64,000 nucleotides of DNA from Bacteroidota bacterium (GTDB lineage: Bacteria; Bacteroidota; Bacteroidia; Chitinophagales; Saprospiraceae), in contig CAUJEY010000132.1 in NCBI GenBank assembly GCA_963169325.1, positions 1 to 64,000 on the forward strand, written 5' to 3'. A program made the position numbers and the translations under genes. A model generated the notes under the pieces. It made no database searches, had not been told where the DNA came from, and worked only from the letters and a program-made list of their open reading frames with translations. Below, piece by piece: positions 1 to 64,000 of this stretch. How positions within the stretch are numbered: position 1 is the stretch's first letter; every line of letters starts with the position of its first letter.

Positions 1-20
1 TTCTCCGGGCAAACCCGGAC

Positions 21-497
21 TCAGGCTTTTAGGTTTTCCGGGCCGAAAGGGAAAGGGATCAGCAATTGAGCGGACTCAAAAACCAGCCACTGGCCTTCGG
101 CGCCTTGTAGGATGACCCGGATTGGCTGGTTTTGAACGACCTCCCTTTCGTGCAAGACCTGCCGGCAAGCGCCGCAAGGGCTCACCAGTTGGCGGGAAGG
201 GCTGGCCGTGACCGCGATGGCATGGACCGCTTGATCCGGCGCCAGGGTTTGGGCAGCAGCCAGGGCCGTCCGCTCGGCGCACACGCACATGCTGTAGGCG
301 GCGTTTTCCTGATTTCCATTCCCAATGACCTGGCCGTTTTCCAATCTGACCGCTGCCCCAACACGGAAGTTGGAATACGGCGCGTAAGAATAATTCTGGG
401 AATCTTGGGCGCGCTTGGCCAAATCTCTATCTTTGGCGGGTAAATCCTCCAGGTTTTGGTACACCAAAAAGGAAATCGTTAGTGTTTTTTCCTGCAT
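21..497 (-). CDS. cdd: Cytidine deaminase
   Basis: CAERTAL and PCGACRQVL zinc-site motifs; ~158 aa. Confidence 0.93.
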   Translation of the reverse strand: MQEKTLTISFLVYQNLEDLPAKDRDLAKRAQDSQNYSYAPYSNFRVGAAVRLENGQVIGNGNQENAAYSMCVCAERTALAAAQTLAPDQAVHAIAVTASPSRQLVSPCGACRQVLHEREVVQNQPIRVILQGAEGQWLVFESAQLLIPFPFGPENLKA

Positions 498-589
498 ATT
501 TTGATCGACTGATGGGTTATTCCCGAGGATTGATCCATTTTCCGAAATTTCTGAAATCTAACCCGAATCCACAAACTTAAACAAACAAG

Positions 590-1927
590 ATGAACAATGT
601 GCTCATCATTGGCGCGGGGTTGTCCTCCGGCGCTTTAATTGACTACGTGCTCGACCGGGCTTCCGACCTCGGCTGGTTTGTCACCGTTGCCGATGCCGAC
701 CCGCTGAAAGCGGAAGCGAAAATCGCCGGCCGCCCGAACGGACGCGCTGCGTGGCTAGATGTGCTCAAAACCAACGACCGGCGGGAGCTGATCGGCCGTG
801 CCGATGTAGTGGTTTCCCTGCTCCCGGCTTACCTCCATCTGGAGGTGGCCTACGATTGCATCAAGTTGAAAAAACATCTGATCACCGCTTCCTACGTTTC
901 CCGCGAAATGTACAGCCTGGCGGATGAAGCCAGCGAACGCGGCCTGATTTTCATGGGCGAAATGGGGCTGGACCCGGGCATCGACCATATGTCTGCCATG
1001 CGGATCATCGACCGAATCAAGGCAGACGGCGGAAAAATACAGGCTTTTCGTTCCGATACAGGCGGATTGGTAGCGCCGGAGAGCGACGACAACCCCTGGC
1101 ATTACAAAATCTCCTGGAATCCCCGCAACGTGGTACTTGCCGGACAAGGTACGGCGCAATACCTCCAGGATGGAAAACTGCGCTATATTCCCTACCACCG
1201 CCTGTTCAAGGAGTTCCGTTTGGTGGATATTCCCGGGGTAGGCAAATACGAGGCCTATGCCAACCGCGATTCCCTTCTTTACCGGGAGAGTTACGGGCTC
1301 AACGATATTCCCAATATCCTGCGGGGAACGCTGCGCCATCCGGGCTTCTGCGAGGCCTGGGATGCCCTTATCCGAATTGGTCTAACCGACGCGGACTTTC
1401 CGCTCCTGCATTCGGGCGAGATCAGTTTTTACGAACTGCTGGACGCCTACGTGGGCAAATACCAGGGCGGTTCTTTGCGGGACCGGGTGGCGCAAATGCT
1501 TGGCGTTTCGCCTGAGTCCGACGTGCTTCACAAGCTGGAATGGCTGGGCTTGTTCCGCAAGAAAAAAATCCGCCTTCCCAATGCCACGCCCGCCCTTATC
1601 CTGGAGCATTTAATCCGGGAAAAGTGGCAATTGAAACCCAAAGACCAGGACATGGTGATCATGCACCACGAGATCGAATATGTCGACGCCAACCAAAAGC
1701 CTATGATCCATCTATCCACGATGCAGCTCAAAGGCAATCATGCAGAAGATACGGCCATGGCGCAAACCGTCGGACTGCCGATGGGAATTTTCGTCCGGCT
1801 GGTCATGGAGGAAAAAATCACTTCCAGGGGGGTGCAAATCCCGGTTTCCAAAGAGGTGTATGAACCGGTACTGAAGGAGTTGGAAGAATTCGGCATTGTT
1901 TTCAAAGAAGAAGTACGCCCGCTGTAG
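590..1927 (+). CDS. Saccharopine dehydrogenase-family protein
   Basis: N-terminal Rossmann motif (VLIIGAGLSSGALIDYV), saccharopine dehydrogenase-like C-terminal half. Confidence 0.85.
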   Translation: MNNVLIIGAGLSSGALIDYVLDRASDLGWFVTVADADPLKAEAKIAGRPNGRAAWLDVLKTNDRRELIGRADVVVSLLPAYLHLEVAYDCIKLKKHLITASYVSREMYSLADEASERGLIFMGEMGLDPGIDHMSAMRIIDRIKADGGKIQAFRSDTGGLVAPESDDNPWHYKISWNPRNVVLAGQGTAQYLQDGKLRYIPYHRLFKEFRLVDIPGVGKYEAYANRDSLLYRESYGLNDIPNILRGTLRHPGFCEAWDALIRIGLTDADFPLLHSGEISFYELLDAYVGKYQGGSLRDRVAQMLGVSPESDVLHKLEWLGLFRKKKIRLPNATPALILEHLIREKWQLKPKDQDMVIMHHEIEYVDANQKPMIHLSTMQLKGNHAEDTAMAQTVGLPMGIFVRLVMEEKITSRGVQIPVSKEVYEPVLKELEEFGIVFKEEVRPL

Positions 1928-3249
1928 TGCAACGGTCCTGGAGGGCGCCCTGGAAAAAGACCTGGAGCGCAGTGGAAGCTTTTCAAGCATTCCAGGTGAT
2001 GCGTCAGGCAGGCGCCTTACTGGTGTCTGTGCTTCTGGCACAAAGCGCGCTGACTCCATCCGAGATCGGGATTTATGAACAGTGGATGTTTGTGCAATAC
2101 GCGCTCAGCTTTTTCTGGGTCTCGGGGTTGGTACAGGGGTTTCTGACCCATTACCACCGCGTAGATCCGGAAAAACGGGCAAGCTTCGCGTTTTCGGCGT
2201 ATGGGACCCTTTGGGGCGCTACCGGCGTTTTGGCGGCGCTACTTTTCTTTTTTCGGAACCCCATTTTGACCGCCCTGACCGGGCATGCCGGAAATCCGCT
2301 TTTTTGGCTTTTCTTGGTCTATCTGGTCTTGAATTTGCCCACGTTTCTGCAGGAGCATTTTCTGTTGCTCCAGGAAAAACCCCGCGCTATCCTGGCTTAT
2401 GGGGTGCTCTCCTTTGGAGGGGCCGCCATAGCCGTAGCGGGGCCGGTGTGGGCAGGCTACGGATTGCCGTATAGTTTCGGAGCCTTGATCTGTTTGCAAG
2501 CGATCAAGCACGCATGGTTATGGGCGGAGTTGAACCAATCGGCTAGCCCGAAATGGCTTCCGGCGGAAACCCGGGAATGGGTCCTTGCCTCCTGGCCGTT
2601 AATCCTGTATGCGCTGCTAGGCGGCTTAATCCCCACCATTAACGGATGGCTGGTCAATTGGCAATACCATGGCGACCCGGAAATGTTCGCGGTATACCGG
2701 TATGGCGCCAGGGAACTTCCATTGGCTACCGCGCTCAGCGAAGCGCTCAGCGCCGCGATGATCCCCCTGGCCGTCCGAAATTTGCCCGAAGCGCTCAGGG
2801 AAATCAAACGGCGGAGCCTCCGGATGATGCACTGGATATTTCCGCTCGCTGTGGTGTTGCTGAGCGCCAGCAACTGGTGGTACCCCTGGGTGTTCAGTCC
2901 GGAGTTCAGGGAAGGAATTCCTGTAGTGAACGCTTTTTTCCTGATCGTCATTAGCCGGATGGTATTTCCCAGGGCTTTATTGCTCGCTGTTCAGGCCAAC
3001 AGGGTCTTGCTCTGTACCTCCCTGCTGGAACTTGCCCTCCTGGTTTTGTTTGGCCTCCTCTGGGCGCCAACGTGGGGCATCCAGGGCATCGCCTGGGCTA
3101 CCGTTGCCGCCTATTTTTTTGAAAAAGCCATTCAGGTCATCTGGCTGTACTGGAGGCAAGGCATTTCTCCCGGGCAATTCATCCCTCTGGGGTGGTGGAT
3201 GTTCTATTCTGCCTTACTTGGGGCGGCCTACCTTTTTTCGCTTTCCTGA
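1927..3249 (+). CDS. Polysaccharide flippase/oligosaccharide translocase-like multi-TM membrane protein
   Basis: GTG start overlapping the upstream stop; many hydrophobic TM segments; MATE/Wzx-like layout. Confidence 0.6.
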   Translation: MQRSWRAPWKKTWSAVEAFQAFQVMRQAGALLVSVLLAQSALTPSEIGIYEQWMFVQYALSFFWVSGLVQGFLTHYHRVDPEKRASFAFSAYGTLWGATGVLAALLFFFRNPILTALTGHAGNPLFWLFLVYLVLNLPTFLQEHFLLLQEKPRAILAYGVLSFGGAAIAVAGPVWAGYGLPYSFGALICLQAIKHAWLWAELNQSASPKWLPAETREWVLASWPLILYALLGGLIPTINGWLVNWQYHGDPEMFAVYRYGARELPLATALSEALSAAMIPLAVRNLPEALREIKRRSLRMMHWIFPLAVVLLSASNWWYPWVFSPEFREGIPVVNAFFLIVISRMVFPRALLLAVQANRVLLCTSLLELALLVLFGLLWAPTWGIQGIAWATVAAYFFEKAIQVIWLYWRQGISPGQFIPLGWWMFYSALLGAAYLFSLS

Positions 3250-3430
3250 TCCGCTTGTTTTCCCTGTATTGACCAATATCATTTTGCCTGCCGCTGATTT
3301 TGACGAACTTGGAAAAGAAAATTTTTCCAGGACAGGCGTCTTTTTTGGCGGTTTTTGGAATAATATTCAGCTATTATTATTTGGGTAGATTTGTTTTCTT
3401 TAAAACGATTAATTAATAAAAATTTGTTCT

Positions 3431-4762
3431 ATGAAAGATAAATTTGTAGGAAAAAATAGAATTCCTATGCATCCGCACCAATTTCAACCTGAGAGCCTGA
3501 TGATGTCGTATGGGTACCATCCCGAATGGTCTGAAGGCGCCATCAAATGCCCGATTTTTCAGACGTCCACTTTTGTCTTTAGCTCGGCAGAGCAGGGGAA
3601 GCGATATTTTGAGTTGGCTTATGGATTAAAGGAGGCCGAAGAAGGGGAAGTTCAGGGATTGATTTACAGCAGGTTGAATAATCCAGACCTGGAAATCCTG
3701 GAAAACCGCCTTACCCTTTGGGATGGAGCAGAGGAAGCTGCAGTGTTTGAAAGCGGTATGTCGGCCATCACCACCGTCATGCTCGAGTTCCTTAGACCTG
3801 GGGACCTATTGCTGTACAGTACGCCGCTTTATGGGGGGACCCAGCATTTTATCGAAGAGGTATTGCCGGAGTGGGGGATCAATATCCTGGCTTTTTCTCC
3901 GTCCGACAGCCTGGAGCGCATTGAAGAATGCCTCGCCGGAAGCGGAAATCGCGATCAGTTGGCGATGATTTACGTAGAAACCCCAGCCAACCCAACGAAC
4001 ACCCTGATCGACCTCGAATGGATGAAACGCCTGAAGGAAGGCCATTCGGTTCATGGCAAGGAAGTGATCCTTACCGTAGACAATACCTATATGGGGCCGC
4101 TATGGCAGCACCCGCTCAAACACGGGGCGGACCTGGTGGTGTACAGCGCGACCAAGTACATTGGCGGGCATAGCGACGTGATCGCAGGCGCCGTACTGGG
4201 ATCTAAAAATCGGATGCAGCGCGTGAAAAAACTGCGGACCTTCCTGGGGAATATGACGGGCCCCTGGACCGGCTGGCTCCTCATGCGCAGCCTGGAAACG
4301 TTGAAAGTGCGCATGGAGCAGCAGGTGGCCAACGCTATCCAGGTCGCTCATTTCCTTCAACAACACCCCGCCGTTGAACGGGTCTATTACCCGGGATTGC
4401 TGACGGAGCACGACGGGCATCAATACCAAGTCTATAAACGGCAGTGTTCCAGCCCGGGCGCCATGATCTCTTTCGATGTTTATGGGGGAGAGGAGGAAGC
4501 GTTCGCCGTGATGAATCAATTGAAAATGATCCACCTGGCTGTGAGCCTGGGAAGCACCGAGTCGCTGGTGCAACACCCCTATACCATGACCCATGCCGGG
4601 CTGAACGAAACCGAAAAACTTCAGGAAGGCATTACGGAAAAAATGATCCGCCTTTCTGTTGGTGTTGAAAATATCAACGACCTGCTCTGGGACTTGGGCC
4701 AGGCCCTGGACAGCGTCCTTGCCAGCCAGCCCCAAACGGCGGCTTTAATCGAAGAAGCGTAG
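3431..4762 (+). CDS. PLP-dependent Cys/Met metabolism enzyme (cystathionine gamma-synthase/methionine gamma-lyase family)
   Basis: VYSATKYIGGHSDVIAG PLP-lysine motif; YSRLNNPDLEILENRL. Confidence 0.88.
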   Translation: MKDKFVGKNRIPMHPHQFQPESLMMSYGYHPEWSEGAIKCPIFQTSTFVFSSAEQGKRYFELAYGLKEAEEGEVQGLIYSRLNNPDLEILENRLTLWDGAEEAAVFESGMSAITTVMLEFLRPGDLLLYSTPLYGGTQHFIEEVLPEWGINILAFSPSDSLERIEECLAGSGNRDQLAMIYVETPANPTNTLIDLEWMKRLKEGHSVHGKEVILTVDNTYMGPLWQHPLKHGADLVVYSATKYIGGHSDVIAGAVLGSKNRMQRVKKLRTFLGNMTGPWTGWLLMRSLETLKVRMEQQVANAIQVAHFLQQHPAVERVYYPGLLTEHDGHQYQVYKRQCSSPGAMISFDVYGGEEEAFAVMNQLKMIHLAVSLGSTESLVQHPYTMTHAGLNETEKLQEGITEKMIRLSVGVENINDLLWDLGQALDSVLASQPQTAALIEEA

Positions 4763-4808
4763 AAGTCATTTGGATTTGATTCCGCGAATTAAATCCAAAC
4801 AACTTCTA
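4760..4808. terminator. Bidirectional terminator-like inverted repeat between convergent genes
   Basis: 18-nt arms TAGAAGTCATTTGGATTT / AAATCCAAACAACTTCTA (2 mismatches); first arm begins at the TAG stop of the upstream gene. Confidence 0.65.
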
Positions 4809-4818
4809 AGGGAACAAG

Positions 4819-5559
4819 TTATAGATCCCGCAATAGTTTGCCCTGGCGCTGGCTGAGGTTGAATACTTCAAACAGCGTCAAGGACAACGCCGCCTCCAGG
4901 TCCCCGTAATGCTCCTGGTAGTCTAATTGACTCCTTCGTATGACTTCATGTGCCTCTTCCCGGCCATAAATATGCGTTATTTCACATTGTTTGGCGGTTT
5001 CCGTACCGGGCATGGATTTGTAGGTAAGAAAATAATGCCGCAGGCGGTTGATCAGGGCGGACGGCAGCTCGTGAATGTCCTTCCATTGGCTGTACACTTC
5101 GTCTTGTTCCAACACAGCAATAATTTTATCATCGGCTTCGCCGCCGTCAATCATCCGCAATCCGCCTATGGGGCGGGCTTTAACCAGAATATTGCCGTGG
5201 GTGATCTCGCGTTCGGTGAGCACGCAAATATCCAGCGGGTCGTCGTCGCCCATGATATGTTCTCTGCCCGTTTTTTCCATACAAAACTGCCCGACGAGTT
5301 CTTTACAGTAGGTTTGCGGAATAAATCCGTACAGCGCCGGCACGATGTTGGAAAATTTTTGCGGACGGTCGATTTTCAAAAAACCAGAGAGTTTGTCTAC
5401 CTCGTATTTTACCGTATCCGACGGGATGACCTCGATAAAGGCGGAAACAACCTCTGGGGCATCGGGACCTACCGGTATCCCATGCCAGGGATGGGAGGTG
5501 TACCGCAGGCCAATCATTTTCCAAAGCTTATTGAACGCTTCTTGACTCATGAAAATCAA
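4819..5559 (-). CDS. ppa: Inorganic pyrophosphatase
   Basis: GDDDPLDICVL and ADDKIIAVL motifs. Confidence 0.92.
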   Translation of the reverse strand: MIFMSQEAFNKLWKMIGLRYTSHPWHGIPVGPDAPEVVSAFIEVIPSDTVKYEVDKLSGFLKIDRPQKFSNIVPALYGFIPQTYCKELVGQFCMEKTGREHIMGDDDPLDICVLTEREITHGNILVKARPIGGLRMIDGGEADDKIIAVLEQDEVYSQWKDIHELPSALINRLRHYFLTYKSMPGTETAKQCEITHIYGREEAHEVIRRSQLDYQEHYGDLEAALSLTLFEVFNLSQRQGKLLRDL

Positions 5560-5633
5560 TTTAATGGTTAAAGGGTTTAAATTTTATCAATAATTTGAAT
5601 ATAAAATAAAACAAAAATAGCTTTTTATAAGAT

Positions 5634-5659
5634 CCGTCCACCGTCCACCGTCCACCGTC
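5634..5659 (+). repeat. Heptamer array (CCGTCCA)n ending 6 nt before an ATG
   Basis: CCGTCCACCGTCCACCGTCCACCGTCT directly upstream of ATG 5666. Confidence 0.85.
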
Positions 5660-5665
5660 TAAGAT

Positions 5666-6718
5666 ATGCTTTTCGCCATTGGCACTCGGGTTCGCCTCCG
5701 CTACACCGGAGAAAGCGGCGTCATCACGGCGCAGTTGGATGACGGTATGCTTCAGGTGCGGTTGAACAACGACCCGGATATGGAAATTCCGGCATTTGAA
5801 GATGACCTTGTTCGGGACACGGATGCAGAACCGGTATCCGCCGGCGCTAAATTCATACAGGGGAAACAAACGCCCAAACCTACTCCGCCGCCCCGGCGGG
5901 AAATAAAAGGCCAGTACCTGATTCTGAAACCAAAGGGGGTGCAACTCGTATTCGAGCCGATGCCCGGTCGCGACGGAAACGTTTCGCGGTATATGGCCTG
6001 GCTAATTAATGATACGCCGGCGGAGTTCCTGTTCGATCTGGAATTTTCAACCGTGAAATCTATCATTTTCCAACGGGAAGGAAAATTGGCCGCCACCACT
6101 GCGCTGGAATTGGGCGATTTGTTATACGACGATCTGAGCGATCTGCCGGAAGTAGATATTGATATCCGGCGCATTACGACGGAGGGCCCGGAAGAGCCCC
6201 TCAACCGGCGTATGCGAATTCGGCCCAAACAATTTTTCAATAACCTGAACACGGTGCCCATCCTGAATCTGCCGGCGCACCAGTTTTTACTGTTCGACTC
6301 CTTTGAGCAACCGGAAAAACCGAAAGAAAATACCGATTTACGCGATTATACCCGCCAAAACATCCGGGACCAGCGCGCTGTAGAAGAACCGAACGCCGTG
6401 TTTTTCCGGGCATTCGACGTGGACGAGTTCGCGCATTTTATCCCCGAGATTGATCTGCATATCCAGAATCTGACCAACGGTTATGCCAAACTTGATCGCG
6501 GTGAAATTGTACGGATCCAGCTTCAGCATTTCCAACGGTTTTTGGAGAAAGCGATCCGGCTGGGCGTGCCAAGCGTATTTATTATTCACGGCGTAGGGGA
6601 GGGAAAGTTGAAAGAAGCTATTGCGGAGCGCCTGCGTCATCATCCGGCGGTGTCCAAATTTAAAAATGAATACCACGCTAAATATGGGTACGGCGCCACG
6701 GAGGTGATTTTCCGTTAG
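5666..6718 (+). CDS. DUF2027/Smr-domain protein
   Basis: C-terminal Smr-like EIDLHIQNL...VFIIHGVGEGKLKEAI...YGATEVIF. Confidence 0.85.
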   Translation: MLFAIGTRVRLRYTGESGVITAQLDDGMLQVRLNNDPDMEIPAFEDDLVRDTDAEPVSAGAKFIQGKQTPKPTPPPRREIKGQYLILKPKGVQLVFEPMPGRDGNVSRYMAWLINDTPAEFLFDLEFSTVKSIIFQREGKLAATTALELGDLLYDDLSDLPEVDIDIRRITTEGPEEPLNRRMRIRPKQFFNNLNTVPILNLPAHQFLLFDSFEQPEKPKENTDLRDYTRQNIRDQRAVEEPNAVFFRAFDVDEFAHFIPEIDLHIQNLTNGYAKLDRGEIVRIQLQHFQRFLEKAIRLGVPSVFIIHGVGEGKLKEAIAERLRHHPAVSKFKNEYHAKYGYGATEVIFR

Positions 6719-6752
6719 CCTTTGTTACACGAGGTTCTCTTTCAAGGTACCT

Positions 6753-6814
6753 AAAAACAGAAGGGGATAAAAACCGGCGGCAATTGCCGCCGGATTTTAT
6801 CCCCTTCTGTTTTT
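6753..6814. terminator. Bidirectional rho-independent terminator
   Basis: 31-nt arms with 1 mismatch, no loop: aaaaacagaaggggataaaaaccggcggcaa / ttgccgccggattttatccccttctgttttt; between convergent genes. Confidence 0.88.
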
Positions 6815-6830
6815 ATCAGGATAGGATACT

Positions 6831-7724
6831 TCAATACTGCCACAAATCGTGCTCGAAATTGAAGATATTGTTTTTAATCTTGTCCGATTCCCATAGCGCA
6901 TCCACGCCGCGGGCGTAGTCTTCAATACGCCGGTCGTACACGTTCGATTCTTTAATAATAAAACTGGCGAAGTGACGCATTTCGAAGAGGTCTTCCCAAG
7001 AGATCGTTGCGTTGGTATTGCCACCCATGGTAAATACGCGGCTGCGGGCAAAAAGTTCGCGGGCCTGGGGATAGTACACCCAGAACATGGCTTTTTCGTA
7101 GCGGAAGTTGCCTTCGCTGTCTTTTACGTCGATCAGCGGAGCGATACCGAGAATACGAACCTGCATCGTGGAAGTCTCCTTGTCGAAGAACCAGATTTCT
7201 TTTACCCGGAAACGTTTCACGTCGGCCCAGTTGATGTCGTTCCGCACAATCTGCACTTTCTCCTCATACGTTTCAGGGTCGAAAGTGACGATGGTGTCGG
7301 TTTTGGACAACATGGAAAGTACGTCGTCGGTGCTCAAGCGTTTGGTAAACTTGTCGTCGTCAACCGAATAAACCGGCATTTCGCCTTTAGACGCGGCATC
7401 AGAGAGAATTTTGAAAAATGGCGCTTCCGGGTATGCGAAAGGAAGGTTCATTTTTTCACGAACGTCGATGATACGCCACACGCGTTTTTCCCAGAAGATA
7501 TCGCTTTCGCGGATGGGTTGGTACGCCAGTACACGGCGTTCCATCATCACTTCTTTCTTCACCACGTCGTCCAACGGCGCTTCACCGGTGTCTTCCGGTT
7601 CGCTCACTTCCGTTTTTACTTCGACTTCATCGGGATCTATTTCTATTGGATCTTGTGCTAGCGCAACGGTTCCGGTTGTGAACAGCAGTAGGCACAGGCA
7701 AGTCCATTTAATAAAAGTTTGCAT
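6831..7724 (-). CDS. gldN: T9SS ring protein GldN/PorN
   Basis: GldN-like sequence with signal peptide; follows gldK-L-M. Confidence 0.93.
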   Translation of the reverse strand: MQTFIKWTCLCLLLFTTGTVALAQDPIEIDPDEVEVKTEVSEPEDTGEAPLDDVVKKEVMMERRVLAYQPIRESDIFWEKRVWRIIDVREKMNLPFAYPEAPFFKILSDAASKGEMPVYSVDDDKFTKRLSTDDVLSMLSKTDTIVTFDPETYEEKVQIVRNDINWADVKRFRVKEIWFFDKETSTMQVRILGIAPLIDVKDSEGNFRYEKAMFWVYYPQARELFARSRVFTMGGNTNATISWEDLFEMRHFASFIIKESNVYDRRIEDYARGVDALWESDKIKNNIFNFEHDLWQY

Positions 7725-7776
7725 GACTCGCAGTTGGATTGATTATAGGTGAACGTTTAGTAATTTCAACAAAATG

Positions 7777-7811
7777 GCTTCAGCCGGGGCTAAGGTAACG
7801 CCGGCTGAAGC
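7777..7811. terminator. Hairpin between gldM and gldN
   Basis: GCTTCAGCCGG ... CCGGCTGAAGC, 11-bp perfect arms. Confidence 0.6.
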
Positions 7812-7825
7812 ACATTATTTTTATT

Positions 7826-9364
7826 TTAACGAATTTTGAACACCAGGTCGCCTAATTTACGGGCAGCGATATCGCCCGGGCATTTGGCTTTGATGTCGTT
7901 GTAGTAGTACACATCGCCGGGAGCGGCTTTGTTGATCATGTCCTGAACGTCGCTGTTATAGCGCGCGCCGGAGTTAGTCTTTTCCACTACGTCGGCGCGT
8001 TTTTTCTGATAGGCGACCATGTAGCCCACGACTTCGCACTTGGCTTCAAAATCGAAATTTTCCAGCACCGCCGCGATACCGCTCTGAGCCTTGAATTGGC
8101 CGTTGGGAATTGAACTAGGCTGCTTTTGAGCGCCCAACAGCGGAATTGGGTCGGGGATACGTTTGACTTTGTACTTGAACGTGGTCGCCGGCAGGCCGCC
8201 GCCGGAAAGCGTAATCGTCGCATCACCAGGCGTGGTTGCGCGAACGATATAGTGTGCCGAGCCGTCTTTCTCCATAGTGATGCCGGAACTTGTGACCTTC
8301 AAATCATTGGAAGATACACCAGCCGCCGCTACGGTAACCGGGTTGGGAACACCAATATAGAACACATTCATTTTGTCCAGCTGAACAGAAGCAGAGCGTT
8401 CGCCGACTTCGTATTGGAATTCATCTTCGTATGTTTTAACCTCCTTGGTCAGGGGGTTTGTCACATTGATACGAACTTTATACGATTTGGTGCCGGGAGA
8501 ACTGGTACCTGTTTCATAGTGAGCAATACCATCTTTAATGGGCAGGCTGCGTCCGTCAGCTGAAATACTGATGTTATCGGCCTGGGTGCTGTAGGCACTC
8601 AGGAAAACATCGGCTTCGTATTTATCGCCGCGGATAACGTACCCTTTCGGCGCTGAAATAGCCGGTTGGAAAGCATCAAACTTGATATCTGTCCCGCCAA
8701 CTTGTTGGGCGCAATAGCGCAGCACGGCAGAAGCGGAACTTTTAGCATCCGATTGGAGCTTGCCCAAAATTGGGAAGCAGGCTGCGATCGGCATTTGCCG
8801 GAATTTGAAATCGACCCAGTCCTTTTTGTCCGTAGTGGCCGGCAGTGTTTCGATATCTAACGGAAACCCGGCCACAATCAGCGAATCATTGTCGGCTAAA
8901 GCCAGCATTTTTTCGCGCGTTTCTTTGACCTTATCCATGATATCGTAGCCAACGCCCCGCTTCCCATCCATCCCCAGAACAAACCAACGGGTGGTAATGT
9001 CCTTGTTACGGATATCTTTCGGAATGGTCGGATCTTTTTTCGACGGGCCCTGACCTTTGGCAAAAAGTTCGTCGCGAATTTGGTCGATATAACCCACAAA
9101 TTCGTTGGACAACTGTATAGCCTGCTTGGCGTTTTCCCGGTATTTATCGTTCTTTTCGTTTTTATAAGCATCCGCTTGTGTGTTGATGGCTTTCATCACC
9201 TGCTCGTTGTTTTTTTCAACGATAACCCGGCTATTTTTCAAGCCGTTATCCAGGGAAAAGAAAGCATTCATCACCTCGGCAGATACGTTTAGCGCGAGCA
9301 GTGCAGTCAGCACCAGATACATCAGGTTGATCATCAGCTGCCGCGGCTCCTTTGGTATTGACAT
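7826..9364 (-). CDS. gldM: T9SS motor/periplasmic stalk protein GldM/PorM
   Basis: N-terminal PKEPRQLMINLMYLVLTALLALNVSAEVMNAFF is the GldM TM helix. Confidence 0.96.
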   Translation of the reverse strand: MSIPKEPRQLMINLMYLVLTALLALNVSAEVMNAFFSLDNGLKNSRVIVEKNNEQVMKAINTQADAYKNEKNDKYRENAKQAIQLSNEFVGYIDQIRDELFAKGQGPSKKDPTIPKDIRNKDITTRWFVLGMDGKRGVGYDIMDKVKETREKMLALADNDSLIVAGFPLDIETLPATTDKKDWVDFKFRQMPIAACFPILGKLQSDAKSSASAVLRYCAQQVGGTDIKFDAFQPAISAPKGYVIRGDKYEADVFLSAYSTQADNISISADGRSLPIKDGIAHYETGTSSPGTKSYKVRINVTNPLTKEVKTYEDEFQYEVGERSASVQLDKMNVFYIGVPNPVTVAAAGVSSNDLKVTSSGITMEKDGSAHYIVRATTPGDATITLSGGGLPATTFKYKVKRIPDPIPLLGAQKQPSSIPNGQFKAQSGIAAVLENFDFEAKCEVVGYMVAYQKKRADVVEKTNSGARYNSDVQDMINKAAPGDVYYYNDIKAKCPGDIAARKLGDLVFKIR

Positions 9365-9423
9365 AAAGCTTTGTCTTTTTTAATGTTGAAGAAGAAAGGA
9401 GTGAAACATTAAAATGCAGCTGT

Positions 9424-10017
9424 TTACTGGCGGCCGATGTTGGCCATAGCAGCCAGCATATTGCCATAAACGGTGTTCAGCGATCCAAGATTTTTGTTCA
9501 GCGAAGACAGTTGATCTTTGTAAGCGCGTACGTCTTCGGCGGACTTGGCCATATCGGACATGGCTTCGTTCATCTTGGTGTAGAAGTTACCCATGGATTT
9601 GATCTGGTCCTGTGTGCCGGAGAAGTCAACTTCCTGAAGGGCTTTCAGAGCGCCGAGGCTTTTCGACATGGACTGTAATTCGGTCAGCATACCGCCCAGT
9701 TGGCGTTCTACGACGTCGCCGTGCAGGGGAGCTACGTCGGGCATGTTGTTGTTCGCGCCGGCGGTCAGCGGCTGCATGCGGGAATTGTAGTCGTCGAGGC
9801 CCGGATACAATTTGTGCCAGTAGTAATCGGGTTCCGGTCCGATAATACCGAGGAAAAAGAAGATGATGGCTTCCATGCTCAGTCCGAGGATAAGCATTTC
9901 GGAAGCGCCTTCCCAGCTTTCGAGTTTAAACAGGGCGCCCATAAGTACGATAGCGGCGCCGATACCGATAAGGAGGTTCTTAAAGTACTTGAAAGACTTG
10001 GTCTTGACGAAACTCAT
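9424..10017 (-). CDS. gldL: T9SS inner-membrane motor protein GldL/PorL
   Basis: Two N-terminal TM helices, GAAIVLMGALFKLESWEGASEMLILGLSMEAIIFF. Confidence 0.96.
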   Translation of the reverse strand: MSFVKTKSFKYFKNLLIGIGAAIVLMGALFKLESWEGASEMLILGLSMEAIIFFFLGIIGPEPDYYWHKLYPGLDDYNSRMQPLTAGANNNMPDVAPLHGDVVERQLGGMLTELQSMSKSLGALKALQEVDFSGTQDQIKSMGNFYTKMNEAMSDMAKSAEDVRAYKDQLSSLNKNLGSLNTVYGNMLAAMANIGRQ

Positions 10018-10095
10018 TGTGAAAAACTTTTTAGCAGTTTACAAAAAAGGTTGAGACTGATTTGAATTTTGATATACAGGTATTTTAAAGCGTCG

Positions 10096-10103
10096 CAAAA
10101 GTA
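10096..10103 (-). promoter_or_regulatory. Bacteroidota-type -7 box (TACTTTTG) upstream of gldL
   Basis: CAAAAGTA on + strand = TACTTTTG on minus, fits TAnnTTTG; no clear -33 TTG. Confidence 0.4.
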
Positions 10104-10256
10104 GTAATAGCCAGAAAACTTATCCGAAGAAAATTTCGGGCCAACAACGGCATTGTTTTGTTAATTGTCCGCTGTTGGCAAACAAATTCAATACGTTACT
10201 ACTATTAACCGGTGTGGATGGTATTGTGGAACTCAAAATCGGAATAGGGCAAAAAA

Positions 10257-10328
10257 CAAAGGGCAAAACGCAAGAATCATCACAAAATTTTATTTGCGGT
10301 GAAATTTTCTTGCTTTTTTGCCCTTTGC
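10257..10328. terminator. Hairpin in the gldK-gldL intercistronic region
   Basis: caaagggcaaaacgcaagaa ... ttcttgcttttttgccctttgc, ~20-bp stem. Confidence 0.55.
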
Positions 10329-10346
10329 ATTAAATTTTTGCTGCAT

Positions 10347-11597
10347 TTAGAAGTCGTTGATCGACCGGCCCAGGAAGGTCAGTATACAGCGGAACCCGAC
10401 ATAGCACTTGGTAGTATCCTGGTATTCCCAGGAACGGGTGCTGGTTTGCAGGAAGAACGCTACGTCCTTCCACGAACCGCCACGAATCACTTTACGTTTT
10501 GCCGTTTGTGGGTCGTCCTCTTTGGCATCGTACCGGATGTCCGGATTCAAATCATGCATAAAGGAGTAGGCATTTTCGTAATAAGCCGTTTCGGTCCACT
10601 CGGCCACGTTACCGGCCATACAGTACAGTCCGTAATCATTCGGGTAGTAACCGTCAGCTTTTACGGTGTAGAGACCGCCGTCTTCGGGGTAGTTACCACG
10701 TCCTGGCTTGAAGTTGGCCAACAGACAACCTTTGGCATTACGTGTGTAGTAAGCGCCCCAGGGATAAGGAGATTCTTCGCGTCCACCGCGAGCGGCGTAT
10801 TCCCATTCGTGCTCGGTCGGCAAACGGAAGTCTTCCGTAGTGATGTTATCTCCGGCGTACATATCCCAGATTTTGCCGCGCCAGTAGCAGAATGACTTGG
10901 CCATTTTCCAGTTTATGCCAACGACAGGATAGTCGTCGAATGCCGGGTGCCAGAAGTAGTTCCGGGTCATCGGCTCATTGTAGGAATAGGCGTAGTCGCG
11001 TACCCAGCAAAGTGTGTCCGGGTAAATTTTGATCTTTTCCTTGTGAATGAAACTGGTACGGTTGCTGTTGCGCTCATGTGCCGCGCGCTGCCAGTCGTAC
11101 CATTGGAATTCGAATACGAATTTGCTGACGTCCAGCTCTTTACGGCCGGAAAAACGCTCATTGCCCTGATAGTACAGGTCTTGCAGTTCATCGGCGCTTT
11201 CTTCCCAGTCGACTTCTTCTTCCCAGTCGATCAACTGTTTGTCGGCGTCGCCCGCGTCATCCTCCAGAAAGTGCTGAAGGGTTTCGTGTGCAAGAGAATC
11301 GCGCACCCAGTCAACAAACTGGCGATACTCGTTGTTGGTAATTTCGGTTTCGTCCATAAAGAATCCCTGAATAGAGATGGACTTTGGACGGGAAACCATT
11401 TGTTTGCTTAGGTCCTCGTCGCCAACACCGACGTGAAGCGTTCCGGAAGGTACGTACACCATACCGTAAGGATTGATGCCCTTCCATTTTGGGCGGCCAA
11501 GTACTCCAACCAAGTCACCGGTTTGTTTCCGGCCACATGAAGCGGCAAAGGCCGCCAAAAAGAGTAAAAGCAGGAGAGAATTTTGTAATTTTTTCAT
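10347..11597 (-). CDS. gldK: T9SS lipoprotein GldK/PorK (SUMF1/FGE fold)
   Basis: Lipobox AASCG; FGE-like GMVYVPSGTLHVG, RLPTEHEWEYAARGG, VIRGGSW. Confidence 0.95.
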   Translation of the reverse strand: MKKLQNSLLLLLFLAAFAASCGRKQTGDLVGVLGRPKWKGINPYGMVYVPSGTLHVGVGDEDLSKQMVSRPKSISIQGFFMDETEITNNEYRQFVDWVRDSLAHETLQHFLEDDAGDADKQLIDWEEEVDWEESADELQDLYYQGNERFSGRKELDVSKFVFEFQWYDWQRAAHERNSNRTSFIHKEKIKIYPDTLCWVRDYAYSYNEPMTRNYFWHPAFDDYPVVGINWKMAKSFCYWRGKIWDMYAGDNITTEDFRLPTEHEWEYAARGGREESPYPWGAYYTRNAKGCLLANFKPGRGNYPEDGGLYTVKADGYYPNDYGLYCMAGNVAEWTETAYYENAYSFMHDLNPDIRYDAKEDDPQTAKRKVIRGGSWKDVAFFLQTSTRSWEYQDTTKCYVGFRCILTFLGRSINDF

Positions 11598-11874
11598 GTT
11601 AACACCCGTGTTTTCCTACTTAATTGTTCGGTTTGGAAAAAGTGGTCGTAAAGATAGAGGATTAAATTCGATGCAAATAAACAATCCCAAACAAAATTGG
11701 TCGGGCCCGCTTTTTTACCGGCGGAAGCAGCAGCAACCAAACGGAGTTTTAACATTTACTGGTATGCAGGCCGAATTTTTTTTCGCCGTTTCACCGGCGA
11801 GCAAAAAATTGCCCTGTTTGCATAAATGTTAATGTTAGCGCTGAGGCCAATTTAGACAGAGTTACATACTGTTT

Positions 11875-12855
11875 TCAAAAAAATCTGGGATTGTAAATAA
11901 CGGGCGGGAGTTTTCCCGCGCCGACAGGTTTGTTGAGTTCATACCGGAGCAACAATTCGTGGCTGCCGCGGTTGGATGCTTGCAGGGCTGATAAGGGAAT
12001 ATCGAAAGAATAAGCTAATGTAGTTCGTTCGTTCAACCGCAAACCGCCGAGTAAAACCATGGCATCACGGGCAGAAGAACTAAAGCCCCTAAACGAAGCG
12101 CCCGCAAAAATATTCTCTTTCCAGCGAATTATGGAAGAAATTTCAGCTTGTGTCTCTTTTAAGTCACTTTTAACTAAAATGCCCGGTTTAACCGCCAGGT
12201 TTTGACCTACGGAGAACTGATAGCTGGCTGCCCCTACATAATGCCGTACCGGTTGCAACCGAAAGGTGCCATTGTCGCTGGCTTCCAATACTGGGGCAAA
12301 AACGGGTTGTGTGGCCACACCCAAACTAAATTCGTTCAGCTGGAGATATACTCCGGCTTCCACTACTGGGGTGCCGGCGACCACCTTGCCTTCCGGCAAA
12401 AAGGGATCATCGTGTTGAAAAACGCCGCTGGGCTCATAAATACCATCAGGCGCCCGTAATTTGGTACCATCGAGTGCGTATTGCAAGTAACCGCCGCTCA
12501 CCCCGACGGATAGCACTGCATTCCTGCCCAATTCGCGGTGAAAGCTATACGTTAAGACCGCCTGGGTACTGCGATGCGCGCCGATGATGTCATTTTCCAC
12601 CCGCATTCCCACGCCACTGCTGATCATGTACAATGGCAGGTGCATATTGAGGTGTTGGGTTTCGGGGGCGCCCTTCAGGTTGGACCATTGCTGCCTGTAC
12701 ACACCGGTTGCCACCAACGAGTTGTCCATACCGGCATAAGCCGGGTTATAGGCATAAGGGTTGAGCAGGTATAGGCTGTATTGCGGCGCTTGTTGGGCGG
12801 GCAACAACGCGACTACTGCCATTATAAATAATATAGGTGTAAACAGTTTTCTCAT
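11875..12855 (-). CDS. PorP/SprF family T9SS membrane protein
   Basis: QAPQYSLYLLNPYAYNPAYAG...YRQQWSNLKGAPETQHLNMHLPL; start trimmed to the signal peptide (ORF track extends to 12957). Confidence 0.93.
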   Translation of the reverse strand: MRKLFTPILFIMAVVALLPAQQAPQYSLYLLNPYAYNPAYAGMDNSLVATGVYRQQWSNLKGAPETQHLNMHLPLYMISSGVGMRVENDIIGAHRSTQAVLTYSFHRELGRNAVLSVGVSGGYLQYALDGTKLRAPDGIYEPSGVFQHDDPFLPEGKVVAGTPVVEAGVYLQLNEFSLGVATQPVFAPVLEASDNGTFRLQPVRHYVGAASYQFSVGQNLAVKPGILVKSDLKETQAEISSIIRWKENIFAGASFRGFSSSARDAMVLLGGLRLNERTTLAYSFDIPLSALQASNRGSHELLLRYELNKPVGAGKLPPVIYNPRFF

Positions 12856-12878
12856 GTCAGAACAGTTTAACCTGTTGT

Positions 12879-14972
12879 TTAATATCGGCCGGTTTCGGCC
12901 AACTGGTAAAATTCGGCAAGGGTTTGCACCGGTTTTTGGCAGGCATAATTTCGGCAAACGTAAATGAGCGCATCCGCATCACCGGGTTTGCCCGCTAACA
13001 ACGGATTATGCTCCAATGCCTCTTTGCCGGCAGCAATCACATTGTTCGGTAGAAACCGGCGTTGAAGCATCAGCGCTTTGTCCACTGCGTTATCGCCAAC
13101 CACCGCAATTTCGAGAAACGGATGTACCTCATGGAGTATTGCCATAGCCCATCGTTCGAAGGAGAGTGGGTAACGTTCTACCGGCTCTTTCAGGGTCAGC
13201 AACATTTGTGCAGCCATATCCCGCCATTCCTGCCGGTCGAGTAACAACCCCAGACGCTGCAAATTGTGCACCATGGTACTATTACCCGAAGGAGTGGCGT
13301 TGTCGTACAAGTCTTTTTTTCGCAGGATAATATCGGACTGGCCGGCTGCGGTAAAATAGAACATGCCCGATTTGACGTCGTGAAAGTAACTCAAAACCTG
13401 CTCCGTGTATTTTTCTGCCAGTGTTAAATACTTCGAATTGAATGTTATTTGCCAAATGTCTAAAAATGCGGCAATTAAAAAGGCATAATCATCCAGTACG
13501 GCTGCATATTGGGCGCGGTCGTCTTTCCAGGTGTGCAATAACCCGTCGTTTTCTTTCGAGACAAATTTTTCCAACAAAAACGCCATGTTCTGCACGGCCA
13601 TATCGCGGTATTCCGGGTTGCCCAGCGCCGTGTAGGCCGATGTATATGCGGAACACATCAGCGCATTCCAGCCCAACAGCACCTTGTTATCGAGCGCCGG
13701 AGATATCCGTTTGTTCCGTTCTGCCAGGAGTTTTGCCCGGCAGTCGTCCAATTTCGCTTTTAGTTGCGCCTGATCGGTATTATTCATCCGGGCAATTGCC
13801 CCGGGAAACTGCAAACGCCGCAAGATATTTTTGTGCTCCCAATTGCCGGCTTCTGTGACGTCGTAGTAAGTGCAGAAAAGCGCAGCGTCGTCGCCCAGTA
13901 TTTTTTCTACCTCGGCCTTATCCCACACATAAAACTTACCTTCCTCCCCTTCCGAATCGGCATCCAGGGCTGAATAAAACCCAACTTGCGGGTGGGTCAT
14001 CTCGCGGGAAATCCAGGCCAGGGTTTCTTCAATCGTTTGCCGGTACAAATCGGCGCGTTGTTCACCGGCCGGTCCGTGGCTTTCGGTTTGGAGTAGTTTG
14101 TATGCCTCTGCGAGCACAGTGACCAGCAAGGCATTGTCGTACAGCATTTTTTCGAAGTGTGGCGCCAGCCATTCACGATCTGTGGCATAACGCGCAAATC
14201 CGCCGCCGAGCTGATCATAAATACCGCCCATCGCCATTTTTTCGAGCGATAAAAGCGCGTGTTCCAGCGCCTCTGTGTTGCCGGAAATTCTGTAGTAATG
14301 GAGCAGAAAATGGATAGCCATGGTGGAAGGAAACTTGGGCGCTCCGCCAAAGCCGCCTTCCACGCGGTCGAACCGCTCGCGCATCTGGTAAAAAATATTT
14401 TCCAAAAGTGCGGGCGTAAACGGCGATTCTGTTGCCTGCGCTGCGGAGAACTCCGGTTTCTGAAGAAACACGTCGTCGTTTTGCCGAATATGGCCCAACA
14501 GTTTTTCGGCCTGCTCCAAGGCTTTTTCCCGCTGCGTTTCCCAAATATTGGCTAAGTGTTGCAACACCTGCAACCAGGAAGGCCGGTTGTGGGCAGGTCG
14601 CGGCGGGTAATAGGTGCCGGCATAAAAGGGTTTGCCATCCGGCGTTAAGAAACAATTTAGCGGCCACCCGCCGCTGCCGGTCAGTATTTGGCAGGCTTCC
14701 ATATAAATGGCATCCACATCGGGGCGTTCCTCGCGATCCACCTTTATATTAATGTAGTGTTCGTTCATGAAGGCTGCTATGTCCGGGTTCTCAAATGACT
14801 CCCGTTCCATGACATGGCACCAATGACAGGTGGAATAACCGATGCTAACCAGAATAGGCTTGTTCTCTGCGCGGGCACGCTCAAAAGCTTCCGGCTTCCA
14901 GGCGTACCAATCCACCGGATTGTGCGCGTGTTGCAGGAGGTATGGGGAGGTTTCGTGCTGAAGGTGGTTCAT
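12879..14972 (-). CDS. Thioredoxin-domain protein, DUF255/YyaL (spermatogenesis-associated protein 20) family
   Basis: [32 protein letters not shown]. Confidence 0.94.
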
Positions 14973-14982
14973 TTTGTGTTTT

Positions 14983-15115
14983 AGTGTTTTAGTGTTTTGG
15001 TGCCTTAGTGTTTTGGTGTTTTAGTTCCTCAGTGTTTAATACCCAACAGGTGCCCGACTAAAACACTGAGGAACTAAAACACCAAAACACTAAGGCACCA
15101 AAACACTAAAACACT
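14983..15115. repeat. Inverted repeat of 8-mer word array (AAAACACT/AAAACACC family)
   Basis: ~56-bp near-identical arms separated by ~20 nt, fills the mscS-DUF255 intergenic region. Confidence 0.92.
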
Positions 15116-15120
15116 CAACG

Positions 15121-16032
15121 TCACGCATGCCCCGGAAAATCGTCCGGCAGTTCCGGTATTTGGTCCACAAATTTTTCGCGGCCGCTGATGAGTTCAACCA
15201 GGCGGCGGACCGTTTTCCGACGGATGGCGCGTTCCAGCTCTTTGTTGGGTTCTTTCAGGATGTATTGAAATTTCATGGTGACGCTACCCCGGTTTACTTC
15301 GGCTACGCGGAGGTAATAACTGTTCTCTTTGATCAGGTCTTCAAAGGGTTTGAGGGTTTGGATCAGATTTTGTTCCAGTTCCTCCACGGTAACGAGGTAT
15401 TTCAGGTCGATTTCAAAATCGATGCTGGTGCGTTTGACATCGCGTTTGGTGTAATTGACGATATCGGTCAACATCACCACATTGTTAGGGATATAGATGA
15501 CATCGTCGTCGTCGTTCACGATGTGAATATTTTGCAGGGTAATATCTACAATTTTGCCGCGATGCTGGCCGATACGCACATTGTCGCCGATACTAAGTTC
15601 GCCGGAGAAAGTGATGATCATACCGTTGATCACGTTGGCAATGTAGTCCTTGGTAAGCAATACCAGGCCGGCGAAAATAATGGACAGCGAGGTCAGTACC
15701 GCCCGCACCTCAATCCGGAACAACGACAACAAGCCCAAGGCCAGGCCGACTACCAGAACGATGGAGTAGATTTGGCCGATGCCTACAATAAAATTGTCTT
15801 CGCCGCGGATTCTGTTGCGCCGGCGGTAAAACCAAACGATCGAAAACTGCACAAAATCGAGGACGATCAGAAAGATGCCGATTCCGGCAATCACATCGGC
15901 GTAGTACTGCATCGAGCTGCGGTACCGGTATTTCATTCCTGCAATCAACGGCGAAATATCCAACTCGCCCACATACAGTAGGATAAGCAGGACAAGGACG
16001 ACGGCTTTTACCGCGAGAATGAAATATTTCAT
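15121..16032 (-). CDS. MscS family mechanosensitive ion channel
   Basis: N-terminal TM helices then GDNVRIGQHRGKIVDITLQNIHI...YIPNNVVM. Confidence 0.9.
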   Translation of the reverse strand: MKYFILAVKAVVLVLLILLYVGELDISPLIAGMKYRYRSSMQYYADVIAGIGIFLIVLDFVQFSIVWFYRRRNRIRGEDNFIVGIGQIYSIVLVVGLALGLLSLFRIEVRAVLTSLSIIFAGLVLLTKDYIANVINGMIITFSGELSIGDNVRIGQHRGKIVDITLQNIHIVNDDDDVIYIPNNVVMLTDIVNYTKRDVKRTSIDFEIDLKYLVTVEELEQNLIQTLKPFEDLIKENSYYLRVAEVNRGSVTMKFQYILKEPNKELERAIRRKTVRRLVELISGREKFVDQIPELPDDFPGHA

Positions 16033-16072
16033 GCGCCGGACAGAGATTATTTAGGGGTATAAGAAAAGGTTA

Positions 16073-16138
16073 ATCAGTGGTCAGTTACCTGGCGGCACGA
16101 AGTAGAAATACCGGTTCGGTTTCTTTCTGACCACTGAT
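16073..16138. repeat. Inverted repeat ATCAGTGGTCAG / CTGACCACTGAT in the ald-mscS gap
   Basis: 12-bp perfect arms, ~42-nt spacer. Confidence 0.8.
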
Positions 16139-16145
16139 CATGCTT

Positions 16146-17267
16146 TTATTCTGTTGCCAAAACGGCTTCCAATTTGTCGAAAGGCAGGTTGAAAGCTTCG
16201 GCCACACCTTGGTACACGATTTTGCCTTTTACAACATTCAGACCCAGTTTCAGTTCGTTATTTTCGGCACAAGCCCTTTGCCAACCCTTGTTAGCCAACT
16301 GCAAAGCATAAGGCAGGGTGGCGTTTGTGAGGGCCACCGTAGAAGTAAACGGCACGGCGCCCGGCATATTGGCTACGCAATAGTGTACAACATCTTCAAT
16401 GATGTAAATGGGATTGTCGTGGGTCGTCGGCTTGGTCGTCTCGATACATCCGCCCTGATCCACGGCAACGTCGACAATGACGGTACCGGGACGCATCAGT
16501 TTCAGCATATCGCGGGTAATCAGTTTCGGCGCCTTGGCGCCCGGGATGAGCACGGCGCCTATGATCAGGTCGTGCGTTTTCACCAGCCGGCGAATATTGT
16601 ACTCGTTGGAGTACATGGTGATCACGTTTGCCGGCATGATGTCGCTCAAGTACCGGAGGCGGTTGAGGCTCACGTCGAGGATGGTCACCTGGGCGCCGAG
16701 TCCGGCGGCCATTTTGGCGGCCTGGGTACCTACGATACCACCGCCGATCACCAGTACTTTACCCGGCTCCACACCCGGCACGCCGCCCAGCAACACGCCG
16801 CGGCCTTTTACCGGCTTTTCCAGGAATTTGGCGCCTTCATGCACCGCCATACGTCCGGCTACTTCCGACATTGGAATGAGCAAGGGCAACTGACGGTCGG
16901 GCGTTTCCACCGTTTCGTAGGCTAAGCATATCGCCCCGCTTTTTATCATGGCGTGCGTCAGTTCTTCACTGGAAGCAAAGTGAAAATAAGTGAAGATCAA
17001 CTGATTCGGCCGGCAACGGGGATATTCCTCCGCAATCGGCTCTTTCACTTTCATGATCATTTCGGCGATTGCCCAGACTTCGTCGGCGGTCATCAAAATT
17101 TTTGCGCCGGCCTCCAGGTAGTCGTTGTCGTCGAATCCGCTGCCTACACCGGCCGTGGTTTCCACATACACGGCATGACCGCGTTTGGTCAGTTCCAGGG
17201 CGCCTGCCGGGGTAAGCGCTACGCGGTTCTCATTCGTTTTTATTTCTTTTGGTACGCCAATAATCAT
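16146..17267 (-). CDS. ald: Alanine dehydrogenase
   Basis: MIIGVPKEIKTNENRVALTPAGA; start trimmed from 17396. Confidence 0.93.
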   Translation of the reverse strand: MIIGVPKEIKTNENRVALTPAGALELTKRGHAVYVETTAGVGSGFDDNDYLEAGAKILMTADEVWAIAEMIMKVKEPIAEEYPRCRPNQLIFTYFHFASSEELTHAMIKSGAICLAYETVETPDRQLPLLIPMSEVAGRMAVHEGAKFLEKPVKGRGVLLGGVPGVEPGKVLVIGGGIVGTQAAKMAAGLGAQVTILDVSLNRLRYLSDIMPANVITMYSNEYNIRRLVKTHDLIIGAVLIPGAKAPKLITRDMLKLMRPGTVIVDVAVDQGGCIETTKPTTHDNPIYIIEDVVHYCVANMPGAVPFTSTVALTNATLPYALQLANKGWQRACAENNELKLGLNVVKGKIVYQGVAEAFNLPFDKLEAVLATE

Positions 17268-17321
17268 CTGTATCGTTTTATTTTGGTTAGAAAAACTTTT
17301 CGAAGGGGCAAAAATAAAAAA

Positions 17322-17343
17322 AGCGCGTGACGTTTCACGCGCT
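17322..17343 (-). promoter_or_regulatory. Terminator/operator-like hairpin in the ald 5' region
   Basis: Minus strand AGCGCGTGA-AACG-TCACGCGCT followed by TTTTTTATTTTTG; overlaps a TAnnTTTG-like box (17309-17316). Confidence 0.55.
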
Positions 17344-17575
17344 CCGAATTTCTTCAATTCTGAAACAATACTTACACACGTATTAAGTATTTCCAAAATC
17401 GTGCCAGAGATGATTTTTTTTTATAATTTATGAAAAAAAATGATTGTCGTTTACCGCTTTAAGGTTAGAGCATGTTGAGGACTTTCTGCTGGAGGCAAAA
17501 ACGAGGGCAATACCTGCGGAACTTTTCAGCGTGCCAAATCCTTATACGGTCATTTTTCACCAAATTCTTTCCGTT

Positions 17576-18400
17576 ATGGATATACGTGTGCTTGAACGGC
17601 AATTTGAACGGATCGGGGCAAAACTGGAAGTACACCTGAATGAGCGTCTTCGAGCCGGGGTGGATTTTTCGCTCGATGTCCGGGAAGTAAAACGGGACGA
17701 AACGTTTATCCTCACCGTCGCTCGCCCGGCCCTGGAACAGGAACGGCTGCGTTTGCAGGTGGTAGACCTTCAGCCGGCGCTGCGCCACCTGTTGCTCCAC
17801 GCCGATGTGCGGGAAGGCAGCGCTGCCGGGAAGCAGAAGTTGCTCTGTGGCCACGACGAACGCCATTGGTTTGTTGCCGGCGCACGCGAGGCGAACGCCG
17901 TCAATGTGCGGCAAGCCATGGAGTCGCTCAAACCGGCGGGTGTCGTTGCGTCGCAGCTACGCAAGGGGGTACGGGCCAAAGACTGGCACCGCCGCCACAA
18001 CGAAGGATTTATCCGGCAGGGCGAATGGTTTTTTGTGCCGCGGCCTGACATTGGGGATAAAGCGGTAAAAAGCCTGTTGGTGCTGCGCAATGAACCGCTG
18101 CGCCGGGGAGGTGGCAAACCGCACTGGGTAGATTATCTCGTGCGTTTCGGTGGTGAAACGGTGTATGTCAGCCGGTTCTTCCCGAACGGCCTGTTGCAAG
18201 AAGAGTATGAAAAGCACCTGAAAGAGCATCCAGAAAGCCGGCGGGAACACTGGAATATCATGCGCCGGAACCCGGATGTGCTGATTAAAGGCCGTATTCG
18301 CCACCCCGACCATGCCACAATCACCCTGCCTTTCTGGCATCAGGTGTTGATGAGCACAGAAAGCGCCGCCCGCAATCCGTTTGTGGCGTTTCTCGATTAA
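17576..18400 (+). CDS. Conserved hypothetical protein
   Basis: Long ORF with coding character; start uncertain (ORF track uses TTG 17444; ATG at 17576). Confidence 0.65.
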   Translation: MDIRVLERQFERIGAKLEVHLNERLRAGVDFSLDVREVKRDETFILTVARPALEQERLRLQVVDLQPALRHLLLHADVREGSAAGKQKLLCGHDERHWFVAGAREANAVNVRQAMESLKPAGVVASQLRKGVRAKDWHRRHNEGFIRQGEWFFVPRPDIGDKAVKSLLVLRNEPLRRGGGKPHWVDYLVRFGGETVYVSRFFPNGLLQEEYEKHLKEHPESRREHWNIMRRNPDVLIKGRIRHPDHATITLPFWHQVLMSTESAARNPFVAFLD

Positions 18401-18440
18401 GCATCGTGTCGTCAATGGGGCTGTCTCTTCCGAGGCAGCC

Positions 18441-19271
18441 TCATTCATTTATAAAGATTGCCGAAGGAAAAGTTGGTATGATATTTTTCTCCCTTGCCAT
18501 TTCAAACATCGCCTCCACTGCTTTTCTCCCTTCCGGTCCCAGATCCGCCGTGAATTTCGTTACATACAGGTCGATATGTGCGCGCATTACCACATCTTCC
18601 ATCGCCTGGGCGTGTGCCCGTACAAAGGGCATGACCTCCGCAGGGTGATCGAAGGCGTATTCCACACTACGCCGCATGACGCGATTGACTTTTTGTTGCA
18701 CGTCGACCGGCAGGTCACGGCGCACCACGATACCACCCAGGGGTATCGGCAATCCGGTAGTCGTTTCCCAGTATTCCCCCAGATCGATCAGTTTGACCAA
18801 TCCTTTTTGCTGATAGGTAAAGCGGTTTTCATGGATGATTAGTCCGGCAACGGCATCGCCTCGCAGCACGGCGTCTTCTATGTCCGAGAACAAGGTTTCT
18901 ACCTTGTTTTGCGCCGACGGATAAGCGAGGCTGAGTAGAAAATTGGCGGTCGTCATCTTACCTGGAATGGCGATAGGGCCGGCATTGATTTTTTCGTCGC
19001 TCAACGGCTGCCGGGCTACCAGCAAAGGGCCGCAATTATTGCCCAGGGCACTGCCGGCATCCAGCAATGTGTAGCGATCCGTCAGGTGGGCAAAAGCGTG
19101 GTAACTCAGTTTGGTTACGTCAATATCGCCGGCAAAAGCCCGCCGGTTCAGGGCCTCCACGTCCTCCATAATTATTTCAAATTCAAGGCCTTCTGTATCA
19201 ACTTTGCCGTGAATCATGGCATCGAAGATGAAGGTGTCGTTGGGGCAGGGGGAAAAGCCGAGTGTGAGCAT
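18441..19271 (-). CDS. mqnD: 1,4-dihydroxy-6-naphthoate synthase (futalosine menaquinone pathway)
   Basis: MLTLGFSPCPNDTFIFDAM, DVTKLSYHAFAHL. Confidence 0.92.
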   Translation of the reverse strand: MLTLGFSPCPNDTFIFDAMIHGKVDTEGLEFEIIMEDVEALNRRAFAGDIDVTKLSYHAFAHLTDRYTLLDAGSALGNNCGPLLVARQPLSDEKINAGPIAIPGKMTTANFLLSLAYPSAQNKVETLFSDIEDAVLRGDAVAGLIIHENRFTYQQKGLVKLIDLGEYWETTTGLPIPLGGIVVRRDLPVDVQQKVNRVMRRSVEYAFDHPAEVMPFVRAHAQAMEDVVMRAHIDLYVTKFTADLGPEGRKAVEAMFEMAREKNIIPTFPSAIFINE

Positions 19272-19275
19272 ACTT

Positions 19276-19313
19276 TAAAGGTTTCTGGTTTGAAGGTTTC
19301 TGGTTTGAAGGTT
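19276..19313 (-). repeat. AACC-word array directly upstream of mqnD start
   Basis: Minus strand: aaaaccttcaaaccagaaaccttcaaaccagaaacctttaaagtATG. Confidence 0.88.
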
Positions 19314-19481
19314 TTACCAAAACAATTGATTGAGCAGAGGGTAAAGGTCCATCATTCCGGGTTGTTTAGAAAATCGAATTGCTCCGGTTAATAGGAGTGA
19401 AATAACCTTCCTGTCAACAAGGAGAAGTGCCTTTGTAAAGAATAGAACATCTTTGCGCTAATTCAGCATATTTATTGGGCA

Positions 19482-19520
19482 CTTCAAACCAGAAACCCTC
19501 AAACCAGAAACCTTCAAACC
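19482..19520 (+). repeat. AACC-word array directly upstream of the pseudouridine synthase start
   Basis: cttcaaaccagaaaccctcaaaccagaaaccttcaaacctatttATG. Confidence 0.88.
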
Positions 19521-19525
19521 TATTT

Positions 19526-20200
19526 ATGCCAAGCATTATTTACGAAGACAATCATTTGTTAGCCATAAACAAACCGGCCGGCTGGCTGGTTCAGGGCGAC
19601 CGAACCGGCGACCCGACGCTGACGGACTGGGGAAAGGCTTATTTAAAAGAAAAATACGCCAAACCCGGCGCCGTTTTTCTGCACCCGGTACACCGGATCG
19701 ACCGGCCGGTGAGCGGAGTCGTGCTGTTTGCCCGCACGGATAAGGCGCTGGGACGCCTGACTACCCTGTTTCGGGAGCGTAAGGTGACCAAAACTTACTT
19801 AGCCCTGGTTTTGCAAGCCCCCAAAATACCGGCCGGCGAACTCCGGCATTTTTTGCTCAAAGATGAACAACGCAACGTCGTGACGGCGCTCCCCCGCCCG
19901 ACCGGCGATGCCAAAGAAGCCATACTCCGGTATGAATATGTTGGAATGGCCGGCGCCTGCTATCTCCTGCACGTGTTTCCGCTGACAGGGCGGCCGCATC
20001 AGATCCGGGTGCAACTGGCGGCTATGGGCTGTCCGATTCTGGGGGATCTGAAATACGGCGCGCCGGAGCCCTTGCCGGATGCGTCAATCGGGTTGCACAG
20101 CGCTTCTCTGGCACTGGAACATCCTGTGAAGAAAGAACAATTGGAGATAAAAGCGCCGCCACCGGATGCTGCATGGTGGCGGGCAGTAATGCGACGATAA
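19526..20200 (+). CDS. RluA-family RNA pseudouridine synthase
   Basis: HPVHRIDRPVSGVVLFAR; GRPHQIRVQL. Confidence 0.92.
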   Translation: MPSIIYEDNHLLAINKPAGWLVQGDRTGDPTLTDWGKAYLKEKYAKPGAVFLHPVHRIDRPVSGVVLFARTDKALGRLTTLFRERKVTKTYLALVLQAPKIPAGELRHFLLKDEQRNVVTALPRPTGDAKEAILRYEYVGMAGACYLLHVFPLTGRPHQIRVQLAAMGCPILGDLKYGAPEPLPDASIGLHSASLALEHPVKKEQLEIKAPPPDAAWWRAVMRR

Positions 20201-20288
20201 AAAAAACCTCTCCGATGACTGACACCGGGAGGCTACGAAAACAATAAACAGCAGGATAATTCTTGTGATTAGTTGATCGGGTTGTTCG

Positions 20289-20960
20289 TCACCGGCTGCT
20301 ATTTTCGCTCTTTGTTTCATCTCTATATTCCTTTATCTGACTCAACAACTCCATTGATGTTATGACCGGGTTCCATTCTTTCCCGTTAAATATAAGACGG
20401 AACCATTTTTTATCCTTATTCTCATACCGGATATTAAAAAAGAGCCAGATGGCAAGATAAGTAAATGATCCTGTTATGATGATTTGAAGTGCATATAACC
20501 AGGCGTTTCCATTTTCCAACATACTTTCATTCCAGTAAAAGGTGGTCCAGACCGGGAGTTGAAGAAAAAGCAGCCGTGTAACCCAAATCGTTGACGATTT
20601 TAAACGCGCTATCTTTTCCTGTACCGCTACTATCGGCGCACTGATATCTACCTGGTGGATAAGAATCATCTGATACAAATATATACCAATGGCCAGTTTG
20701 GTCAATAGCACCTGAATGCCTGCCGAAATCAGAAAAAACGGACTGGCGATGCTAAACAGGTTGATGATTAAGGTATCGACAAAAACAACCCATAGAAGGC
20801 CAATCACAATAGTGAATATCTTAATCGGCTTCATGGAAGATATAAATGACTGAACCTTGATCCGGGTAATATCCTCCGTATTTTTCCGGTTCAGTACCAG
20901 GTTTTCTTCCAGTTTTTTGTCGTAAGATTTCCAGATTTCTATCATTTCTAATTCTTTCAT
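20289..20960 (-). CDS. Hypothetical membrane protein encoded next to an ECF sigma factor
   Basis: Several TM segments; 6-nt gap to the sigma factor ORF. Confidence 0.7.
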   Translation of the reverse strand: MKELEMIEIWKSYDKKLEENLVLNRKNTEDITRIKVQSFISSMKPIKIFTIVIGLLWVVFVDTLIINLFSIASPFFLISAGIQVLLTKLAIGIYLYQMILIHQVDISAPIVAVQEKIARLKSSTIWVTRLLFLQLPVWTTFYWNESMLENGNAWLYALQIIITGSFTYLAIWLFFNIRYENKDKKWFRLIFNGKEWNPVITSMELLSQIKEYRDETKSENSSR

Positions 20961-20965
20961 CTTGA

Positions 20966-21475
20966 TTAGGTTTTTACGTTCGAAAATTTTTGTTTTAACT
21001 GAAGTTTTATTCTTGAAATTTTGGTAGCGATATTCGTCACGGTCAACCCAAGTATTTCTGCTATCTCCTGTTGACTGTTCTCTTCCAAATAAAGCAGCAT
21101 AATAGCCCGGTCCATTTCCTTCAGTTCCTTTATGAACCGGTGTAGCCGATCCACCTCAGCGTCTAACTCGCCCGTGTTTTCTGCCTCATACAGGTGAAGA
21201 ATTCCATCGGATAAGGGTTGGCTGATTTGATCTCTGCTATTTTCTTTTCTGTAAAAGGAAATGGAAACGTTCAACGCAATTCTGTACATCCAGGTGGTCA
21301 GCTTAAATTTTTCATCATAATGATGGAAGGAAAGCCATAACTGAAGGATGATCTCCTGAATCAGGTCCTTTCGATGTTCCGAATTTTTGCAATAGGAGTT
21401 GGCTATTTTGTAAATAATACCCTTGTTTGCTTCTATTACGGTCAGAAAAGTTTGCGCATCTCTTTTTAAAGACAT
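20966..21475 (-). CDS. ECF-type RNA polymerase sigma factor
   Basis: Region 2 KDLIQEIILQLWLSFHHYDEKFKLTTWMYRIALN and region 4 helix-turn-helix. Confidence 0.9.
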   Translation of the reverse strand: MSLKRDAQTFLTVIEANKGIIYKIANSYCKNSEHRKDLIQEIILQLWLSFHHYDEKFKLTTWMYRIALNVSISFYRKENSRDQISQPLSDGILHLYEAENTGELDAEVDRLHRFIKELKEMDRAIMLLYLEENSQQEIAEILGLTVTNIATKISRIKLQLKQKFSNVKT

Positions 21476-21595
21476 CGTTTTTAAAATTGACGTTTTGTAA
21501 CCCACGCCCTGAATTGGATATTGTGGTTTTCCTGATTATTCGCAAGAGGTCTGGAAATATCACACTTAAAGAAGAATTTTTATTCACCTTTTCGA

Positions 21596-21633
21596 TGTCC
21601 GCCTACGCACACCCGCCTGTCCGAAAACGAACA
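21596..21633 (+). promoter_or_regulatory. Two tandem dyads TGTNCG-N4-CGNACA, candidate enhancer-binding-protein sites
   Basis: TGTCCGCCTACGCACA (21596) and TGTCCGAAAACGAACA (21618), 22 bp apart. Confidence 0.65.
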
Positions 21634-21685
21634 TCCCCACACGATACACTATCTCAAAAATTTGATTATCAGCAACATACATCAC

Positions 21686-21700
21686 TGGCATGGCAATTGC
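21686..21700 (+). promoter_or_regulatory. Sigma-54-like -24/-12 promoter
   Basis: TGGCATGGCAATTGC matches TGGCAYG-N4-TTGC; 46 nt before ATG. Confidence 0.65.
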
Positions 21701-21745
21701 CGCAAACGACCAAAGTGTGAAAACAATTGACAATCCGGCTAAGCT

Positions 21746-24217
21746 ATGTTACAAAATTATCTGAAAATCGCCCTGCGCAACCTCTGGCGCAACAAATCTC
21801 AATCCGCCATCCTTATCGGCGGTCTGGCAGCGGGCATGGGCGCTTGTATGCTATTGTTGCAATACGTCAGTTTCGAGTTGAGTTTCGATGATTTCCACGC
21901 GAAAAAAGATCGCATCTACCGGGTGGTCAACGAACGTATACAGGACGGCAAAACCATCCAAAAGGGCACCATTACCTACCCAACGATCGGAGCGGCGATG
22001 GCGAAAGATTTTCCGGAGGTAGCCAATCATACCCGGATCATGCAAGGCGGTGAAGTATTCGTCCGGCACGAGGATAAACTGGCGTTGCAGGAAGGTTTTC
22101 TCTGGGTGGATGAGCATTTTTACGAGATTTTCGATTTTCCGATGCTCGCCAAATCAGACGACGGTTTTTTGGCGGAACCAAATCAGGTGGTGCTCACCCG
22201 CAGCGTCGCCGATTTTTATTTCCCTGGCGCAAAAGGAGACTACCAAACGGCAATTGGCAAGATTGTGTTCCTGGAAACGGACAATAACCCGTACAAAATC
22301 GCCGGGGTCTGCGAAGACGTACCGGCCAATTCGTTGTTGCAATTCAAGGCCCTGGGCTCCTATGCCTCCGTTATCCGGCGCGCGGGCAAAGAGGCTGACG
22401 AAAGTTGGACCTGGTCGGATTTCTGGCATTATATCGAACTGAAACCCGGCGTCGATGCCGCCGCGCTCGAAGCCAAATTCCCCGCCTTCAGCAACCGCTA
22501 CTTTCGGGGCACGGAAGTGTCGGGAAGTCAGGAAGTATTTACCCTGCAACCCCTGAAAAAAGCGCACTTGTACTCTGCCGGACTAGAATACGAGATCGGC
22601 GAAACGGCCAATGGCAGGGCGGTGTGGTCGCTGCTTATCCTCGCATTTTTTATTCTCGTCATTGCCTGGATCAACTACGTCAACCTCTCTTCCATACGGG
22701 CGATAGAACGGGCCAAGGAAGTAGGGGTGCGAAAAGTGGTTGGCGCCAAACGGAGTATGCTCATGGGTCAGTTTCTGACGGAAGCACTGCTGGTGAATAT
22801 GCTGGCGTTGTTGTTCGCATGGTGGGGCGCGGCAATGCTCAAACCCTGGTTTGCCGCCAACTTCGGGCTGGACGCTTCAGCCTTGCAATTTGCCACGGCA
22901 AACAACTGGTTCATCCCGGTCTCCATGCTGGGACTGGTACTGGCCGGCGTGCTGGTATCCGGCTTTTACCCGGCCTGGTTGTTGTCGGCGCCGCATGTTG
23001 CCAACGTGCTGAAAGGTAATTTCCGCTCCTCCTTTACGGGCGCGGCGGGCGGTGGCGGGCAGTTGCGCCAAGGTTTGGTTGTGTTCCAGTTCACCGCTTC
23101 CATCGCTCTGATCACAGCCACCTGGCTGGTCTCCAGGCAAATCGATTTTATGAACAAACAGGACCTGGGCATCAATATCGACCAGGTCGTGACGATAGAC
23201 GGGCCGAGACTGACCGGCTGGGACAGTACTTTCATCACGAAAATGAATGCTTATAAAGCAAAACTGCTCACCAATCCGCATGTTAAAAGCGGCGCCACCT
23301 CCAACCACACCATAACCGACGACCAGCAGGGCCGGATTTTTCAAATTGAAAAAAAGAGCGACAACCCTTCTAAAGAGCAATACACCAGCAGCTTCATGAT
23401 GACGGATTTCGGCTATGCCGAAACGTATGGCATCAAGCCGCTCGCAGGCAGGTTTTTTTATGAAACCGATCATAACCCCGACTTCGATAAACTCGACAAA
23501 ATCGTGGTGACGGAGACAACGGTAAAAATGTTCGGTTATGCCTCCCACGAAGCCGCCATCGGTCAAACCATCAGGTACTGGGACCGGAACTGGACCATTA
23601 TAGGCGTGCTGCCCGATTACCACACGAAGTCGTTGCACCATGCAATCGAGCCCCTGATTTTTATGCCGGCTTATTCCTCGGGCAACAAACTGTCGCTACT
23701 GCTGGACGGCAATGACATGGACGCGACCATCGGTTTCATTCAGGCCACTTTTCAGGAATTTTTTCCCGGCAATGCGTTTAGTTATGAATTCCTGAACGAG
23801 GCTTATAGCAAACTCTATGAAGCCGATGCCCGCTTCGGGAGAATTCTCGGCTTTTTCACCTTGCTTACGATCCTGATTGCCTGCCTCGGCTTATTCGGGC
23901 TGGCTTCGTACACGACGTTTTTAAGAAAAAAAGAGATCGGTGTGCGTAAAGTACTGGGCGCCTCCACGGCTGGCATCGTTGCGCTGCTGTCGAAGGATTT
24001 TTTGAAATTAGTCCTTTTGTCATTGGTCATTGCGTCGCCGGTGGCCTGGTATTTTATGCACCATTGGTTGCAGGAGTTTCCATACCGGATCAACATCGAA
24101 TGGTGGGTATTTGCCCTGGCGGGTGTTTCGGCCCTGGCCGTGGCGTTTCTGACGGTGGGCGCACAGAGTATGAAGGCGGCGTTGGAGAATCCCGTGAAGG
24201 CGTTGCGGAGCGAGTGA
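21746..24217 (+). CDS. ABC transporter permease, MacB/FtsX type
   Basis: LKIALRNLWRNKSQSAILIGGLA, two FtsX domains (AKEVGVRKVVGA; KKEIGVRKVLGAS), C-terminal NPVKALRSE. Confidence 0.93.
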   Translation: MLQNYLKIALRNLWRNKSQSAILIGGLAAGMGACMLLLQYVSFELSFDDFHAKKDRIYRVVNERIQDGKTIQKGTITYPTIGAAMAKDFPEVANHTRIMQGGEVFVRHEDKLALQEGFLWVDEHFYEIFDFPMLAKSDDGFLAEPNQVVLTRSVADFYFPGAKGDYQTAIGKIVFLETDNNPYKIAGVCEDVPANSLLQFKALGSYASVIRRAGKEADESWTWSDFWHYIELKPGVDAAALEAKFPAFSNRYFRGTEVSGSQEVFTLQPLKKAHLYSAGLEYEIGETANGRAVWSLLILAFFILVIAWINYVNLSSIRAIERAKEVGVRKVVGAKRSMLMGQFLTEALLVNMLALLFAWWGAAMLKPWFAANFGLDASALQFATANNWFIPVSMLGLVLAGVLVSGFYPAWLLSAPHVANVLKGNFRSSFTGAAGGGGQLRQGLVVFQFTASIALITATWLVSRQIDFMNKQDLGINIDQVVTIDGPRLTGWDSTFITKMNAYKAKLLTNPHVKSGATSNHTITDDQQGRIFQIEKKSDNPSKEQYTSSFMMTDFGYAETYGIKPLAGRFFYETDHNPDFDKLDKIVVTETTVKMFGYASHEAAIGQTIRYWDRNWTIIGVLPDYHTKSLHHAIEPLIFMPAYSSGNKLSLLLDGNDMDATIGFIQATFQEFFPGNAFSYEFLNEAYSKLYEADARFGRILGFFTLLTILIACLGLFGLASYTTFLRKKEIGVRKVLGASTAGIVALLSKDFLKLVLLSLVIASPVAWYFMHHWLQEFPYRINIEWWVFALAGVSALAVAFLTVGAQSMKAALENPVKALRSE

Positions 24218-24364
24218 GTGCTGACAGATCGGGATGAAGCCGTTGCGGAGCGCGTGGGGTTTTCCTGAAATTTAGATACACATTTTAACTGAATTCATTT
24301 ATTTTAGTCAGAACACCTTTTAATTATTCTATAGCAGATTCATTCTTGAATTTGAAAATCCTTA

Positions 24365-24524
24365 GAAACCGTCTGAAAACCCCTGGCGAGGTGAGAAGGT
24401 GCAGGTTTTGGCGTCAGACAAGGCTCGTTTTTGAGGGAATAGTCTTGTCCTATTGCCGAAAATAGCCGCCTTATGACGTCAAAAGATGCGCCTTATCGCC
24501 CGACAGGGGTTTTCAGACGGTTTC
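24365..24524. mobile_element. MITE-like element, 160 bp
   Basis: Terminal inverted repeats GAAACCGTCTGAAAACCCCTG / CAGGGGTTTTCAGACGGTTTC flanked by TTA on both sides; interior folds back imperfectly. Confidence 0.75.
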
Positions 24525-24758
24525 TTAGACTGTTTTTTGCTTTATTTGTGTAAATACAAAATTTGAAATTTCATATAATATTACTATTGCAGTAAAAGTC
24601 AGAATAAGCATAGCAATATATTCAAACATTGTATTCCATATACTGTTATTTTTCGGGTCACTATCTATTAGTAATCCTAGTGTTGTTAATCCTAGCGAAA
24701 CTAGGAATATTACGAAAATTGTTTTTTTATTCATTTTATTTAATTTTTGGCTACCCAT
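24525..24758 (-). CDS. Small two-TM membrane protein
   Basis: 77 aa with hydrophobic segments; stop is the TTA flanking the MITE. Confidence 0.45.
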   Translation of the reverse strand: MGSQKLNKMNKKTIFVIFLVSLGLTTLGLLIDSDPKNNSIWNTMFEYIAMLILTFTAIVILYEISNFVFTQIKQKTV

Positions 24759-24782
24759 GAGCAGTCACGAAGAGCCTAGTTT

Positions 24783-25019
24783 TTAAAGTTCCTTTAGCAT
24801 AACATATTTATCTATGGCTTCATTAAGTTCTTCTCCCCATAAATATTTTGCAACGATAATGCCATTTTCATCAATCAATAAATTATCCGGTATTGTATTT
24901 ATACCATAAATTATTCCGGCCGTACTATTCCGCCCTTTAAGATCACTCACGTGGTTCCAGGTTAAATTATCTTCTATAATTGCTTTTTTCCAACATACCA
25001 AAACCAACAAATATGACAC
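24783..25019 (-). pseudogene. C-terminal fragment of a TlpA/thioredoxin-like protein
   Basis: ...YGINTIPDNLLIDENGIIVAKYLWGEELNEAIDKYV; catalytic CxxC region missing. Confidence 0.65.
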
Positions 25020-25993
25020 CTCTTTTCCGGATCATCTCGCCATTCCTCTTACTCTATTCCGGTTGCATCTTCCTGGCTGCTCAGGGCGCCATTGTGGTGC
25101 AACACGCCGAACCCCGCACTGGCAGGACACTTCTCACCGATAGCCTTTCTATGCCGGAAGAAAACGCCGGATACACCTTGGTTTTGCCGGAAAAAGCAGC
25201 GCCAAAAGCGGTGCTGGTGTTGTTCCACTCCGGCAGGGATACCACCGATGCCGGTTATGAAATGCGGTTGTACGTGGAAGCCGTGAAACGGCAGGCGGCA
25301 GTGCTGTATGTTACTACGGGCAACCGTTTTGAGTTTTTATTCGACGAGTCGGCATACACACAACTGGACGGCTACCTGCACAAGGCTATAGTGGAACACG
25401 GGCTTCCCGCCGACCGACTGCTGTTTGGCGGCATGTCGCTGGCCGGCACCCGCGCCATGAAGTTTGCGATTTGGTGCCTGGAGGGAAAATCCGCACACGG
25501 TATTCGCCCGAAAGCCGTGGCCGTGTGCGATGCGCCGCTCGATTTTGTACGCTTCTGGAAAGCGCTCGACCGGTCAAAACGGCTACAAATCAATCCGATA
25601 GCCGCCAACGAAGCCGCCTGGGTGACGGCCGTTTTGGAACGAAATCTCGACGGCACCCCCAAAGAGCGCCCTGAAGCATACCAGGACTACTCCCCTTACT
25701 CCCACGACACAGACAACGGCGGCCGTGCCGCCCTGCTCAAAGACACCCCTTTCCGGGCCTATATCGAACCCGACGTGCAATGGTGGATGGACAACCGCGG
25801 CAACGATTACTACTCCATGAATGCCCTCGACGCCGCAGCCGTGGTCAATCAACTCCGCATATCAGGCAATAAAAAAGCCGAACTCGTGCTCACTTCCGGG
25901 AAAGGCCATCGCCCCGACGGCAGCCGGCACCCACACTCCTGGAGCATTGTGGATAACGGGGAATTGGTAGAGTGGTTGTTGGGCTTGGAGTAG
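25013..25993 (+). CDS. Secreted alpha/beta-hydrolase-like protein
   Basis: Signal peptide; LFGGMSLAGTRAM nucleophile-elbow-like motif; start trimmed from 24980. Confidence 0.7.
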   Translation: MTPLFRIISPFLLLYSGCIFLAAQGAIVVQHAEPRTGRTLLTDSLSMPEENAGYTLVLPEKAAPKAVLVLFHSGRDTTDAGYEMRLYVEAVKRQAAVLYVTTGNRFEFLFDESAYTQLDGYLHKAIVEHGLPADRLLFGGMSLAGTRAMKFAIWCLEGKSAHGIRPKAVAVCDAPLDFVRFWKALDRSKRLQINPIAANEAAWVTAVLERNLDGTPKERPEAYQDYSPYSHDTDNGGRAALLKDTPFRAYIEPDVQWWMDNRGNDYYSMNALDAAAVVNQLRISGNKKAELVLTSGKGHRPDGSRHPHSWSIVDNGELVEWLLGLE

Positions 25994-26004
25994 GCGGTAA
26001 CCTC

Positions 26005-29000
26005 CTACCGAACCAACGTAACATCCCCTTTGACCAGCATCCGCTGCCCGTTCGTCAGTTCAAATTCCGCATACCAGGTAAATACCCCGGGCATCATATC
26101 GCGTTGGTCGAAACGGCCATCCCACCCCAGTGTTTCCTGGTTTGGGGCAAAATCCCGGCCTTCGAACACCAGCTCGCCCCAGCGGCTGTACACCCGGAAC
26201 ACACGCACCACACGCACACAGGAGGCTGTCTCCGGATAAAACCAATCATTCCGGCCATCATCGTCCGGTTGAAATGCATTGGCCATATACACATCGCAAA
26301 CCGGATCCACGCGCAGCCAGATCGAATCGGTAGCCATACAACCCCGGCTGTCCGTCACTTTCAGGGCGTACCAGGTGTTCTCTTCCGGATTCGCAAACGG
26401 CTCGGCACAGGTATTACAACTGAGCTGGTCCGGCGGCGTCCAGGCGAATTGCAGCGGCGGTTCGCCAAAAACCACCGGCGTTAACTGAATGGATTGGCCC
26501 AGTCCAACCTGGGCCGTCGAGGGTAAATCTATCGTTACGTCCGGCAGTGCTGCTACCGTCACCAGCACCGTAGAATCGCAGCCATTGGCCGCCAAAAAGG
26601 CAAACGGATACGGCCCACCGGGCGTTAAATTCTGGCCGTTATAAACCGCCGGCTCGCCGGGGCAAGTCACCAATTGTACCTGACTCAATACCGAATCAAT
26701 TTCCAAAACCGTCACCAATACCGTGGAATCGCAGCCATTGGCAGCCATAAAGGCAAACGGATACGGCCCGCCGGGCGATAAATTTTGACCGTTATAAACC
26801 GCCGGCTCCCCGGAACAGGTCACCAATTGCACCTGACTCAACACTGAATCAACTTCCAAAACCGTCACCAGCACTGTAGAGTCGCAGCCGTTAGTCGCCA
26901 AAAAAGCAAACAGATACGGCCCACCGGGCAGTAAATTTTGACCGTTATAAACCGTCGGCTCGCCGGAGCAGGTCACCAATTGCACCTGACTCAATACTGA
27001 ATCAATTTCCAAAACTGTCACCAGTACTGTGGAATCGCAGCCATTCGCAGCCAAAAAGGCAAATGGATACGGCCCACCGGGCAGTAAATTTTGACCGTTA
27101 TAAACCGCCGGCTCGCCGGGACAGGTCACCAATTGCACCTGACTCAGCACCGTATCAATTTCCAACACTGTCACCAGCACCGTGGAATCGCAGCCGTTGG
27201 CCGCCAGGTAGGCAAAAGGGTACGCGCCGGGCAGTAAATTTTGGCCGTTATAAACCGCTGGTTCGCCGGGACAGGTCACTAATTGCACCTGACTCAACAC
27301 CGAATCAATTTCTAAAACCGTCACCAGCACCGTAGAATCGCAGCCATTGGCAGCCATGTAGGCAAAAGGATACGCGCCGGGCGTTAAATTTTGGCCGTTA
27401 TAAACCGCCGGCTCGCCGGGACATGTCACTAATTGCACCTGACTCAGCACCGAATCAATTTCCAAAACCGTCACCAGCACCGTGGAATCGCAGCCGTTGG
27501 CTGCCATGTAGGCAAAAGGGTACGCGCCGGGCGTTAAATTTTGGCCGTTATAAACCGCAGGCTCGTCGGGGCAGGTCACTAGTTGCACCTGACTCAGCAC
27601 CGAATCAATTTCCAAAACAGTCACCAGCACCGTGGAATCGCAGCCACTGGCAGCCATGTAGGCAAAAGGGTACGCGCCGGGCGTTAAATTTTGGCCGTTA
27701 TAAACCGCCGGTTCGCCGGGACAAGTAACGAGTTGCACCTGACTCAACACCGAATCAATTTCCAAAACCGTCACCAGTACCGTAGAATCGCAGCCATTAG
27801 CCGCCATATAGGCAAAAGGGTACGCGCCGGGCGTTAAATTCTGGCCGTTATAAACCGCAGGCTCGCCGGGACAAGTAACGAGTTGCACCTGGCTCAACAC
27901 CGAATCAATTTCCAAAACCGTGACCAACACTGTGGAATCGCAGCCATTGGCCGCCAAGTAGGCAAAAGGGTACGCGCCGGGCGTCAAACTTTGACCGTTA
28001 TAAACCACCGGTTCGCCGGGACATGTCACGAGTTGCACCTGACTTAACACCGAATCGCCCAAAATTTGAATTGTCAGGGTATCTGCCGACAGACACCCTC
28101 CCATTTCCCCAACAATGATGTAGGTGATATTTGCCGGTGCCGTAGTCACCACGGTCGGGCAATCGGCGCAGGACAAATGATCATCCGGGTACCAATGCCA
28201 GGCAGTAAAGGGCGCGGGCAGTTGATACGTAAACGCCGCACCGGCACAAGCCGAGCGATCCGGGCCAAGGTCGAGTACCGTGGTCGGAATCAAGGTGATT
28301 TCCAGTGTATCGCTTTGTTTATTTCCGCAACCATCCCAAACATCCACCCAGTACTTTCCGGGCACGGTGGTGGTCGTATTTGTTTGTTCGGTAGTACCGT
28401 CGTACCAGCGGTATTTCGGAAAACCAGGGCCGGCATCAAGCACTGTCACTCCTTTATCACAAACGGCGCGGTCCGGCCCCAGGTCGAGCACAGCGGTGGA
28501 TGGTTCCAGTACGGTGATATACAGCGTATCGGCGGCTTCACCACATAACGACACGGCACGGGCAATGATTTCCGTCTGGCCCGCCTCATCGAACAGGATG
28601 GTGACACTTTCCTTCGTCTGATTGGCAATTACCCCTACTCCATTGACTATGAAATCGACCGATTGAACGCCGCAGGGCAATTTTTTTAGCATATAGGTTT
28701 GTTCCTGTGGAAATTGACACAAGGTGTCCACCAGGTTTTTTTCGTCAAAATAAACGGCGGGCTTCCAAAAATAACTCACCAAAAAATTCGGCAAACTCAG
28801 GTTGGTCCCCGGCGTACCGGCCAGGGTTTGCCCGCCTTCCTGATACAGGCAACCGGCCCCGGCTTCATCCGGTTTGTGAATAATCCCCAGCTGTGTGGTA
28901 AACACCCCGGGGCCGCTGTTGGTGGTGTATATTTTGCCGTTTTTAGCCAACTGAAGTTGCCCATAATGGTAAATACCCGGGAAAGAAGCCAGCAGTACCG

Positions 29001-32000
29001 CCGAGGCAGCAATTGCCGATGCGTCGCCGGCCAGCAGATCGAACTGAAAAAGGCTGGACGTATTACCCAAACCGGTCGCATACAGGTACCGCCCGGTGGG
29101 GGAAAATTCCACTCCATAAGGATTGATCAACCCCGGCGCCTTCAACAACACCGGATTGCTCACCGTACCCGTCGCCGCGTCGAAATCAAAAATTTCCACG
29201 GCATTCGTATGGTGCAGGGCGCGCGCCAGATGCAGGCCGTCAGGCGCTATTTTCATTTGCCCGATGACATCGTAGTTTCCGTTCGGCGCCGGCCCGCCGG
29301 TTCCGGCATTGCTGACTACCGGCGTGGTATTCAGGCCGTTTTGGTCTATCCGGTAAGCCAGAAAGGCATTGGTAGTTTTGCGGTGGTTGAGCACCCAATA
29401 ATCCGTGCCGTTGCAATGGCGCGCGGCGCTCATTTGTTCCACCAGTTCGCCGGCGGGTGTCAACGGGAGATTTTTTTTGCCGGCAGGCACATCACCGAAA
29501 CCGCTATTGAGCGTCATATCCACTTCCGAATACGAGAGTCCGCGCAGGGGGCCGTTGTCGTAACTGTCGGGTGTGAACACATAAAACCGGGCCGGGTTGC
29601 CGGGGTGCGGCACGATGAGCGTTTGGCTGGACGAGCCGTGTCCGAACAACCCGCTTCCGTTGGGCATGGCCAGGTGGTTGCGCTGAAAAATGGTTTTGGC
29701 ATCGGTATAAAAAATCAGGCGCCCGAGCGGGTCACTCGCCACAGCCGAGGCTTCGTTGGTGGTGGTCTTACCGTCGGTCAGCACTTGGGGCGGGTCATTG
29801 GTAAAATTCAAACCGGCCTGCCGGCCAAAATACCAGATGTTGGTTTCCGAGCCGTCGCAGGTATGGCAGTCGCAATCGGGGTCGAGGCAGTCGAACAGGT
29901 TGTCGCCGTCGTCGTCGAGGCCGTTGTTGCAAATTTCGGGCGTGCAGATTTCGATACAAACATCAGTCGTCGTGAGGTTCTGCGCACGGGGAACAGCGTT
30001 GCGCGGCGCCAGCGTTACCGGGCTGGGATATCGAAGCAGATTGACCGCCACGGAGATCGTGGGCAAATCCGTGGCAGAAACAATCATATCGAGCGGCTCC
30101 GGACAATCGCCCCCTACCCGGCCGTCGTCGATGCGGATTTTGGCTACCGCCAAATCGCCGGCGCCCAGGTGCTGCGCCGCGAAGTACAGGTAGTTTCCGA
30201 CGCCGACGAGCAGGTTTTCCCCCCGCAAAATGCGGTAATTACGGAATTCGCGGGCCCACACCGGATTGCCGTTTTTATCGATGTGGAGCAGGCCAACACT
30301 GGGCGGCTGACCGGCAACCAGATTGGTCACCAGTACGATATAGCCGTTTGGCACCGAGATAATACCTCTGGTGGTCGCCTGGGCCAGGGGCAACGTGTAC
30401 CGTTTGGCCCAGAGGATACTGCCGGCGAGGTCCGTTTTACAAACGGCAATGCTATTGGTCAGGCCGGCGTCGCTGTCAAAGTCGCCATACACCGTGGTCA
30501 CCATACTTGCCCCGTCGAAAATGAAATCCGAGGCATAGTTGCGGGCCGTGGCGCCCGGGCCGAAAAACAGCATACGGCTCCATACCGGATTGCCCGTTGG
30601 GTCGAAACAACTCAGGCCCGCGCGCATGCCGCCAAACGCGGCGCCGTAGGTGTACCGGCCGGCCGTGTACCAAAAACCGGCCCGTTGTTTAATATCTAAA
30701 AATGACTCCGAACTACCATAGGTGTACGCATAAGGCGTACCCGTGATGGCTCCGGTATTCCGGTTGATCTCAACGAGATTGGCATCGTCGAAACTGCCGG
30801 GCGCCGGTGAGTTGTGGTACGACCAGGTGGCCAGAAAGTTTCCACCCGCTGCTTTTTCCTGAATGTTATAACAAAAGGATTGTGGGTTTACGGGATTTTC
30901 GCGCACCCAGTCGACCTGGTCCGTCGCAGGGTTGTAGCGAAAAACAAAGCCCGTCAGCGAACCCAAACCGAACAAGCCGCAACCCGCAATATGGCCTTCG
31001 CTGTCTTCGATAATCTGGCTGATCTGTTCGCCGGCGCCGCTGGCAAATTTGAAAATGCGCACCCATAAGGGCGAGCCGCCGGGCGCCATTTTCATCAGCA
31101 GCGAACTGTCGTTCCGGAATCCGCTGACGTAAAAATTGCCGTCGGAAGCCTGGATGATATTGGTGCCGCCTTGTTGTACGCCAGGTGTGCTGAAGGTTTT
31201 GATCCAGGTGTTTTCGCAGGGTGGGTCTTCCGGGCAGTCGGGCGCGCAAATTTCGGTTTTAGCCACCGTGACGGGTTGTGCGGTCAGGGTCACGTTTTGC
31301 AACACCGGGGGCGTGATCTCCTGCAGGGAGCCGTTGGTTTGGGTGATTTGCAGGGGGATGACGGCCGTGGTATGCGGGGTTTCGGGGCAAAGCCCGGCGT
31401 GGCCGTCGGCGTCCGTTTTGAGCACATAAAAATCATCGCCGCCGCTGCCTGCGCTGGTGGTTCTGCCGGTCCAGAGCAAGCCGCCGGAGGTCAGGGCGCG
31501 CACATCGAATAGGCTTTCCAGCCCGCCGCCGCCGTATTGCCTGCTCCAGAGGATCTGCCCGGCGTCGTCTATTTTCAGCAAATACGCTTTGGTATCGCCG
31601 GTGTTCGGCCGGTTTCGGCCGGCGAGAACGAAATTGCCGTCGGCGGTATTCACTAAGCCCGTCGTTTCCCAATCGAGGTTATTGGACGGCCGGTACAGCC
31701 TGGTCCAAAGCATGTTGCCGTCGGCGTCGGTGCGCACGATACCGCCTTCGGGGTAATTCCCCGCGCTGAAATTCCACAAGCCGGCGGCAAACAAAAATCC
31801 GCCGTCGGCGGCGATGGACACATCGCTGAACCCGCCGTCGGTGGGGGTGCCGTAGGCCTTGGTCCAAAGCAGGTTGCCCGCAGCGTCGATGCGATACGCC
31901 ACGCCGTCGTGGGGACCGCCGAGGCCGTACGAATTGCCGTAGCCCGAAGCGATGTATCCGCCGCCGGGCAGTTCGCGCACGCCGGTGACAAAATCAGTCC

Positions 32001-35000
32001 GGTTATTGTTCCAGCCGCGGTACCATTGGGTGGCGCCGGTAGCATCCATTTTCAGGAAAAAAGACGACCAGTTCGTATTGTCGTTTGGTGAAAAGGAACC
32101 GGCAATGAGGTAGCCGCCGTCCGAAGTGGAAATGATGTCGGAAAAGGAATCGGTCTGACTACCGGTATTCGTGACGACGCGCCGGGCAAATTGTACGTTT
32201 CCATTGGCATCACATACGGCGAAGCCCGCATCAGTGGGCGTTCCGAGGGCGAAAGACATAAAAAAACTGCCGTCGGGTTTGGTTTGCAGGTCAGACAAGG
32301 CATCGAAAAGCCCCGGTGCGCCGTATTGTTTACTCCACAGGATTTCACCGCTGGCGTCGGTGCGGGTGATCAGGATATCCTGGTTGCCGTTTTGAATAAT
32401 ATTTCCGCCCAGGAGGTAGCCGCCACCGGGCATTTCAATACCGATGATGCCACGTTCGTCGGCCGGGGTGCCATAGGTATTTTGAAAAGATTTGCAGGGC
32501 GGGGGTGGCGGATCGTCGCAGGCTTTCGGGCAGGGTTCATCCGACAAAAGCGCAAAATTTTGAACTGGCAGGTTGATGGATATAGGTGTCGGAGTTTGTA
32601 ATACACTAAAAGCGCCAGTGGTTTCAGAAGGCGTGGCGTTCAGCACTTCCGTCTGGTGCGGGATTTCCGCGCAAAGACCTGCAAATCCGTTTTCATCCGT
32701 TTTTAGCAGAAAAACATCCTGCGCGCCGGCACCGATCCCGGTTGTGTAGCCAGTGAACGCATAGCCGCCGCCCGGCAGGACAGCCACTTCGCCCAGACGC
32801 TGCGCGCCGACGCCCCCGAACTGTCGCGACCAAATCAAGTTGCCGTCCTTGTCCACGCGCATCAGTGCGGCATTTTCTGTACCCATGGCGCCTCCGTCAT
32901 TGGCAGACACGACATAATCGGTTCCCAATGCCTCCACGATACCGCGAAATCGCGTGTCGACCAAATTGGAGGGCCGGTAAGTTTTCGACCATAAGATATT
33001 GCCATTCGGCGTCACTTTGAGCAGCCAGCCGTCGTCAACTACGGCGCCGTTAAACGAGGAGGTATTGCCGGAAATCAGGAAATTGCCATCCGGCATGGGG
33101 GTGATGGTATTGAACACTTCATTGGCCTGGTCCCCAATGGCTTTATTCCAAAGCATGTTGCCGTTGGCATCCAGGCGAAAAAGCAGCCCGTCGTGAATAC
33201 CAAAACCTAAGGAGGTTTCATGTACCGCTCCGACCACTATTAGCCCGCCATCAGGCAGCAGTGCGGCGTCGTAGGCCACATCGGTTCCGGACCGGTCGTA
33301 ACACCTTGCCCACAGTTGGTTGCCGTTGGCATCTAACCGGGCCACATAGGCTGCCCAGCCGCTGCCAACCCCGGCGATACCGCCTAAAACGACAAAACCG
33401 CCACCCGGTAAAGGGCGGATATGTACCAGGTAATCCGTCGTACCCGACGAAGGCGCCCGGTATTGCCATTGTACATTTCCATCCGCGTCGAATTTTGCCC
33501 ACCCGAAGTCATTGGTAGGCCCTGAATCAGTGTTTAGTCCAACAATTATTCCGCCATCGGCAGTGCGTTGTGCCGTGACTGCCGATTCGTTCGTGTTGGC
33601 CTGTCCGAATTGTTTCGACCACACCACTTCACCGGCGCCCGTTGTTTTTAGCAATAAAATATCTGTTTTGCCATTCGGCTGGGTAATGTTGCCGGTCACC
33701 AGCAAATGGCCGTCGGCAAGTGCAATGGTCGCAACACCCGATTCATTCTGCGCGGTACCGTACGCTTTTTGAAAGGTGAAATTTGTACAAGAGTCCCCTA
33801 CTGCAATGTACACGAATTTTGTTTTTTTACAAAGCCCATTACCCGCCTCCAGCCGCACGATATACACCCCGGTTTGGTTGAAAGTATAATTGTTTAGTGT
33901 AGTTCCCTGTGAAACACCGTCGATAAACCACTCAAACTGTGTGGCATTCTGGCTGGTATTCGTAAAGGTCACTACTTCGCCGGCAGGCGGATTGGTTGTG
34001 CCGGCCTGAAAATCGGCCACCACCGGGCAAACGACCTGAATGATCGCCGTGGCCGTATCGGCGCTGCACAAATCGGGCAAAGCGCTGTTGGCCTGCAACA
34101 TAACCACAAAGACGCCTTCTGCGGGAAAAGTATAACCGGCATTGGTTGTATTGGCAAACGGCACGCCATCCACCGACCAGGTATAGGACACGGCGTTTTG
34201 GCTGGTGTTGGTAAACGTCAGGTTTTGGCCGATCGGAATCGTGGCGCTGGCAGGTGTAAAAGCCGCGACCACCGGCGCTACCGGACAAGGATCGTTGCAG
34301 CCCTTCGACGCCAGGAGGCTTGCCCGCGTGGTGGTGATAGCGGCGTTCATGCGAACCGATTGCCCGGGTGTAAAATCATGGAAACATTTGAAGTCGGTGT
34401 AATCCATAAAATTGAGAATCAGGTCGTTCTGATCCGTGACAAAACCCGATTGTGTATCGGTTGTGCAGGTATTGACCTGGGCGTTGCAGGGCACCCACTG
34501 GGTACTGTTGTCGGGCGGGGTATCGCACACACGGTCGCCGTCGAGCAGGCAGTCGTTGTTGGTGCAGCCGCCCTGAAAGGTGTGGTACAGGCCGAGGTAG
34601 TGGCCCATTTCGTGCGCCAGTACGCCCGTATTGCCGGGGGAAGAGCCCAGCCAGTTGGCCTCCATCACAATGCCGTCGATATTGCTGCCATGCGCCGAGG
34701 GGAAGTACGCATAACCGGCTACCCCGCAACCGGAACTGGCGGAACAAATTTCGCGCACCAGCCAGATATTGACATACCGGGTCGGGTCCCAACGGTTGAG
34801 GTTTTTGAGGGCCAGGTCTTCGGATTCCAGGGTCATGTCCGTCAGGTTATTCACATCCCGGGTAATGCCGTTGGTGACTAAGTTATCGGGAGAGCGTTTG
34901 GCCAGACAAAACTGGATCATCGTATTGACGCCGCTGCCCTGATCGTAGTAGGCCGTATTGGCAAACGCGTCGTTGAGTTGTTGGATACCTTGCAGCACCT

Positions 35001-35280
35001 GCGCATCGGAGATATTTTCCGGTCCGTTTTGATGCACGATGTGTACGACCACCGGCAGCGTGACAACCGCGCCGTCGGGTTGGGCCGATTTTATCTGTTG
35101 AAAAATGCCTTGTTCGAAGGCTTCGTGCTTTTTTTGGAACGCCGGGTCGTGCAACGCTTTCCGGTGGAGAATATCCGATCCGCAGGGTTCGGAGATCGTT
35201 TGGGCCGGCAAGCGGGTAAGAAAAGCCGGAGAAAGGAGCAACAGCCAGGCTGCTGCGGCGGGTAGGTTAAAAGATGTCAT
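26005..35280 (-). CDS. Giant (3091 aa) secreted M43-like metalloprotease/adhesin with PKD-like domains, three propeller-like modules, ten tandem repeats and T9SS type B/CHU_C-like C-terminus
   Basis: HEMGHYLGLYH zinc site (34582-34614) and NFMDYT Met-turn; C-terminal ANAFQPDDDGRNDWFYP...VFRVYSRWGELVFEG...GWDGRF. Confidence 0.92.
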   Translation of the reverse strand: MTSFNLPAAAAWLLLLSPAFLTRLPAQTISEPCGSDILHRKALHDPAFQKKHEAFEQGIFQQIKSAQPDGAVVTLPVVVHIVHQNGPENISDAQVLQGIQQLNDAFANTAYYDQGSGVNTMIQFCLAKRSPDNLVTNGITRDVNNLTDMTLESEDLALKNLNRWDPTRYVNIWLVREICSASSGCGVAGYAYFPSAHGSNIDGIVMEANWLGSSPGNTGVLAHEMGHYLGLYHTFQGGCTNNDCLLDGDRVCDTPPDNSTQWVPCNAQVNTCTTDTQSGFVTDQNDLILNFMDYTDFKCFHDFTPGQSVRMNAAITTTRASLLASKGCNDPCPVAPVVAAFTPASATIPIGQNLTFTNTSQNAVSYTWSVDGVPFANTTNAGYTFPAEGVFVVMLQANSALPDLCSADTATAIIQVVCPVVADFQAGTTNPPAGEVVTFTNTSQNATQFEWFIDGVSQGTTLNNYTFNQTGVYIVRLEAGNGLCKKTKFVYIAVGDSCTNFTFQKAYGTAQNESGVATIALADGHLLVTGNITQPNGKTDILLLKTTGAGEVVWSKQFGQANTNESAVTAQRTADGGIIVGLNTDSGPTNDFGWAKFDADGNVQWQYRAPSSGTTDYLVHIRPLPGGGFVVLGGIAGVGSGWAAYVARLDANGNQLWARCYDRSGTDVAYDAALLPDGGLIVVGAVHETSLGFGIHDGLLFRLDANGNMLWNKAIGDQANEVFNTITPMPDGNFLISGNTSSFNGAVVDDGWLLKVTPNGNILWSKTYRPSNLVDTRFRGIVEALGTDYVVSANDGGAMGTENAALMRVDKDGNLIWSRQFGGVGAQRLGEVAVLPGGGYAFTGYTTGIGAGAQDVFLLKTDENGFAGLCAEIPHQTEVLNATPSETTGAFSVLQTPTPISINLPVQNFALLSDEPCPKACDDPPPPPCKSFQNTYGTPADERGIIGIEMPGGGYLLGGNIIQNGNQDILITRTDASGEILWSKQYGAPGLFDALSDLQTKPDGSFFMSFALGTPTDAGFAVCDANGNVQFARRVVTNTGSQTDSFSDIISTSDGGYLIAGSFSPNDNTNWSSFFLKMDATGATQWYRGWNNNRTDFVTGVRELPGGGYIASGYGNSYGLGGPHDGVAYRIDAAGNLLWTKAYGTPTDGGFSDVSIAADGGFLFAAGLWNFSAGNYPEGGIVRTDADGNMLWTRLYRPSNNLDWETTGLVNTADGNFVLAGRNRPNTGDTKAYLLKIDDAGQILWSRQYGGGGLESLFDVRALTSGGLLWTGRTTSAGSGGDDFYVLKTDADGHAGLCPETPHTTAVIPLQITQTNGSLQEITPPVLQNVTLTAQPVTVAKTEICAPDCPEDPPCENTWIKTFSTPGVQQGGTNIIQASDGNFYVSGFRNDSSLLMKMAPGGSPLWVRIFKFASGAGEQISQIIEDSEGHIAGCGLFGLGSLTGFVFRYNPATDQVDWVRENPVNPQSFCYNIQEKAAGGNFLATWSYHNSPAPGSFDDANLVEINRNTGAITGTPYAYTYGSSESFLDIKQRAGFWYTAGRYTYGAAFGGMRAGLSCFDPTGNPVWSRMLFFGPGATARNYASDFIFDGASMVTTVYGDFDSDAGLTNSIAVCKTDLAGSILWAKRYTLPLAQATTRGIISVPNGYIVLVTNLVAGQPPSVGLLHIDKNGNPVWAREFRNYRILRGENLLVGVGNYLYFAAQHLGAGDLAVAKIRIDDGRVGGDCPEPLDMIVSATDLPTISVAVNLLRYPSPVTLAPRNAVPRAQNLTTTDVCIEICTPEICNNGLDDDGDNLFDCLDPDCDCHTCDGSETNIWYFGRQAGLNFTNDPPQVLTDGKTTTNEASAVASDPLGRLIFYTDAKTIFQRNHLAMPNGSGLFGHGSSSQTLIVPHPGNPARFYVFTPDSYDNGPLRGLSYSEVDMTLNSGFGDVPAGKKNLPLTPAGELVEQMSAARHCNGTDYWVLNHRKTTNAFLAYRIDQNGLNTTPVVSNAGTGGPAPNGNYDVIGQMKIAPDGLHLARALHHTNAVEIFDFDAATGTVSNPVLLKAPGLINPYGVEFSPTGRYLYATGLGNTSSLFQFDLLAGDASAIAASAVLLASFPGIYHYGQLQLAKNGKIYTTNSGPGVFTTQLGIIHKPDEAGAGCLYQEGGQTLAGTPGTNLSLPNFLVSYFWKPAVYFDEKNLVDTLCQFPQEQTYMLKKLPCGVQSVDFIVNGVGVIANQTKESVTILFDEAGQTEIIARAVSLCGEAADTLYITVLEPSTAVLDLGPDRAVCDKGVTVLDAGPGFPKYRWYDGTTEQTNTTTTVPGKYWVDVWDGCGNKQSDTLEITLIPTTVLDLGPDRSACAGAAFTYQLPAPFTAWHWYPDDHLSCADCPTVVTTAPANITYIIVGEMGGCLSADTLTIQILGDSVLSQVQLVTCPGEPVVYNGQSLTPGAYPFAYLAANGCDSTVLVTVLEIDSVLSQVQLVTCPGEPAVYNGQNLTPGAYPFAYMAANGCDSTVLVTVLEIDSVLSQVQLVTCPGEPAVYNGQNLTPGAYPFAYMAASGCDSTVLVTVLEIDSVLSQVQLVTCPDEPAVYNGQNLTPGAYPFAYMAANGCDSTVLVTVLEIDSVLSQVQLVTCPGEPAVYNGQNLTPGAYPFAYMAANGCDSTVLVTVLEIDSVLSQVQLVTCPGEPAVYNGQNLLPGAYPFAYLAANGCDSTVLVTVLEIDTVLSQVQLVTCPGEPAVYNGQNLLPGGPYPFAFLAANGCDSTVLVTVLEIDSVLSQVQLVTCSGEPTVYNGQNLLPGGPYLFAFLATNGCDSTVLVTVLEVDSVLSQVQLVTCSGEPAVYNGQNLSPGGPYPFAFMAANGCDSTVLVTVLEIDSVLSQVQLVTCPGEPAVYNGQNLTPGGPYPFAFLAANGCDSTVLVTVAALPDVTIDLPSTAQVGLGQSIQLTPVVFGEPPLQFAWTPPDQLSCNTCAEPFANPEENTWYALKVTDSRGCMATDSIWLRVDPVCDVYMANAFQPDDDGRNDWFYPETASCVRVVRVFRVYSRWGELVFEGRDFAPNQETLGWDGRFDQRDMMPGVFTWYAEFELTNGQRMLVKGDVTLVR
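26554..28056 (-). repeat. Ten in-frame 150/153-bp tandem repeats
   Basis: DSVLSQVQLVTCPGEPAVYNGQNLTPGAYPFAYMAANGCDSTVLVTVLEI x10; six 50-aa and four 51-aa units. Confidence 0.97.
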
Positions 35281-35420
35281 ATTGCCATTTTGGTGGAAGA
35301 TTCACTGGAGGGGTAAGTCGCTGCAAGGGGTGGTGTTTTTTGACCATACTTCTGTTTATTTTTATTGTCTTTATATTGTTTGTCAATCGTAAATATTTGA
35401 TACGCTATAAAGGCGAATTG

Positions 35421-35637
35421 ATACTGCTTTGACACGATAAATCAGATATCTCCTTTCAGTCGACATGACAGCTCGCGCGAGCGTAATTTTCCGTCTGATT
35501 TCTCGCTGCGCTCGAAATTTACCGGGAACGCTTTGAATATTTCGAGCGCAGCGAGAAATCCGGCGGAAAATTTAATCCCAGTTTAGCTGTCATCCCGACC
35601 ATAGGGAGGGAACTAGCCTAACGTGTCAAAGTAGTAT
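35421..35637. mobile_element. MITE-like nested palindromic element (~217 bp)
   Basis: Outer arms atactgctttgacacg / cgtgtcaaagtagtat (15/16); nested atgacagct/agctgtcat and gatttctcgctgcgctcgaaat / atttcgagcgcagcgagaaatc. Confidence 0.65.
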
Positions 35638-35807
35638 TAAGATAGCGACGGTATTTTATTGACAAAAAAACGTAAAAAAAGGATTTGTCAATAGGATTGT
35701 CAATACGGCGCGAGGTTCTTCGCTTTTCGCCCAGGTAGTTGCAACTAAACAACCCCTTACCTGTCTTTTTACCCCACGACTACACGCAACGCACAACCTT
35801 CCTGCTA

Positions 35808-38492
35808 ATGAAGCCTTTTCTGCTACTCCCTGCCATACTATGGCTCCTCCCAAACCTGTTTGCCCAAACCGCCCTGAAACCTTCCTTCCCTAAGTCGCCG
35901 GCCGAGATCGTCAAAAAACAATACCTCACCCGGCCCGCCGGCGACAACGCTATCGAATTTGATGGTATCCCCGACGAACCGGCCTGGGAAAAAGTAGACT
36001 GGGGCGGCGATTTTATTCAGTATCAGCCACATGAAGGCACGCCACCCCACCAACCCTCTCAATTCAAAATTCTATACGACGACAAATATTTGCTGATCGC
36101 CTACCGCGCTTTCGACGAGTCGCCCGACAGCATTGTGCAACGCATGAGCCGCCGCGACGAATTCCCGGGCGATTGGATGGAAATCAATATCGACTCCTAC
36201 CACGACCTGCGCACCGCTTTTTCGTTCACCCTTTCCGTGAGCGGCGTCAAAGGCGACGAATTCGTGTCGGACAACGGCAACAACTGGGACACCAACTGGA
36301 ACCCCATCTGGCACGCCAAAACCAACGTAGACAGCCTGGGTTGGACGGCAGAGGTAAAAATTCCGTTCAGCCAGTTGCGCTACGGCAACCAGTCCGAACC
36401 GGTATGGGGTATTCAGGTGATGCGGCGTATTTTCCGGAAAGAAGAACGCTCCACCTGGCAATATATCCCGCAGAACGCGGGCGGCTGGGTCAGTGGCTAC
36501 GGCGAACTGCACGGCCTGCGCAACCTGCCCACCAAAAATCAGGTGGAACTGGCCCCTTACGTGGTCGCCCAAACGGAACGGTCGGAAAAACAGGAAGGCA
36601 ACCCCTATGCCGACGGCTCTAAAAATCGCCTGAACGTCGGCCTCGACGGCAAACTGGCCGTCACGCGCGACCTGATCCTCGACTTTACCATCAACCCCGA
36701 TTTCGGACAAGTGGAGGCCGACCCCGGCGCTGTGCGTCTCGACGGGTACCAGGTGTTTTTCGAAGAACGCCGGCCTTTTTTTATGGAAAGCCGTAACCTC
36801 TTTGATTACCGGCTGACCGGTTCGGAAGCGGGCGGTGACTACGACTCAGATTTACTCTTCTATTCCCGCAGGATCGGTGGCGCACCACATACATCACCCA
36901 ACCTGAAAGCCGGCGAATTCGCCGATGTGCCGCAAAGAACTTCTATTCTGGGTGCGGCAAAATTCAGCGGCAAAACCAAAAAGGGCTGGTCCATCGGCAT
37001 CCTTGAAAGCGTCACCCAACGCGAGATGGCCACGATCGACTTCAATGGCGAGCGACGGGAAGAATTGGTGGAACCCGCGACCAATTATTTTGTCGGAAGA
37101 CTACTCAAGGATTTCGATCAGGGTAACACCATCGTCGGTGGCATTTTAACGGCCGTCAACCGCGAAAACGGCATCGATTGGATGCACCGGAGCGCTTACT
37201 CCGGCGGACTTGATTTCCAGCGTTTTTGGAAAAACCGCTGGTGGTATGTCAAAGCAAACGCGCAGTTCAGCCACGTCGAAGGAAGTGAACAGGCTATTTC
37301 GGAAACACAAACCGGGTTCACACACCTTTTCCAACGCCCCAACGCCCGGCATCTTTCGGTGGACAACACCCGAACGTCGCTCACCGGCACGGGCGGAACC
37401 TTCAAAATCGGAAAAATCGGCGGCAAGCCCGACAGCCTCGGCGGGGTGTTCAAGTTCGAATCGGGCATCACCTGGCGGTCCCCGGAACTCGAACTCAACG
37501 ATATCGGCTTTTTGCAGGCTGCCGACGAAATCAACCATTTTGCCTGGGCCGGCTACCAGATTCAAAAGCCATTTTCCATTTTCCGTAATGCCCGGGTTAA
37601 TTACAACCATTGGGCACGCTGGGATTTTGGCGGACAGTTTTTGTATTCGGCGCTCAATACCAATATACACGGCTGGTTTAAAAACAATTGGCGCCTCGGC
37701 ACCGGCCTCACCTGGAATCCGCTCGAGATTTCCAACAATGCCCTTCGGGGCGGCTCTTCGCTGCGCAAACCGCCGGGTCTGGGCAATTTCGTTTATCTGG
37801 AAACCGATAGCCGGAAAAAAGTTTTCTTTTTTGCCAATACGTTTTTTGCCTGGGGCTTTGATAAAACGGTCCGGGTGCAGGAATTTTCTACCGGTTTGAC
37901 CGTACAACCGCTCGATGCCCTGCGCTTCAGCCTTTATCCGGGATACAGCCGGGCCTGGCGAAAACAGGACCAATTTGTGGCACAAACCAGTTTCGAGGGA
38001 GCGCAGCGCGTGATCGTCAGCGAAGTGGAGCAACGCAGTTTTTCGCTCACGACCCGCCTGAATTACAATATCACGCCCGACCTGACTATCCAATACTACG
38101 CCCAACCCTTCATTTTCAGGGCCCGGTATCAGCACTTCGGCCACGTGACCGATCCGCTCCACAAACAATACGATGACCGCTTCCACCGCTACGATGCGCA
38201 GCAACTGACCGGCACGGGCGACAGTTATTCCGTGGACGAAAACCGCGACGGGGCGCCGGACTATTCGTTCGACACCCCCGATTTTAATTTTATCCAGTTT
38301 CGTTCAAATCTTGTGGTGCGCTGGGAATACATTCCCGGTTCGGAAGTATTTCTCGTATGGTCGCAGGGCAGCACCCCGGATGCCTTCGGCGACCTCGAAA
38401 CGCCACTGGTGCGGAGCCTGTTCGATAACGTGTTTGAACAACGGCCGCAGAATATTTTTTTGGTGAAATTTACATACCGGTTTTTGCTGTGA
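35808..38492 (+). CDS. DUF5916-domain protein
   Basis: DGIPDEPAWEKVDWGGDFIQYQPHEG...VDSLGWTAEVKIPFSQLRY; start trimmed from 35739. Confidence 0.9.
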   Translation: MKPFLLLPAILWLLPNLFAQTALKPSFPKSPAEIVKKQYLTRPAGDNAIEFDGIPDEPAWEKVDWGGDFIQYQPHEGTPPHQPSQFKILYDDKYLLIAYRAFDESPDSIVQRMSRRDEFPGDWMEINIDSYHDLRTAFSFTLSVSGVKGDEFVSDNGNNWDTNWNPIWHAKTNVDSLGWTAEVKIPFSQLRYGNQSEPVWGIQVMRRIFRKEERSTWQYIPQNAGGWVSGYGELHGLRNLPTKNQVELAPYVVAQTERSEKQEGNPYADGSKNRLNVGLDGKLAVTRDLILDFTINPDFGQVEADPGAVRLDGYQVFFEERRPFFMESRNLFDYRLTGSEAGGDYDSDLLFYSRRIGGAPHTSPNLKAGEFADVPQRTSILGAAKFSGKTKKGWSIGILESVTQREMATIDFNGERREELVEPATNYFVGRLLKDFDQGNTIVGGILTAVNRENGIDWMHRSAYSGGLDFQRFWKNRWWYVKANAQFSHVEGSEQAISETQTGFTHLFQRPNARHLSVDNTRTSLTGTGGTFKIGKIGGKPDSLGGVFKFESGITWRSPELELNDIGFLQAADEINHFAWAGYQIQKPFSIFRNARVNYNHWARWDFGGQFLYSALNTNIHGWFKNNWRLGTGLTWNPLEISNNALRGGSSLRKPPGLGNFVYLETDSRKKVFFFANTFFAWGFDKTVRVQEFSTGLTVQPLDALRFSLYPGYSRAWRKQDQFVAQTSFEGAQRVIVSEVEQRSFSLTTRLNYNITPDLTIQYYAQPFIFRARYQHFGHVTDPLHKQYDDRFHRYDAQQLTGTGDSYSVDENRDGAPDYSFDTPDFNFIQFRSNLVVRWEYIPGSEVFLVWSQGSTPDAFGDLETPLVRSLFDNVFEQRPQNIFLVKFTYRFLL

Positions 38493-38538
38493 ACGCACTG
38501 ACTCGCGCTTTAGCCAGGCCAATAATATAGCCATCAAC

Positions 38539-39783
38539 TTACCGGTCTTCTTCGCTTTTCACAACCGACAAAACCACCCCTTCCCGCAACCGTGTCTCCA
38601 GGGTATCGCCCGGCGCCAGGGCATCGGCGGACGTCAGCACCTTTCCATTTTTCAGGGTCAAACTGAATCCCCGCCGAAGTGCCGCTTCGGGGTGCAGGGC
38701 GGCGCAAAATGTTTCAGCCTGGTCCAGTTGCCGGACGGCGCCCAGCAAACGCCGGCGAACCAGCGCCGGCAAGGCATCGGCCAGGTGATCGATCTGCTGA
38801 CGTGCCGAGCGGGTCAGGCCTTGCGCGCCCCAATGCGCGGCGCCTTCCAGGTTATTCAATTCCAGAGTTTTGACCTTCAGGTGATGGTCCGCGTTTTCAC
38901 GGACATGGCCGGCTACGCGCAGCACATTATTTTCAAAAAACAGGTTGTGCTGGATCAGGAAATCGGCCACGGCAGTCGGGGTTTTGAGCGCCGTGTGCGC
39001 CACCAGGTCGAGCACGGATTCGTCCACGTCGTGCCCGATGCCGGTAATTACCGGTAGGGGAAGCCCGGCCGCGGTTTTGCACAAGGCCAACCGGTCGAAA
39101 GCAGCCAGGTCGAGCCGGGCGCCGCCGCCGCGCAGGATAACGGCGCAGTCGAAACGGTGGCGTTGCGCGGCGATGGAATCGAGAGCGGCAATCAGTTCTG
39201 TTTCTGCATTATTGCCCTGCACGGCAGCCGAAAACAACCGGCAATGAAACCGGAATCCGAACGGGTTGGCGGCTAATTGCTCCCGAAAGTCCTGAAAACC
39301 GGCGGCGCCCTCCGAGCTCACCACGGCTACGCGCTGCAATACGGCCGGCAAAGGGAGGGCGCGGTTGCGCTCCAGCAAACCGAGATTGCGCAGGGTTTCG
39401 ATAGTTTGCCGGCGCTGGAGTTCGAGTTGACCGAAGGTATAGGCGGGATCCACGTCCGAGATCAGCAGTTTCAGCCCGTAGCGCTCGTGAAAATCTACCC
39501 GTACCAACATACGCACTTCACAGCCTTCCCGCAACACCTCGTCGAGGGCGAGGCCTTGGGCCAGGCGCAATTTCTGGTAGTCGCGCTGCCACACCACGGC
39601 CTGCGCCTGCGCCACGATGTCGGGGTCGGTGTCCGCGCCTTTTTGCACTACATTCAGGTACAGGTGCCCACGCGAACGGCTGATTTGGGCAATTTCCGCC
39701 GTGATCCACAGCGCTTCTGGGTAGTTGAGCGCCAACACGCGGCGGATATGTTCGTAGAGGTCGAAGAGCGTATATGTCTGCAT
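38539..39783 (-). CDS. xseA: Exodeoxyribonuclease VII large subunit
   Basis: VAVVSSEGAAGFQDF, VILRGGGARLDLAAFD, PVITGIGHDVDESVLD. Confidence 0.94.
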   Translation of the reverse strand: MQTYTLFDLYEHIRRVLALNYPEALWITAEIAQISRSRGHLYLNVVQKGADTDPDIVAQAQAVVWQRDYQKLRLAQGLALDEVLREGCEVRMLVRVDFHERYGLKLLISDVDPAYTFGQLELQRRQTIETLRNLGLLERNRALPLPAVLQRVAVVSSEGAAGFQDFREQLAANPFGFRFHCRLFSAAVQGNNAETELIAALDSIAAQRHRFDCAVILRGGGARLDLAAFDRLALCKTAAGLPLPVITGIGHDVDESVLDLVAHTALKTPTAVADFLIQHNLFFENNVLRVAGHVRENADHHLKVKTLELNNLEGAAHWGAQGLTRSARQQIDHLADALPALVRRRLLGAVRQLDQAETFCAALHPEAALRRGFSLTLKNGKVLTSADALAPGDTLETRLREGVVLSVVKSEEDR

Positions 39784-39790
39784 TTTCAGG

Positions 39791-39832
39791 CGGGTTGCTG
39801 GTTGGAGGGTTGCTGGTTAGAGGGTTAGGGGC
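39791..39832 (-). repeat. AACC-word array upstream of xseA start
   Basis: Minus strand: ctaaccctctaaccagcaaccctccaaccagcaacccgcctgaaaATG. Confidence 0.82.
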
Positions 39833-39835
39833 GCA

Positions 39836-40432
39836 TCAATCCCGTTTTTCTTTAAAGGTAAAATCGCCGGTAAATCGAATTGTGAAGCCGTTTATCGGGT
39901 TTGAAATATTACTCACCAACAGCACATACCGTTCGCCGGTTTTTACCGCGGCCGGTTTAAGCCAGTTATTATCCCCACGATCGGAGCATCCGGCATCTTC
40001 TGTGAGATCCTTTTCTTTGTCGCGCAGCCCGGTTGGGCCCATGCAGGGGCTTTTTGAGCCCTTTGAATCGCCCGCCGCCATACAGCGCACAATCGTTTTG
40101 TCTTTGCAGCCACCGGTTGCGGGGATTTGAAACAACACAAAATCATAATCATCGTCGATACTGTCGGGCTTGATGGTGAAGCGCAAGTTACCCGGTTGAT
40201 CGATCCCGAAACTGATCCAGGTAGAGTTTTCTTCGGCCTGCCCGAAATTTTCGCCGTTCATAAAGCAGGGGATAAGTCCGGCTTCTTCGCGGTCATGGCC
40301 TTCTCCGTAAGCCGCGACAAAATGGTTGTAATAATTGGTGCCGATCCAAAAGGCGGAATCACAATCGGCATGGTTTTGCGCCAGGCTGGGGTTGGCTGCA
40401 TACAGGCAGCAGAAAAGGGGCAAGTATTTCAT
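39836..40432 (-). CDS. Secreted hypothetical protein
   Basis: Signal peptide MKYLPLFCCLYAANPSLAQ; start trimmed from 40462. Confidence 0.65.
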   Translation of the reverse strand: MKYLPLFCCLYAANPSLAQNHADCDSAFWIGTNYYNHFVAAYGEGHDREEAGLIPCFMNGENFGQAEENSTWISFGIDQPGNLRFTIKPDSIDDDYDFVLFQIPATGGCKDKTIVRCMAAGDSKGSKSPCMGPTGLRDKEKDLTEDAGCSDRGDNNWLKPAAVKTGERYVLLVSNISNPINGFTIRFTGDFTFKEKRD

Positions 40433-40514
40433 TATTTGTATGGAATTTTCATTTCTCCACAAACTTCGGCTAAAGCGGATGAAACGCCGCTCAAAACTGC
40501 CGTATTTTTACCCC

Positions 40515-43500
40515 ATGAATATAAAATCAACCCTCGCCCTTCTCCTTAACCTCTTTTTCCTCGCCCTCCTCCCCGCCCAGGAAAACGTAGGTTGGAAACG
40601 TTTCCTTTTCCAGGAAAACGCCAACTACCACACCATTTGCAGCGAAGTAGAACGTTATTTCGAAACGCAAAAACGCGCGCCCGAGCCCGAGGACGCGGAA
40701 TTTAACTGGAAAGACGAAGGCTCCGAATACAACCAGTTTATGCGCTGGAAATGGTTTTGGTCGTCCCGCATCAACGCCGACGGCAGTTTCCCGGACATTC
40801 GCGGCATTGCCACGTTGCGCGAAGGGCCGGACACGCAAAAAAAAGCCGCGGACCGCGGCGGCTCCGGCACTTCCTGCGGCTGGGAACTGATCTCTCAAAA
40901 CACCTGCACCGGCGGTTACAACGGCATGGGGCGCACCACCGCCATCGCCTTTCACCCCACCGATCCGAAGATTTACTACGTCGGCTCGCCCAATGGAGGC
41001 ATCTGGAAAACGACGGACGGCGGCGATTCGTACCAACCCATCAGCGAAGGGCTGCCCTATAACGGCGCCTCCAATATCCTCGTGGATTACAACAACCCCA
41101 ATGTGCTGTATGCGTCCAACGGCGACCACTCGGGCTGGTGGACGTACAGCACCGGCATATACAAATCCGTCGACGCCGGCGTCACCTGGTTTCCCACGGG
41201 ACTCAACTGGTCGCTGACGCAAAATGTGGCCGTACTGAGCGCCGCCATGGACCCGCAAAACCCAGCCGTACTGCTCGTAGCCGCCAGCAACGGCCTCTGG
41301 CGCACCGCCGATGGCGGTGGCAACTGGACCAAAGTGCGCGACGGCTTTTACTCCGACGTGGAATTTCGCCCCGGCGACGGCTCCGTTGCCTACGCGGCGC
41401 TGCACGATTACTGGGGCGTGAGCCAGATTTACCAGTCGGTAAACGGCGGCCTGAACTGGTCGCAACGCAGCGACTTTTCCTTCCCCCACAACTGGATCAG
41501 GCTATCCGTCAGCCCGGCCGATCCCAAACTGCTGTCCGCCGTTTGTATCTACGACGGCAACCGGAAATTTTACCTGTCCACCGATAACGGCGCCGACCTC
41601 ACTTACCGCTCCGACTGCCCGGAAAGCGATATCCTGATGTGCTCGCCGGCCAACCCCAACGTCATCTACTGCGGCGCCGTCAATGCCTACCGCTCCAACG
41701 ACCAGGGCGCCAGCTGGGTAAAAATTTCGCACTGGCACGGCGGCCAGCCGGAGCCGGAAATTCACGCCGACCAGCGCAATATTTCCTTCCAGCCCGGTAC
41801 CAACCGCATCTTTTTCTGCAACGACGGTGGCATTTACGCCTACGACGAACCCGCCCAAACCTGGCAGGAACGCTCCAACGGCCTGTTGATCACTCAATTC
41901 TACCGGATTGCCGTGTCGCAAACCGATGAAATGTTTATGATCGGCGGCACCCAGGACAACGGCGGCCGCAAACGTGTGGGCGCCGGCGAATGGGAATCCA
42001 CCAACGGCGGCGACGCTATGGAAGTGGCAATCGACTACACCGACCCCAATATCCTGTACACCACCTATATCAACGGCCAACTCTACCGCTCCATGGACGG
42101 CTGGGTGAACGACGTATACTACCGCATTAGCGACAACCTGCCCGGCCAAACGCCTGACCACGACCTCTCCGGCGCCTGGGTGTCGCCCTACCAGATCGAC
42201 CCGCTGAACCCCAACGTGCTGGTGCTCGGCTATGCCAACGTGTACCGCACCACCAACCGGGGCGTCACCTGGACGCAGATCAGCAATAACCTGATCGGCA
42301 CCGTGGGGGCAAAACTGGAAGCGCTGACCATCGCGCCGTCCAATTCAAATATCATTTATGCTGCTTACAGCAACAAACTATACAAAACCACTAACTTAGG
42401 CGGAAACTGGACGACCACCACCACACCCGGCGACGCGCCCATCACCTCCATCACCGTGCATCCGCAAAACCCCGATATCGTATATATCACCCGCGGATCA
42501 TACAATGCCGGTTCCAAAGTTTTTCGTTCCGACAACGGCGGCGGCAGCTGGATCAATGTTTCCGGCTCCCTCCCCAACGTGCCCACCAACTGCCTATACC
42601 TCGATGTGGCCGCCGACGGCACTTTCCTGCTTTTTACGGGCAACGACCTCGGCGTCTGGTTTCGCAGCAGCACCATGACCGATTGGCGCAGCTTCAACCA
42701 AAACCTGCCCGTCACCATCGTAAGCGACCTGGAATTGCAGCGCTCGTCGCGCAAACTGCGCGCCGGCACCTACGGGCGCGGCATCTGGGAGTATGATATA
42801 AACCATTTGCCTGCGGCAAATTTTGCGATTTGTACCGGCGAAAGCCGCGCAAAAATCTGCCTGCCGCAAACATTCTCCACCACCATCGATGCCAATGCCT
42901 GGCAGGACCTGAACGGCCCCATCAACCTGTCGGTCGGCAACTTGCCCAATGGCGCGAAAGCCACGCTCAGTGCGGCGACGCTCCAGCCGGACGGCAGCGC
43001 CACCATTACGCTCGACCTGCCGGCGGGCACTGCCGAGGGTGAGTACCCGGTTGCGATTTACGGCACGGCCGGCGGCGATACCGCCCTGGCTTTTATTCGC
43101 CTGATCTTGGTTTCCAACGACTTTTCTGCGCTAACGCCCACGGCGCCCGCCAATGGCGGCTCCGGCGTCAGCCCCTTTCCTGTGCTGCACTGGAACAGCG
43201 TACCCGACGCTGACCGCTATGAATTGCAACTGGCTACCAGCCCGGTGTTCGATGCCGGTTCGATCGTACAGGCTTATACTAATTTGACTAAAGATTCCCT
43301 GCAGTGGACCGTCGCCCTCGACGAAGGCCGTGTGTACTACTGGCGCATCCGGCCGGTAAATGAATGCGGCGCAGCCGCCTGGGCCGATCCGTTTGTTTTT
43401 GTCACGGCTTCCAAAACCTGCCTCCCCGCCACGGCCACCGGGTTGCCAATAAATATCACGGCTAACGGAACGCCCACTATTGAATCTAAAATCACCGTGG

Positions 43501-44465
43501 CCGCCAACGGCCCGATCAGCGAACTAAAGGTTAAAAATTTTGAAGGGAACCACCAGTTTTTCAAAGACCTGGAGGTGCATCTCATCAGCCCTACCGGCAC
43601 TGAGGTGTTGTTGTTTAAAAACAAATGCGCCAGTTACAGCGGCGGTTTCAAACTCGGCTTCGACGATGCCGCCCCGCAGGCTTTCGGTTGTCCGCCCCCG
43701 CAAAACAGCAATTACTACCGGGCAGAGGGCCAACTTGGCGCCTTTACCGGCGAAAACGCCGCAGGCGATTGGACGCTGCGCGTAAAAGACAACCAAATCA
43801 GCGGCGGCGGCCAACTCAAGGGCTTTGCGCTGGAATTTTGCTCCACCGTTGCGCTGAATCCACCGTTGATTATCCGGAATAACCTGCTGCAAATTGCCCC
43901 GGGCAATAACACGGTGGTGACCGCCGATTTGCTGAAAGCAGAAGACGCCAATACACCGGCCCCGCAACTCGTCTTTACGTTGGTTACCGCGCCCGAATTC
44001 GGTCAGCTACAGCGCAACTGGGCCGGCGAAATGCAGGTGGGCGAGCAATTCACCCAAGCCGACCTGGACAACGGGGCTATCCGGTATTTCGACTACGGCA
44101 CGCCCAATGCCGGCGACCGTTTTCACTTCAGCGTGACCGACGGCGAAGGTGGCCTTGCGGCAGATGTGTTTCATATTCAGCAGTTTCCATCGGGTACGAA
44201 CGAGCCGGGCAAAGCCTTGTCCTTTATGTTGGCGCCCAATCCCGCGACCGAAACGTTGCGGCTTACCTTGAACGAAGGACTGGATTCGGAGGCACAGGTA
44301 TTGTTGTTCAACCTTTCCGGACAATTAATGCGCAGCCGGACGCTGCCAGCCGGTAGTTTAGCGATGGTGCTGGACGTGGCGGATTTGCCGGAAGGCGTAT
44401 ATCTGGTGACGTTGCAGAGCGGAAATGGAATGGGGGTGAGAAAGGTGGTGAAAGGCAAAATGTAA
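40515..44465 (+). CDS. Secreted sialidase/VPS10-like propeller protein with P-domain-like module and T9SS type A sorting domain
   Basis: Repeated GGIWKTTDGGDS / VYRTTNRGVTW; proprotein-convertase-like LEVHLISPTGTEVLL...WTLRVKDN; C-term LAPNPATETLRL...GVYLVTLQSG; start trimmed from 40335. Confidence 0.9.
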   Translation: MNIKSTLALLLNLFFLALLPAQENVGWKRFLFQENANYHTICSEVERYFETQKRAPEPEDAEFNWKDEGSEYNQFMRWKWFWSSRINADGSFPDIRGIATLREGPDTQKKAADRGGSGTSCGWELISQNTCTGGYNGMGRTTAIAFHPTDPKIYYVGSPNGGIWKTTDGGDSYQPISEGLPYNGASNILVDYNNPNVLYASNGDHSGWWTYSTGIYKSVDAGVTWFPTGLNWSLTQNVAVLSAAMDPQNPAVLLVAASNGLWRTADGGGNWTKVRDGFYSDVEFRPGDGSVAYAALHDYWGVSQIYQSVNGGLNWSQRSDFSFPHNWIRLSVSPADPKLLSAVCIYDGNRKFYLSTDNGADLTYRSDCPESDILMCSPANPNVIYCGAVNAYRSNDQGASWVKISHWHGGQPEPEIHADQRNISFQPGTNRIFFCNDGGIYAYDEPAQTWQERSNGLLITQFYRIAVSQTDEMFMIGGTQDNGGRKRVGAGEWESTNGGDAMEVAIDYTDPNILYTTYINGQLYRSMDGWVNDVYYRISDNLPGQTPDHDLSGAWVSPYQIDPLNPNVLVLGYANVYRTTNRGVTWTQISNNLIGTVGAKLEALTIAPSNSNIIYAAYSNKLYKTTNLGGNWTTTTTPGDAPITSITVHPQNPDIVYITRGSYNAGSKVFRSDNGGGSWINVSGSLPNVPTNCLYLDVAADGTFLLFTGNDLGVWFRSSTMTDWRSFNQNLPVTIVSDLELQRSSRKLRAGTYGRGIWEYDINHLPAANFAICTGESRAKICLPQTFSTTIDANAWQDLNGPINLSVGNLPNGAKATLSAATLQPDGSATITLDLPAGTAEGEYPVAIYGTAGGDTALAFIRLILVSNDFSALTPTAPANGGSGVSPFPVLHWNSVPDADRYELQLATSPVFDAGSIVQAYTNLTKDSLQWTVALDEGRVYYWRIRPVNECGAAAWADPFVFVTASKTCLPATATGLPINITANGTPTIESKITVAANGPISELKVKNFEGNHQFFKDLEVHLISPTGTEVLLFKNKCASYSGGFKLGFDDAAPQAFGCPPPQNSNYYRAEGQLGAFTGENAAGDWTLRVKDNQISGGGQLKGFALEFCSTVALNPPLIIRNNLLQIAPGNNTVVTADLLKAEDANTPAPQLVFTLVTAPEFGQLQRNWAGEMQVGEQFTQADLDNGAIRYFDYGTPNAGDRFHFSVTDGEGGLAADVFHIQQFPSGTNEPGKALSFMLAPNPATETLRLTLNEGLDSEAQVLLFNLSGQLMRSRTLPAGSLAMVLDVADLPEGVYLVTLQSGNGMGVRKVVKGKM

Positions 44466-44492
44466 AAGTCAAAAGTCAAAATGTAAAAGGGC
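44451..44492 (+). repeat. Heptamer array AAAGGCA-AAATGTA-AAAGTCA-AAAGTCA-AAATGTA-AAAGGGC spanning a stop codon
   Basis: Read directly; TAA stop 44463-44465 lies inside the array. Confidence 0.9.
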
Positions 44493-44510
44493 GGGATACG
44501 GCGTGTACCC

Positions 44511-44572
44511 AGCAACCTTCAAACCAGAAACCTTCAAACCATCCAACCTTCAAACCCTCAAACCAGCAACCT
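44511..44572 (+). repeat. AACC-word array upstream of phytanoyl-CoA dioxygenase-like gene
   Basis: agcaaccttcaaaccagaaaccttcaaaccatccaaccttcaaaccctcaaaccagcaacc just before ATG 44578. Confidence 0.9.
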
Positions 44573-44577
44573 TTTTT

Positions 44578-45546
44578 ATGCTGCAACGTTTTTTTCAAAA
44601 ATACACCGGCTTCCTGCGCAGCCTGAAGTTGGCGTACGTCATCAATAATTTGTTGAATTTCAAGCGGCTGCGTCACAACCGCGACCTGTACCGCCGGTAC
44701 GGCCTGCGAAAATCGATTTTCAGTGCCGTTGGCAGCGCCGATTTTCCGCAACATCATCCGGACATCCCCTGGATCGACCGGCCCGATGCTGCCGAGCAGC
44801 TGGAACGACACCCGGCGTTCCTGGCGATGGCGCCTGCCTTGCAAACGCAGGTGCGGCACTTTCTGACGGACGGTTACCTGATCCTGGAAAATTTCTACGG
44901 CGCTTCCGAAACGGATGCCCTTAACACCGAGGTGAATCACCTGTTGGAAGCGGGTAAGGCGGGATTCAACTACACCGGCCGAAAAATTTTCAACATCCAC
45001 GAACAAAGCCGGCTGGCGAACGACCGGTTTTTCCGGCGCCCGGAACTCCTGCAACTGTTGTCTTTTTTGCTGGGCAAACCGGTTATTCCATTCCAATCGC
45101 TCAGTTTTGTGCAGGGCAGCGAACAACGCGCGCACTCCGATTCCATCCACATGACCACCGAACCGCCGGGCTACCTGATCGCTACCTGGACGGCCCTGGA
45201 AGACTGTACGGAAGACGGCGGCCCGCTATTTTATTACCCCGGCAGCCACCGCCTGCCATATGTGATGACGCCGGATTACGACTCCGGCAATACCGCGCTC
45301 ACGATCGGCAACAACAGCAACCGCCGCTATGAGGACAAGATCGAAAGCCTGATCCGGGAACGCCGCCTGGAGAAAAAACTATTTCTGGCCCGCCGGGGCG
45401 ACGTGCTCATCTGGCACGCCAATCTGTTGCACGGTGGAAGCGCCATTGGCCGGCCCGGCGCTACGCGACGCAGTATCGTCTGCCACTATTTTGCGGAGGA
45501 AGTGATTTGTTACCACGAGATGTCGCAACGGCCGGCGCTGATTTAA
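44578..45546 (+). CDS. Phytanoyl-CoA dioxygenase family protein
   Basis: HSDSIHMTTEPPGYLIATWTALEDCTEDGGPLFYYPGSH; start trimmed from 44503. Confidence 0.87.
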   Translation: MLQRFFQKYTGFLRSLKLAYVINNLLNFKRLRHNRDLYRRYGLRKSIFSAVGSADFPQHHPDIPWIDRPDAAEQLERHPAFLAMAPALQTQVRHFLTDGYLILENFYGASETDALNTEVNHLLEAGKAGFNYTGRKIFNIHEQSRLANDRFFRRPELLQLLSFLLGKPVIPFQSLSFVQGSEQRAHSDSIHMTTEPPGYLIATWTALEDCTEDGGPLFYYPGSHRLPYVMTPDYDSGNTALTIGNNSNRRYEDKIESLIRERRLEKKLFLARRGDVLIWHANLLHGGSAIGRPGATRRSIVCHYFAEEVICYHEMSQRPALI

Positions 45547-45642
45547 GCGTTTTAATTCCATACTTTTTTATACCAACAGCACGCAAACAGGCGTTTACCC
45601 CGGAAAATCCATCCCGCCTGCTGTGTTTGGGCAAAACCTGCC

Positions 45643-45650
45643 TACCTTTG
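45643..45650 (+). promoter_or_regulatory. Bacteroidota-type -7 box TACCTTTG upstream of the DUF6089 gene
   Basis: Fits TAnnTTTG; ~100 nt before ATG; -33 element unclear. Confidence 0.4.
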
Positions 45651-45744
45651 CGCACGTTTTTTAAAGAAAACAAATCCGCAACGCCAACTTACTCCCGCCC
45701 GGCGCGGGAAAGGGAAACGCCGCGGCTTTTTCATTCCGGAAACT

Positions 45745-46563
45745 ATGAACCATATCCGACGCTGCCTGCTGCTAAGCAGTTTTTTTCTGATGCTACAATC
45801 CATCGTATTCGGCCAAATGAGGGGCTGGGAATTGGGTGGATGGGCCGGTGCTTCCAATTACTTCGGCGACCTGAACACCAACTACCGCCTGAACCGCCTG
45901 CAACCGGCAGGCGGCATCGACACCCGGTATAATTTCAACGACCGGCTGGCTCTTCGCCTTGGCGCCAGTTACGGACGAATCAGCGCATTCGATTCCGACT
46001 CCAAAAACGTGTACGAACTACGGCGCAACCTCTCGTTTCGCAGTGATGTGGTGGATATCGCCATGTTGTTCGAATTCAATTTTATGCCCTACATGCACGG
46101 CCACCGCGATTATTTTTACACCCCCTACGTTTTCATGGGGCCGGCTATTTTCTTTTATAACCCGAAAGCCGAACTCGATGGCGTGACGTACAACCTCGCT
46201 GAAATGGGTACGGAAGGGCAGTTTCGCGGCGAAGAATACGGCACCACCCAGGGCGCCTTGGCTTATGGTTTCGGGTTCAAAGTGGATTTGTCGTACCGCT
46301 GGAGTGTCGGCGTTGAGCTGAGCGCCCGCAAAGTATTTACCGACTACCTGGACGATGTGAGCGGCGAATACGTCGACTGGCGCGATATCCGTTCCGTACG
46401 CGGTGAAGTTGCCGCCGCTTTGGCCGACCGCTCCGGGGAACCCAGAATCGGCGAACCCGGCCGCCAACGCGGCAATGGCAAAAACAATGACGCGTACGTT
46501 TTTCTCGGCGTGAGCCTGCACTATTATTTCGGTGAAATTCGCTGCCCGGCCATGACGCGGTAG
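45745..46563 (+). CDS. DUF6089-like outer-membrane beta-barrel protein
   Basis: Signal peptide; WELGGWAGASNYFGDLNTNYRLNRLQPAGG. Confidence 0.85.
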   Translation: MNHIRRCLLLSSFFLMLQSIVFGQMRGWELGGWAGASNYFGDLNTNYRLNRLQPAGGIDTRYNFNDRLALRLGASYGRISAFDSDSKNVYELRRNLSFRSDVVDIAMLFEFNFMPYMHGHRDYFYTPYVFMGPAIFFYNPKAELDGVTYNLAEMGTEGQFRGEEYGTTQGALAYGFGFKVDLSYRWSVGVELSARKVFTDYLDDVSGEYVDWRDIRSVRGEVAAALADRSGEPRIGEPGRQRGNGKNNDAYVFLGVSLHYYFGEIRCPAMTR

Positions 46564-46680
46564 GAAAGTCAAAATGTAAAAGTCAAAATGTAAAATGTAA
46601 AAGTCAAAATGTAAAAGTGGGCAGCCGAACCATGGCCCCACTTTTACATTTTGACTTTTACATTTTACATTTTGACTTTC
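46564..46680. repeat. Inverted heptamer array (AAAGTCA/AAATGTA words) between convergent genes
   Basis: Eight words on +, the same last six words on -, ~17-nt loop; covers the EF-G stop codon. Confidence 0.95.
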
Positions 46681-48779
46681 TCTGATGCCGGCGCGTAATG
46701 CGAAAATTCAAGATTTGCTACCGCCCTGCCCGCGCTCATGGTACGCAGTGTCGTCATATAGCCAAACATTTCGGCCAGCGGCACTTCGGCACGCAAGGCA
46801 ATAGCATCGCCGGAGCGGCTTTCCTGGCCTTGGGGCAGGCCGCGGCGGCGGTTCAGGTCGCCCAACACCGGCCCGAGGTATTCGGCCGGGGTTAGCACTT
46901 CCAGTTTCATCACCGGTTCCAGCAGTTGCGGCGCGCAAAGCGGCGCGGCGGCGCGAAAGCCGTATTTGGCGCACAGTTCGAAGGCGAGCGGCCGGGAATC
47001 GCCGGATCGCATGGCGCCACCCAGTACCTTTACTTTTACCGGCTCCAAACTATACCCGGCCAGCGGTCCGCTGTTGAGCATGGATGCAAACCCGGTCATG
47101 ATGGGTTGCAGGTAGATTTTATCGATTTCGTCTTTTCCAATCGCCCATTCAAACTGGAGGCGTTGTTTGCCGCTTTTAAAAGCTTCACTTTCCAGAAATT
47201 TCTCGTCGGCCGGGCCGAGTTCGAATTCAATTTCGGCAAACAAATTGACGCCGCCGGGGCCGCCGCGCTGGTGCTCCAGGCGTTCGCGATGCCGCACTGT
47301 TTGGGTCAGCGCTTCCTTGTAGTTCACCCGGGGTTTGCCTTGGTTCACGGCCACGTGGAACTCGCGTTTCAGCCGTTCGAGCAGGATTTCCAGGTGCAAC
47401 TCCCCCATGCCGCTGACGACGGTCTGGTTGGTCTCTTTGTTAAATGCTACGCGAAAAGTGGGATCTTCTTCTTCCAGTTTGGCGAGGGCATGTTCCAGGT
47501 TGTCGAGATCATGTTGCGTTTTGGGCTCGATGGCCAGGCTTACCACCGGTTCTGGAAACACCATACTTTCCAGGGCGATGGGATACTCCGGGGCGCACAG
47601 GGTGTCGCCGGTACGCATGTCGGTGAGCCCCACGACGGCCGCAATATCGCCGGCTTCCACGAGGGCGATCGCATTTTGTTTGTTGGCATGCATCTGGTAG
47701 AGGCGCGTGATACGTTCCTTTTTTCCGGTACGGGCATTCAGGACCTGTGCGCCGGCTTCCAGTTTGCCCGAATAAACCCGGATAAAACAAAGATGACCGA
47801 CATGCGGATCAGTGGCGATTTTAAAAATCAGCGCACAAAACGGATCTTCCGCCGAGGGCCGGCGACTTACCGGCGCTTCCGTTTTAGGGTGGATACCTTT
47901 TACGGCGTCCAGATCGGCGGGCGACGGCAGGTAGTAACAGACGGCATCGAGACATGGTTGTACCCCCTTGTTTTTATAGGCCGAGCCGCACAACACCGGC
48001 GTGATGCCGCCTGCGCAGACTGCCGCGCGCAAGGCCCGGCGGATATCGGCGACCGTCACGGCGGCGGGGTTATCCAGCCAGGTCTCCAGGAGCGCGTCGT
48101 CGTACACGGCTACGTCTTCGAGCAGGCGTAGGCGGTATTCCGAGGCCTGCGCTTGCAGTTCGGCAGGAATGGGGCCGGCAGCAAAAGTATCCACCTCTCC
48201 GTGGGCGTTTTCAGTCCAAAGCAGCGCTTGCTGGGTCACCAGGTCGATCACCCCCTGAAAATGTTCTTCTTCGCCGACCGGTATTTGCAGTGGTACGGCA
48301 CGGGCGCCGAGTTTGGTTTTAATTTCTTCCAATACCCGGAAAAAATCGGCGCCGGGGCGGTCCATTTTATTGACAAAAGCGATGCGCGGCACCCGGTAGT
48401 TGTCGGCTAAACGCCAATTGGTTTCGGACTGCGGCTCTACGCCGTCTACCGCCGAAAACAGAAATACCAGCCCGTCGAGTACGCGCAGGGAGCGGTTCAC
48501 CTCCGCGGTGAAATCCACGTGGCCGGGCGTGTCGATGATGTTCAGGTCGTAGGTTTCGTCGTCGAGGGTCCAGGTGCATTTAGTGGCGGCCGCGGTGATG
48601 GTGATGCCGCGTTCGCGTTCCTGCTCCATCCAGTCGGTGATGGTATTGCCTTCGTGTACTTCGCCGATCTTGTGGATGACGCCGCTGTAAAAGAGCATAC
48701 GCTCGGTCATGGTCGTTTTACCCGCGTCGATGTGCGCGGCGATGCCGATGTTGCGGGTAAGGGGGAGGGATTTTTTCAT
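46665..48779 (-). CDS. Elongation factor G
   Basis: GIAAHIDAGKTTMTERMLFYSG, DTPGHVDFTAEV, VNKMDRPGADF; not next to rpsL/rpsG, so possibly a paralog. Confidence 0.92.
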   Translation of the reverse strand: MKKSLPLTRNIGIAAHIDAGKTTMTERMLFYSGVIHKIGEVHEGNTITDWMEQERERGITITAAATKCTWTLDDETYDLNIIDTPGHVDFTAEVNRSLRVLDGLVFLFSAVDGVEPQSETNWRLADNYRVPRIAFVNKMDRPGADFFRVLEEIKTKLGARAVPLQIPVGEEEHFQGVIDLVTQQALLWTENAHGEVDTFAAGPIPAELQAQASEYRLRLLEDVAVYDDALLETWLDNPAAVTVADIRRALRAAVCAGGITPVLCGSAYKNKGVQPCLDAVCYYLPSPADLDAVKGIHPKTEAPVSRRPSAEDPFCALIFKIATDPHVGHLCFIRVYSGKLEAGAQVLNARTGKKERITRLYQMHANKQNAIALVEAGDIAAVVGLTDMRTGDTLCAPEYPIALESMVFPEPVVSLAIEPKTQHDLDNLEHALAKLEEEDPTFRVAFNKETNQTVVSGMGELHLEILLERLKREFHVAVNQGKPRVNYKEALTQTVRHRERLEHQRGGPGGVNLFAEIEFELGPADEKFLESEAFKSGKQRLQFEWAIGKDEIDKIYLQPIMTGFASMLNSGPLAGYSLEPVKVKVLGGAMRSGDSRPLAFELCAKYGFRAAAPLCAPQLLEPVMKLEVLTPAEYLGPVLGDLNRRRGLPQGQESRSGDAIALRAEVPLAEMFGYMTTLRTMSAGRAVANLEFSHYAPASEKVKM

Positions 48780-48788
48780 TTCCGAAAC

Positions 48789-50342
48789 CTACGTTCCCTT
48801 TTTCATTTTGACTGTATAAATCGTATTCTCCAGCGAATCGAGCACCATTTTCCAGAGGTCCTCGTACGGGATGATTTCGATATCGTGCGACTGGTTGGCG
48901 AAGTCAAGCGGCATTTTAGCCAGCATTTTGACATATTTATCGGCATGCCGGATCACAGCGGTTTTGTGGAAGCCGGCGTCCTGGATTTGCAGCAGCATTT
49001 TGATAAAGCAGTTGCTGCGGTAGTTGTCGTCTTTTTTCAGGTAGCGGGAGGTGTATTTTTCGATGGCTTCGTTGCGGTCGATGACCTCGTCGTACCGTTT
49101 GGTGAGCACCAGGTAGAGGATATGAAAGATCAGGATCGGAATATTCATCCCGCGTCTGTCTTTGGCGAAGATCGGCACTTCGTTGAGGAACCGCATGATC
49201 CGGATACGGCTGATGATTTTTTCCGTTGCCGGGGGCTTGATCCGGTTTACATCGATGAGGTAGAACAGGTAGGCTTCGAATATTTTCCAGGTTTGTTTGA
49301 TCCCGCCGGGCAGGCCGTTGAAGCGCCGGTGTTGTACGGTGACTTTATAAATTTCGTACGCTTCCTGGTGTTCGCCGGAGTGCAGGGAGAGCAGGAGGAG
49401 CAGCTCCTGGTATTTGAACCAGTTGAAGGAGCCGTTTTCCAGTAATTTGATCCCGCGGTTGGCCGCTTTGCGTCCGCGGGCGTAGTCGCGCAGTTGCACG
49501 TAGCACACCATTTCCTGGTAGAGAAAAGCCTGGAGGGGGATTTTGGCTTCGTAGGATTTCGACTCAAAAAACCGGATGGCTTTGTCGCAGATATCGATGG
49601 TTTTTTTGTAGTCGTTGATGCTGGTATAGATCATGATTTCGATCAGCCGGCCGGTAAAATGAAGCCGGTAGGAATCGTATTGGTCCAGCGCTTTTTCCAG
49701 TTGCGAAAAGTATTTTTTGGCGAGTTGGGCTACATCCTTTTTGGTGGATTTGTCGTTGACGAAGCGAATAACCAGGTCGGTATAGTATTCCTCGGCCAGG
49801 TTTTCGTAGCGGAATACTTCTTCGAGGTGGCGCACCTGTTTGCCGTATTGCTCGTATTTTTTCAGGTCGCCTTCGATGGAGCCGTAGTACAGGCGAAGGG
49901 TGCGGGTGACGTCGAGCGCCAGTTCCACCAGGTCGAAGCGGAGTGCGGTGCGGAGTACTTCGGCAGCAAGGGCGAGGGTGCTGCGGTGGGCATTTTTGCC
50001 CACGAGGATTTTAATGGCGGCCCAGTCTTTGTGGCAGTCGAAATATGCTTTTTGCCGGGTACTGTAATTGGGCAGGTGCAGGTCGATCACAAACAACATG
50101 CGCACCAGATAGTCGCGCAGCGATTTGCGGATGCGCAGGTAAGACACGGTGCGCGTTTCGCCGGGAAACAACACGGCCATAGCCTCTTCGTCGGTTTTCA
50201 CCTTGCCGTCGGTCACCAGGTCGTATAACCGCATGGATAACGGACCCGGTTGTAAGGCTTTTACCGACAACATGGCGGCAGCCTTTAGTTTTTGCTTGGT
50301 AACAATAGAAACAAGTTCGCGCAATTCATCCATATCGGGCAC
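48789..50342 (-). CDS. Uncharacterised ~517-aa protein, paralog of 51024..52535
   Basis: Shared C-terminal RGMNIPILI...KYTSRYLKKDDNYRSNCFIKMLLQ...ANQSHDIEIIPYEDLWKMVLD. Confidence 0.85.
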   Translation of the reverse strand: MPDMDELRELVSIVTKQKLKAAAMLSVKALQPGPLSMRLYDLVTDGKVKTDEEAMAVLFPGETRTVSYLRIRKSLRDYLVRMLFVIDLHLPNYSTRQKAYFDCHKDWAAIKILVGKNAHRSTLALAAEVLRTALRFDLVELALDVTRTLRLYYGSIEGDLKKYEQYGKQVRHLEEVFRYENLAEEYYTDLVIRFVNDKSTKKDVAQLAKKYFSQLEKALDQYDSYRLHFTGRLIEIMIYTSINDYKKTIDICDKAIRFFESKSYEAKIPLQAFLYQEMVCYVQLRDYARGRKAANRGIKLLENGSFNWFKYQELLLLLSLHSGEHQEAYEIYKVTVQHRRFNGLPGGIKQTWKIFEAYLFYLIDVNRIKPPATEKIISRIRIMRFLNEVPIFAKDRRGMNIPILIFHILYLVLTKRYDEVIDRNEAIEKYTSRYLKKDDNYRSNCFIKMLLQIQDAGFHKTAVIRHADKYVKMLAKMPLDFANQSHDIEIIPYEDLWKMVLDSLENTIYTVKMKKGT

Positions 50343-50523
50343 CGGTTTTCTCGCGATTGGCGGCGGAAAGAACGGGGAAAAAATACAAGTGTTGTCAAAA
50401 ATATGACTTCCCTGTCATTTTATCCTGATGATTACGCACAAACAGTTTGCCAACTTGTGATAACCGACCCTGTTATGGCATTTTTAAAATGACCGGCCCG
50501 AACAGGTGCTGCACAAAGGGTAA

Positions 50524-50631
50524 TTATGCCCCCGTGATGTCGATGATAATAACGCCTTCGAATTGGTTGGCGTTTTGAAAGGAAGCGGTTTGGTTGGAGG
50601 AGAAAAGCGAGGTGTTGAATTGAGTTGCCAT
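50524..50631 (-). CDS. Candidate 35-aa small ORF
   Basis: MATQFNTSLFSSNQTASFQNANQFEGVIIIDITGA; codon use looks like the neighbourhood; below the ORF-track cutoff. Confidence 0.3.
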   Translation of the reverse strand: MATQFNTSLFSSNQTASFQNANQFEGVIIIDITGA

Positions 50632-50956
50632 GATGACTTCGTTTGTTGATTACGAAGTCAAAAGTCAGGGCATCAGGCCACCGAACACTGGACAGAAACA
50701 CGTGTTCGTTCGCGGGCTTTTTTTTGCAGTTTTATATCATTTTAAATTTCAATTAATTGTAAATCAATATTTTAATGTGTTTAAATTTTATGCAAAACAC
50801 TTCGCTCGATGGTGTTTTAATTGAATAAAATGAAGCCATTTAGCACACAGTAATCTAAGGTTTTTGACATTTTGTGTTCCCCTTATATCCCTCCCCCAAA
50901 CCCTAAAGCCCCCTTTCGCTTAAAATTTTGATCAAGTACGTAGAAGAAACAGAAGA

Positions 50957-50999
50957 AAGAAAAAGCCTTGGCCTTAACAAAGGACCAAGGCTTTTTCTT
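50957..50999. terminator. Rho-independent terminator of the 51024..52535 gene
   Basis: aagaaaaagccttgg ... ccaaggctttttctt. Confidence 0.85.
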
Positions 51000-51023
51000 A
51001 AACCGAAATAATATCAGATACAC

Positions 51024-52535
51024 TCACTTCCCGAACCTTGTCTTCGGCAACAAATCCAGCACGATACTCCACAAATCTTCGTACGGAATGATTTCGATCT
51101 CGTGCGATTGGTTGGCGATTTCGATGGGTACTTCACGCAGTTGCAGGAGGTAACGTTCTGCTTTCCGGTTGGCGGCTTCGCGGTGGAATGCGGCTTCCGG
51201 CAGTTGCAGGAGCATTTTCAGGAAACAGTTGCTACGGAAATTATCCTGCTTTTTCAGGTAGCGGGCGGTATATTTCCCGATGGCTTCCACCCGCTCGATG
51301 CAGGTATCGTAGTTTTGGTCGGCAATGCCGAACAGGATTTGAGCGATCAGGATGGGAATATTCATCCCGCGTTTGTCTTTGGCGTACACTGGGGTTTGGT
51401 TCAGAAACTTACCGGGTTTAAAACGCCGGGTCGGCAGCCGGTCGACGCGGCGGGCGCGTACGAGCAGGTGCGTATAGGCCTCGTATATTTTCCACATTTC
51501 CCGGATTTGAGCCGGTTGTTTTTCCAGATCGGCGTGTTGCAGGATTTTTTCGCAGGTATCGAAGGCATCGTCGTAGTGTTGGGTGTGCAGGGCGAGCAGA
51601 AAATACAGTTCCTGCACTTTAAACCAATTGAAAGAGCCTTCCTCGTAAATGGTATGGTAGCGGCGGATGATATCCTGCCCGCGGCCGAAGTCGCGAAGAT
51701 GTACGCAGCTGACCACCAACTGGTAGTAGAATACCTGGAGCGGCAGATTGCTTTCGTACGGTTTGGCTTTGAAAAAACGAAGGGCATCTTCGCACAGGTC
51801 GGCCATTTTGGCGTGGTCGCCGCGGCTATTACAGGCTTGAAGTTGCAAGAGACGTCCGCTCAAATGAAGCCGGAAAGAAGAACACTGGTCCAGGTAAGGG
51901 GCAATTTGCAGGTAGTACGCCTCCCCCTGATCCGCCGCTTCTTCCTGCGGCGCCCGGCCGGCGATATACCGGCTGATGAGCTGGGTGTATAGTTCTTCCA
52001 CCTCGTTTTCCATCATCCAGATGGATTGGTATTGCCGGTACAAATCGCGGTAGAACTCGTACTTTTTCGGATCACCCGCCACGGTGCCGTAATGCAGGCG
52101 CAGATAGTACAAGGCGTTCATACTGAGTTCTGTAAATTCGAAATGCCGGGTGTGGCGCAACACCTGTTCGAGCTGTTCGATCGCGGTATGTTTCACGTTT
52201 TTGGCCAGCAGCGTCATGGCCGTCGCCCATTTTTTATTGCATTCGAAATGCGCTTTTTGCCGGTCGGTATAGCCCGGCTCGTTGTAATCGAGCAGGAAGA
52301 CCACGTCGAGCAAACGTTCTTTCAGGTTGTTTTTCAAGCTATGCAGTTTAGCGACAGCCTTAGGTGAGCCGTACAAGGCGGTGGCAGCCTCTTCGTCGGT
52401 GGCGGCTTGTTTTTGTTGCGCCAAATGGAAGAGCTGGCTCATTTTAGAGCCCGGTTCAAGGACGGTATCCCACACGGCGGTAGACTTGAGTTTGCTCCAT
52501 GGGAGCGAACCCGTCAGTTCGATCAGATCACGCAT
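51024..52535 (-). CDS. Uncharacterised ~503-aa protein, paralog of 48789..50342
   Basis: RGMNIPILIAQIL...KYTARYLKKQDNFRSNCFLKMLLQ...ANQSHEIEIIPYEDLWSIVLD. Confidence 0.85.
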   Translation of the reverse strand: MRDLIELTGSLPWSKLKSTAVWDTVLEPGSKMSQLFHLAQQKQAATDEEAATALYGSPKAVAKLHSLKNNLKERLLDVVFLLDYNEPGYTDRQKAHFECNKKWATAMTLLAKNVKHTAIEQLEQVLRHTRHFEFTELSMNALYYLRLHYGTVAGDPKKYEFYRDLYRQYQSIWMMENEVEELYTQLISRYIAGRAPQEEAADQGEAYYLQIAPYLDQCSSFRLHLSGRLLQLQACNSRGDHAKMADLCEDALRFFKAKPYESNLPLQVFYYQLVVSCVHLRDFGRGQDIIRRYHTIYEEGSFNWFKVQELYFLLALHTQHYDDAFDTCEKILQHADLEKQPAQIREMWKIYEAYTHLLVRARRVDRLPTRRFKPGKFLNQTPVYAKDKRGMNIPILIAQILFGIADQNYDTCIERVEAIGKYTARYLKKQDNFRSNCFLKMLLQLPEAAFHREAANRKAERYLLQLREVPIEIANQSHEIEIIPYEDLWSIVLDLLPKTRFGK

Positions 52536-52998
52536 ACTTCTTTTGGTTTGGAATGTTACCCAATAGGGGCAAACCGGATACTGCTGCGACGAGCAACTCG
52601 CACACCATGACCTGTTTCCTTATCCGTCATGACAACGCAAAGGAGATGCAGGGCATCCGAATGCCAGTGAAGTTTAGAGTGGCCTGATCAGGCCGAATCG
52701 GACTTGTACGTTCGAAAATTGTAGTTGGTAGGTAGACCGGGCGGGGTCAGCCATGAGGTGTGAAAACTTTTCATAGGCGATTATAAAATTGTGCATTAAA
52801 GATTACAGGAGGGTGGGATTAAATCGCACAGATTAAACCGTATAAAAAATACCGAAAAGGAACGGTCGGGAGCAAATGTATGATATTTTTTTTAACTGCA
52901 ATAGCGCTCGATTTTTATTTGAAAAACAAAATCGCGATCTATAAATGTCAGCGCTGCACCATTTCCGGATTTCGGTTAAACGAGTTCGGCTGAATTTC

Positions 52999-53006
52999 TA
53001 CCTTTG
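52999..53006 (+). promoter_or_regulatory. Bacteroidota-type -7 box TACCTTTG upstream of the DUF6029 gene
   Basis: Fits TAnnTTTG; 70 nt before ATG. Confidence 0.4.
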
Positions 53007-53075
53007 CTGCCGGCCTTTTTTAACGCACCGGCGCCGCCTTGACAATAATAAGAACACCTGCTCCCGTCGATTAAC

Positions 53076-54815
53076 ATGAAACAATTGTTACGCACTTTCC
53101 TGCCCTTATCCCTGATGTTGTTGCTTTCCGCGCAATCAGATGCTCAAAACGCGCCTCGTATTACCGGCAACCTGCAAAGCAACGGCAACTTTTTTATCCG
53201 CGATTCCGCCATCGGGGCGGCCAATACGCCGCAGTACGACAACCAAAAATTCGGCGCAGAAAGCTGGCTGACCCTCAACTATTCCAATTGGGGGTTCGAT
53301 ATGGGCATTCGTTTCGATGTATTTAACAATTCCAACCTGCTCAACCCGACAGGCTCTTTCACCGGGGAAGGCATCGGCCGCTGGTATGTCCATAAGGAAA
53401 TTTACGGCTTCGATATTTCGGGCGGCTACCTGTACGACCAAATCGGCTCGGGGATTATTTACCGGGCTTATGAGGAACGGTCACTGCTGATCGATAATGC
53501 GCTGAAAGGCGTCAAAATCGGCTACCAAATCAATGATAACTGGAAAGCCAAGGTATTTACCGGGCGGCAAAAGCAACAGTTCGACTCCTATAGCTCCGTG
53601 GTACGCGGCGCGGCGCTGGAAGGGTTTATAAAACCGGATTCCACCAAAAACTTTTCAATAGCCCCCGGTTTGGGCGCCGTGGCCCGCGCGTACAGCCGGG
53701 AAACCATCAACCAGGCGCGTAGTGAATTTAACCGGTACAAACGGCAGGATAGCATTCAGTACAATGCCTACGCCATGACTGCATACAATACCCTGACGGC
53801 GGGTAACTTTTCCTGGTATATCGAAGGCGCATTCAAAACTAAGGACATCATTTTCAACGAATTTGACAGCCTGCACGTGCCCATTACGGATGCCACGGGA
53901 ACTCTTATCCGGGTAGATACCATCGAAGACATATTGGTCAATACCAATGGGGTGATGGCATACACCAGCATATCGTATGCCGGCAAAGGCCTGGGTATTA
54001 CGCTGGAAGGGAAATACACGAAAAACTTCCGCTTCCGCAACGATCCATTTCAATTTGCCGTTCAGGGGCCGATCAACTTTTTGCCCCCGATCGCCCGCCA
54101 GAATACGTTCCGGCTACCGGCGCGTTTTTCGCCAAACACCCAGGAAATCGGCGAGCAGGGGCTTCAACTGGACATGCGATATGCGATCGACAAAAGTTTA
54201 TCGGTAGGGCTGAACGTTTCCAATATCTACCTGCTCAACGGGAAGGAACTGTACCGCGAATTCGCACCGGAAATTACCTATAAACACAAGCGCAAATGGC
54301 AAGTCCTGTTGGGGATGCAGTTCCTCAATTACAATATCAGCACTTACCAGTTTAAAGATGATTCCGAAGACCTGAACGACGTAATCCCCTGGGTAAAAAA
54401 GGGTAAACAGGGCTACGTAGACGCCTTCACCCCGTATGCGGAGTGGCTCTACAAATTCACCCCCCGGAAATCGGTGCGTGTAGAGGCACAATATCTGCTG
54501 ACCGACGATGAGTTCGGCTCCTGGATAAATGCCCTCGTGGAAGTCGGTTGGGCGCCCCACTGGCTCTTCTATGTTTCCGACATGTACAAACTCGGGCACT
54601 CCAATCTGGACAGGATACCGGCAGGCGAACGCGCCGAAAAAACAAAATACGACGGACTGCATTATCCGAGCGTTGGCATCGTTTATACCCACCGGGCCAA
54701 CCGTGTTTCGCTGGCCTACGTCAAGCAGGTGGAAGGGATCAATTGCGCCGGCGGTATCTGCCGTTACGAGCCTACTTTTTCCGGCGTCCGCCTTCAGGTC
54801 AGTTCTTCTTTTTAA
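53076..54815 (+). CDS. DUF6029-like outer-membrane protein
   Basis: Signal peptide; ITGNLQSNGNFFIRDSAIGA...YDNQKFGAESWLTLNYSNWGF. Confidence 0.85.
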   Translation: MKQLLRTFLPLSLMLLLSAQSDAQNAPRITGNLQSNGNFFIRDSAIGAANTPQYDNQKFGAESWLTLNYSNWGFDMGIRFDVFNNSNLLNPTGSFTGEGIGRWYVHKEIYGFDISGGYLYDQIGSGIIYRAYEERSLLIDNALKGVKIGYQINDNWKAKVFTGRQKQQFDSYSSVVRGAALEGFIKPDSTKNFSIAPGLGAVARAYSRETINQARSEFNRYKRQDSIQYNAYAMTAYNTLTAGNFSWYIEGAFKTKDIIFNEFDSLHVPITDATGTLIRVDTIEDILVNTNGVMAYTSISYAGKGLGITLEGKYTKNFRFRNDPFQFAVQGPINFLPPIARQNTFRLPARFSPNTQEIGEQGLQLDMRYAIDKSLSVGLNVSNIYLLNGKELYREFAPEITYKHKRKWQVLLGMQFLNYNISTYQFKDDSEDLNDVIPWVKKGKQGYVDAFTPYAEWLYKFTPRKSVRVEAQYLLTDDEFGSWINALVEVGWAPHWLFYVSDMYKLGHSNLDRIPAGERAEKTKYDGLHYPSVGIVYTHRANRVSLAYVKQVEGINCAGGICRYEPTFSGVRLQVSSSF

Positions 54816-54857
54816 ACAATTGATAACTTTAACCCCCTGTCTCCTTTTTAAACACGC

Positions 54858-55718
54858 ATGATCAAAAGAAAAATGATGAAAAACATTCTCTTTTTGGCTG
54901 TCTTTACATCCGGTATGCTCCTGTCGGGCTGCACCGAAGAATTGATATACATCAACCCTGCCGGCGGCCCGACGGACCCCGTTGACCCGGGCATCACCAC
55001 CCGCAATGTGCTGGTGGAGGAACTCACCGGCGTCCGGTGCCCCAACTGCCCGGAAGGTACCGCTACCCTGGTTGACCTGGGCCAAACCCTTGGCGAAAAA
55101 CTAATCGTTGTGAGCGTCCACGCGGCGATCGGCTACGACAGCCCCTACCCCGAAAGCAAATACGACTTCCGTACGGCGGATGGAACCGAAATGGCTAATT
55201 TTATCGGCTCTCCCATCGGGTTCCCCTCTGCCTCCGTCAACCGCCGGATTGTGCCACCGGATTCGGATCCTTTTTTACCGCGCACCAAGTGGGCGGGCAT
55301 CATCGAGGAGGACCTGGCGGAAGCGCCGCAAATCGGCATTCAGTTAAAAACCGCCTTTAACGCTGCTACCCGCAAATTGGACGTTACGGCCGATCTGCTG
55401 CCGCTGGTCGATTTAAACGGCGAACACCGCCTTACTGTGCTGATCACTGAGGACAGTATTGTGGATTACCAGAAAGTAGACCTTGTAAAAGTGTCCGACT
55501 ATATACACCGCCACGTATTGCGCGATGCACTCTCCCAAGCCACCGGCGACGTGATCAGCGAGCCGCTTGTTGTCGACGCTACCATCAAAAAGACGTTTTC
55601 CATCACGCTGCCGGCCGCATGGAAGGCCGAACATTGCAGCGTGGTAGCTTTCGTACACCACGGTACCACACCGGATAAGGAAGTGCTGCAAGTGGTGGAG
55701 GAGCATGTCGTTAAATAG
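54858..55718 (+). CDS. Omp28-related lipoprotein
   Basis: Lipobox LLSGC; VLVEELTGVRCPNCPEGTATL. Confidence 0.85.
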   Translation: MIKRKMMKNILFLAVFTSGMLLSGCTEELIYINPAGGPTDPVDPGITTRNVLVEELTGVRCPNCPEGTATLVDLGQTLGEKLIVVSVHAAIGYDSPYPESKYDFRTADGTEMANFIGSPIGFPSASVNRRIVPPDSDPFLPRTKWAGIIEEDLAEAPQIGIQLKTAFNAATRKLDVTADLLPLVDLNGEHRLTVLITEDSIVDYQKVDLVKVSDYIHRHVLRDALSQATGDVISEPLVVDATIKKTFSITLPAAWKAEHCSVVAFVHHGTTPDKEVLQVVEEHVVK

Positions 55719-55785
55719 CTGTTAGCGTTTAATCCACACCCACCCAAAAAACGCCCTATCGTCAACATTCAACCACCACATTATT

Positions 55786-56964
55786 ATGTTCAACCTGACT
55801 GAAGAACATCTGGCCGTAAGAGAAGCGGCCCGCCAGTTTGCCCAAACTGAATTAAAACCCGGCGTCATCGAACGCGACACCAAAATGCAATACCCCTACG
55901 AACAGGTACGGAAAATGGGCGAGCTCGGCTTTCTGGGCATGATGGTGCCGCCCGAATACGGCGGCGGCGGCATGGATACGCTGTCCTATGTGCTCGCCAT
56001 GGAGGAAATCAGCAAAGTCGACAGCTCCTGCTCGGTCATCATGTCCGTAAATAACTCCCTGGTTTGCTGGGGTATTCTGGAATACGGCAACGAAGCGCAA
56101 AAACAAAAATACCTGCCGCTGCTGGCCTCCGGCGAATGGATCGGCTCCTTTTGCCTGTCCGAACCCGAAGCCGGCTCCGACGCCACAAGCCAGCGCACCA
56201 CGGCCGTGGACATGGGCGATCACTACCTGCTGAACGGCACCAAAAACTGGATCACCAACGGCGGCACGTCCAAACTGCACCTCGTCGTCGCGCAGACCAA
56301 CCCGGAAAAAGGCCACCGCGGTATCAATGTCTTTATCGTGGAAACATCCTGGCCCGGCGTGGTCATCGGCGCCAAGGAAGACAAACTCGGCATCCGCGCC
56401 TCCGATACCCACACCATCATGTACAACGACGTGAAAGTGCCCAAGGAAAACCGCATCGGAGACGACGGTTTCGGCTTCAAATTCGCCATGCAAACCCTGT
56501 CGGGCGGCCGTATCGGCATTGCTTCGCAGGCACTCGGCATCGCAGCCGGCGCTTATGAGTTATCTGTGGCCTACTCCAAAGAGCGGGAGGCTTTTGGCAA
56601 ACCCATCAGCCAGCACCAGGCTATCGCCTTCAAATTGGCCGATATGGCCACCGAAATAGAAGCGGCCCGCCTGATGGTGTACCGGTCTGCCGTGATGAAA
56701 GACCAGGGGCTTGATTATACCGCGGCCTCGGCCATGGCCAAGCTCTTCGCATCCGAAGTAGCCATGCGTCACACCGTGGAAGCAGTGCAAATACACGGCG
56801 GCTACGGCTTCGTCAAAGAATATCACGTGGAGCGCCTGATGCGCGACGCCAAGATCACCCAGATTTACGAAGGTACCTCGGAGATACAACGGATCGTCAT
56901 TTCACGCAATCTGTTGAACGGAGAGTTGTATTTGCCGATGCCGGCGATGGTGGAGCAGGTGTAA
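55786..56964 (+). CDS. Acyl-CoA dehydrogenase
   Basis: FCLSEPEAGSDATSQRTTA; IHGGYGFVKEYHVERLMRDAKITQIYEGTSEIQRIVISR. Confidence 0.95.
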   Translation: MFNLTEEHLAVREAARQFAQTELKPGVIERDTKMQYPYEQVRKMGELGFLGMMVPPEYGGGGMDTLSYVLAMEEISKVDSSCSVIMSVNNSLVCWGILEYGNEAQKQKYLPLLASGEWIGSFCLSEPEAGSDATSQRTTAVDMGDHYLLNGTKNWITNGGTSKLHLVVAQTNPEKGHRGINVFIVETSWPGVVIGAKEDKLGIRASDTHTIMYNDVKVPKENRIGDDGFGFKFAMQTLSGGRIGIASQALGIAAGAYELSVAYSKEREAFGKPISQHQAIAFKLADMATEIEAARLMVYRSAVMKDQGLDYTAASAMAKLFASEVAMRHTVEAVQIHGGYGFVKEYHVERLMRDAKITQIYEGTSEIQRIVISRNLLNGELYLPMPAMVEQV

Positions 56965-57013
56965 TTTGCGCTGTTGTGTCAAAAGTCTGTCCAGATAAGA
57001 CCTTACCCAACAC

Positions 57014-58135
57014 TCACTCCACCTCCCACCAACCCTTCAACCTCTTCCTGATTCCCTCTACGAACCTCGACATAGTGCTCTGCGCCGAGAGTGTCATATC
57101 CGGCGTTGCATCCGGATTTCGTTCGTAGCGGCCCACCGGAAGGGCATAAAAGGTGGATTTGCCATTGGCTTTTTTCTCCACATAGCGCCACACGGGTATG
57201 TAGCCGCAGCCGCTCACTTCGGCATACGGCACGCCTTTGCGATGCACCAAATCTACCTGAAACAGAATACCGCCGTCGGTGCCGGGTTTCTGCTGGTTGG
57301 AGATAAAGTTGCCGAGCGAATAAACGACCAGCGCCTGCTTGTTCGAGCCATCGGGCAGTGTGGCCGTTTCGGTGCGGATAGGCTGCACGACGTGCGGGTG
57401 TGCTCCAATGATCATGTCGGCGCCATGGCGGATCAGAAAATTGGCTTGCCGGCGTTGTTCGGCATTTTCTTCGAGTTGATATTCCAGGCCCCAATGCATC
57501 ACCACGATGATAAAATGTGGCTTGCGGGCGCGGGCTTCGGCCAGGTCTTTGGCGATTTGTACCGTGTCGATCAGGTTTACGATGGTGGGCGCCTGGGTGG
57601 GTACGCCGTTGGTCCCGTAGGTATAGTTGAGCAGGGCTAATTTGAAACCCTCTTTGTACACCATAAGCGGGTAAAAGGCATCGCGGTCGCGCTGGTTTTT
57701 GAAAGTGCCAGTTTGCTGAAAACCCAATTCGCGCAGGGTTTCAATCGTTTTTATCAGGCCCGCGCCGCGGCTGTCGTTGGAGTGGTTGTTGGCCGTCACC
57801 AGGATATCGAAACCGGCATCTTTGAGGGCGTCTGCGAGGGCGTCGGGGCTGCGAAACATCGGATAACCATTGTAGGGCGCCTTGCCGGGTAGGGTCAGTT
57901 CGAGGTTGCCGATAGCCAGGTCGGCGCCTTCCAGGATGGGTTTTACATATTGGAAGCAGGGGCGGTAGTCGTATTTCCCGGGACTTACCTCGGCGCTTTT
58001 GATTTGTGGCAAATGGCCCATTATATCGCCGGCAAAAATCAGGCGCAGCGTATCCGTTTGGGCGTTAACGGAAATGATAAATGAAGAATGGTAAATGATA
58101 AATAACAGGGTTACGGGCAAAAAACGCTGCGGCAT
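57014..58135 (-). CDS. CapA/PgsA-family (poly-gamma-glutamate capsule-type) metallophosphatase
   Basis: LIFAGDIMGHLPQ, GNLELTL, TANNHSNDSRGAGL, GAHPHVVQPI. Confidence 0.9.
   Translation of the reverse strand: MPQRFLPVTLLFIIYHSSFIISVNAQTDTLRLIFAGDIMGHLPQIKSAEVSPGKYDYRPCFQYVKPILEGADLAIGNLELTLPGKAPYNGYPMFRSPDALADALKDAGFDILVTANNHSNDSRGAGLIKTIETLRELGFQQTGTFKNQRDRDAFYPLMVYKEGFKLALLNYTYGTNGVPTQAPTIVNLIDTVQIAKDLAEARARKPHFIIVVMHWGLEYQLEENAEQRRQANFLIRHGADMIIGAHPHVVQPIRTETATLPDGSNKQALVVYSLGNFISNQQKPGTDGGILFQVDLVHRKGVPYAEVSGCGYIPVWRYVEKKANGKSTFYALPVGRYERNPDATPDMTLSAQSTMSRFVEGIRKRLKGWWEVE
58071..58107 (-). repeat. TCAT-type heptamer array inside the CapA signal-peptide codons
   Basis: Minus strand TTATCAT-TTACCAT-TCTTCAT-TTATCAT-TTC, encodes LFIIYHSSFII. 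Confidence 0.7.
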
Positions 58136-58215
58136 AGAGCAAAAACTTTAGCGTAAAGGTAGGTCGTCATCTGCTTTGTCCGATTTTTTTCTTCACCACA
58201 GCGGCGGCGTATGTT

Positions 58216-58223
58216 TAACTTTG
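58216..58223 (+). promoter_or_regulatory. Bacteroidota-type -7 box TAACTTTG
   Basis: Fits TAnnTTTG; ~24 nt before ATG 58247, so the annotated 58211 start would be too early. Confidence 0.4.
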
Positions 58224-58246
58224 AGTCTTCAATGCAATCGCAACCC

Positions 58247-58846
58247 ATGTTAAAACGATTAATACTTATCGGCGTTATTGCCCTCGCTTTTATCCTGGGC
58301 GTTTGGCTGGCCTACCGGTATTTTGCGCCCTCATCCAAGCCCGTGGAAAGCGCCACCGTGTTACTGGAAAAAATCCGGCAAGTCATAAAACTGACCACCG
58401 TGGAAGGCGAATTTTCGGAAATTTACAGCTACAGCGAATATTCGGGGTACTTCACCTGGCTATGGGACAAAAAAGCGCTCGTGCGGGTAAACGCCACGGT
58501 AGCCGCCGGTTACGACCTCAGCACGCTGAAAATAGAAGCCGACTCCAGCACACATACCCTGCGCATCGGGCCGCTGCCCGAACCGCAAATCCTGAGCATC
58601 GACCATACACTGGCCTATTACGACGTGTCGACGGGGGTGTTCAACAGTTTTGCGCCCGAAGATTACAACCGGATGAACCAGCGCGCCAAAGACCTGATCC
58701 GGGAACAAGCCCTGAAAAGCAACCTGCTCCCTTCTGCCAAAGAACAGGGCGATAAAATATTCGACATGATCCGTTTTATGGCAGAAAGCACGGGCTGGCA
58801 GGTTGTTATTTTGCCGGGAACGGCGCCCGAGCCATCTAAGGGCTAG
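58247..58846 (+). CDS. DUF4230-like membrane-anchored protein
   Basis: N-terminal TM; VLLEKIRQVIKLTTVEGEFSEIYSY. Confidence 0.75.
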   Translation: MLKRLILIGVIALAFILGVWLAYRYFAPSSKPVESATVLLEKIRQVIKLTTVEGEFSEIYSYSEYSGYFTWLWDKKALVRVNATVAAGYDLSTLKIEADSSTHTLRIGPLPEPQILSIDHTLAYYDVSTGVFNSFAPEDYNRMNQRAKDLIREQALKSNLLPSAKEQGDKIFDMIRFMAESTGWQVVILPGTAPEPSKG

Positions 58847-58879
58847 TTTTCATTTGATCAAAATAAATATTCATACACC

Positions 58880-59335
58880 ATGAAACAGATTTTTTTGCTG
58901 CCTTTTCTTTTTGTCGGAATAATGGCTGTTACGGCTCAATCGACCACAGCCGGCGCACCGGCCAATCCGGCTACCGGCAACGTTGCCGACCCTGCCCGTG
59001 AATCCGCAGGCCGTTTGGCTGCCAAATACAAGTTGAATGCCGCACAAACGCAAAAAATGCACACCATTCAGACCCGGAAACAGCGGAATCTCGCTGAAAT
59101 CGAGGTGTTTAAAAGTAGTAATCCGGCCCTATACCGGGCCAAACTAGAAAGTATTCAAAAAGGCACGCAAAGCAGCATTCGCCGGCTGTTGAAAACGAAG
59201 GAGCAGCAGACGTTGTTCCAAAAAAACCAGGCAGAGCAACGCCGGCTGCGTCAGGCCAAACGGGAAGAAATGAGTGCTCAGGGTGCTTCGAGAGAAGCCA
59301 TTGAGGCGGCGGTTTTGGAAATTTATGTAGAATAA
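58880..59335 (+). CDS. Small secreted hypothetical protein
   Basis: Signal peptide MKQIFLLPFLFVGIMAVTAQ; charged helical remainder. Confidence 0.7.
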   Translation: MKQIFLLPFLFVGIMAVTAQSTTAGAPANPATGNVADPARESAGRLAAKYKLNAAQTQKMHTIQTRKQRNLAEIEVFKSSNPALYRAKLESIQKGTQSSIRRLLKTKEQQTLFQKNQAEQRRLRQAKREEMSAQGASREAIEAAVLEIYVE

Positions 59336-59464
59336 GGGTCAAAACTGCCGCCCGAACGATAGTTTTGGTAATTAATGAAAACTTCATTGGCGTATTTCAA
59401 CGGGCTGCCTAACTTGCGTCGATTCTGTCAACCCTAATGTTGGACGTTATTTACCGGTACGCTT

Positions 59465-59947
59465 ATGCTCATTTTCGCAGTGCGGCTTATAGTCGAGGAG
59501 GATGGAAAAATGCTTTTTTTGCGGCAAACGAAAAAGAACGGCGGGCGCTATTCTCTGATTGGAGGCAATGTGGAAGAAAACGAGTTTGCCCGCGAAGCCC
59601 TGGCGCGTGAAGCCAGAGAGGAAGCCGGTATCCACGTCGAGCCGGTCGATTTGCGGCTGATCCACGTGTTGCATCGCCATAAACTGAAGAAGGACGAAAC
59701 GCTCCTGGTTTTGTACTTCAAAGCTTACCGGTTTGAGGGCGAACCCGAATCGCTGGAACCTAAAAAGTTTAAAGATGTGAAATGGTTGCCGGTAAGAAGT
59801 CTGCCCGAGGAGGTCTCCAAAGCAACAAAACATGTGCTGGAGGGTATTCAGCGCGGTGAGATTTATTCAGAGTTTCCGGCGCGTAATAAAGTATTGGCCT
59901 TTTGGGAGCAGTTTGGCGACCGTTGGGCCGGATTTTCTGATTTTTGA
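59465..59947 (+). CDS. NUDIX hydrolase
   Basis: GGNVEENEFAREALAREAREEAGI Nudix box. Confidence 0.92.
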   Translation: MLIFAVRLIVEEDGKMLFLRQTKKNGGRYSLIGGNVEENEFAREALAREAREEAGIHVEPVDLRLIHVLHRHKLKKDETLLVLYFKAYRFEGEPESLEPKKFKDVKWLPVRSLPEEVSKATKHVLEGIQRGEIYSEFPARNKVLAFWEQFGDRWAGFSDF

Positions 59948-60008
59948 TAGCTGGCTGACATTTCTCCAAAAAAAGATTTTCGGGTTGCCGGTTTTACTTT
60001 TTTTTCCT

Positions 60009-60016
60009 TATTTTTG
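60009..60016 (+). promoter_or_regulatory. Bacteroidota-type promoter (TTG-N21-TATTTTTG)
   Basis: TTG 59985-59987 and TATTTTTG 60009-60016. Confidence 0.5.
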
Positions 60017-60389
60017 CCTGCGTTACGTTTAATCCTGGTGCTGATTTATTCCGATTACAGTTTTACAAACACTACATCCCATGAGCAGATTTACCGATGC
60101 CCTTAGCAGGCTGTGTTCTTCGGCGTACTTTCCTGATTTTTCCCTTTTTCCAATACGGCTTTATTTCCGGCTGCGTGAAAACATCACGTTCAGTCCGGCT
60201 TTTTTGCGTGTTGGCGGCACAGACCGCCTCCAGCGCAGGGGTTACTGATATTCTGGCATCCCCATCAAGCCAACGGCGCCCACCCGATGTTGACGGAACA
60301 TTTCTCTTCGTTTTGATTGAGTTGAAAAGGTTGCGTTTTCCGGGCGTTGTATTCCTATTCAGATGTCTTATGCTTCATAGGCGAGAACC

Positions 60390-60430
60390 CCGGTTCCGAA
60401 ACGTCGGAGCCGGGTATTTTTTTGCCCAAA
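60390..60430 (+). terminator. Terminator-like hairpin with T-tract
   Basis: ccccggttccgaaacgtcggagccgggtattttttt. Confidence 0.6.
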
Positions 60431-60442
60431 ATGATCACCCCC

Positions 60443-60735
60443 TTACTTCGGGGCATACCAAAAAGGCACTACGCCGTAGGTGCTGAGTGAATCGGCATTT
60501 TTTTCGGACGGAACCTGAATCATCAGTACATTTTTACCTTGCCGGAATTGCCCGGTGGGCAGATAAGTCAACAGCCCCCTGGTGTTTTGTATAGGGTGTT
60601 GGTGGAATATCCATTCCGCCGGCGCATACGTCGAATCATTGACCGAAATTTGAAAAAACCGGGAAAAACATTCGAGGTGCGTACTGTCGGTTAAATGGCT
60701 GCCAGCTCCTGCAATTCGGTCTGGCGTTCTTGTTC
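60443..60735 (-). pseudogene. C-terminal gene remnant without a start codon
   Basis: Open minus-strand frame ...GSHLTDSTHLECFSRFFQISVNDSTYAPAEWIFHQHPIQNTRGLLTYLPTGQFRQGKNVLMIQVPSEKNADSLSTYGVVPFWYAPK*, with an upstream stop and frame break. Confidence 0.5.
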
Positions 60736-60861
60736 AGGCAGGTTTATCATAAATTAGCCGAAATTTGCGCCGCAAAGTATTTACAAACAAACAGAGGGAG
60801 CCGGATTTATGAAATAATAGTTCTGAAAATCCTGGCAAACCTGTTGATCCTGTCCAGAAAA

Positions 60862-62370
<1,509 letters not shown>

Positions 62371-62501
62371 GCCCTGTACTGCACGAACATCCATACATAT
62401 TAAATTGAAAAAAATGTATCGATAGCATGGCCTCATAATATGCAAAACAAAAAGTTGCAGTACTTTTCACCAGACTTTTACAAAAAAATATTCTGTGTGA
62501 A

Positions 62502-63056
62502 ATGGAATTACAACTGATCCGTCAAAAAATATATGAGGTTCGGGGCCAGAAGGTGATGCTCGATTTTGATTTGGCAGCACTTTATGAAGTGGAAACCCGC
62601 GCGCTAAAACAGGCGGTGCGGCGGAATCTAGAGCGATTTCCTGAAGATTTTATGTTTGAATTGGATGAAACCGAAGTGCACAAGCTGGTATCACAAATTG
62701 TGATACCATCGAAAAGCTACTTTGGAGGAGCCTTACCTTTTGCTTTCACAGAACAGGGTGTGGCAATGCTTTCCGGTATTTTAAAAAGCAGGAAGGCCAT
62801 TCAGGTCAACATAGCCATCATGCGCGCTTTTGTCGAGTTTCGCCGATACGCCCTCACCTACACCGAACTGGCACAAAAAATAACCGAACTGGAAACAAAA
62901 TTCGAGCACGAATTCGCCGATGTGCATGAAGTACTCCGGTGGCTGGGCGAAGAAAATCAGGCCAGGGCTGATGATATAACTGCGCTGCAAACGGAAAACC
63001 CGCGGGTTGATGCGTGGGAAAATCGCCCGCGCATCGGGTTTAAAAAAGAACCGTAA
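62502..63056 (+). CDS. ORF6N-domain protein
   Basis: IRQKIYEVRGQKVMLDFDLAALYEVETRALKQAVRRNLERFPEDFMFEL. Confidence 0.88.
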   Translation: MELQLIRQKIYEVRGQKVMLDFDLAALYEVETRALKQAVRRNLERFPEDFMFELDETEVHKLVSQIVIPSKSYFGGALPFAFTEQGVAMLSGILKSRKAIQVNIAIMRAFVEFRRYALTYTELAQKITELETKFEHEFADVHEVLRWLGEENQARADDITALQTENPRVDAWENRPRIGFKKEP

Positions 63057-63062
63057 CGAACT

Positions 63063-63140
63063 GTTGCAAAAAATGCAACTGTTCCGAAATACCGAATAGT
63101 TGGAACCTTCACCCCTGGCAGTCGTTGCATTTTTTGCAAC
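63063..63140. repeat. Inverted repeat GTTGCAAAAAATGCAAC / GTTGCATTTTTTGCAAC
   Basis: 17-bp perfect arms downstream of ORF6N; each arm also a partial palindrome. Confidence 0.85.
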
Positions 63141-63238
63141 AACTGCACCTAGAAAACGGGGGGGGAAGTGTAAAGGAATACTTGACAGTTCCCGGCACAA
63201 CAAAGCATTTGCCACCTACTTACCCAAGCCCCCCTCCC

Positions 63239-63276
63239 TGTCCATCTCCGCACGCCCGCGTGTACGAAAACGAACA
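63239..63276 (+). promoter_or_regulatory. Tandem dyads upstream of second FtsX-like permease
   Basis: TGTCCATCTCCGCACG (63239, degenerate) and TGTACGAAAACGAACA (63261), 22 bp apart. Confidence 0.6.
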
Positions 63277-63329
63277 TGCGGGCCTCGCAAACCAATTCCA
63301 AATATTTGATTTTCAGCGCCATATCCGGA

Positions 63330-63344
63330 TGGCATGGCAATTGG
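63330..63344 (+). promoter_or_regulatory. Sigma-54-like promoter
   Basis: TGGCATGGCAATTGG; 38 nt before ATG 63382. Confidence 0.55.
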
Positions 63345-63381
63345 AGCAGCCGGGAGACACGCCAGTCTTAATTCTTCCGCT

Positions 63382-63996
63382 ATGCTGAAAAACTTCTTCA
63401 CCCTCAGTTTCCGACGGCTCTGGAAAATGCGCAGCTATTCGATCATCAACATCGGCAGAATGGCCGTAGCCATCGCCGGCGGACTGCTGCTTTTTAGCCA
63501 TATTCAGCACGAACGAAGTTTCGATACTTGGCATACCAATGCCGGTCGTATCTACCGGCTGAACATCGGAAGTTTTGACAACGATGCCCGCAGCGCCGTG
63601 TCGTCGGGTGCAATGGCCCCGGCTTTTGCGGGCGATTTTCCAGAAATTGAACATTTTACGCGCTTCCGGCAATTTCCTTCGCTCGTGAAAAGCGGCGGTA
63701 CCCGGTTCTATGAAGACGGTTTTTATTACACCGATTCCACCGTTTTCGACGTATTTGATTTTAGATTGAAAGAAGGCAATCCGGCTTTGGCGCTGGCACA
63801 GCCCTTCAGCATTGTGCTGACCGAAGCAGCCGCCAAAAAATACTTCGGCGACCAACCGGCCATCGGGAAACAGTTGGAAATCGACAACCGGTTTTCGTTT
63901 CAGGTCACGGGTGTTTTAGCGCCCGTCCCCGAGAATTCTCATTTCAAATTTGATTTTTTAGCCTCCGTTTCTTCGCTGCGCCAGCACCCCGACTAG
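63382..63996 (+). CDS. ABC transporter permease, MacB/FtsX type (N-terminal part, cut at or near the window edge)
   Basis: MLKNFFTLSFRRLWKMRSYSIINIGRMAVAIAGGLLLF...RSFDTWHTNAGRIYRL; start trimmed from 63334. Confidence 0.82.
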   Translation: MLKNFFTLSFRRLWKMRSYSIINIGRMAVAIAGGLLLFSHIQHERSFDTWHTNAGRIYRLNIGSFDNDARSAVSSGAMAPAFAGDFPEIEHFTRFRQFPSLVKSGGTRFYEDGFYYTDSTVFDVFDFRLKEGNPALALAQPFSIVLTEAAAKKYFGDQPAIGKQLEIDNRFSFQVTGVLAPVPENSHFKFDFLASVSSLRQHPD

Positions 63997-64000
63997 TCGG

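Follow-up and report, generated by a model that had tools for sequence, protein, structure and literature searches.

Tandem-word arrays in intergenic gaps of a Bacteroidota genome direct their C-rich strand into both ends of the adjoining genes

Short tandem-word arrays between the genes of an 8.07-Mb Saprospiraceae genome follow one rule of polarity: the C-rich, G-poor strand is directed from the gap into the adjoining gene, at gene starts as well as at gene stops. The orientation was counted in 1.71 Mb of this genome with 1205 genes (89 % coding) called by our own simple hexamer model, on which the gene starts rest. A part of this sample was picked for AACC words, which alters the array density and should not alter the polarity. 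In total, 294 intergenic arrays were mapped in the sample, and AACC-type words had 358 matches in the genome. Within 25 nt of a start codon the C-rich strand pointed into the gene in 66 of 69 arrays, which is the sense orientation; within 25 nt of a stop codon it did so in 99 of 120 arrays, which is the antisense orientation. The initial annotation of the window (the whole stretch of 64,000 nucleotides analysed, Table 1) had placed AACC-word arrays always in sense just upstream of an ATG. For gene starts this observation was right and strong, with 66 sense versus 3 antisense arrays genome-wide. The 'always' was lost at the stops, where arrays are no rarer than at starts and mainly antisense, and a rule restricted to leaders was rejected on the same count. 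Neighbouring arrays of opposite skew were arranged G-first, i.e., with the G-rich strand running 5'-3' toward the gap middle from both flanks, in 85 cases and C-first in 9 (p 1e-16). As inverted repeats, both arms had a common vocabulary in 86 of these 94 pairs. Six listed gaps with different words in each arm, including 44466-44577 in the window, were all G-first. About 12 vocabularies coexist in the genome, among them AACC, AACTTC, AACTCAAA and AATGACC, and the majority polarity at stops was present in 8 of 8 well-sampled ones. Polarity at both gene ends, a mirrored anatomy and many vocabularies characterize these elements. Convergent gaps were occupied most often (33 of 109, 30 %), followed by tandem gaps (95 of 471, 20 %) and divergent gaps (29 of 176, 16 %; convergent versus divergent p 0.008).

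In the window, TRF detected 11 arrays with a period of 7/8 or about twice that, compared to 0-1 in each of ten Markov-1 shuffles of the window. The four AACC arrays of the initial annotation were all recovered at the distances to the start codon given in Table 1, with the C-rich strand as mRNA sense on either DNA strand. They had been counted as four independent copies; the arrays of mqnD and of the pseudouridine synthase belong together as the arms of a single inverted pair within one divergent gap, separated by a spacer of about 170 nt. The xseA array occupies most of its 52-nt gap. Similar behaviour had been claimed for the CCGTCCA array and for the AACACT array before the DUF255 gene, and it applied to both; the second AACACT arm is located at a stop, 5 nt past the stop codon (15121) of a minus-strand mechanosensitive (MS)-channel gene and antisense to it. 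Altogether four arrays of the window are at stops (Table 1), the three from 44451 onward with AAAGTC words, and the one at 44451 has words unlike those of the AACC arm across the gap. Flanking genes were named by Pfam: mqnD family PF02621, pseudouridine synthase PF00849, exonuclease VII large subunit PF02601, PhyH-like PF05721, DUF255 PF03190, and further Smr, mechanosensitive channel and EF-G-like. For the hairpin at the DUF255 leader an RNA fold of -98.6 kcal/mol with a stem of about 55 bp was predicted (z -15.8); the stem ends 13 nt short of the AUG, and these 13 nt are unpaired and A-rich in the predicted fold. The convergent hairpin 46565-46679 had a predicted fold of -65.9 kcal/mol (z -13.5), and the two-vocabulary gap 44460-44580 was without a hairpin (z +1.5). 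An Rfam scan of the whole window gave zero matches above the gathering score. A longer repeat, a 150-bp unit in ten tandem copies (26555-28056, 89 % match), is part of the gene for a 3091-aa M43 peptidase/CHU_C protein that resembles type IX secretion substrates.

Table 1. Tandem-word arrays of the 64-kb window and their position relative to genes
Array	Position	Strand	Location
CCGTCCA heptamer array, single	5634..5659	+	6 nt 5' of the Smr-domain gene start (5666), C-rich strand sense
AAAACACT-word arm, start side of a G-first hairpin	14972..15037	-	directly adjacent to the DUF255/DsbH-like start (14972)
Stop-side arm of the same hairpin, AACACT words	15057..15115	+	at the stop of the MS-channel gene
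AACC array, sense; left arm of inverted pair	19274..19314	-	2 nt 5' of the mqnD start (19271)
AACC array, sense; right arm of inverted pair	19482..19521	+	4 nt 5' of the pseudouridine synthase start (19526)
AACC array, sense; without partner arm	39792..39828	-	8 nt 5' of the xseA start (39783)
AAAGTCAAAATGT array	44451..44488	-	overlaps the stop (44465) of the upstream sortilin/P-domain gene; mRNA G>C
AACC array, sense	44509..44573	+	4 nt 5' of the PhyH-like start (44578)
Stop-side arm, left half of a convergent-gene hairpin	46565..46618	-	1 nt past the stop of the beta-barrel gene 45745-46563
Stop-side arm, right half of the hairpin 46565-46679	46640..46679	+	overlaps the end of the EF-G-like gene (46665-48779, minus)
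CATTTATC-type array in the PGA_cap gene	58072..58103	-	N-terminal signal-peptide-like stretch LLFIIYHSSFIISVNAQ
CATTCATC array in frame within mnmE	62032..62067	+	mnmE 60862-62370; encodes HSSFIIHHSSLI

The polarity recurred in related genomes (pooled relatives: starts 35:4, stops 38:12, G-first pairs 21:2). In G009, a member of the same genus, the AACC arrays of the loci L220-L230 extend over 280-540 bp (maximum 537 bp), far longer than those of the window's genome, with the same polarity. Eighty loci from other taxa around a DUF255 homologue had a low array density, with starts 10:1 and stops 10:4; loci with the same lean include Hymenobacter L078 and L133. The AACTTC hairpin pattern was found among 395 genomes of the class in the own genome alone (5 loci G-first, 0 C-first) and was absent in the other 394, thus this vocabulary is lineage-specific. 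AAACCAGAAACC was abundant in 3 of 25 genus genomes, the own genome being one of them.

Orthologous gaps were compared with G051, the closest relative found, a sister species with about 85 % protein identity. Arrays were present at 12 of 23 orthologous starts and at 0 of 15 control genes (p 8e-4), in a comparison where array genes were the better conserved ones (orthologues with at least 60 % identity for 26 of 30 start-array genes versus 12 of 30 matched array-free genes) and TRF missed irregular AATGACG arrays in array and control sets alike. With a slightly looser threshold, all 13 listed start-side arrays of G051 had C>G in sense. Orthologous convergent gaps held an array in 8 of 19 cases versus 1 of 18 controls (p 0.019), and the arm nearest the stop was G>C. 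In about half of the start-side cases, judged by eye, the vocabulary had changed. The gap upstream of DUF255 contains a AAAACACT hairpin here, a GGTTTAGAT arm and a CAATCACT arm in G051 and an AACC hairpin in G020, and is array-free in three other relatives; the convergent gap after the gene at 45745 contains AAAGTC here and AAATCAAC or AACC hairpins in G051 and G020. In the comparison with one sister species, place and polarity were inherited while the words turned over. Among the conserved start-array genes were SecA-, RpsB- and RimO-like proteins (names assigned by eye). In the pre-DUF255 gap of G051 (L231), the start codon belongs to the last array word (CACTCAATG), and the arrays at L182 and L322 also include the ATG of a start or the TGA of a stop. 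Array words may set the positions where genes begin or end.

Arrays were also present inside genes. The mnmE array is part of an additional stretch that immediately precedes the conserved ISA motif; in the alignment to MnmE 3gee, 74 aa are present where the structure has 36. Another in-frame array was located in tsaB (G000 C10:19479-19546; tsaB by sequence, Pfam TsaD family), and ppc (G000 C18:9100-9303) contains an inverted CCGTCCA pair in frame, just before a conserved segment. Therefore the array-making process is not confined to leaders. In-gene pairs were G-first in 4 cases versus 1, too few for a test of polarity. The PGA_cap gene with its CATTTATC-type array is of the capsule-synthesis type.

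On the start side, the arrays have the properties of leaders. The Shine-Dalgarno (SD) sequence is rarely used, as had been presumed: it occurred in 5 of 607 leaders of this genome, and SD 5-mers in 0 of 69 array leaders. The G content of leaders was about 7 % with arrays versus 15 % without, and the leaders of this genome have an A peak at -11 to -14. In predicted folds, the unpaired fraction at -20..-1 was 0.62-0.69 for single-array leaders versus 0.51 for controls; paired-array leaders were more closed than controls at -40..-21 (0.37) and reached 0.54 at -20..-1. Single arrays thus belong to the class of SD-free, G-poor Bacteroidota leaders, paired arrays are open in the last ~20 nt only. 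Flavobacterium johnsoniae initiates without SD, adenines at -3, -6, -12 and -13 help initiation, and low structure around -20..+20 tunes it (PMC6847099). The genome studied here is likewise SD-less and A-rich at -11 to -14, and the open, A-rich end of the DUF255 leader agrees; the work on F. johnsoniae dealt with single nucleotides and structure (PMC6847099), here repeat arrays are concerned. G content and folding data fit generic leaders whose words do not matter. Judged from the 66:3 ratio, the G content and the predicted folding, start-adjacent arrays are most likely interchangeable G-poor leaders for SD-free initiation. This role would not be the reason for the existence of the elements, because convergent gaps are the fullest and because in 29 of 46 cases a tandem start-side array shares its transcript with an inverted arm. 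A leader filter alone cannot set the polarity, because convergent gaps, which are without a start codon, show an equally strong polarity, and a leader role cannot account for the stop-side arms. The suggestion of leader modules in the initial annotation is therefore partly supported: the SD-free genome, low leader G, open single-array leaders and the persistence of arrays speak for it, the stop arrays, the general C>G bias of leaders and the pairing against it.

The reading that we prefer, tentatively and as something short of probable, regards these intergenic 'mirror arrays' as the product of a repeat-generating process, at inherited loci with word turnover, with the start-side arm serving as a generic leader. 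The process would fill gaps with 7-8-nt words, possibly by slippage, by copying in an inverted, fold-back manner and by exchange among the arrays of one genome. The G-rich strand of the words runs 5'-3' toward the gap middle from both flanks, so that the C-rich strand enters each gene. In the comparison with one sister species, the loci were passed down and their vocabulary was replaced. The C/A-rich, G-poor arm next to a start codon would act as a sequence-independent leader that keeps approximately -20 to -1 G-poor and open; the 66:3 ratio, the G content and the folding suggest that the G-rich orientation at starts is removed by selection. The stop-side arm is usually present as the inverted partner, its polarity being outside the reach of a start-codon filter.

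Among the alternatives, bidirectional hairpins at transcription borders, with one arm for each gene border, that stop or insulate transcription are unlikely, yet they account for several observations: the enrichment in convergent over divergent gaps, the very stable predicted RNA hairpins, the convergent positions kept in G051 and the ACTTTTACATTTTG family, which ends in a T-rich arm resembling a two-way terminator. However, a crude scan for intrinsic terminators, with a GC-rich stem and a T run after it, detected the same share in convergent gaps with arrays (4 of 28) as in array-free ones (8 of 56). Arrays as stand-ins for intrinsic terminators were rejected on this result, since they seem not to replace them. 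Many arrays have one arm only, divergent gaps are occupied too, and two-vocabulary gaps such as 44460-44580 form no hairpin, which does not suit border elements.

A mobile or insertional REP/MITE-like repeat that copies itself as a G-first unit and for which gene borders are the survivable insertion sites is rather unlikely. A few vocabularies are common to many loci of one genome, as in the AACC-type matches, the AACTTC hairpin is missing from all other genomes of the class that were searched, and in-frame copies occur in mnmE, tsaB and ppc, some as G-first pairs; all this would suit mobility. But orthologous gaps are occupied well above controls with different words, which random insertion would not give, and array lengths vary continuously. 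REP palindromes end in a GTAG or CGTC tag; by inspection, the elements of the window have no such tag at their base and no conserved core either. REP and BIME are described as numerous intergenic, single palindromic units of 20-40 bp (PMC3733652, PMC3116915). The arrays resemble them as many intergenic palindromic units that form RNA and DNA hairpins and are tolerated between genes, and differ by arms of tandem words with variable length, up to 59-66 bp per arm in the window.

Dedicated leader modules of a translation-enhancer or regulator-binding type, with words recognised by the ribosome, by S1 or by another RNA-binding protein, are improbable. The sense orientation at starts, the better conservation of array genes and the persistence of start-side arrays in G051 are in their favour. 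Free replacement of words at one locus renders a word-specific recognition unlikely, and stop arrays are at least as common, in antisense, with convergent gaps the fullest. A reading of this kind was given by MacGregor (2015, PMC4679880) for TAACTGA direct repeats, which in Beggiatoaceae, Cyanobacteria and a few Bacteroidetes are mostly intergenic, mostly 'forward' and a few nt from the start codon of genes that are mostly without SD; sets may include other heptamers, and one Bacteroidetes set directly follows a stop in reverse orientation. Thus the start-side orientation is already known from the TAACTGA heptamers (PMC4679880), and the arrays share with them tandem 7-nt-type words, forward and a few nt before an SD-less start. 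In contrast, our vocabularies lack TAACTGA as a repeated word. The TAACTGA system consists of a single word, predominantly at starts, for which inverted partners are nearly absent; here about 12 vocabularies of mixed 7/8-nt words coexist in a genome, many in inverted pairs, stops are at least as frequent, opposite-polarity pairs are G-first in 85 cases, and words are replaced at orthologous gaps. The polarity, the vocabulary turnover and the in-frame copies in mnmE, tsaB and ppc look new. The short tandemly repeated repetitive (STRR) heptamers of heterocystous cyanobacteria are many-copy intergenic 7-nt tandem repeats with lineage-specific sequence. They share the intergenic tandem 7-nt build; the STRR descriptions found mention neither start/stop polarity nor mirrored arms. 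The term STRR occurs in PMC2670836.

Neutral slippage repeats, oriented merely by stop codons and the base composition of leaders, are quite improbable, although the polarity has a trivial component. Start-side orientation largely follows a general constraint, because array-free leaders are already C>G in 79 % (633 C>G versus 170 G>C); array leaders reached 98 % (84:2). Slippage would also be compatible with the excess of stop codons on the G-rich strand (1008 versus 610 on the C-rich strand) and with the stop-poor CCGTCCA vocabulary, which is often found within genes in both orientations. After stops, however, array-free sequences are even (324 G>C versus 293 C>G), as opposed to 116 G>C versus 22 C>G for arrays (p 2e-12): the start-side polarity is partly trivial, the stop-side polarity is not. 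The polarity is retained by vocabularies in which neither strand has an excess of stops (AACTCAT 7:0, AACCAAT 4:0), and AATGACC, with stops on the C-rich strand, leans the same way (9:5). An orientation that is a stop-codon artefact was rejected on these vocabularies, the stop codons being at most a partial cause. Array positions are moreover conserved between species, which is against neutrality. Nor is the polarity a general trait of intergenic hairpins: array hairpins were G-first in 75:16 (p 3e-10), hairpins in array-free gaps in 23:14, without significance. For the arms themselves, the match to the arm of the own locus was 0.74 versus 0.68 for same-word arms at other loci; a strict mirror-order copying of arms was rejected on this small difference, and copying within a locus is weakly supported. 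An undescribed repair activity of a telomerase-like or another templated kind, which adds words from a template that can change and leaves the arrays as scars, was considered because the G-first geometry, present in about a dozen unrelated vocabularies, is that of short G/T-rich words added to both 3' ends of a chromosome break that is then joined. This reading is very improbable.

For the biology of this organism, a large share of the gaps holds elements with inherited place and polarity and uninherited sequence, which an ordinary alignment would label as unconserved. Should the start-side arms work as leaders, any G-poor sequence would be acceptable for SD-free initiation. An intrinsic polarity would be a clue to a repeat-making or repair process. 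Array words that enter core proteins in frame are a visible source of new protein loops.

Follow-up and report, generated by a model that had tools for sequence, protein, structure and literature searches.

The 105-bp element that precedes an FtsX/MacB-type permease gene in the window (the whole stretch of DNA that was analysed, 64,000 nt in length) is best explained as the enhancer and promoter of a gene that belongs to an autoregulated sigma-54 efflux regulon, a reading to which, on the basis of sequence comparison, we assign a probability of about 85%. A family of export permeases appears to be controlled here by one dedicated pair consisting of a sensor kinase and a sigma-54 activator.

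Results

An earlier note, made from the letters alone, had described two dyads with starts 22 bp apart, a shared block behind them and a sigma-54-like box 68 nt after the start of the second dyad. The dyad letters and their spacing proved to be exact, the box is a perfect match to the sigma-54 pattern TGGCAYR-N4-TTGC at the claimed distance (Table 1), and the shared block, AAATTTGATTATCAG, is real, as the whole element recurs at 63239–63344 in the same window. Transcription would be expected to start near 21711–21712.

Table 1. Positions of the two elements and of neighbouring genes in the window
Feature	Position	Strand	Remarks
Gene of 223 aa	20289–20960	−	no Pfam or NCBIfam match; next to the ECF gene
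ECF sigma-70 factor gene	20966–21505	−	Sigma70_r2 and Sigma70_r4_2
Upstream dyad, TGTCCGCCTACGCACA	21596–21611	+	TGTCCG-CCTA-CGCACA; enhancer half 1
Downstream dyad, TGTCCGAAAACGAACA	21618–21633	+	TGTCCG-AAAA-CGAACA; enhancer half 2; spacer of 52 bp to the −24 box (spacing class 51–55)
IHF-like box, TATCAGCAACATA	21667–21679	+	core of the shared block; fits WATCARNNNNTTR at 8 of 9 positions; 19 nt before TGG
Sigma-54 −24/−12 promoter, TGGCATGGCAATTGC	21686–21700	+	TGGCATG-GCAA-TTGC; exact consensus
Duplicated FtsX/MacB-type permease, 823 aa, ADOP-like	21746–24217	+	MacB_PCD ×2, FtsX ×2; ATG at 21746
Open frame of 3091 aa	26005–35280	−	adjoins the window permease
Second element, upstream dyad, TGTCCATCTCCGCACG	63239–63254	+	
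Second element, downstream dyad, TGTACGAAAACGAACA	63261–63276	+	
Second element, IHF-like box, TTTCAGCGCCATA	63311–63323	+	7 of 9 positions; 19 nt before TGG
Second element, sigma-54 box, TGGCATGGCAATTGG	63330–63344	+	
Truncated permease remnant behind second element	63382–63996	+	MacB_PCD

The composite of dyads and box is far from chance. Taken by itself the −24/−12 box carries no significance, since lone boxes are about as frequent as in the control: box-like 15-mers with at most two mismatches number 26 in the window against 46 expected and are thus not over-represented, and the 8.07-Mb assembly has 19 exact matches to TGGCAYGN4TTG, compared with 15 on one strand and 16 on the other when the pattern is reversed, which made the box alone unproductive as a search for regulon members. 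The genome search for dyads together with the box, proposed in the earlier note, returned four exact matches of the composite pattern against none in the control, and a profile-independent pattern scan of the fetched loci found 74 places against none in the reversed sequence. In the intergenic region before the window permease there was no Rfam match. A sigma-70-like scan gave no matches on the plus strand.

An alignment of the window permease to the ADOP family TIGR03434 extends over almost the whole length (277.4 bits, positions 5–803 of 803) and stays below the cut-off of 622.3, so by this comparison it is a relative of ADOP and not a member. The permease gene and the gene for the ECF sigma-70 factor are transcribed divergently from a common intergenic region, and the 223-aa product encoded next to the ECF gene could be the cognate anti-sigma factor. 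The long open frame on the opposite strand adjoins the permease gene from the other side. The remnant behind the second element runs into a stop after 204 aa from its ATG and is followed by a gene on the opposite strand; the promoter element in front of it is intact.

A genome profile, made from sequence only and built from eight sites, found 11 sites at E < 1e-3 (six of them not among its input); the next match, at 0.23, is well separated from these. The first gene behind every one of these sites encodes either an FtsX/MacB permease (9) or an HlyD adaptor (2). There are 19 long duplicated-permease genes in the genome, defined as open frames of 771–910 aa with MacB_PCD, and 17 of them lie directly behind a site or within a co-directional run behind one; the two without a site are on contigs C122 and C300. 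The region C145:12300-46000 (L265, L266) holds one HlyD adaptor gene followed by nine duplicated permease genes, with one heading element that has a 64-bp spacer; no ATPase gene was seen in this run, where the adaptor gene is followed by a gap of about 0.96 kb. The proposal that the permease is under a dedicated sigma-54/bEBP regulator is supported, a probable activator having been found, with the refinement that the regulator would be dedicated to 11 or more transcription units and not to this permease alone.

As for the regulators, the genome contains the rpoN gene that the earlier note called for, a 540-aa open reading frame with a Sigma54_AID match (E 5.6e-13) and an RpoN-box-like ARRTVAKYRE stretch, and it encodes three strong enhancer-binding proteins (bEBPs; C124, C240 and C288). 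The search for the cognate bEBP led to a probable activator on C124, located in an operon with the same promoter. The order of this master operon is HlyD, TolC, ABC ATPase, permease, permease, NtrC-type response regulator and kinase, and the element at its head consists of TGTCCGAAACCGGGCA, 53 bp and TGGCACGCCGCTTG. The response regulator (L024:8705-10087) has the domains Response_reg, Sigma54_activat and HTH_8, that is, a receiver, an AAA+ domain and a Fis-type helix-turn-helix. The C240 protein is devoid of a helix-turn-helix and that of C288 is unlike. By these features the C124 activator is likely to be the regulator of the sites. Its sigma-54 contact loop reads GAFTDA instead of the usual GAFTGA, as it does in nearly all activators of this family; this variant occurs in other bEBPs and was reported to be compatible with activity (PMC4641369), and the corresponding change in NorR, G266D, frees the protein from its sensor domain while promoters are still opened (PMC2941729). 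Judged by hydropathy, two membrane helices joined by a loop of a few residues are present in the kinase in 19 of the 19 cases read. The 64-bp long-spacer sites present in this genome belong to a type that elsewhere often accompanies a second activator clade. A second activator for such sites was sought in this genome and not found; it could be missing, since the assembly is about 97% complete.

The relatives' profile, built from 18 sequences, was searched in 100 genomes of the taxonomic family. Sites at E ≤ 1e-3 are present in 49 of them, with up to 30 per genome. Counting activators among the matches listed, a site at E ≤ 1e-6 occurs in 36 of the 38 genomes with a clade-A or clade-B activator and in 2 of the 62 without one (Fisher p = 2e-22 over the 100 genomes, uncorrected for kinship), where such small p-values show the direction only, because genomes and sites are related to one another. 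Forty sites were fetched in relatives, all outside the training set, and the first gene behind them encodes HlyD (22), FtsX/MacB (11), an ABC ATPase (4), a BlaI-type repressor (1) or other proteins (2). Thus the expectation that the motif precedes FtsX/MacB permeases holds in the wider sense of permease or adaptor at 11 of 11 sites in this genome and, ATPases included, at 37 of 40 in relatives. The three sites before unrelated genes (L123 of relative G018, L131 and L135) front the BlaI-type repressor gene, which adjoins a gene for a large membrane protein, and genes for two small proteins.

The arrangement of site and activator is found again in relatives: in clade A the site lies several kb upstream of the activator gene, and in the second activator clade (about 45% identity) it lies in the region divergent from that gene. 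Of 198 genomes from the wider phylum, 34 have a match at E ≤ 1e-5. The activator is found in Runella, Dyadobacter, Spirosoma, Larkinella, Mucilaginibacter, Pedobacter, Pontibacter, Hymenobacter, Bacteroides and Parabacteroides, among others, and at greater distance in Zixibacteria, KSB1 and Gammaproteobacteria; many of those Bacteroidota, as well as the KSB1 and Zixibacteria loci, have a matching site upstream of the activator gene.

The distances from dyad to TGG fall into the classes 44–46, 51–55, 63–66, 72–76, 85–87 and 95–97, about 11 bp apart, with the gaps empty except for two values of 31, and their best period is 10.8 bp. Paired dyads, where detected, are mostly 21–22 bp apart. Among the 40 fetched sites, those with clade-A-type adaptors have 51–53 bp and those with clade-B-type adaptors 54, 62–66 or 75. 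A rule of one spacer per activator clade is not upheld generally, the operons of Pontibacter and Hymenobacter having 65 and those of Bacteroidales 44–46.

The shared block is best read, from its letters and its position, as an IHF-like bend site. In 45 of 74 promoters WATCARNNNNTTR is matched at 8 or 9 of its 9 positions by a box 17–20 nt upstream of TGG. Shuffled sequences give a mean of 0.8, and at other offsets in the same promoters the matches number 0–4. Since some loci had been picked with a model containing the IHF-like block, subsets chosen without the model were tested as well, and the box is present there in 12 of 28 and 13 of 19 promoters (shuffled means 0.3 and 0.2). In some promoters it is weak, as in the master operon (6 of 9). 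The HU/IHF-family genes of the genome comprise one clear match (C2) and one weak one, matches by which IHF and HU are not told apart.

Discussion

The promoter logic, which combines an enhancer, a bend site, a sigma-54 box and an activator, is well supported by these comparisons. In the proposed circuit the NtrC-type response regulator of the master operon would bind both dyads, and a protein of the HU/IHF family would bend the DNA at the IHF-like box, bringing the enhancer-bound activator to sigma-54 RNA polymerase at TGGCATG-N4-TTGC, where ATP hydrolysis would open the permease promoter. The activator would receive its phosphate from the histidine kinase encoded beside it. With two membrane helices and almost no loop between them, this kinase may sense damage to the membrane or the condition of its own ABC transporter. 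Once active, the circuit would switch on at least ten further units, mostly permeases, and it would be autoregulated, because the same promoter heads the operon encoding the adaptor, the outer-membrane channel, the ATPase, two permeases, the activator and the kinase. We infer that the exported substrates are probably peptides or other envelope-active compounds from the kinship of the transporter parts to MacB, darobactin-export and ADOP proteins, all of it below the family cut-offs.

It is conceivable, if improbable, that the dyads bind another protein, such as a repressor or a one-component regulator, and that some other enhancer-binding protein acts at the sigma-54 box. The dyad pattern TGTNCG-N4-CGNACA, here a predicted binding site, is a palindrome of a generic kind, and the genome does contain two further bEBPs, but these lack a helix-turn-helix or have a different one. 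The dyads, moreover, are spaced from the sigma-54 box in helical phase, stand at the head of the activator's own operon and track the activator family over 100 genomes (activators among the matches listed). Control of the permease by the divergent ECF sigma factor, with the sigma-54 resemblance being secondary, seems quite improbable: the two genes do have their intergenic region in common, but the element points toward the permease, ten further copies of it in the genome stand in front of permease or adaptor genes, and inspection of the neighbouring genes in the loci read revealed no recurrent ECF pair.

We give still less weight to a chance resemblance or to functionless copies inherited through gene duplication. 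The permeases are paralogues along with which the upstream DNA could have been copied, and in the window the gene behind the second copy is truncated. Against this, the element is kept while the DNA between its boxes differs, the spacings jump by helical turns, and in other genomes the unrelated HlyD and ATPase genes are fronted by the element too.

Promoters of the NtrC, NifA and NorR type have upstream enhancers and are bent by IHF. Those described here resemble them in the upstream dyads, in the bend-like site between the enhancer and the −24/−12 box and in an activator with receiver, AAA+ and Fis-type domains, and differ in the closeness of the enhancer to the promoter, the one-turn steps of spacing, the control of export permeases and the GAFTDA loop. 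The regulator BceR of the Bce modules of Firmicutes is of the OmpR type. In these modules (BceRS–BceAB) a kinase without an outside domain is typically found beside an FtsX-type exporter, and the transporter is needed for signalling (PMC3023708). The present system likewise has an ABC exporter with an FtsX-fold permease beside a two-component system, whose kinase has no outside sensor domain, as in BceS. Its NtrC/sigma-54 regulator, its HlyD and TolC partners, its MacB_PCD permeases and its multi-unit regulon set it apart from the Bce family, to which it does not belong, yet by analogy it may work in a Bce-like manner. A Gram-negative counterpart of Bce is a tentative idea and rather less than an even bet; in it the ABC transporter would serve as its own sensor through the intramembrane kinase, wired to sigma-54 and not to an OmpR-type regulator, and would turn on a set of duplicated permeases that lack ATPases of their own and may have the master operon's single ATPase in common. 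That ATPase resembles DarD/LolD and the adaptor resembles DarC/MacA, both below the Dar and MacB equivalog cut-offs.

In Bacteroidia, sigma-54 promoters were found by statistical means to be enriched upstream of COG0577 FtsX-like permeases, which was called the first evidence there (PMC12316311, 2025). The promoter class, the permease family and the phylum are the same as ours, and the text of that paper makes no mention of IHF or of upstream activator sites. Our analysis adds the enhancer, its phasing, the IHF-like box, the activator, the kinase, the autoregulated master operon and a list of units for one genome. Beyond that paper, our literature search, in which few subscription papers were covered, found no account of a sigma-54/MacB regulon with its activator, nor a description of the enhancer, the activator, the kinase or the phasing. 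In Flavobacterium psychrophilum, of the same phylum, which also has −24/−12 promoters and three bEBPs, the genes named behind such promoters are those of chaperones, proteases, gliding and exported proteins (PMC9723704), unlike the permease and adaptor genes behind our sites. Since the promoters of that species serve other functions, the efflux regulon would be one branch of sigma-54 use in the phylum.

The circuit had thus been hinted at before only through large-scale statistics. FtsX/MacB-type permeases are numerous in large Bacteroidota genomes, and one readable element would now tell which of them form a regulon. With a probable activator and its kinase named, there may be a direct route to the inducing signal and to the substrates, and the enhancers, placed in one-turn steps of spacing, would make a natural series for studies of DNA looping. 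In this organism, whose lone sigma-54-like boxes are no commoner than expected by chance, the regulon would give sigma-54 a principal task.

Follow-up and report, generated by a model that had tools for sequence, protein, structure and literature searches.

Sigma-54-type control regions with putative twin activator dyads precede duplicated export permeases in a Bacteroidota genome

Sigma-54/NtrC-type enhancer-dependent promoters, such as nifH and glnHp2, are built from a UAS pair, an IHF site and a -24/-12 promoter element. The control region analyzed here resembles these textbook promoters in its paired upstream dyads, its IHF-type spacer site, its -24/-12 element and its candidate activator, a response-regulator AAA+ protein with a Fis-type HTH, and differs from them in its targets, which are orphan duplicated export permeases in Bacteroidota. 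A computational study from 2025 (PMC12316311) found sigma-54 promoters enriched before COG0577 FtsX-like permeases in Bacteroidia, which it termed first evidence; promoter type, permease family and class are all the same as in our case. That study is limited to the enrichment, and a search of its text turned up neither upstream activating sites nor palindromes nor IHF, and we saw no activator assigned in it, while the binding sites, the activator clades and the regulon come from the present analysis. For Flavobacterium psychrophilum, PMC9723704 describes a sigma-54 regulon with -24/-12 promoters, one of them confirmed by mutagenesis, in which bEBPs are present and left unassigned to promoters. 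This regulon shares with ours the Bacteroidota -24/-12 promoters and envelope-related targets, but as targets it names chaperones, proteases, gliding and surface genes, with no twin-dyad permease regulon described in the sections consulted. Systems of this kind are well known; the dyad consensus TGTYCR-N4-YGRACA, the activator clades and the permease regulon, for which our searches of open-access papers gave no earlier description, seem to be new on that basis. Searches aimed at an activator or UAS of these permeases led only to PMC12316311 and, at the level of the phylum, to PMC9723704.

The window, i.e., the whole stretch of DNA that we analyzed, is 64,000 nucleotides long and contains two copies of the control region. 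A first, sequence-only reading had described, at 63239-63344, twin dyads with a spacing of 22 bp, then an AT block and a promoter element, with the promoter element 69 nt after the start of the second dyad (68 at the other locus), and had proposed that this region is the reuse of one located 42 kb away. All of these elements were found again at the same places, both distances held upon re-measurement, and the separation of the loci came to about 41.6 kb. The layout of 63239-63344 repeats that of 21596-21700, and the observation of a repeated layout is thus confirmed. The features are as follows.

21596..21611, + strand: distal activator dyad, first copy, TGTCCGCCTACGCACA
21618..21633, + strand: proximal activator dyad, first copy, TGTCCGAAAACGAACA
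21655..21667, + strand: IHF-type consensus match, first copy, CAAAAATTTGATT, 0 mismatches
21686..21700, + strand: putative sigma-54 promoter, first copy, TGGCATGGCAATTGC, 68 nt past the start of the proximal dyad
21746..24217, + strand: duplicated permease, 823 aa, intact, with two MacB_PCD and two FtsX stretches
63239..63254, + strand: distal activator dyad, second copy, TGTCCATCTCCGCACG, 9/10 consensus positions of TGTNCR-N4-YGNACA
63261..63276, + strand: proximal activator dyad, second copy, TGTACGAAAACGAACA, 10/10 consensus positions of TGTNCR-N4-YGNACA, 22 bp from the distal dyad
63299..63311, + strand: IHF-type consensus match, second copy, CAAATATTTGATT = YAANNNNTTGATW, 0 mismatches, 31 nt before TGG; the AT block AAATATTTGATTTTCAG lies at about 63301-63317
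63330..63344, + strand: putative sigma-54 promoter, second copy, TGGCATGGCAATTGG, with -24 TGGCAT, a 5-bp spacer and -12 TTGG, 69 nt past the start of the proximal dyad
63382..63996, + strand: pseudogene of an FtsX/MacB-type permease, 204 codons long up to a TAG at 63994

The window also carries an ECF sigma factor gene with a 223-aa partner (20289-21505, - strand), which is divergent from the first copy at a distance of 90 bp, a single ORF of 3091 codons (26005-35280, - strand) and, directly upstream of the second copy, a phage-type gene with an ORF6N domain (62502-63056, + strand).

Across the 8.07-Mb assembly, the dyad pattern TGTNCGNNNNCGNACA (TGTNCG-N4-CGNACA) occurs 26 times, compared with 3 occurrences of the reversed control. 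We then used a sequence-only model of the control region, profile R1, whose training set combined 11 sites from this genome with 10 from others. R1 gives exactly 11 matches in this genome at E <= 4e-10, and the next one stands at 2e-3, more than six orders of magnitude away; as all 11 matches are R1 training sites, the weight of this result rests on completeness and on the gap, not on rediscovery. Together, the dyad counts and the R1 gap rule out a chance origin of the layout. The weaker R1 matches (E > 1e-3) were set aside: in part they overlap true sites in antisense orientation, and none of the others is close to a MacB_PCD gene. Export genes are found downstream of all 11 sites. Nine sites directly precede duplicated MacB_PCD/FtsX-type permeases, one of which is cut by a contig end and one of which is the pseudogene of the window; another, on contig C145, precedes HlyD-ABC genes that are followed by at least nine duplicated permeases in a row; and the last, on contig C124, precedes the genes HlyD-TolC-ABC-permease-permease-bEBP-kinase, the bEBP being the protein P0001 discussed below. 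On C145 (L055/L056), the site, HlyD, one ABC ATPase and the permeases, arranged head to tail, extend over about 12.3-36.8 kb, apparently as one very long operon. The genome has one match to PF00309 (rpoN), at C153:6205 (E=5.6e-13).

Judged by its motifs, the control region is of the sigma-54 type, with twin activator sites TGTYCR-N4-YGRACA, an IHF-consensus site and a canonical -24/-12 promoter. The -24 TGGCA and the -12 TTG are invariant at 11/11 sites with a 5-bp spacer, in agreement with TGGCAT-N5-TTGC, the canonical sigma-54 -24/-12 form. The dyads are 21-22 bp apart, which corresponds to two helical turns, a spacing found in 26/28 cases. To assess the spacer, we counted matches to the IHF consensus WATCAANNNNTTR against dinucleotide shuffles: perfect matches are present in 6/11 spacers (shuffle mean 0.13) and matches with at most one mismatch in 11/11 (shuffle mean 1.8, max 6), and they sit at two fixed positions. 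The AT block AATATTTGATTTTCAG of the sequence-only reading corresponds to this IHF-type match, which may instead be the site of another bending protein. Between copies, identity reaches 77% in the motif columns, 47% in the IHF zone and 32% in the spacer and leader. Measured in other genomes, promoters lie about 60, 69 or 80 from the proximal dyad and about 91 and 101 from the distal one. These distances fit a period of 10.8 bp best, and 0 of 1000 random sets showed a periodicity as strong, as would be expected of upstream activating sequences. Such helical phasing of dyads and promoter is predicted by activation through looping.

The permease behind the first copy is intact and has no ATPase gene beside it. 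Its nearest subfamily is ADOP (TIGR03434, NCBIfam), with which it aligns along its whole length at 277.4 bits for a cut-off of 622.3. With respect to the DarBCD system of darobactin export, the C145 adaptor is nearest to DarC and the C145 ATPase to DarD, and the DarBCD scores are 78, 207 and 284 bits for cut-offs of 700, 450 and 375. Given that all scores stay below the curated cut-offs, we did not file the permease as ADOP or DarB, and we regard these systems as relatives to which our genes do not belong. This kinship suggests that the substrates could be peptides or other envelope-active compounds. The second copy had been thought to precede another FtsX-type permease; the family was correct, but the gene is not a working one. 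Past the TAG at 63994, about 30 codons continue in the same reading and are followed by the last 72 residues of a permease, with about 500 codons missing, and the remnant reaches approximately C132:64310 (L062), beyond the end of the window. Unless the assembly is wrong at this point, the gene is a remnant, 33% identical to the other permease of the window over the part that is left. The control region before it is intact, and given that the permease is dead, this copy may now have no function.

We searched other genomes with the twin-dyad pattern alone, i.e., with a query containing neither promoter nor gene, and found it in 19/395 Bacteroidota genomes, compared with 1 for the control. Most of these matches are followed by sigma-54 elements, at 58, 66-69 or 79-80 nt, and by genes for permeases or for HlyD/TolC. 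R1 sites are present in 37/119 genomes of the class and in 15/24 genomes of the same genus, with a maximum of 16 per genome. Among 40 sites outside R1 training, 26 precede HlyD, TolC, ABC or permease genes and 14 do not precede transport genes; in five of these 14, the next gene encodes a member of a single family of small secreted proteins, and in two a DUF3836-like protein. The members of the former family (L151, L157, L160, L174 and L182; genomes G429 and G492), about 109 aa long, have no Pfam match above the cut-off, and it is possible that they are cargo or envelope-stress proteins of the regulon. In the other two cases (L162 in G238 and L177 in G347), the encoded proteins are likewise small and secreted; the protein of L162 is a DUF3836 protein (E=4e-25), which that of L177 resembles by eye. 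In genome G099 (L166), the site precedes an ECF sigma gene.

The sequence-only reading had taken the dyads for bEBP sites, an assignment now supported by gene neighborhood and co-occurrence. P0001 contains a REC domain (PF00072), a sigma-54 AAA+ domain (PF00158) and a Fis HTH (PF02954), the combination of an NtrC-type activator, and the adjacent gene encodes a HATPase_c protein, a histidine kinase. The export operon in which it sits carries its own copy of the switch, with one clear dyad whose half-site is slightly different (GGGCA). In 15 genomes, a site is present within 8 kb for 20/32 of the bEBPs that are related to P0001, compared with 1/57 of the other bEBPs. Across 40 relatives, sites and a bEBP of this type are both present in 16 genomes and both missing in 21, with three discordant genomes (16/1/2/21; p=4e-8, a value that overstates independence because the genomes are related). 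Such linkage and co-occurrence would be expected of a cognate activator. The site-associated bEBPs form two sister clades, A and B, apart from the genome's other two bEBPs; clade A members are encoded in a HlyD-TolC operon, clade B members divergently from a HlyD-ABC-permease core locus, and the recognition-helix stretch LGLTR-x-ALYRR is common to both with small variations. The twin dyads of Flavobacterium-like genomes have a HlyD operon on one side and a divergent NtrC-type gene on the other, and the activator encoded by the latter is 39% identical to P0001. Two further bEBPs of our genome were rejected as activators, both being outside the site-associated clades: that of C240 is without a Fis HTH and that of C288 without a receiver domain.

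The only activator of the site-associated clades found in this genome is P0001, of clade A. No clade B bEBP gene or fragment was found in this 96.7%-complete assembly, so that the clade B gene would be either absent here or unassembled, even though 11 sites are kept, and the assignment of P0001 to the sites of the window is correspondingly uncertain. On balance, we lean towards P0001 itself acting at these sites. The strongest competing explanation, which we regard as a serious but not the favored one, is a sigma-54 regulon whose activator in this genome is a clade B bEBP missing from the assembly, with P0001 controlling its own operon only. In its favor, clade-B-only genomes of the genus mostly keep 6-16 sites, clade B adjoins the twin-dyad core locus, and P0001-type operons carry a single clear dyad; against it speak the failure to find any clade B sequence in a nearly complete assembly and the near identity of the recognition helices of the two clades.

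Either activator would be compatible with a sigma-54/bEBP regulon, a reading that we consider highly likely. By comparison, it is very improbable that the dyads serve as operators for some other protein, such as a repressor or a component of the ECF sigma system encoded divergently from the first copy, next to a sigma-54-like element present by coincidence. Such a reading could draw on the position of that ECF gene, 90 bp away, and on the ECF gene behind one site in another genome, but the -24/-12 element shows no variation among the 11 sites and keeps helically phased distances from the dyads, and ECF genes are no general neighbor of the sites, whereas bEBP genes are. There remained the choice, left by the sequence-only reading, between a regulon and duplicated cassettes; a regulon under constraint is favored by the 11 export-gene sites, by the excess of motif over spacer and leader identity (77% vs 32%) and by the phylum-wide layout. 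A recent duplication of whole promoter-permease cassettes, with the resemblance as functionless leftover sequence, is what the sequence-only reading had named as its own refutation. In its favor, the copies at 21.7 kb, at 63.3 kb and on contig C68 belong to a more closely related promoter subtype, their control regions being 70-77% identical. Such a duplication is nevertheless extremely unlikely because the permeases behind the sites are only 30-44% identical, the 110 bp upstream of the dyads are no more alike than shuffled sequence (identity 0.41 vs 0.40), similarity between promoter spacers does not rise with permease identity (Spearman -0.16), and the motifs persist across orders of the phylum.

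We thus consider it very likely that the control block is sigma-54-dependent, enhancer-driven and part of a dispersed regulon. The motifs, their spacing and phasing, the targets and the association with an activator are established from the sequences, and from these we infer a model. The partner histidine kinase would phosphorylate the two-component NtrC-type bEBP, which would then bind both TGTYCR-N4-YGRACA dyads on the same face of the helix. An IHF-like protein would bend the spacer, allowing the AAA+ domain of the bEBP to reach RNA polymerase-sigma54 at -24/-12 and to open the promoter. The predicted targets are the orphan duplicated FtsX/MacB-type permeases together with the HlyD-adaptor/ABC-ATPase operons, which could supply them with adaptor and ATPase, such that one envelope signal would switch on a set of export systems jointly. 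Given at least 11 copies in this genome and the recurrence of the switch with its likely activator gene across Bacteroidota, one signal probably induces the whole set of export permeases.

A more tentative extension, which we think rather doubtful as a whole, is that Bacteroidota possess a dedicated sigma-54 regulon of ancient origin, with a single kinase-activator pair governing both a dispersed library of orphan duplicated permeases and a single adaptor-ATPase operon, the ATPase being shared in trans, as an interchangeable export system against envelope-active compounds. With the present analysis, a large and poorly understood permease family gains a DNA motif, a promoter and candidate activators, and a published statistical enrichment becomes a testable regulon. 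Since the orphan permeases appear to be co-regulated with an adaptor/ATPase operon, the model predicts which ATPase and adaptor they use, and, if it is confirmed in a cultured relative, the inducing signal could be read with one reporter.
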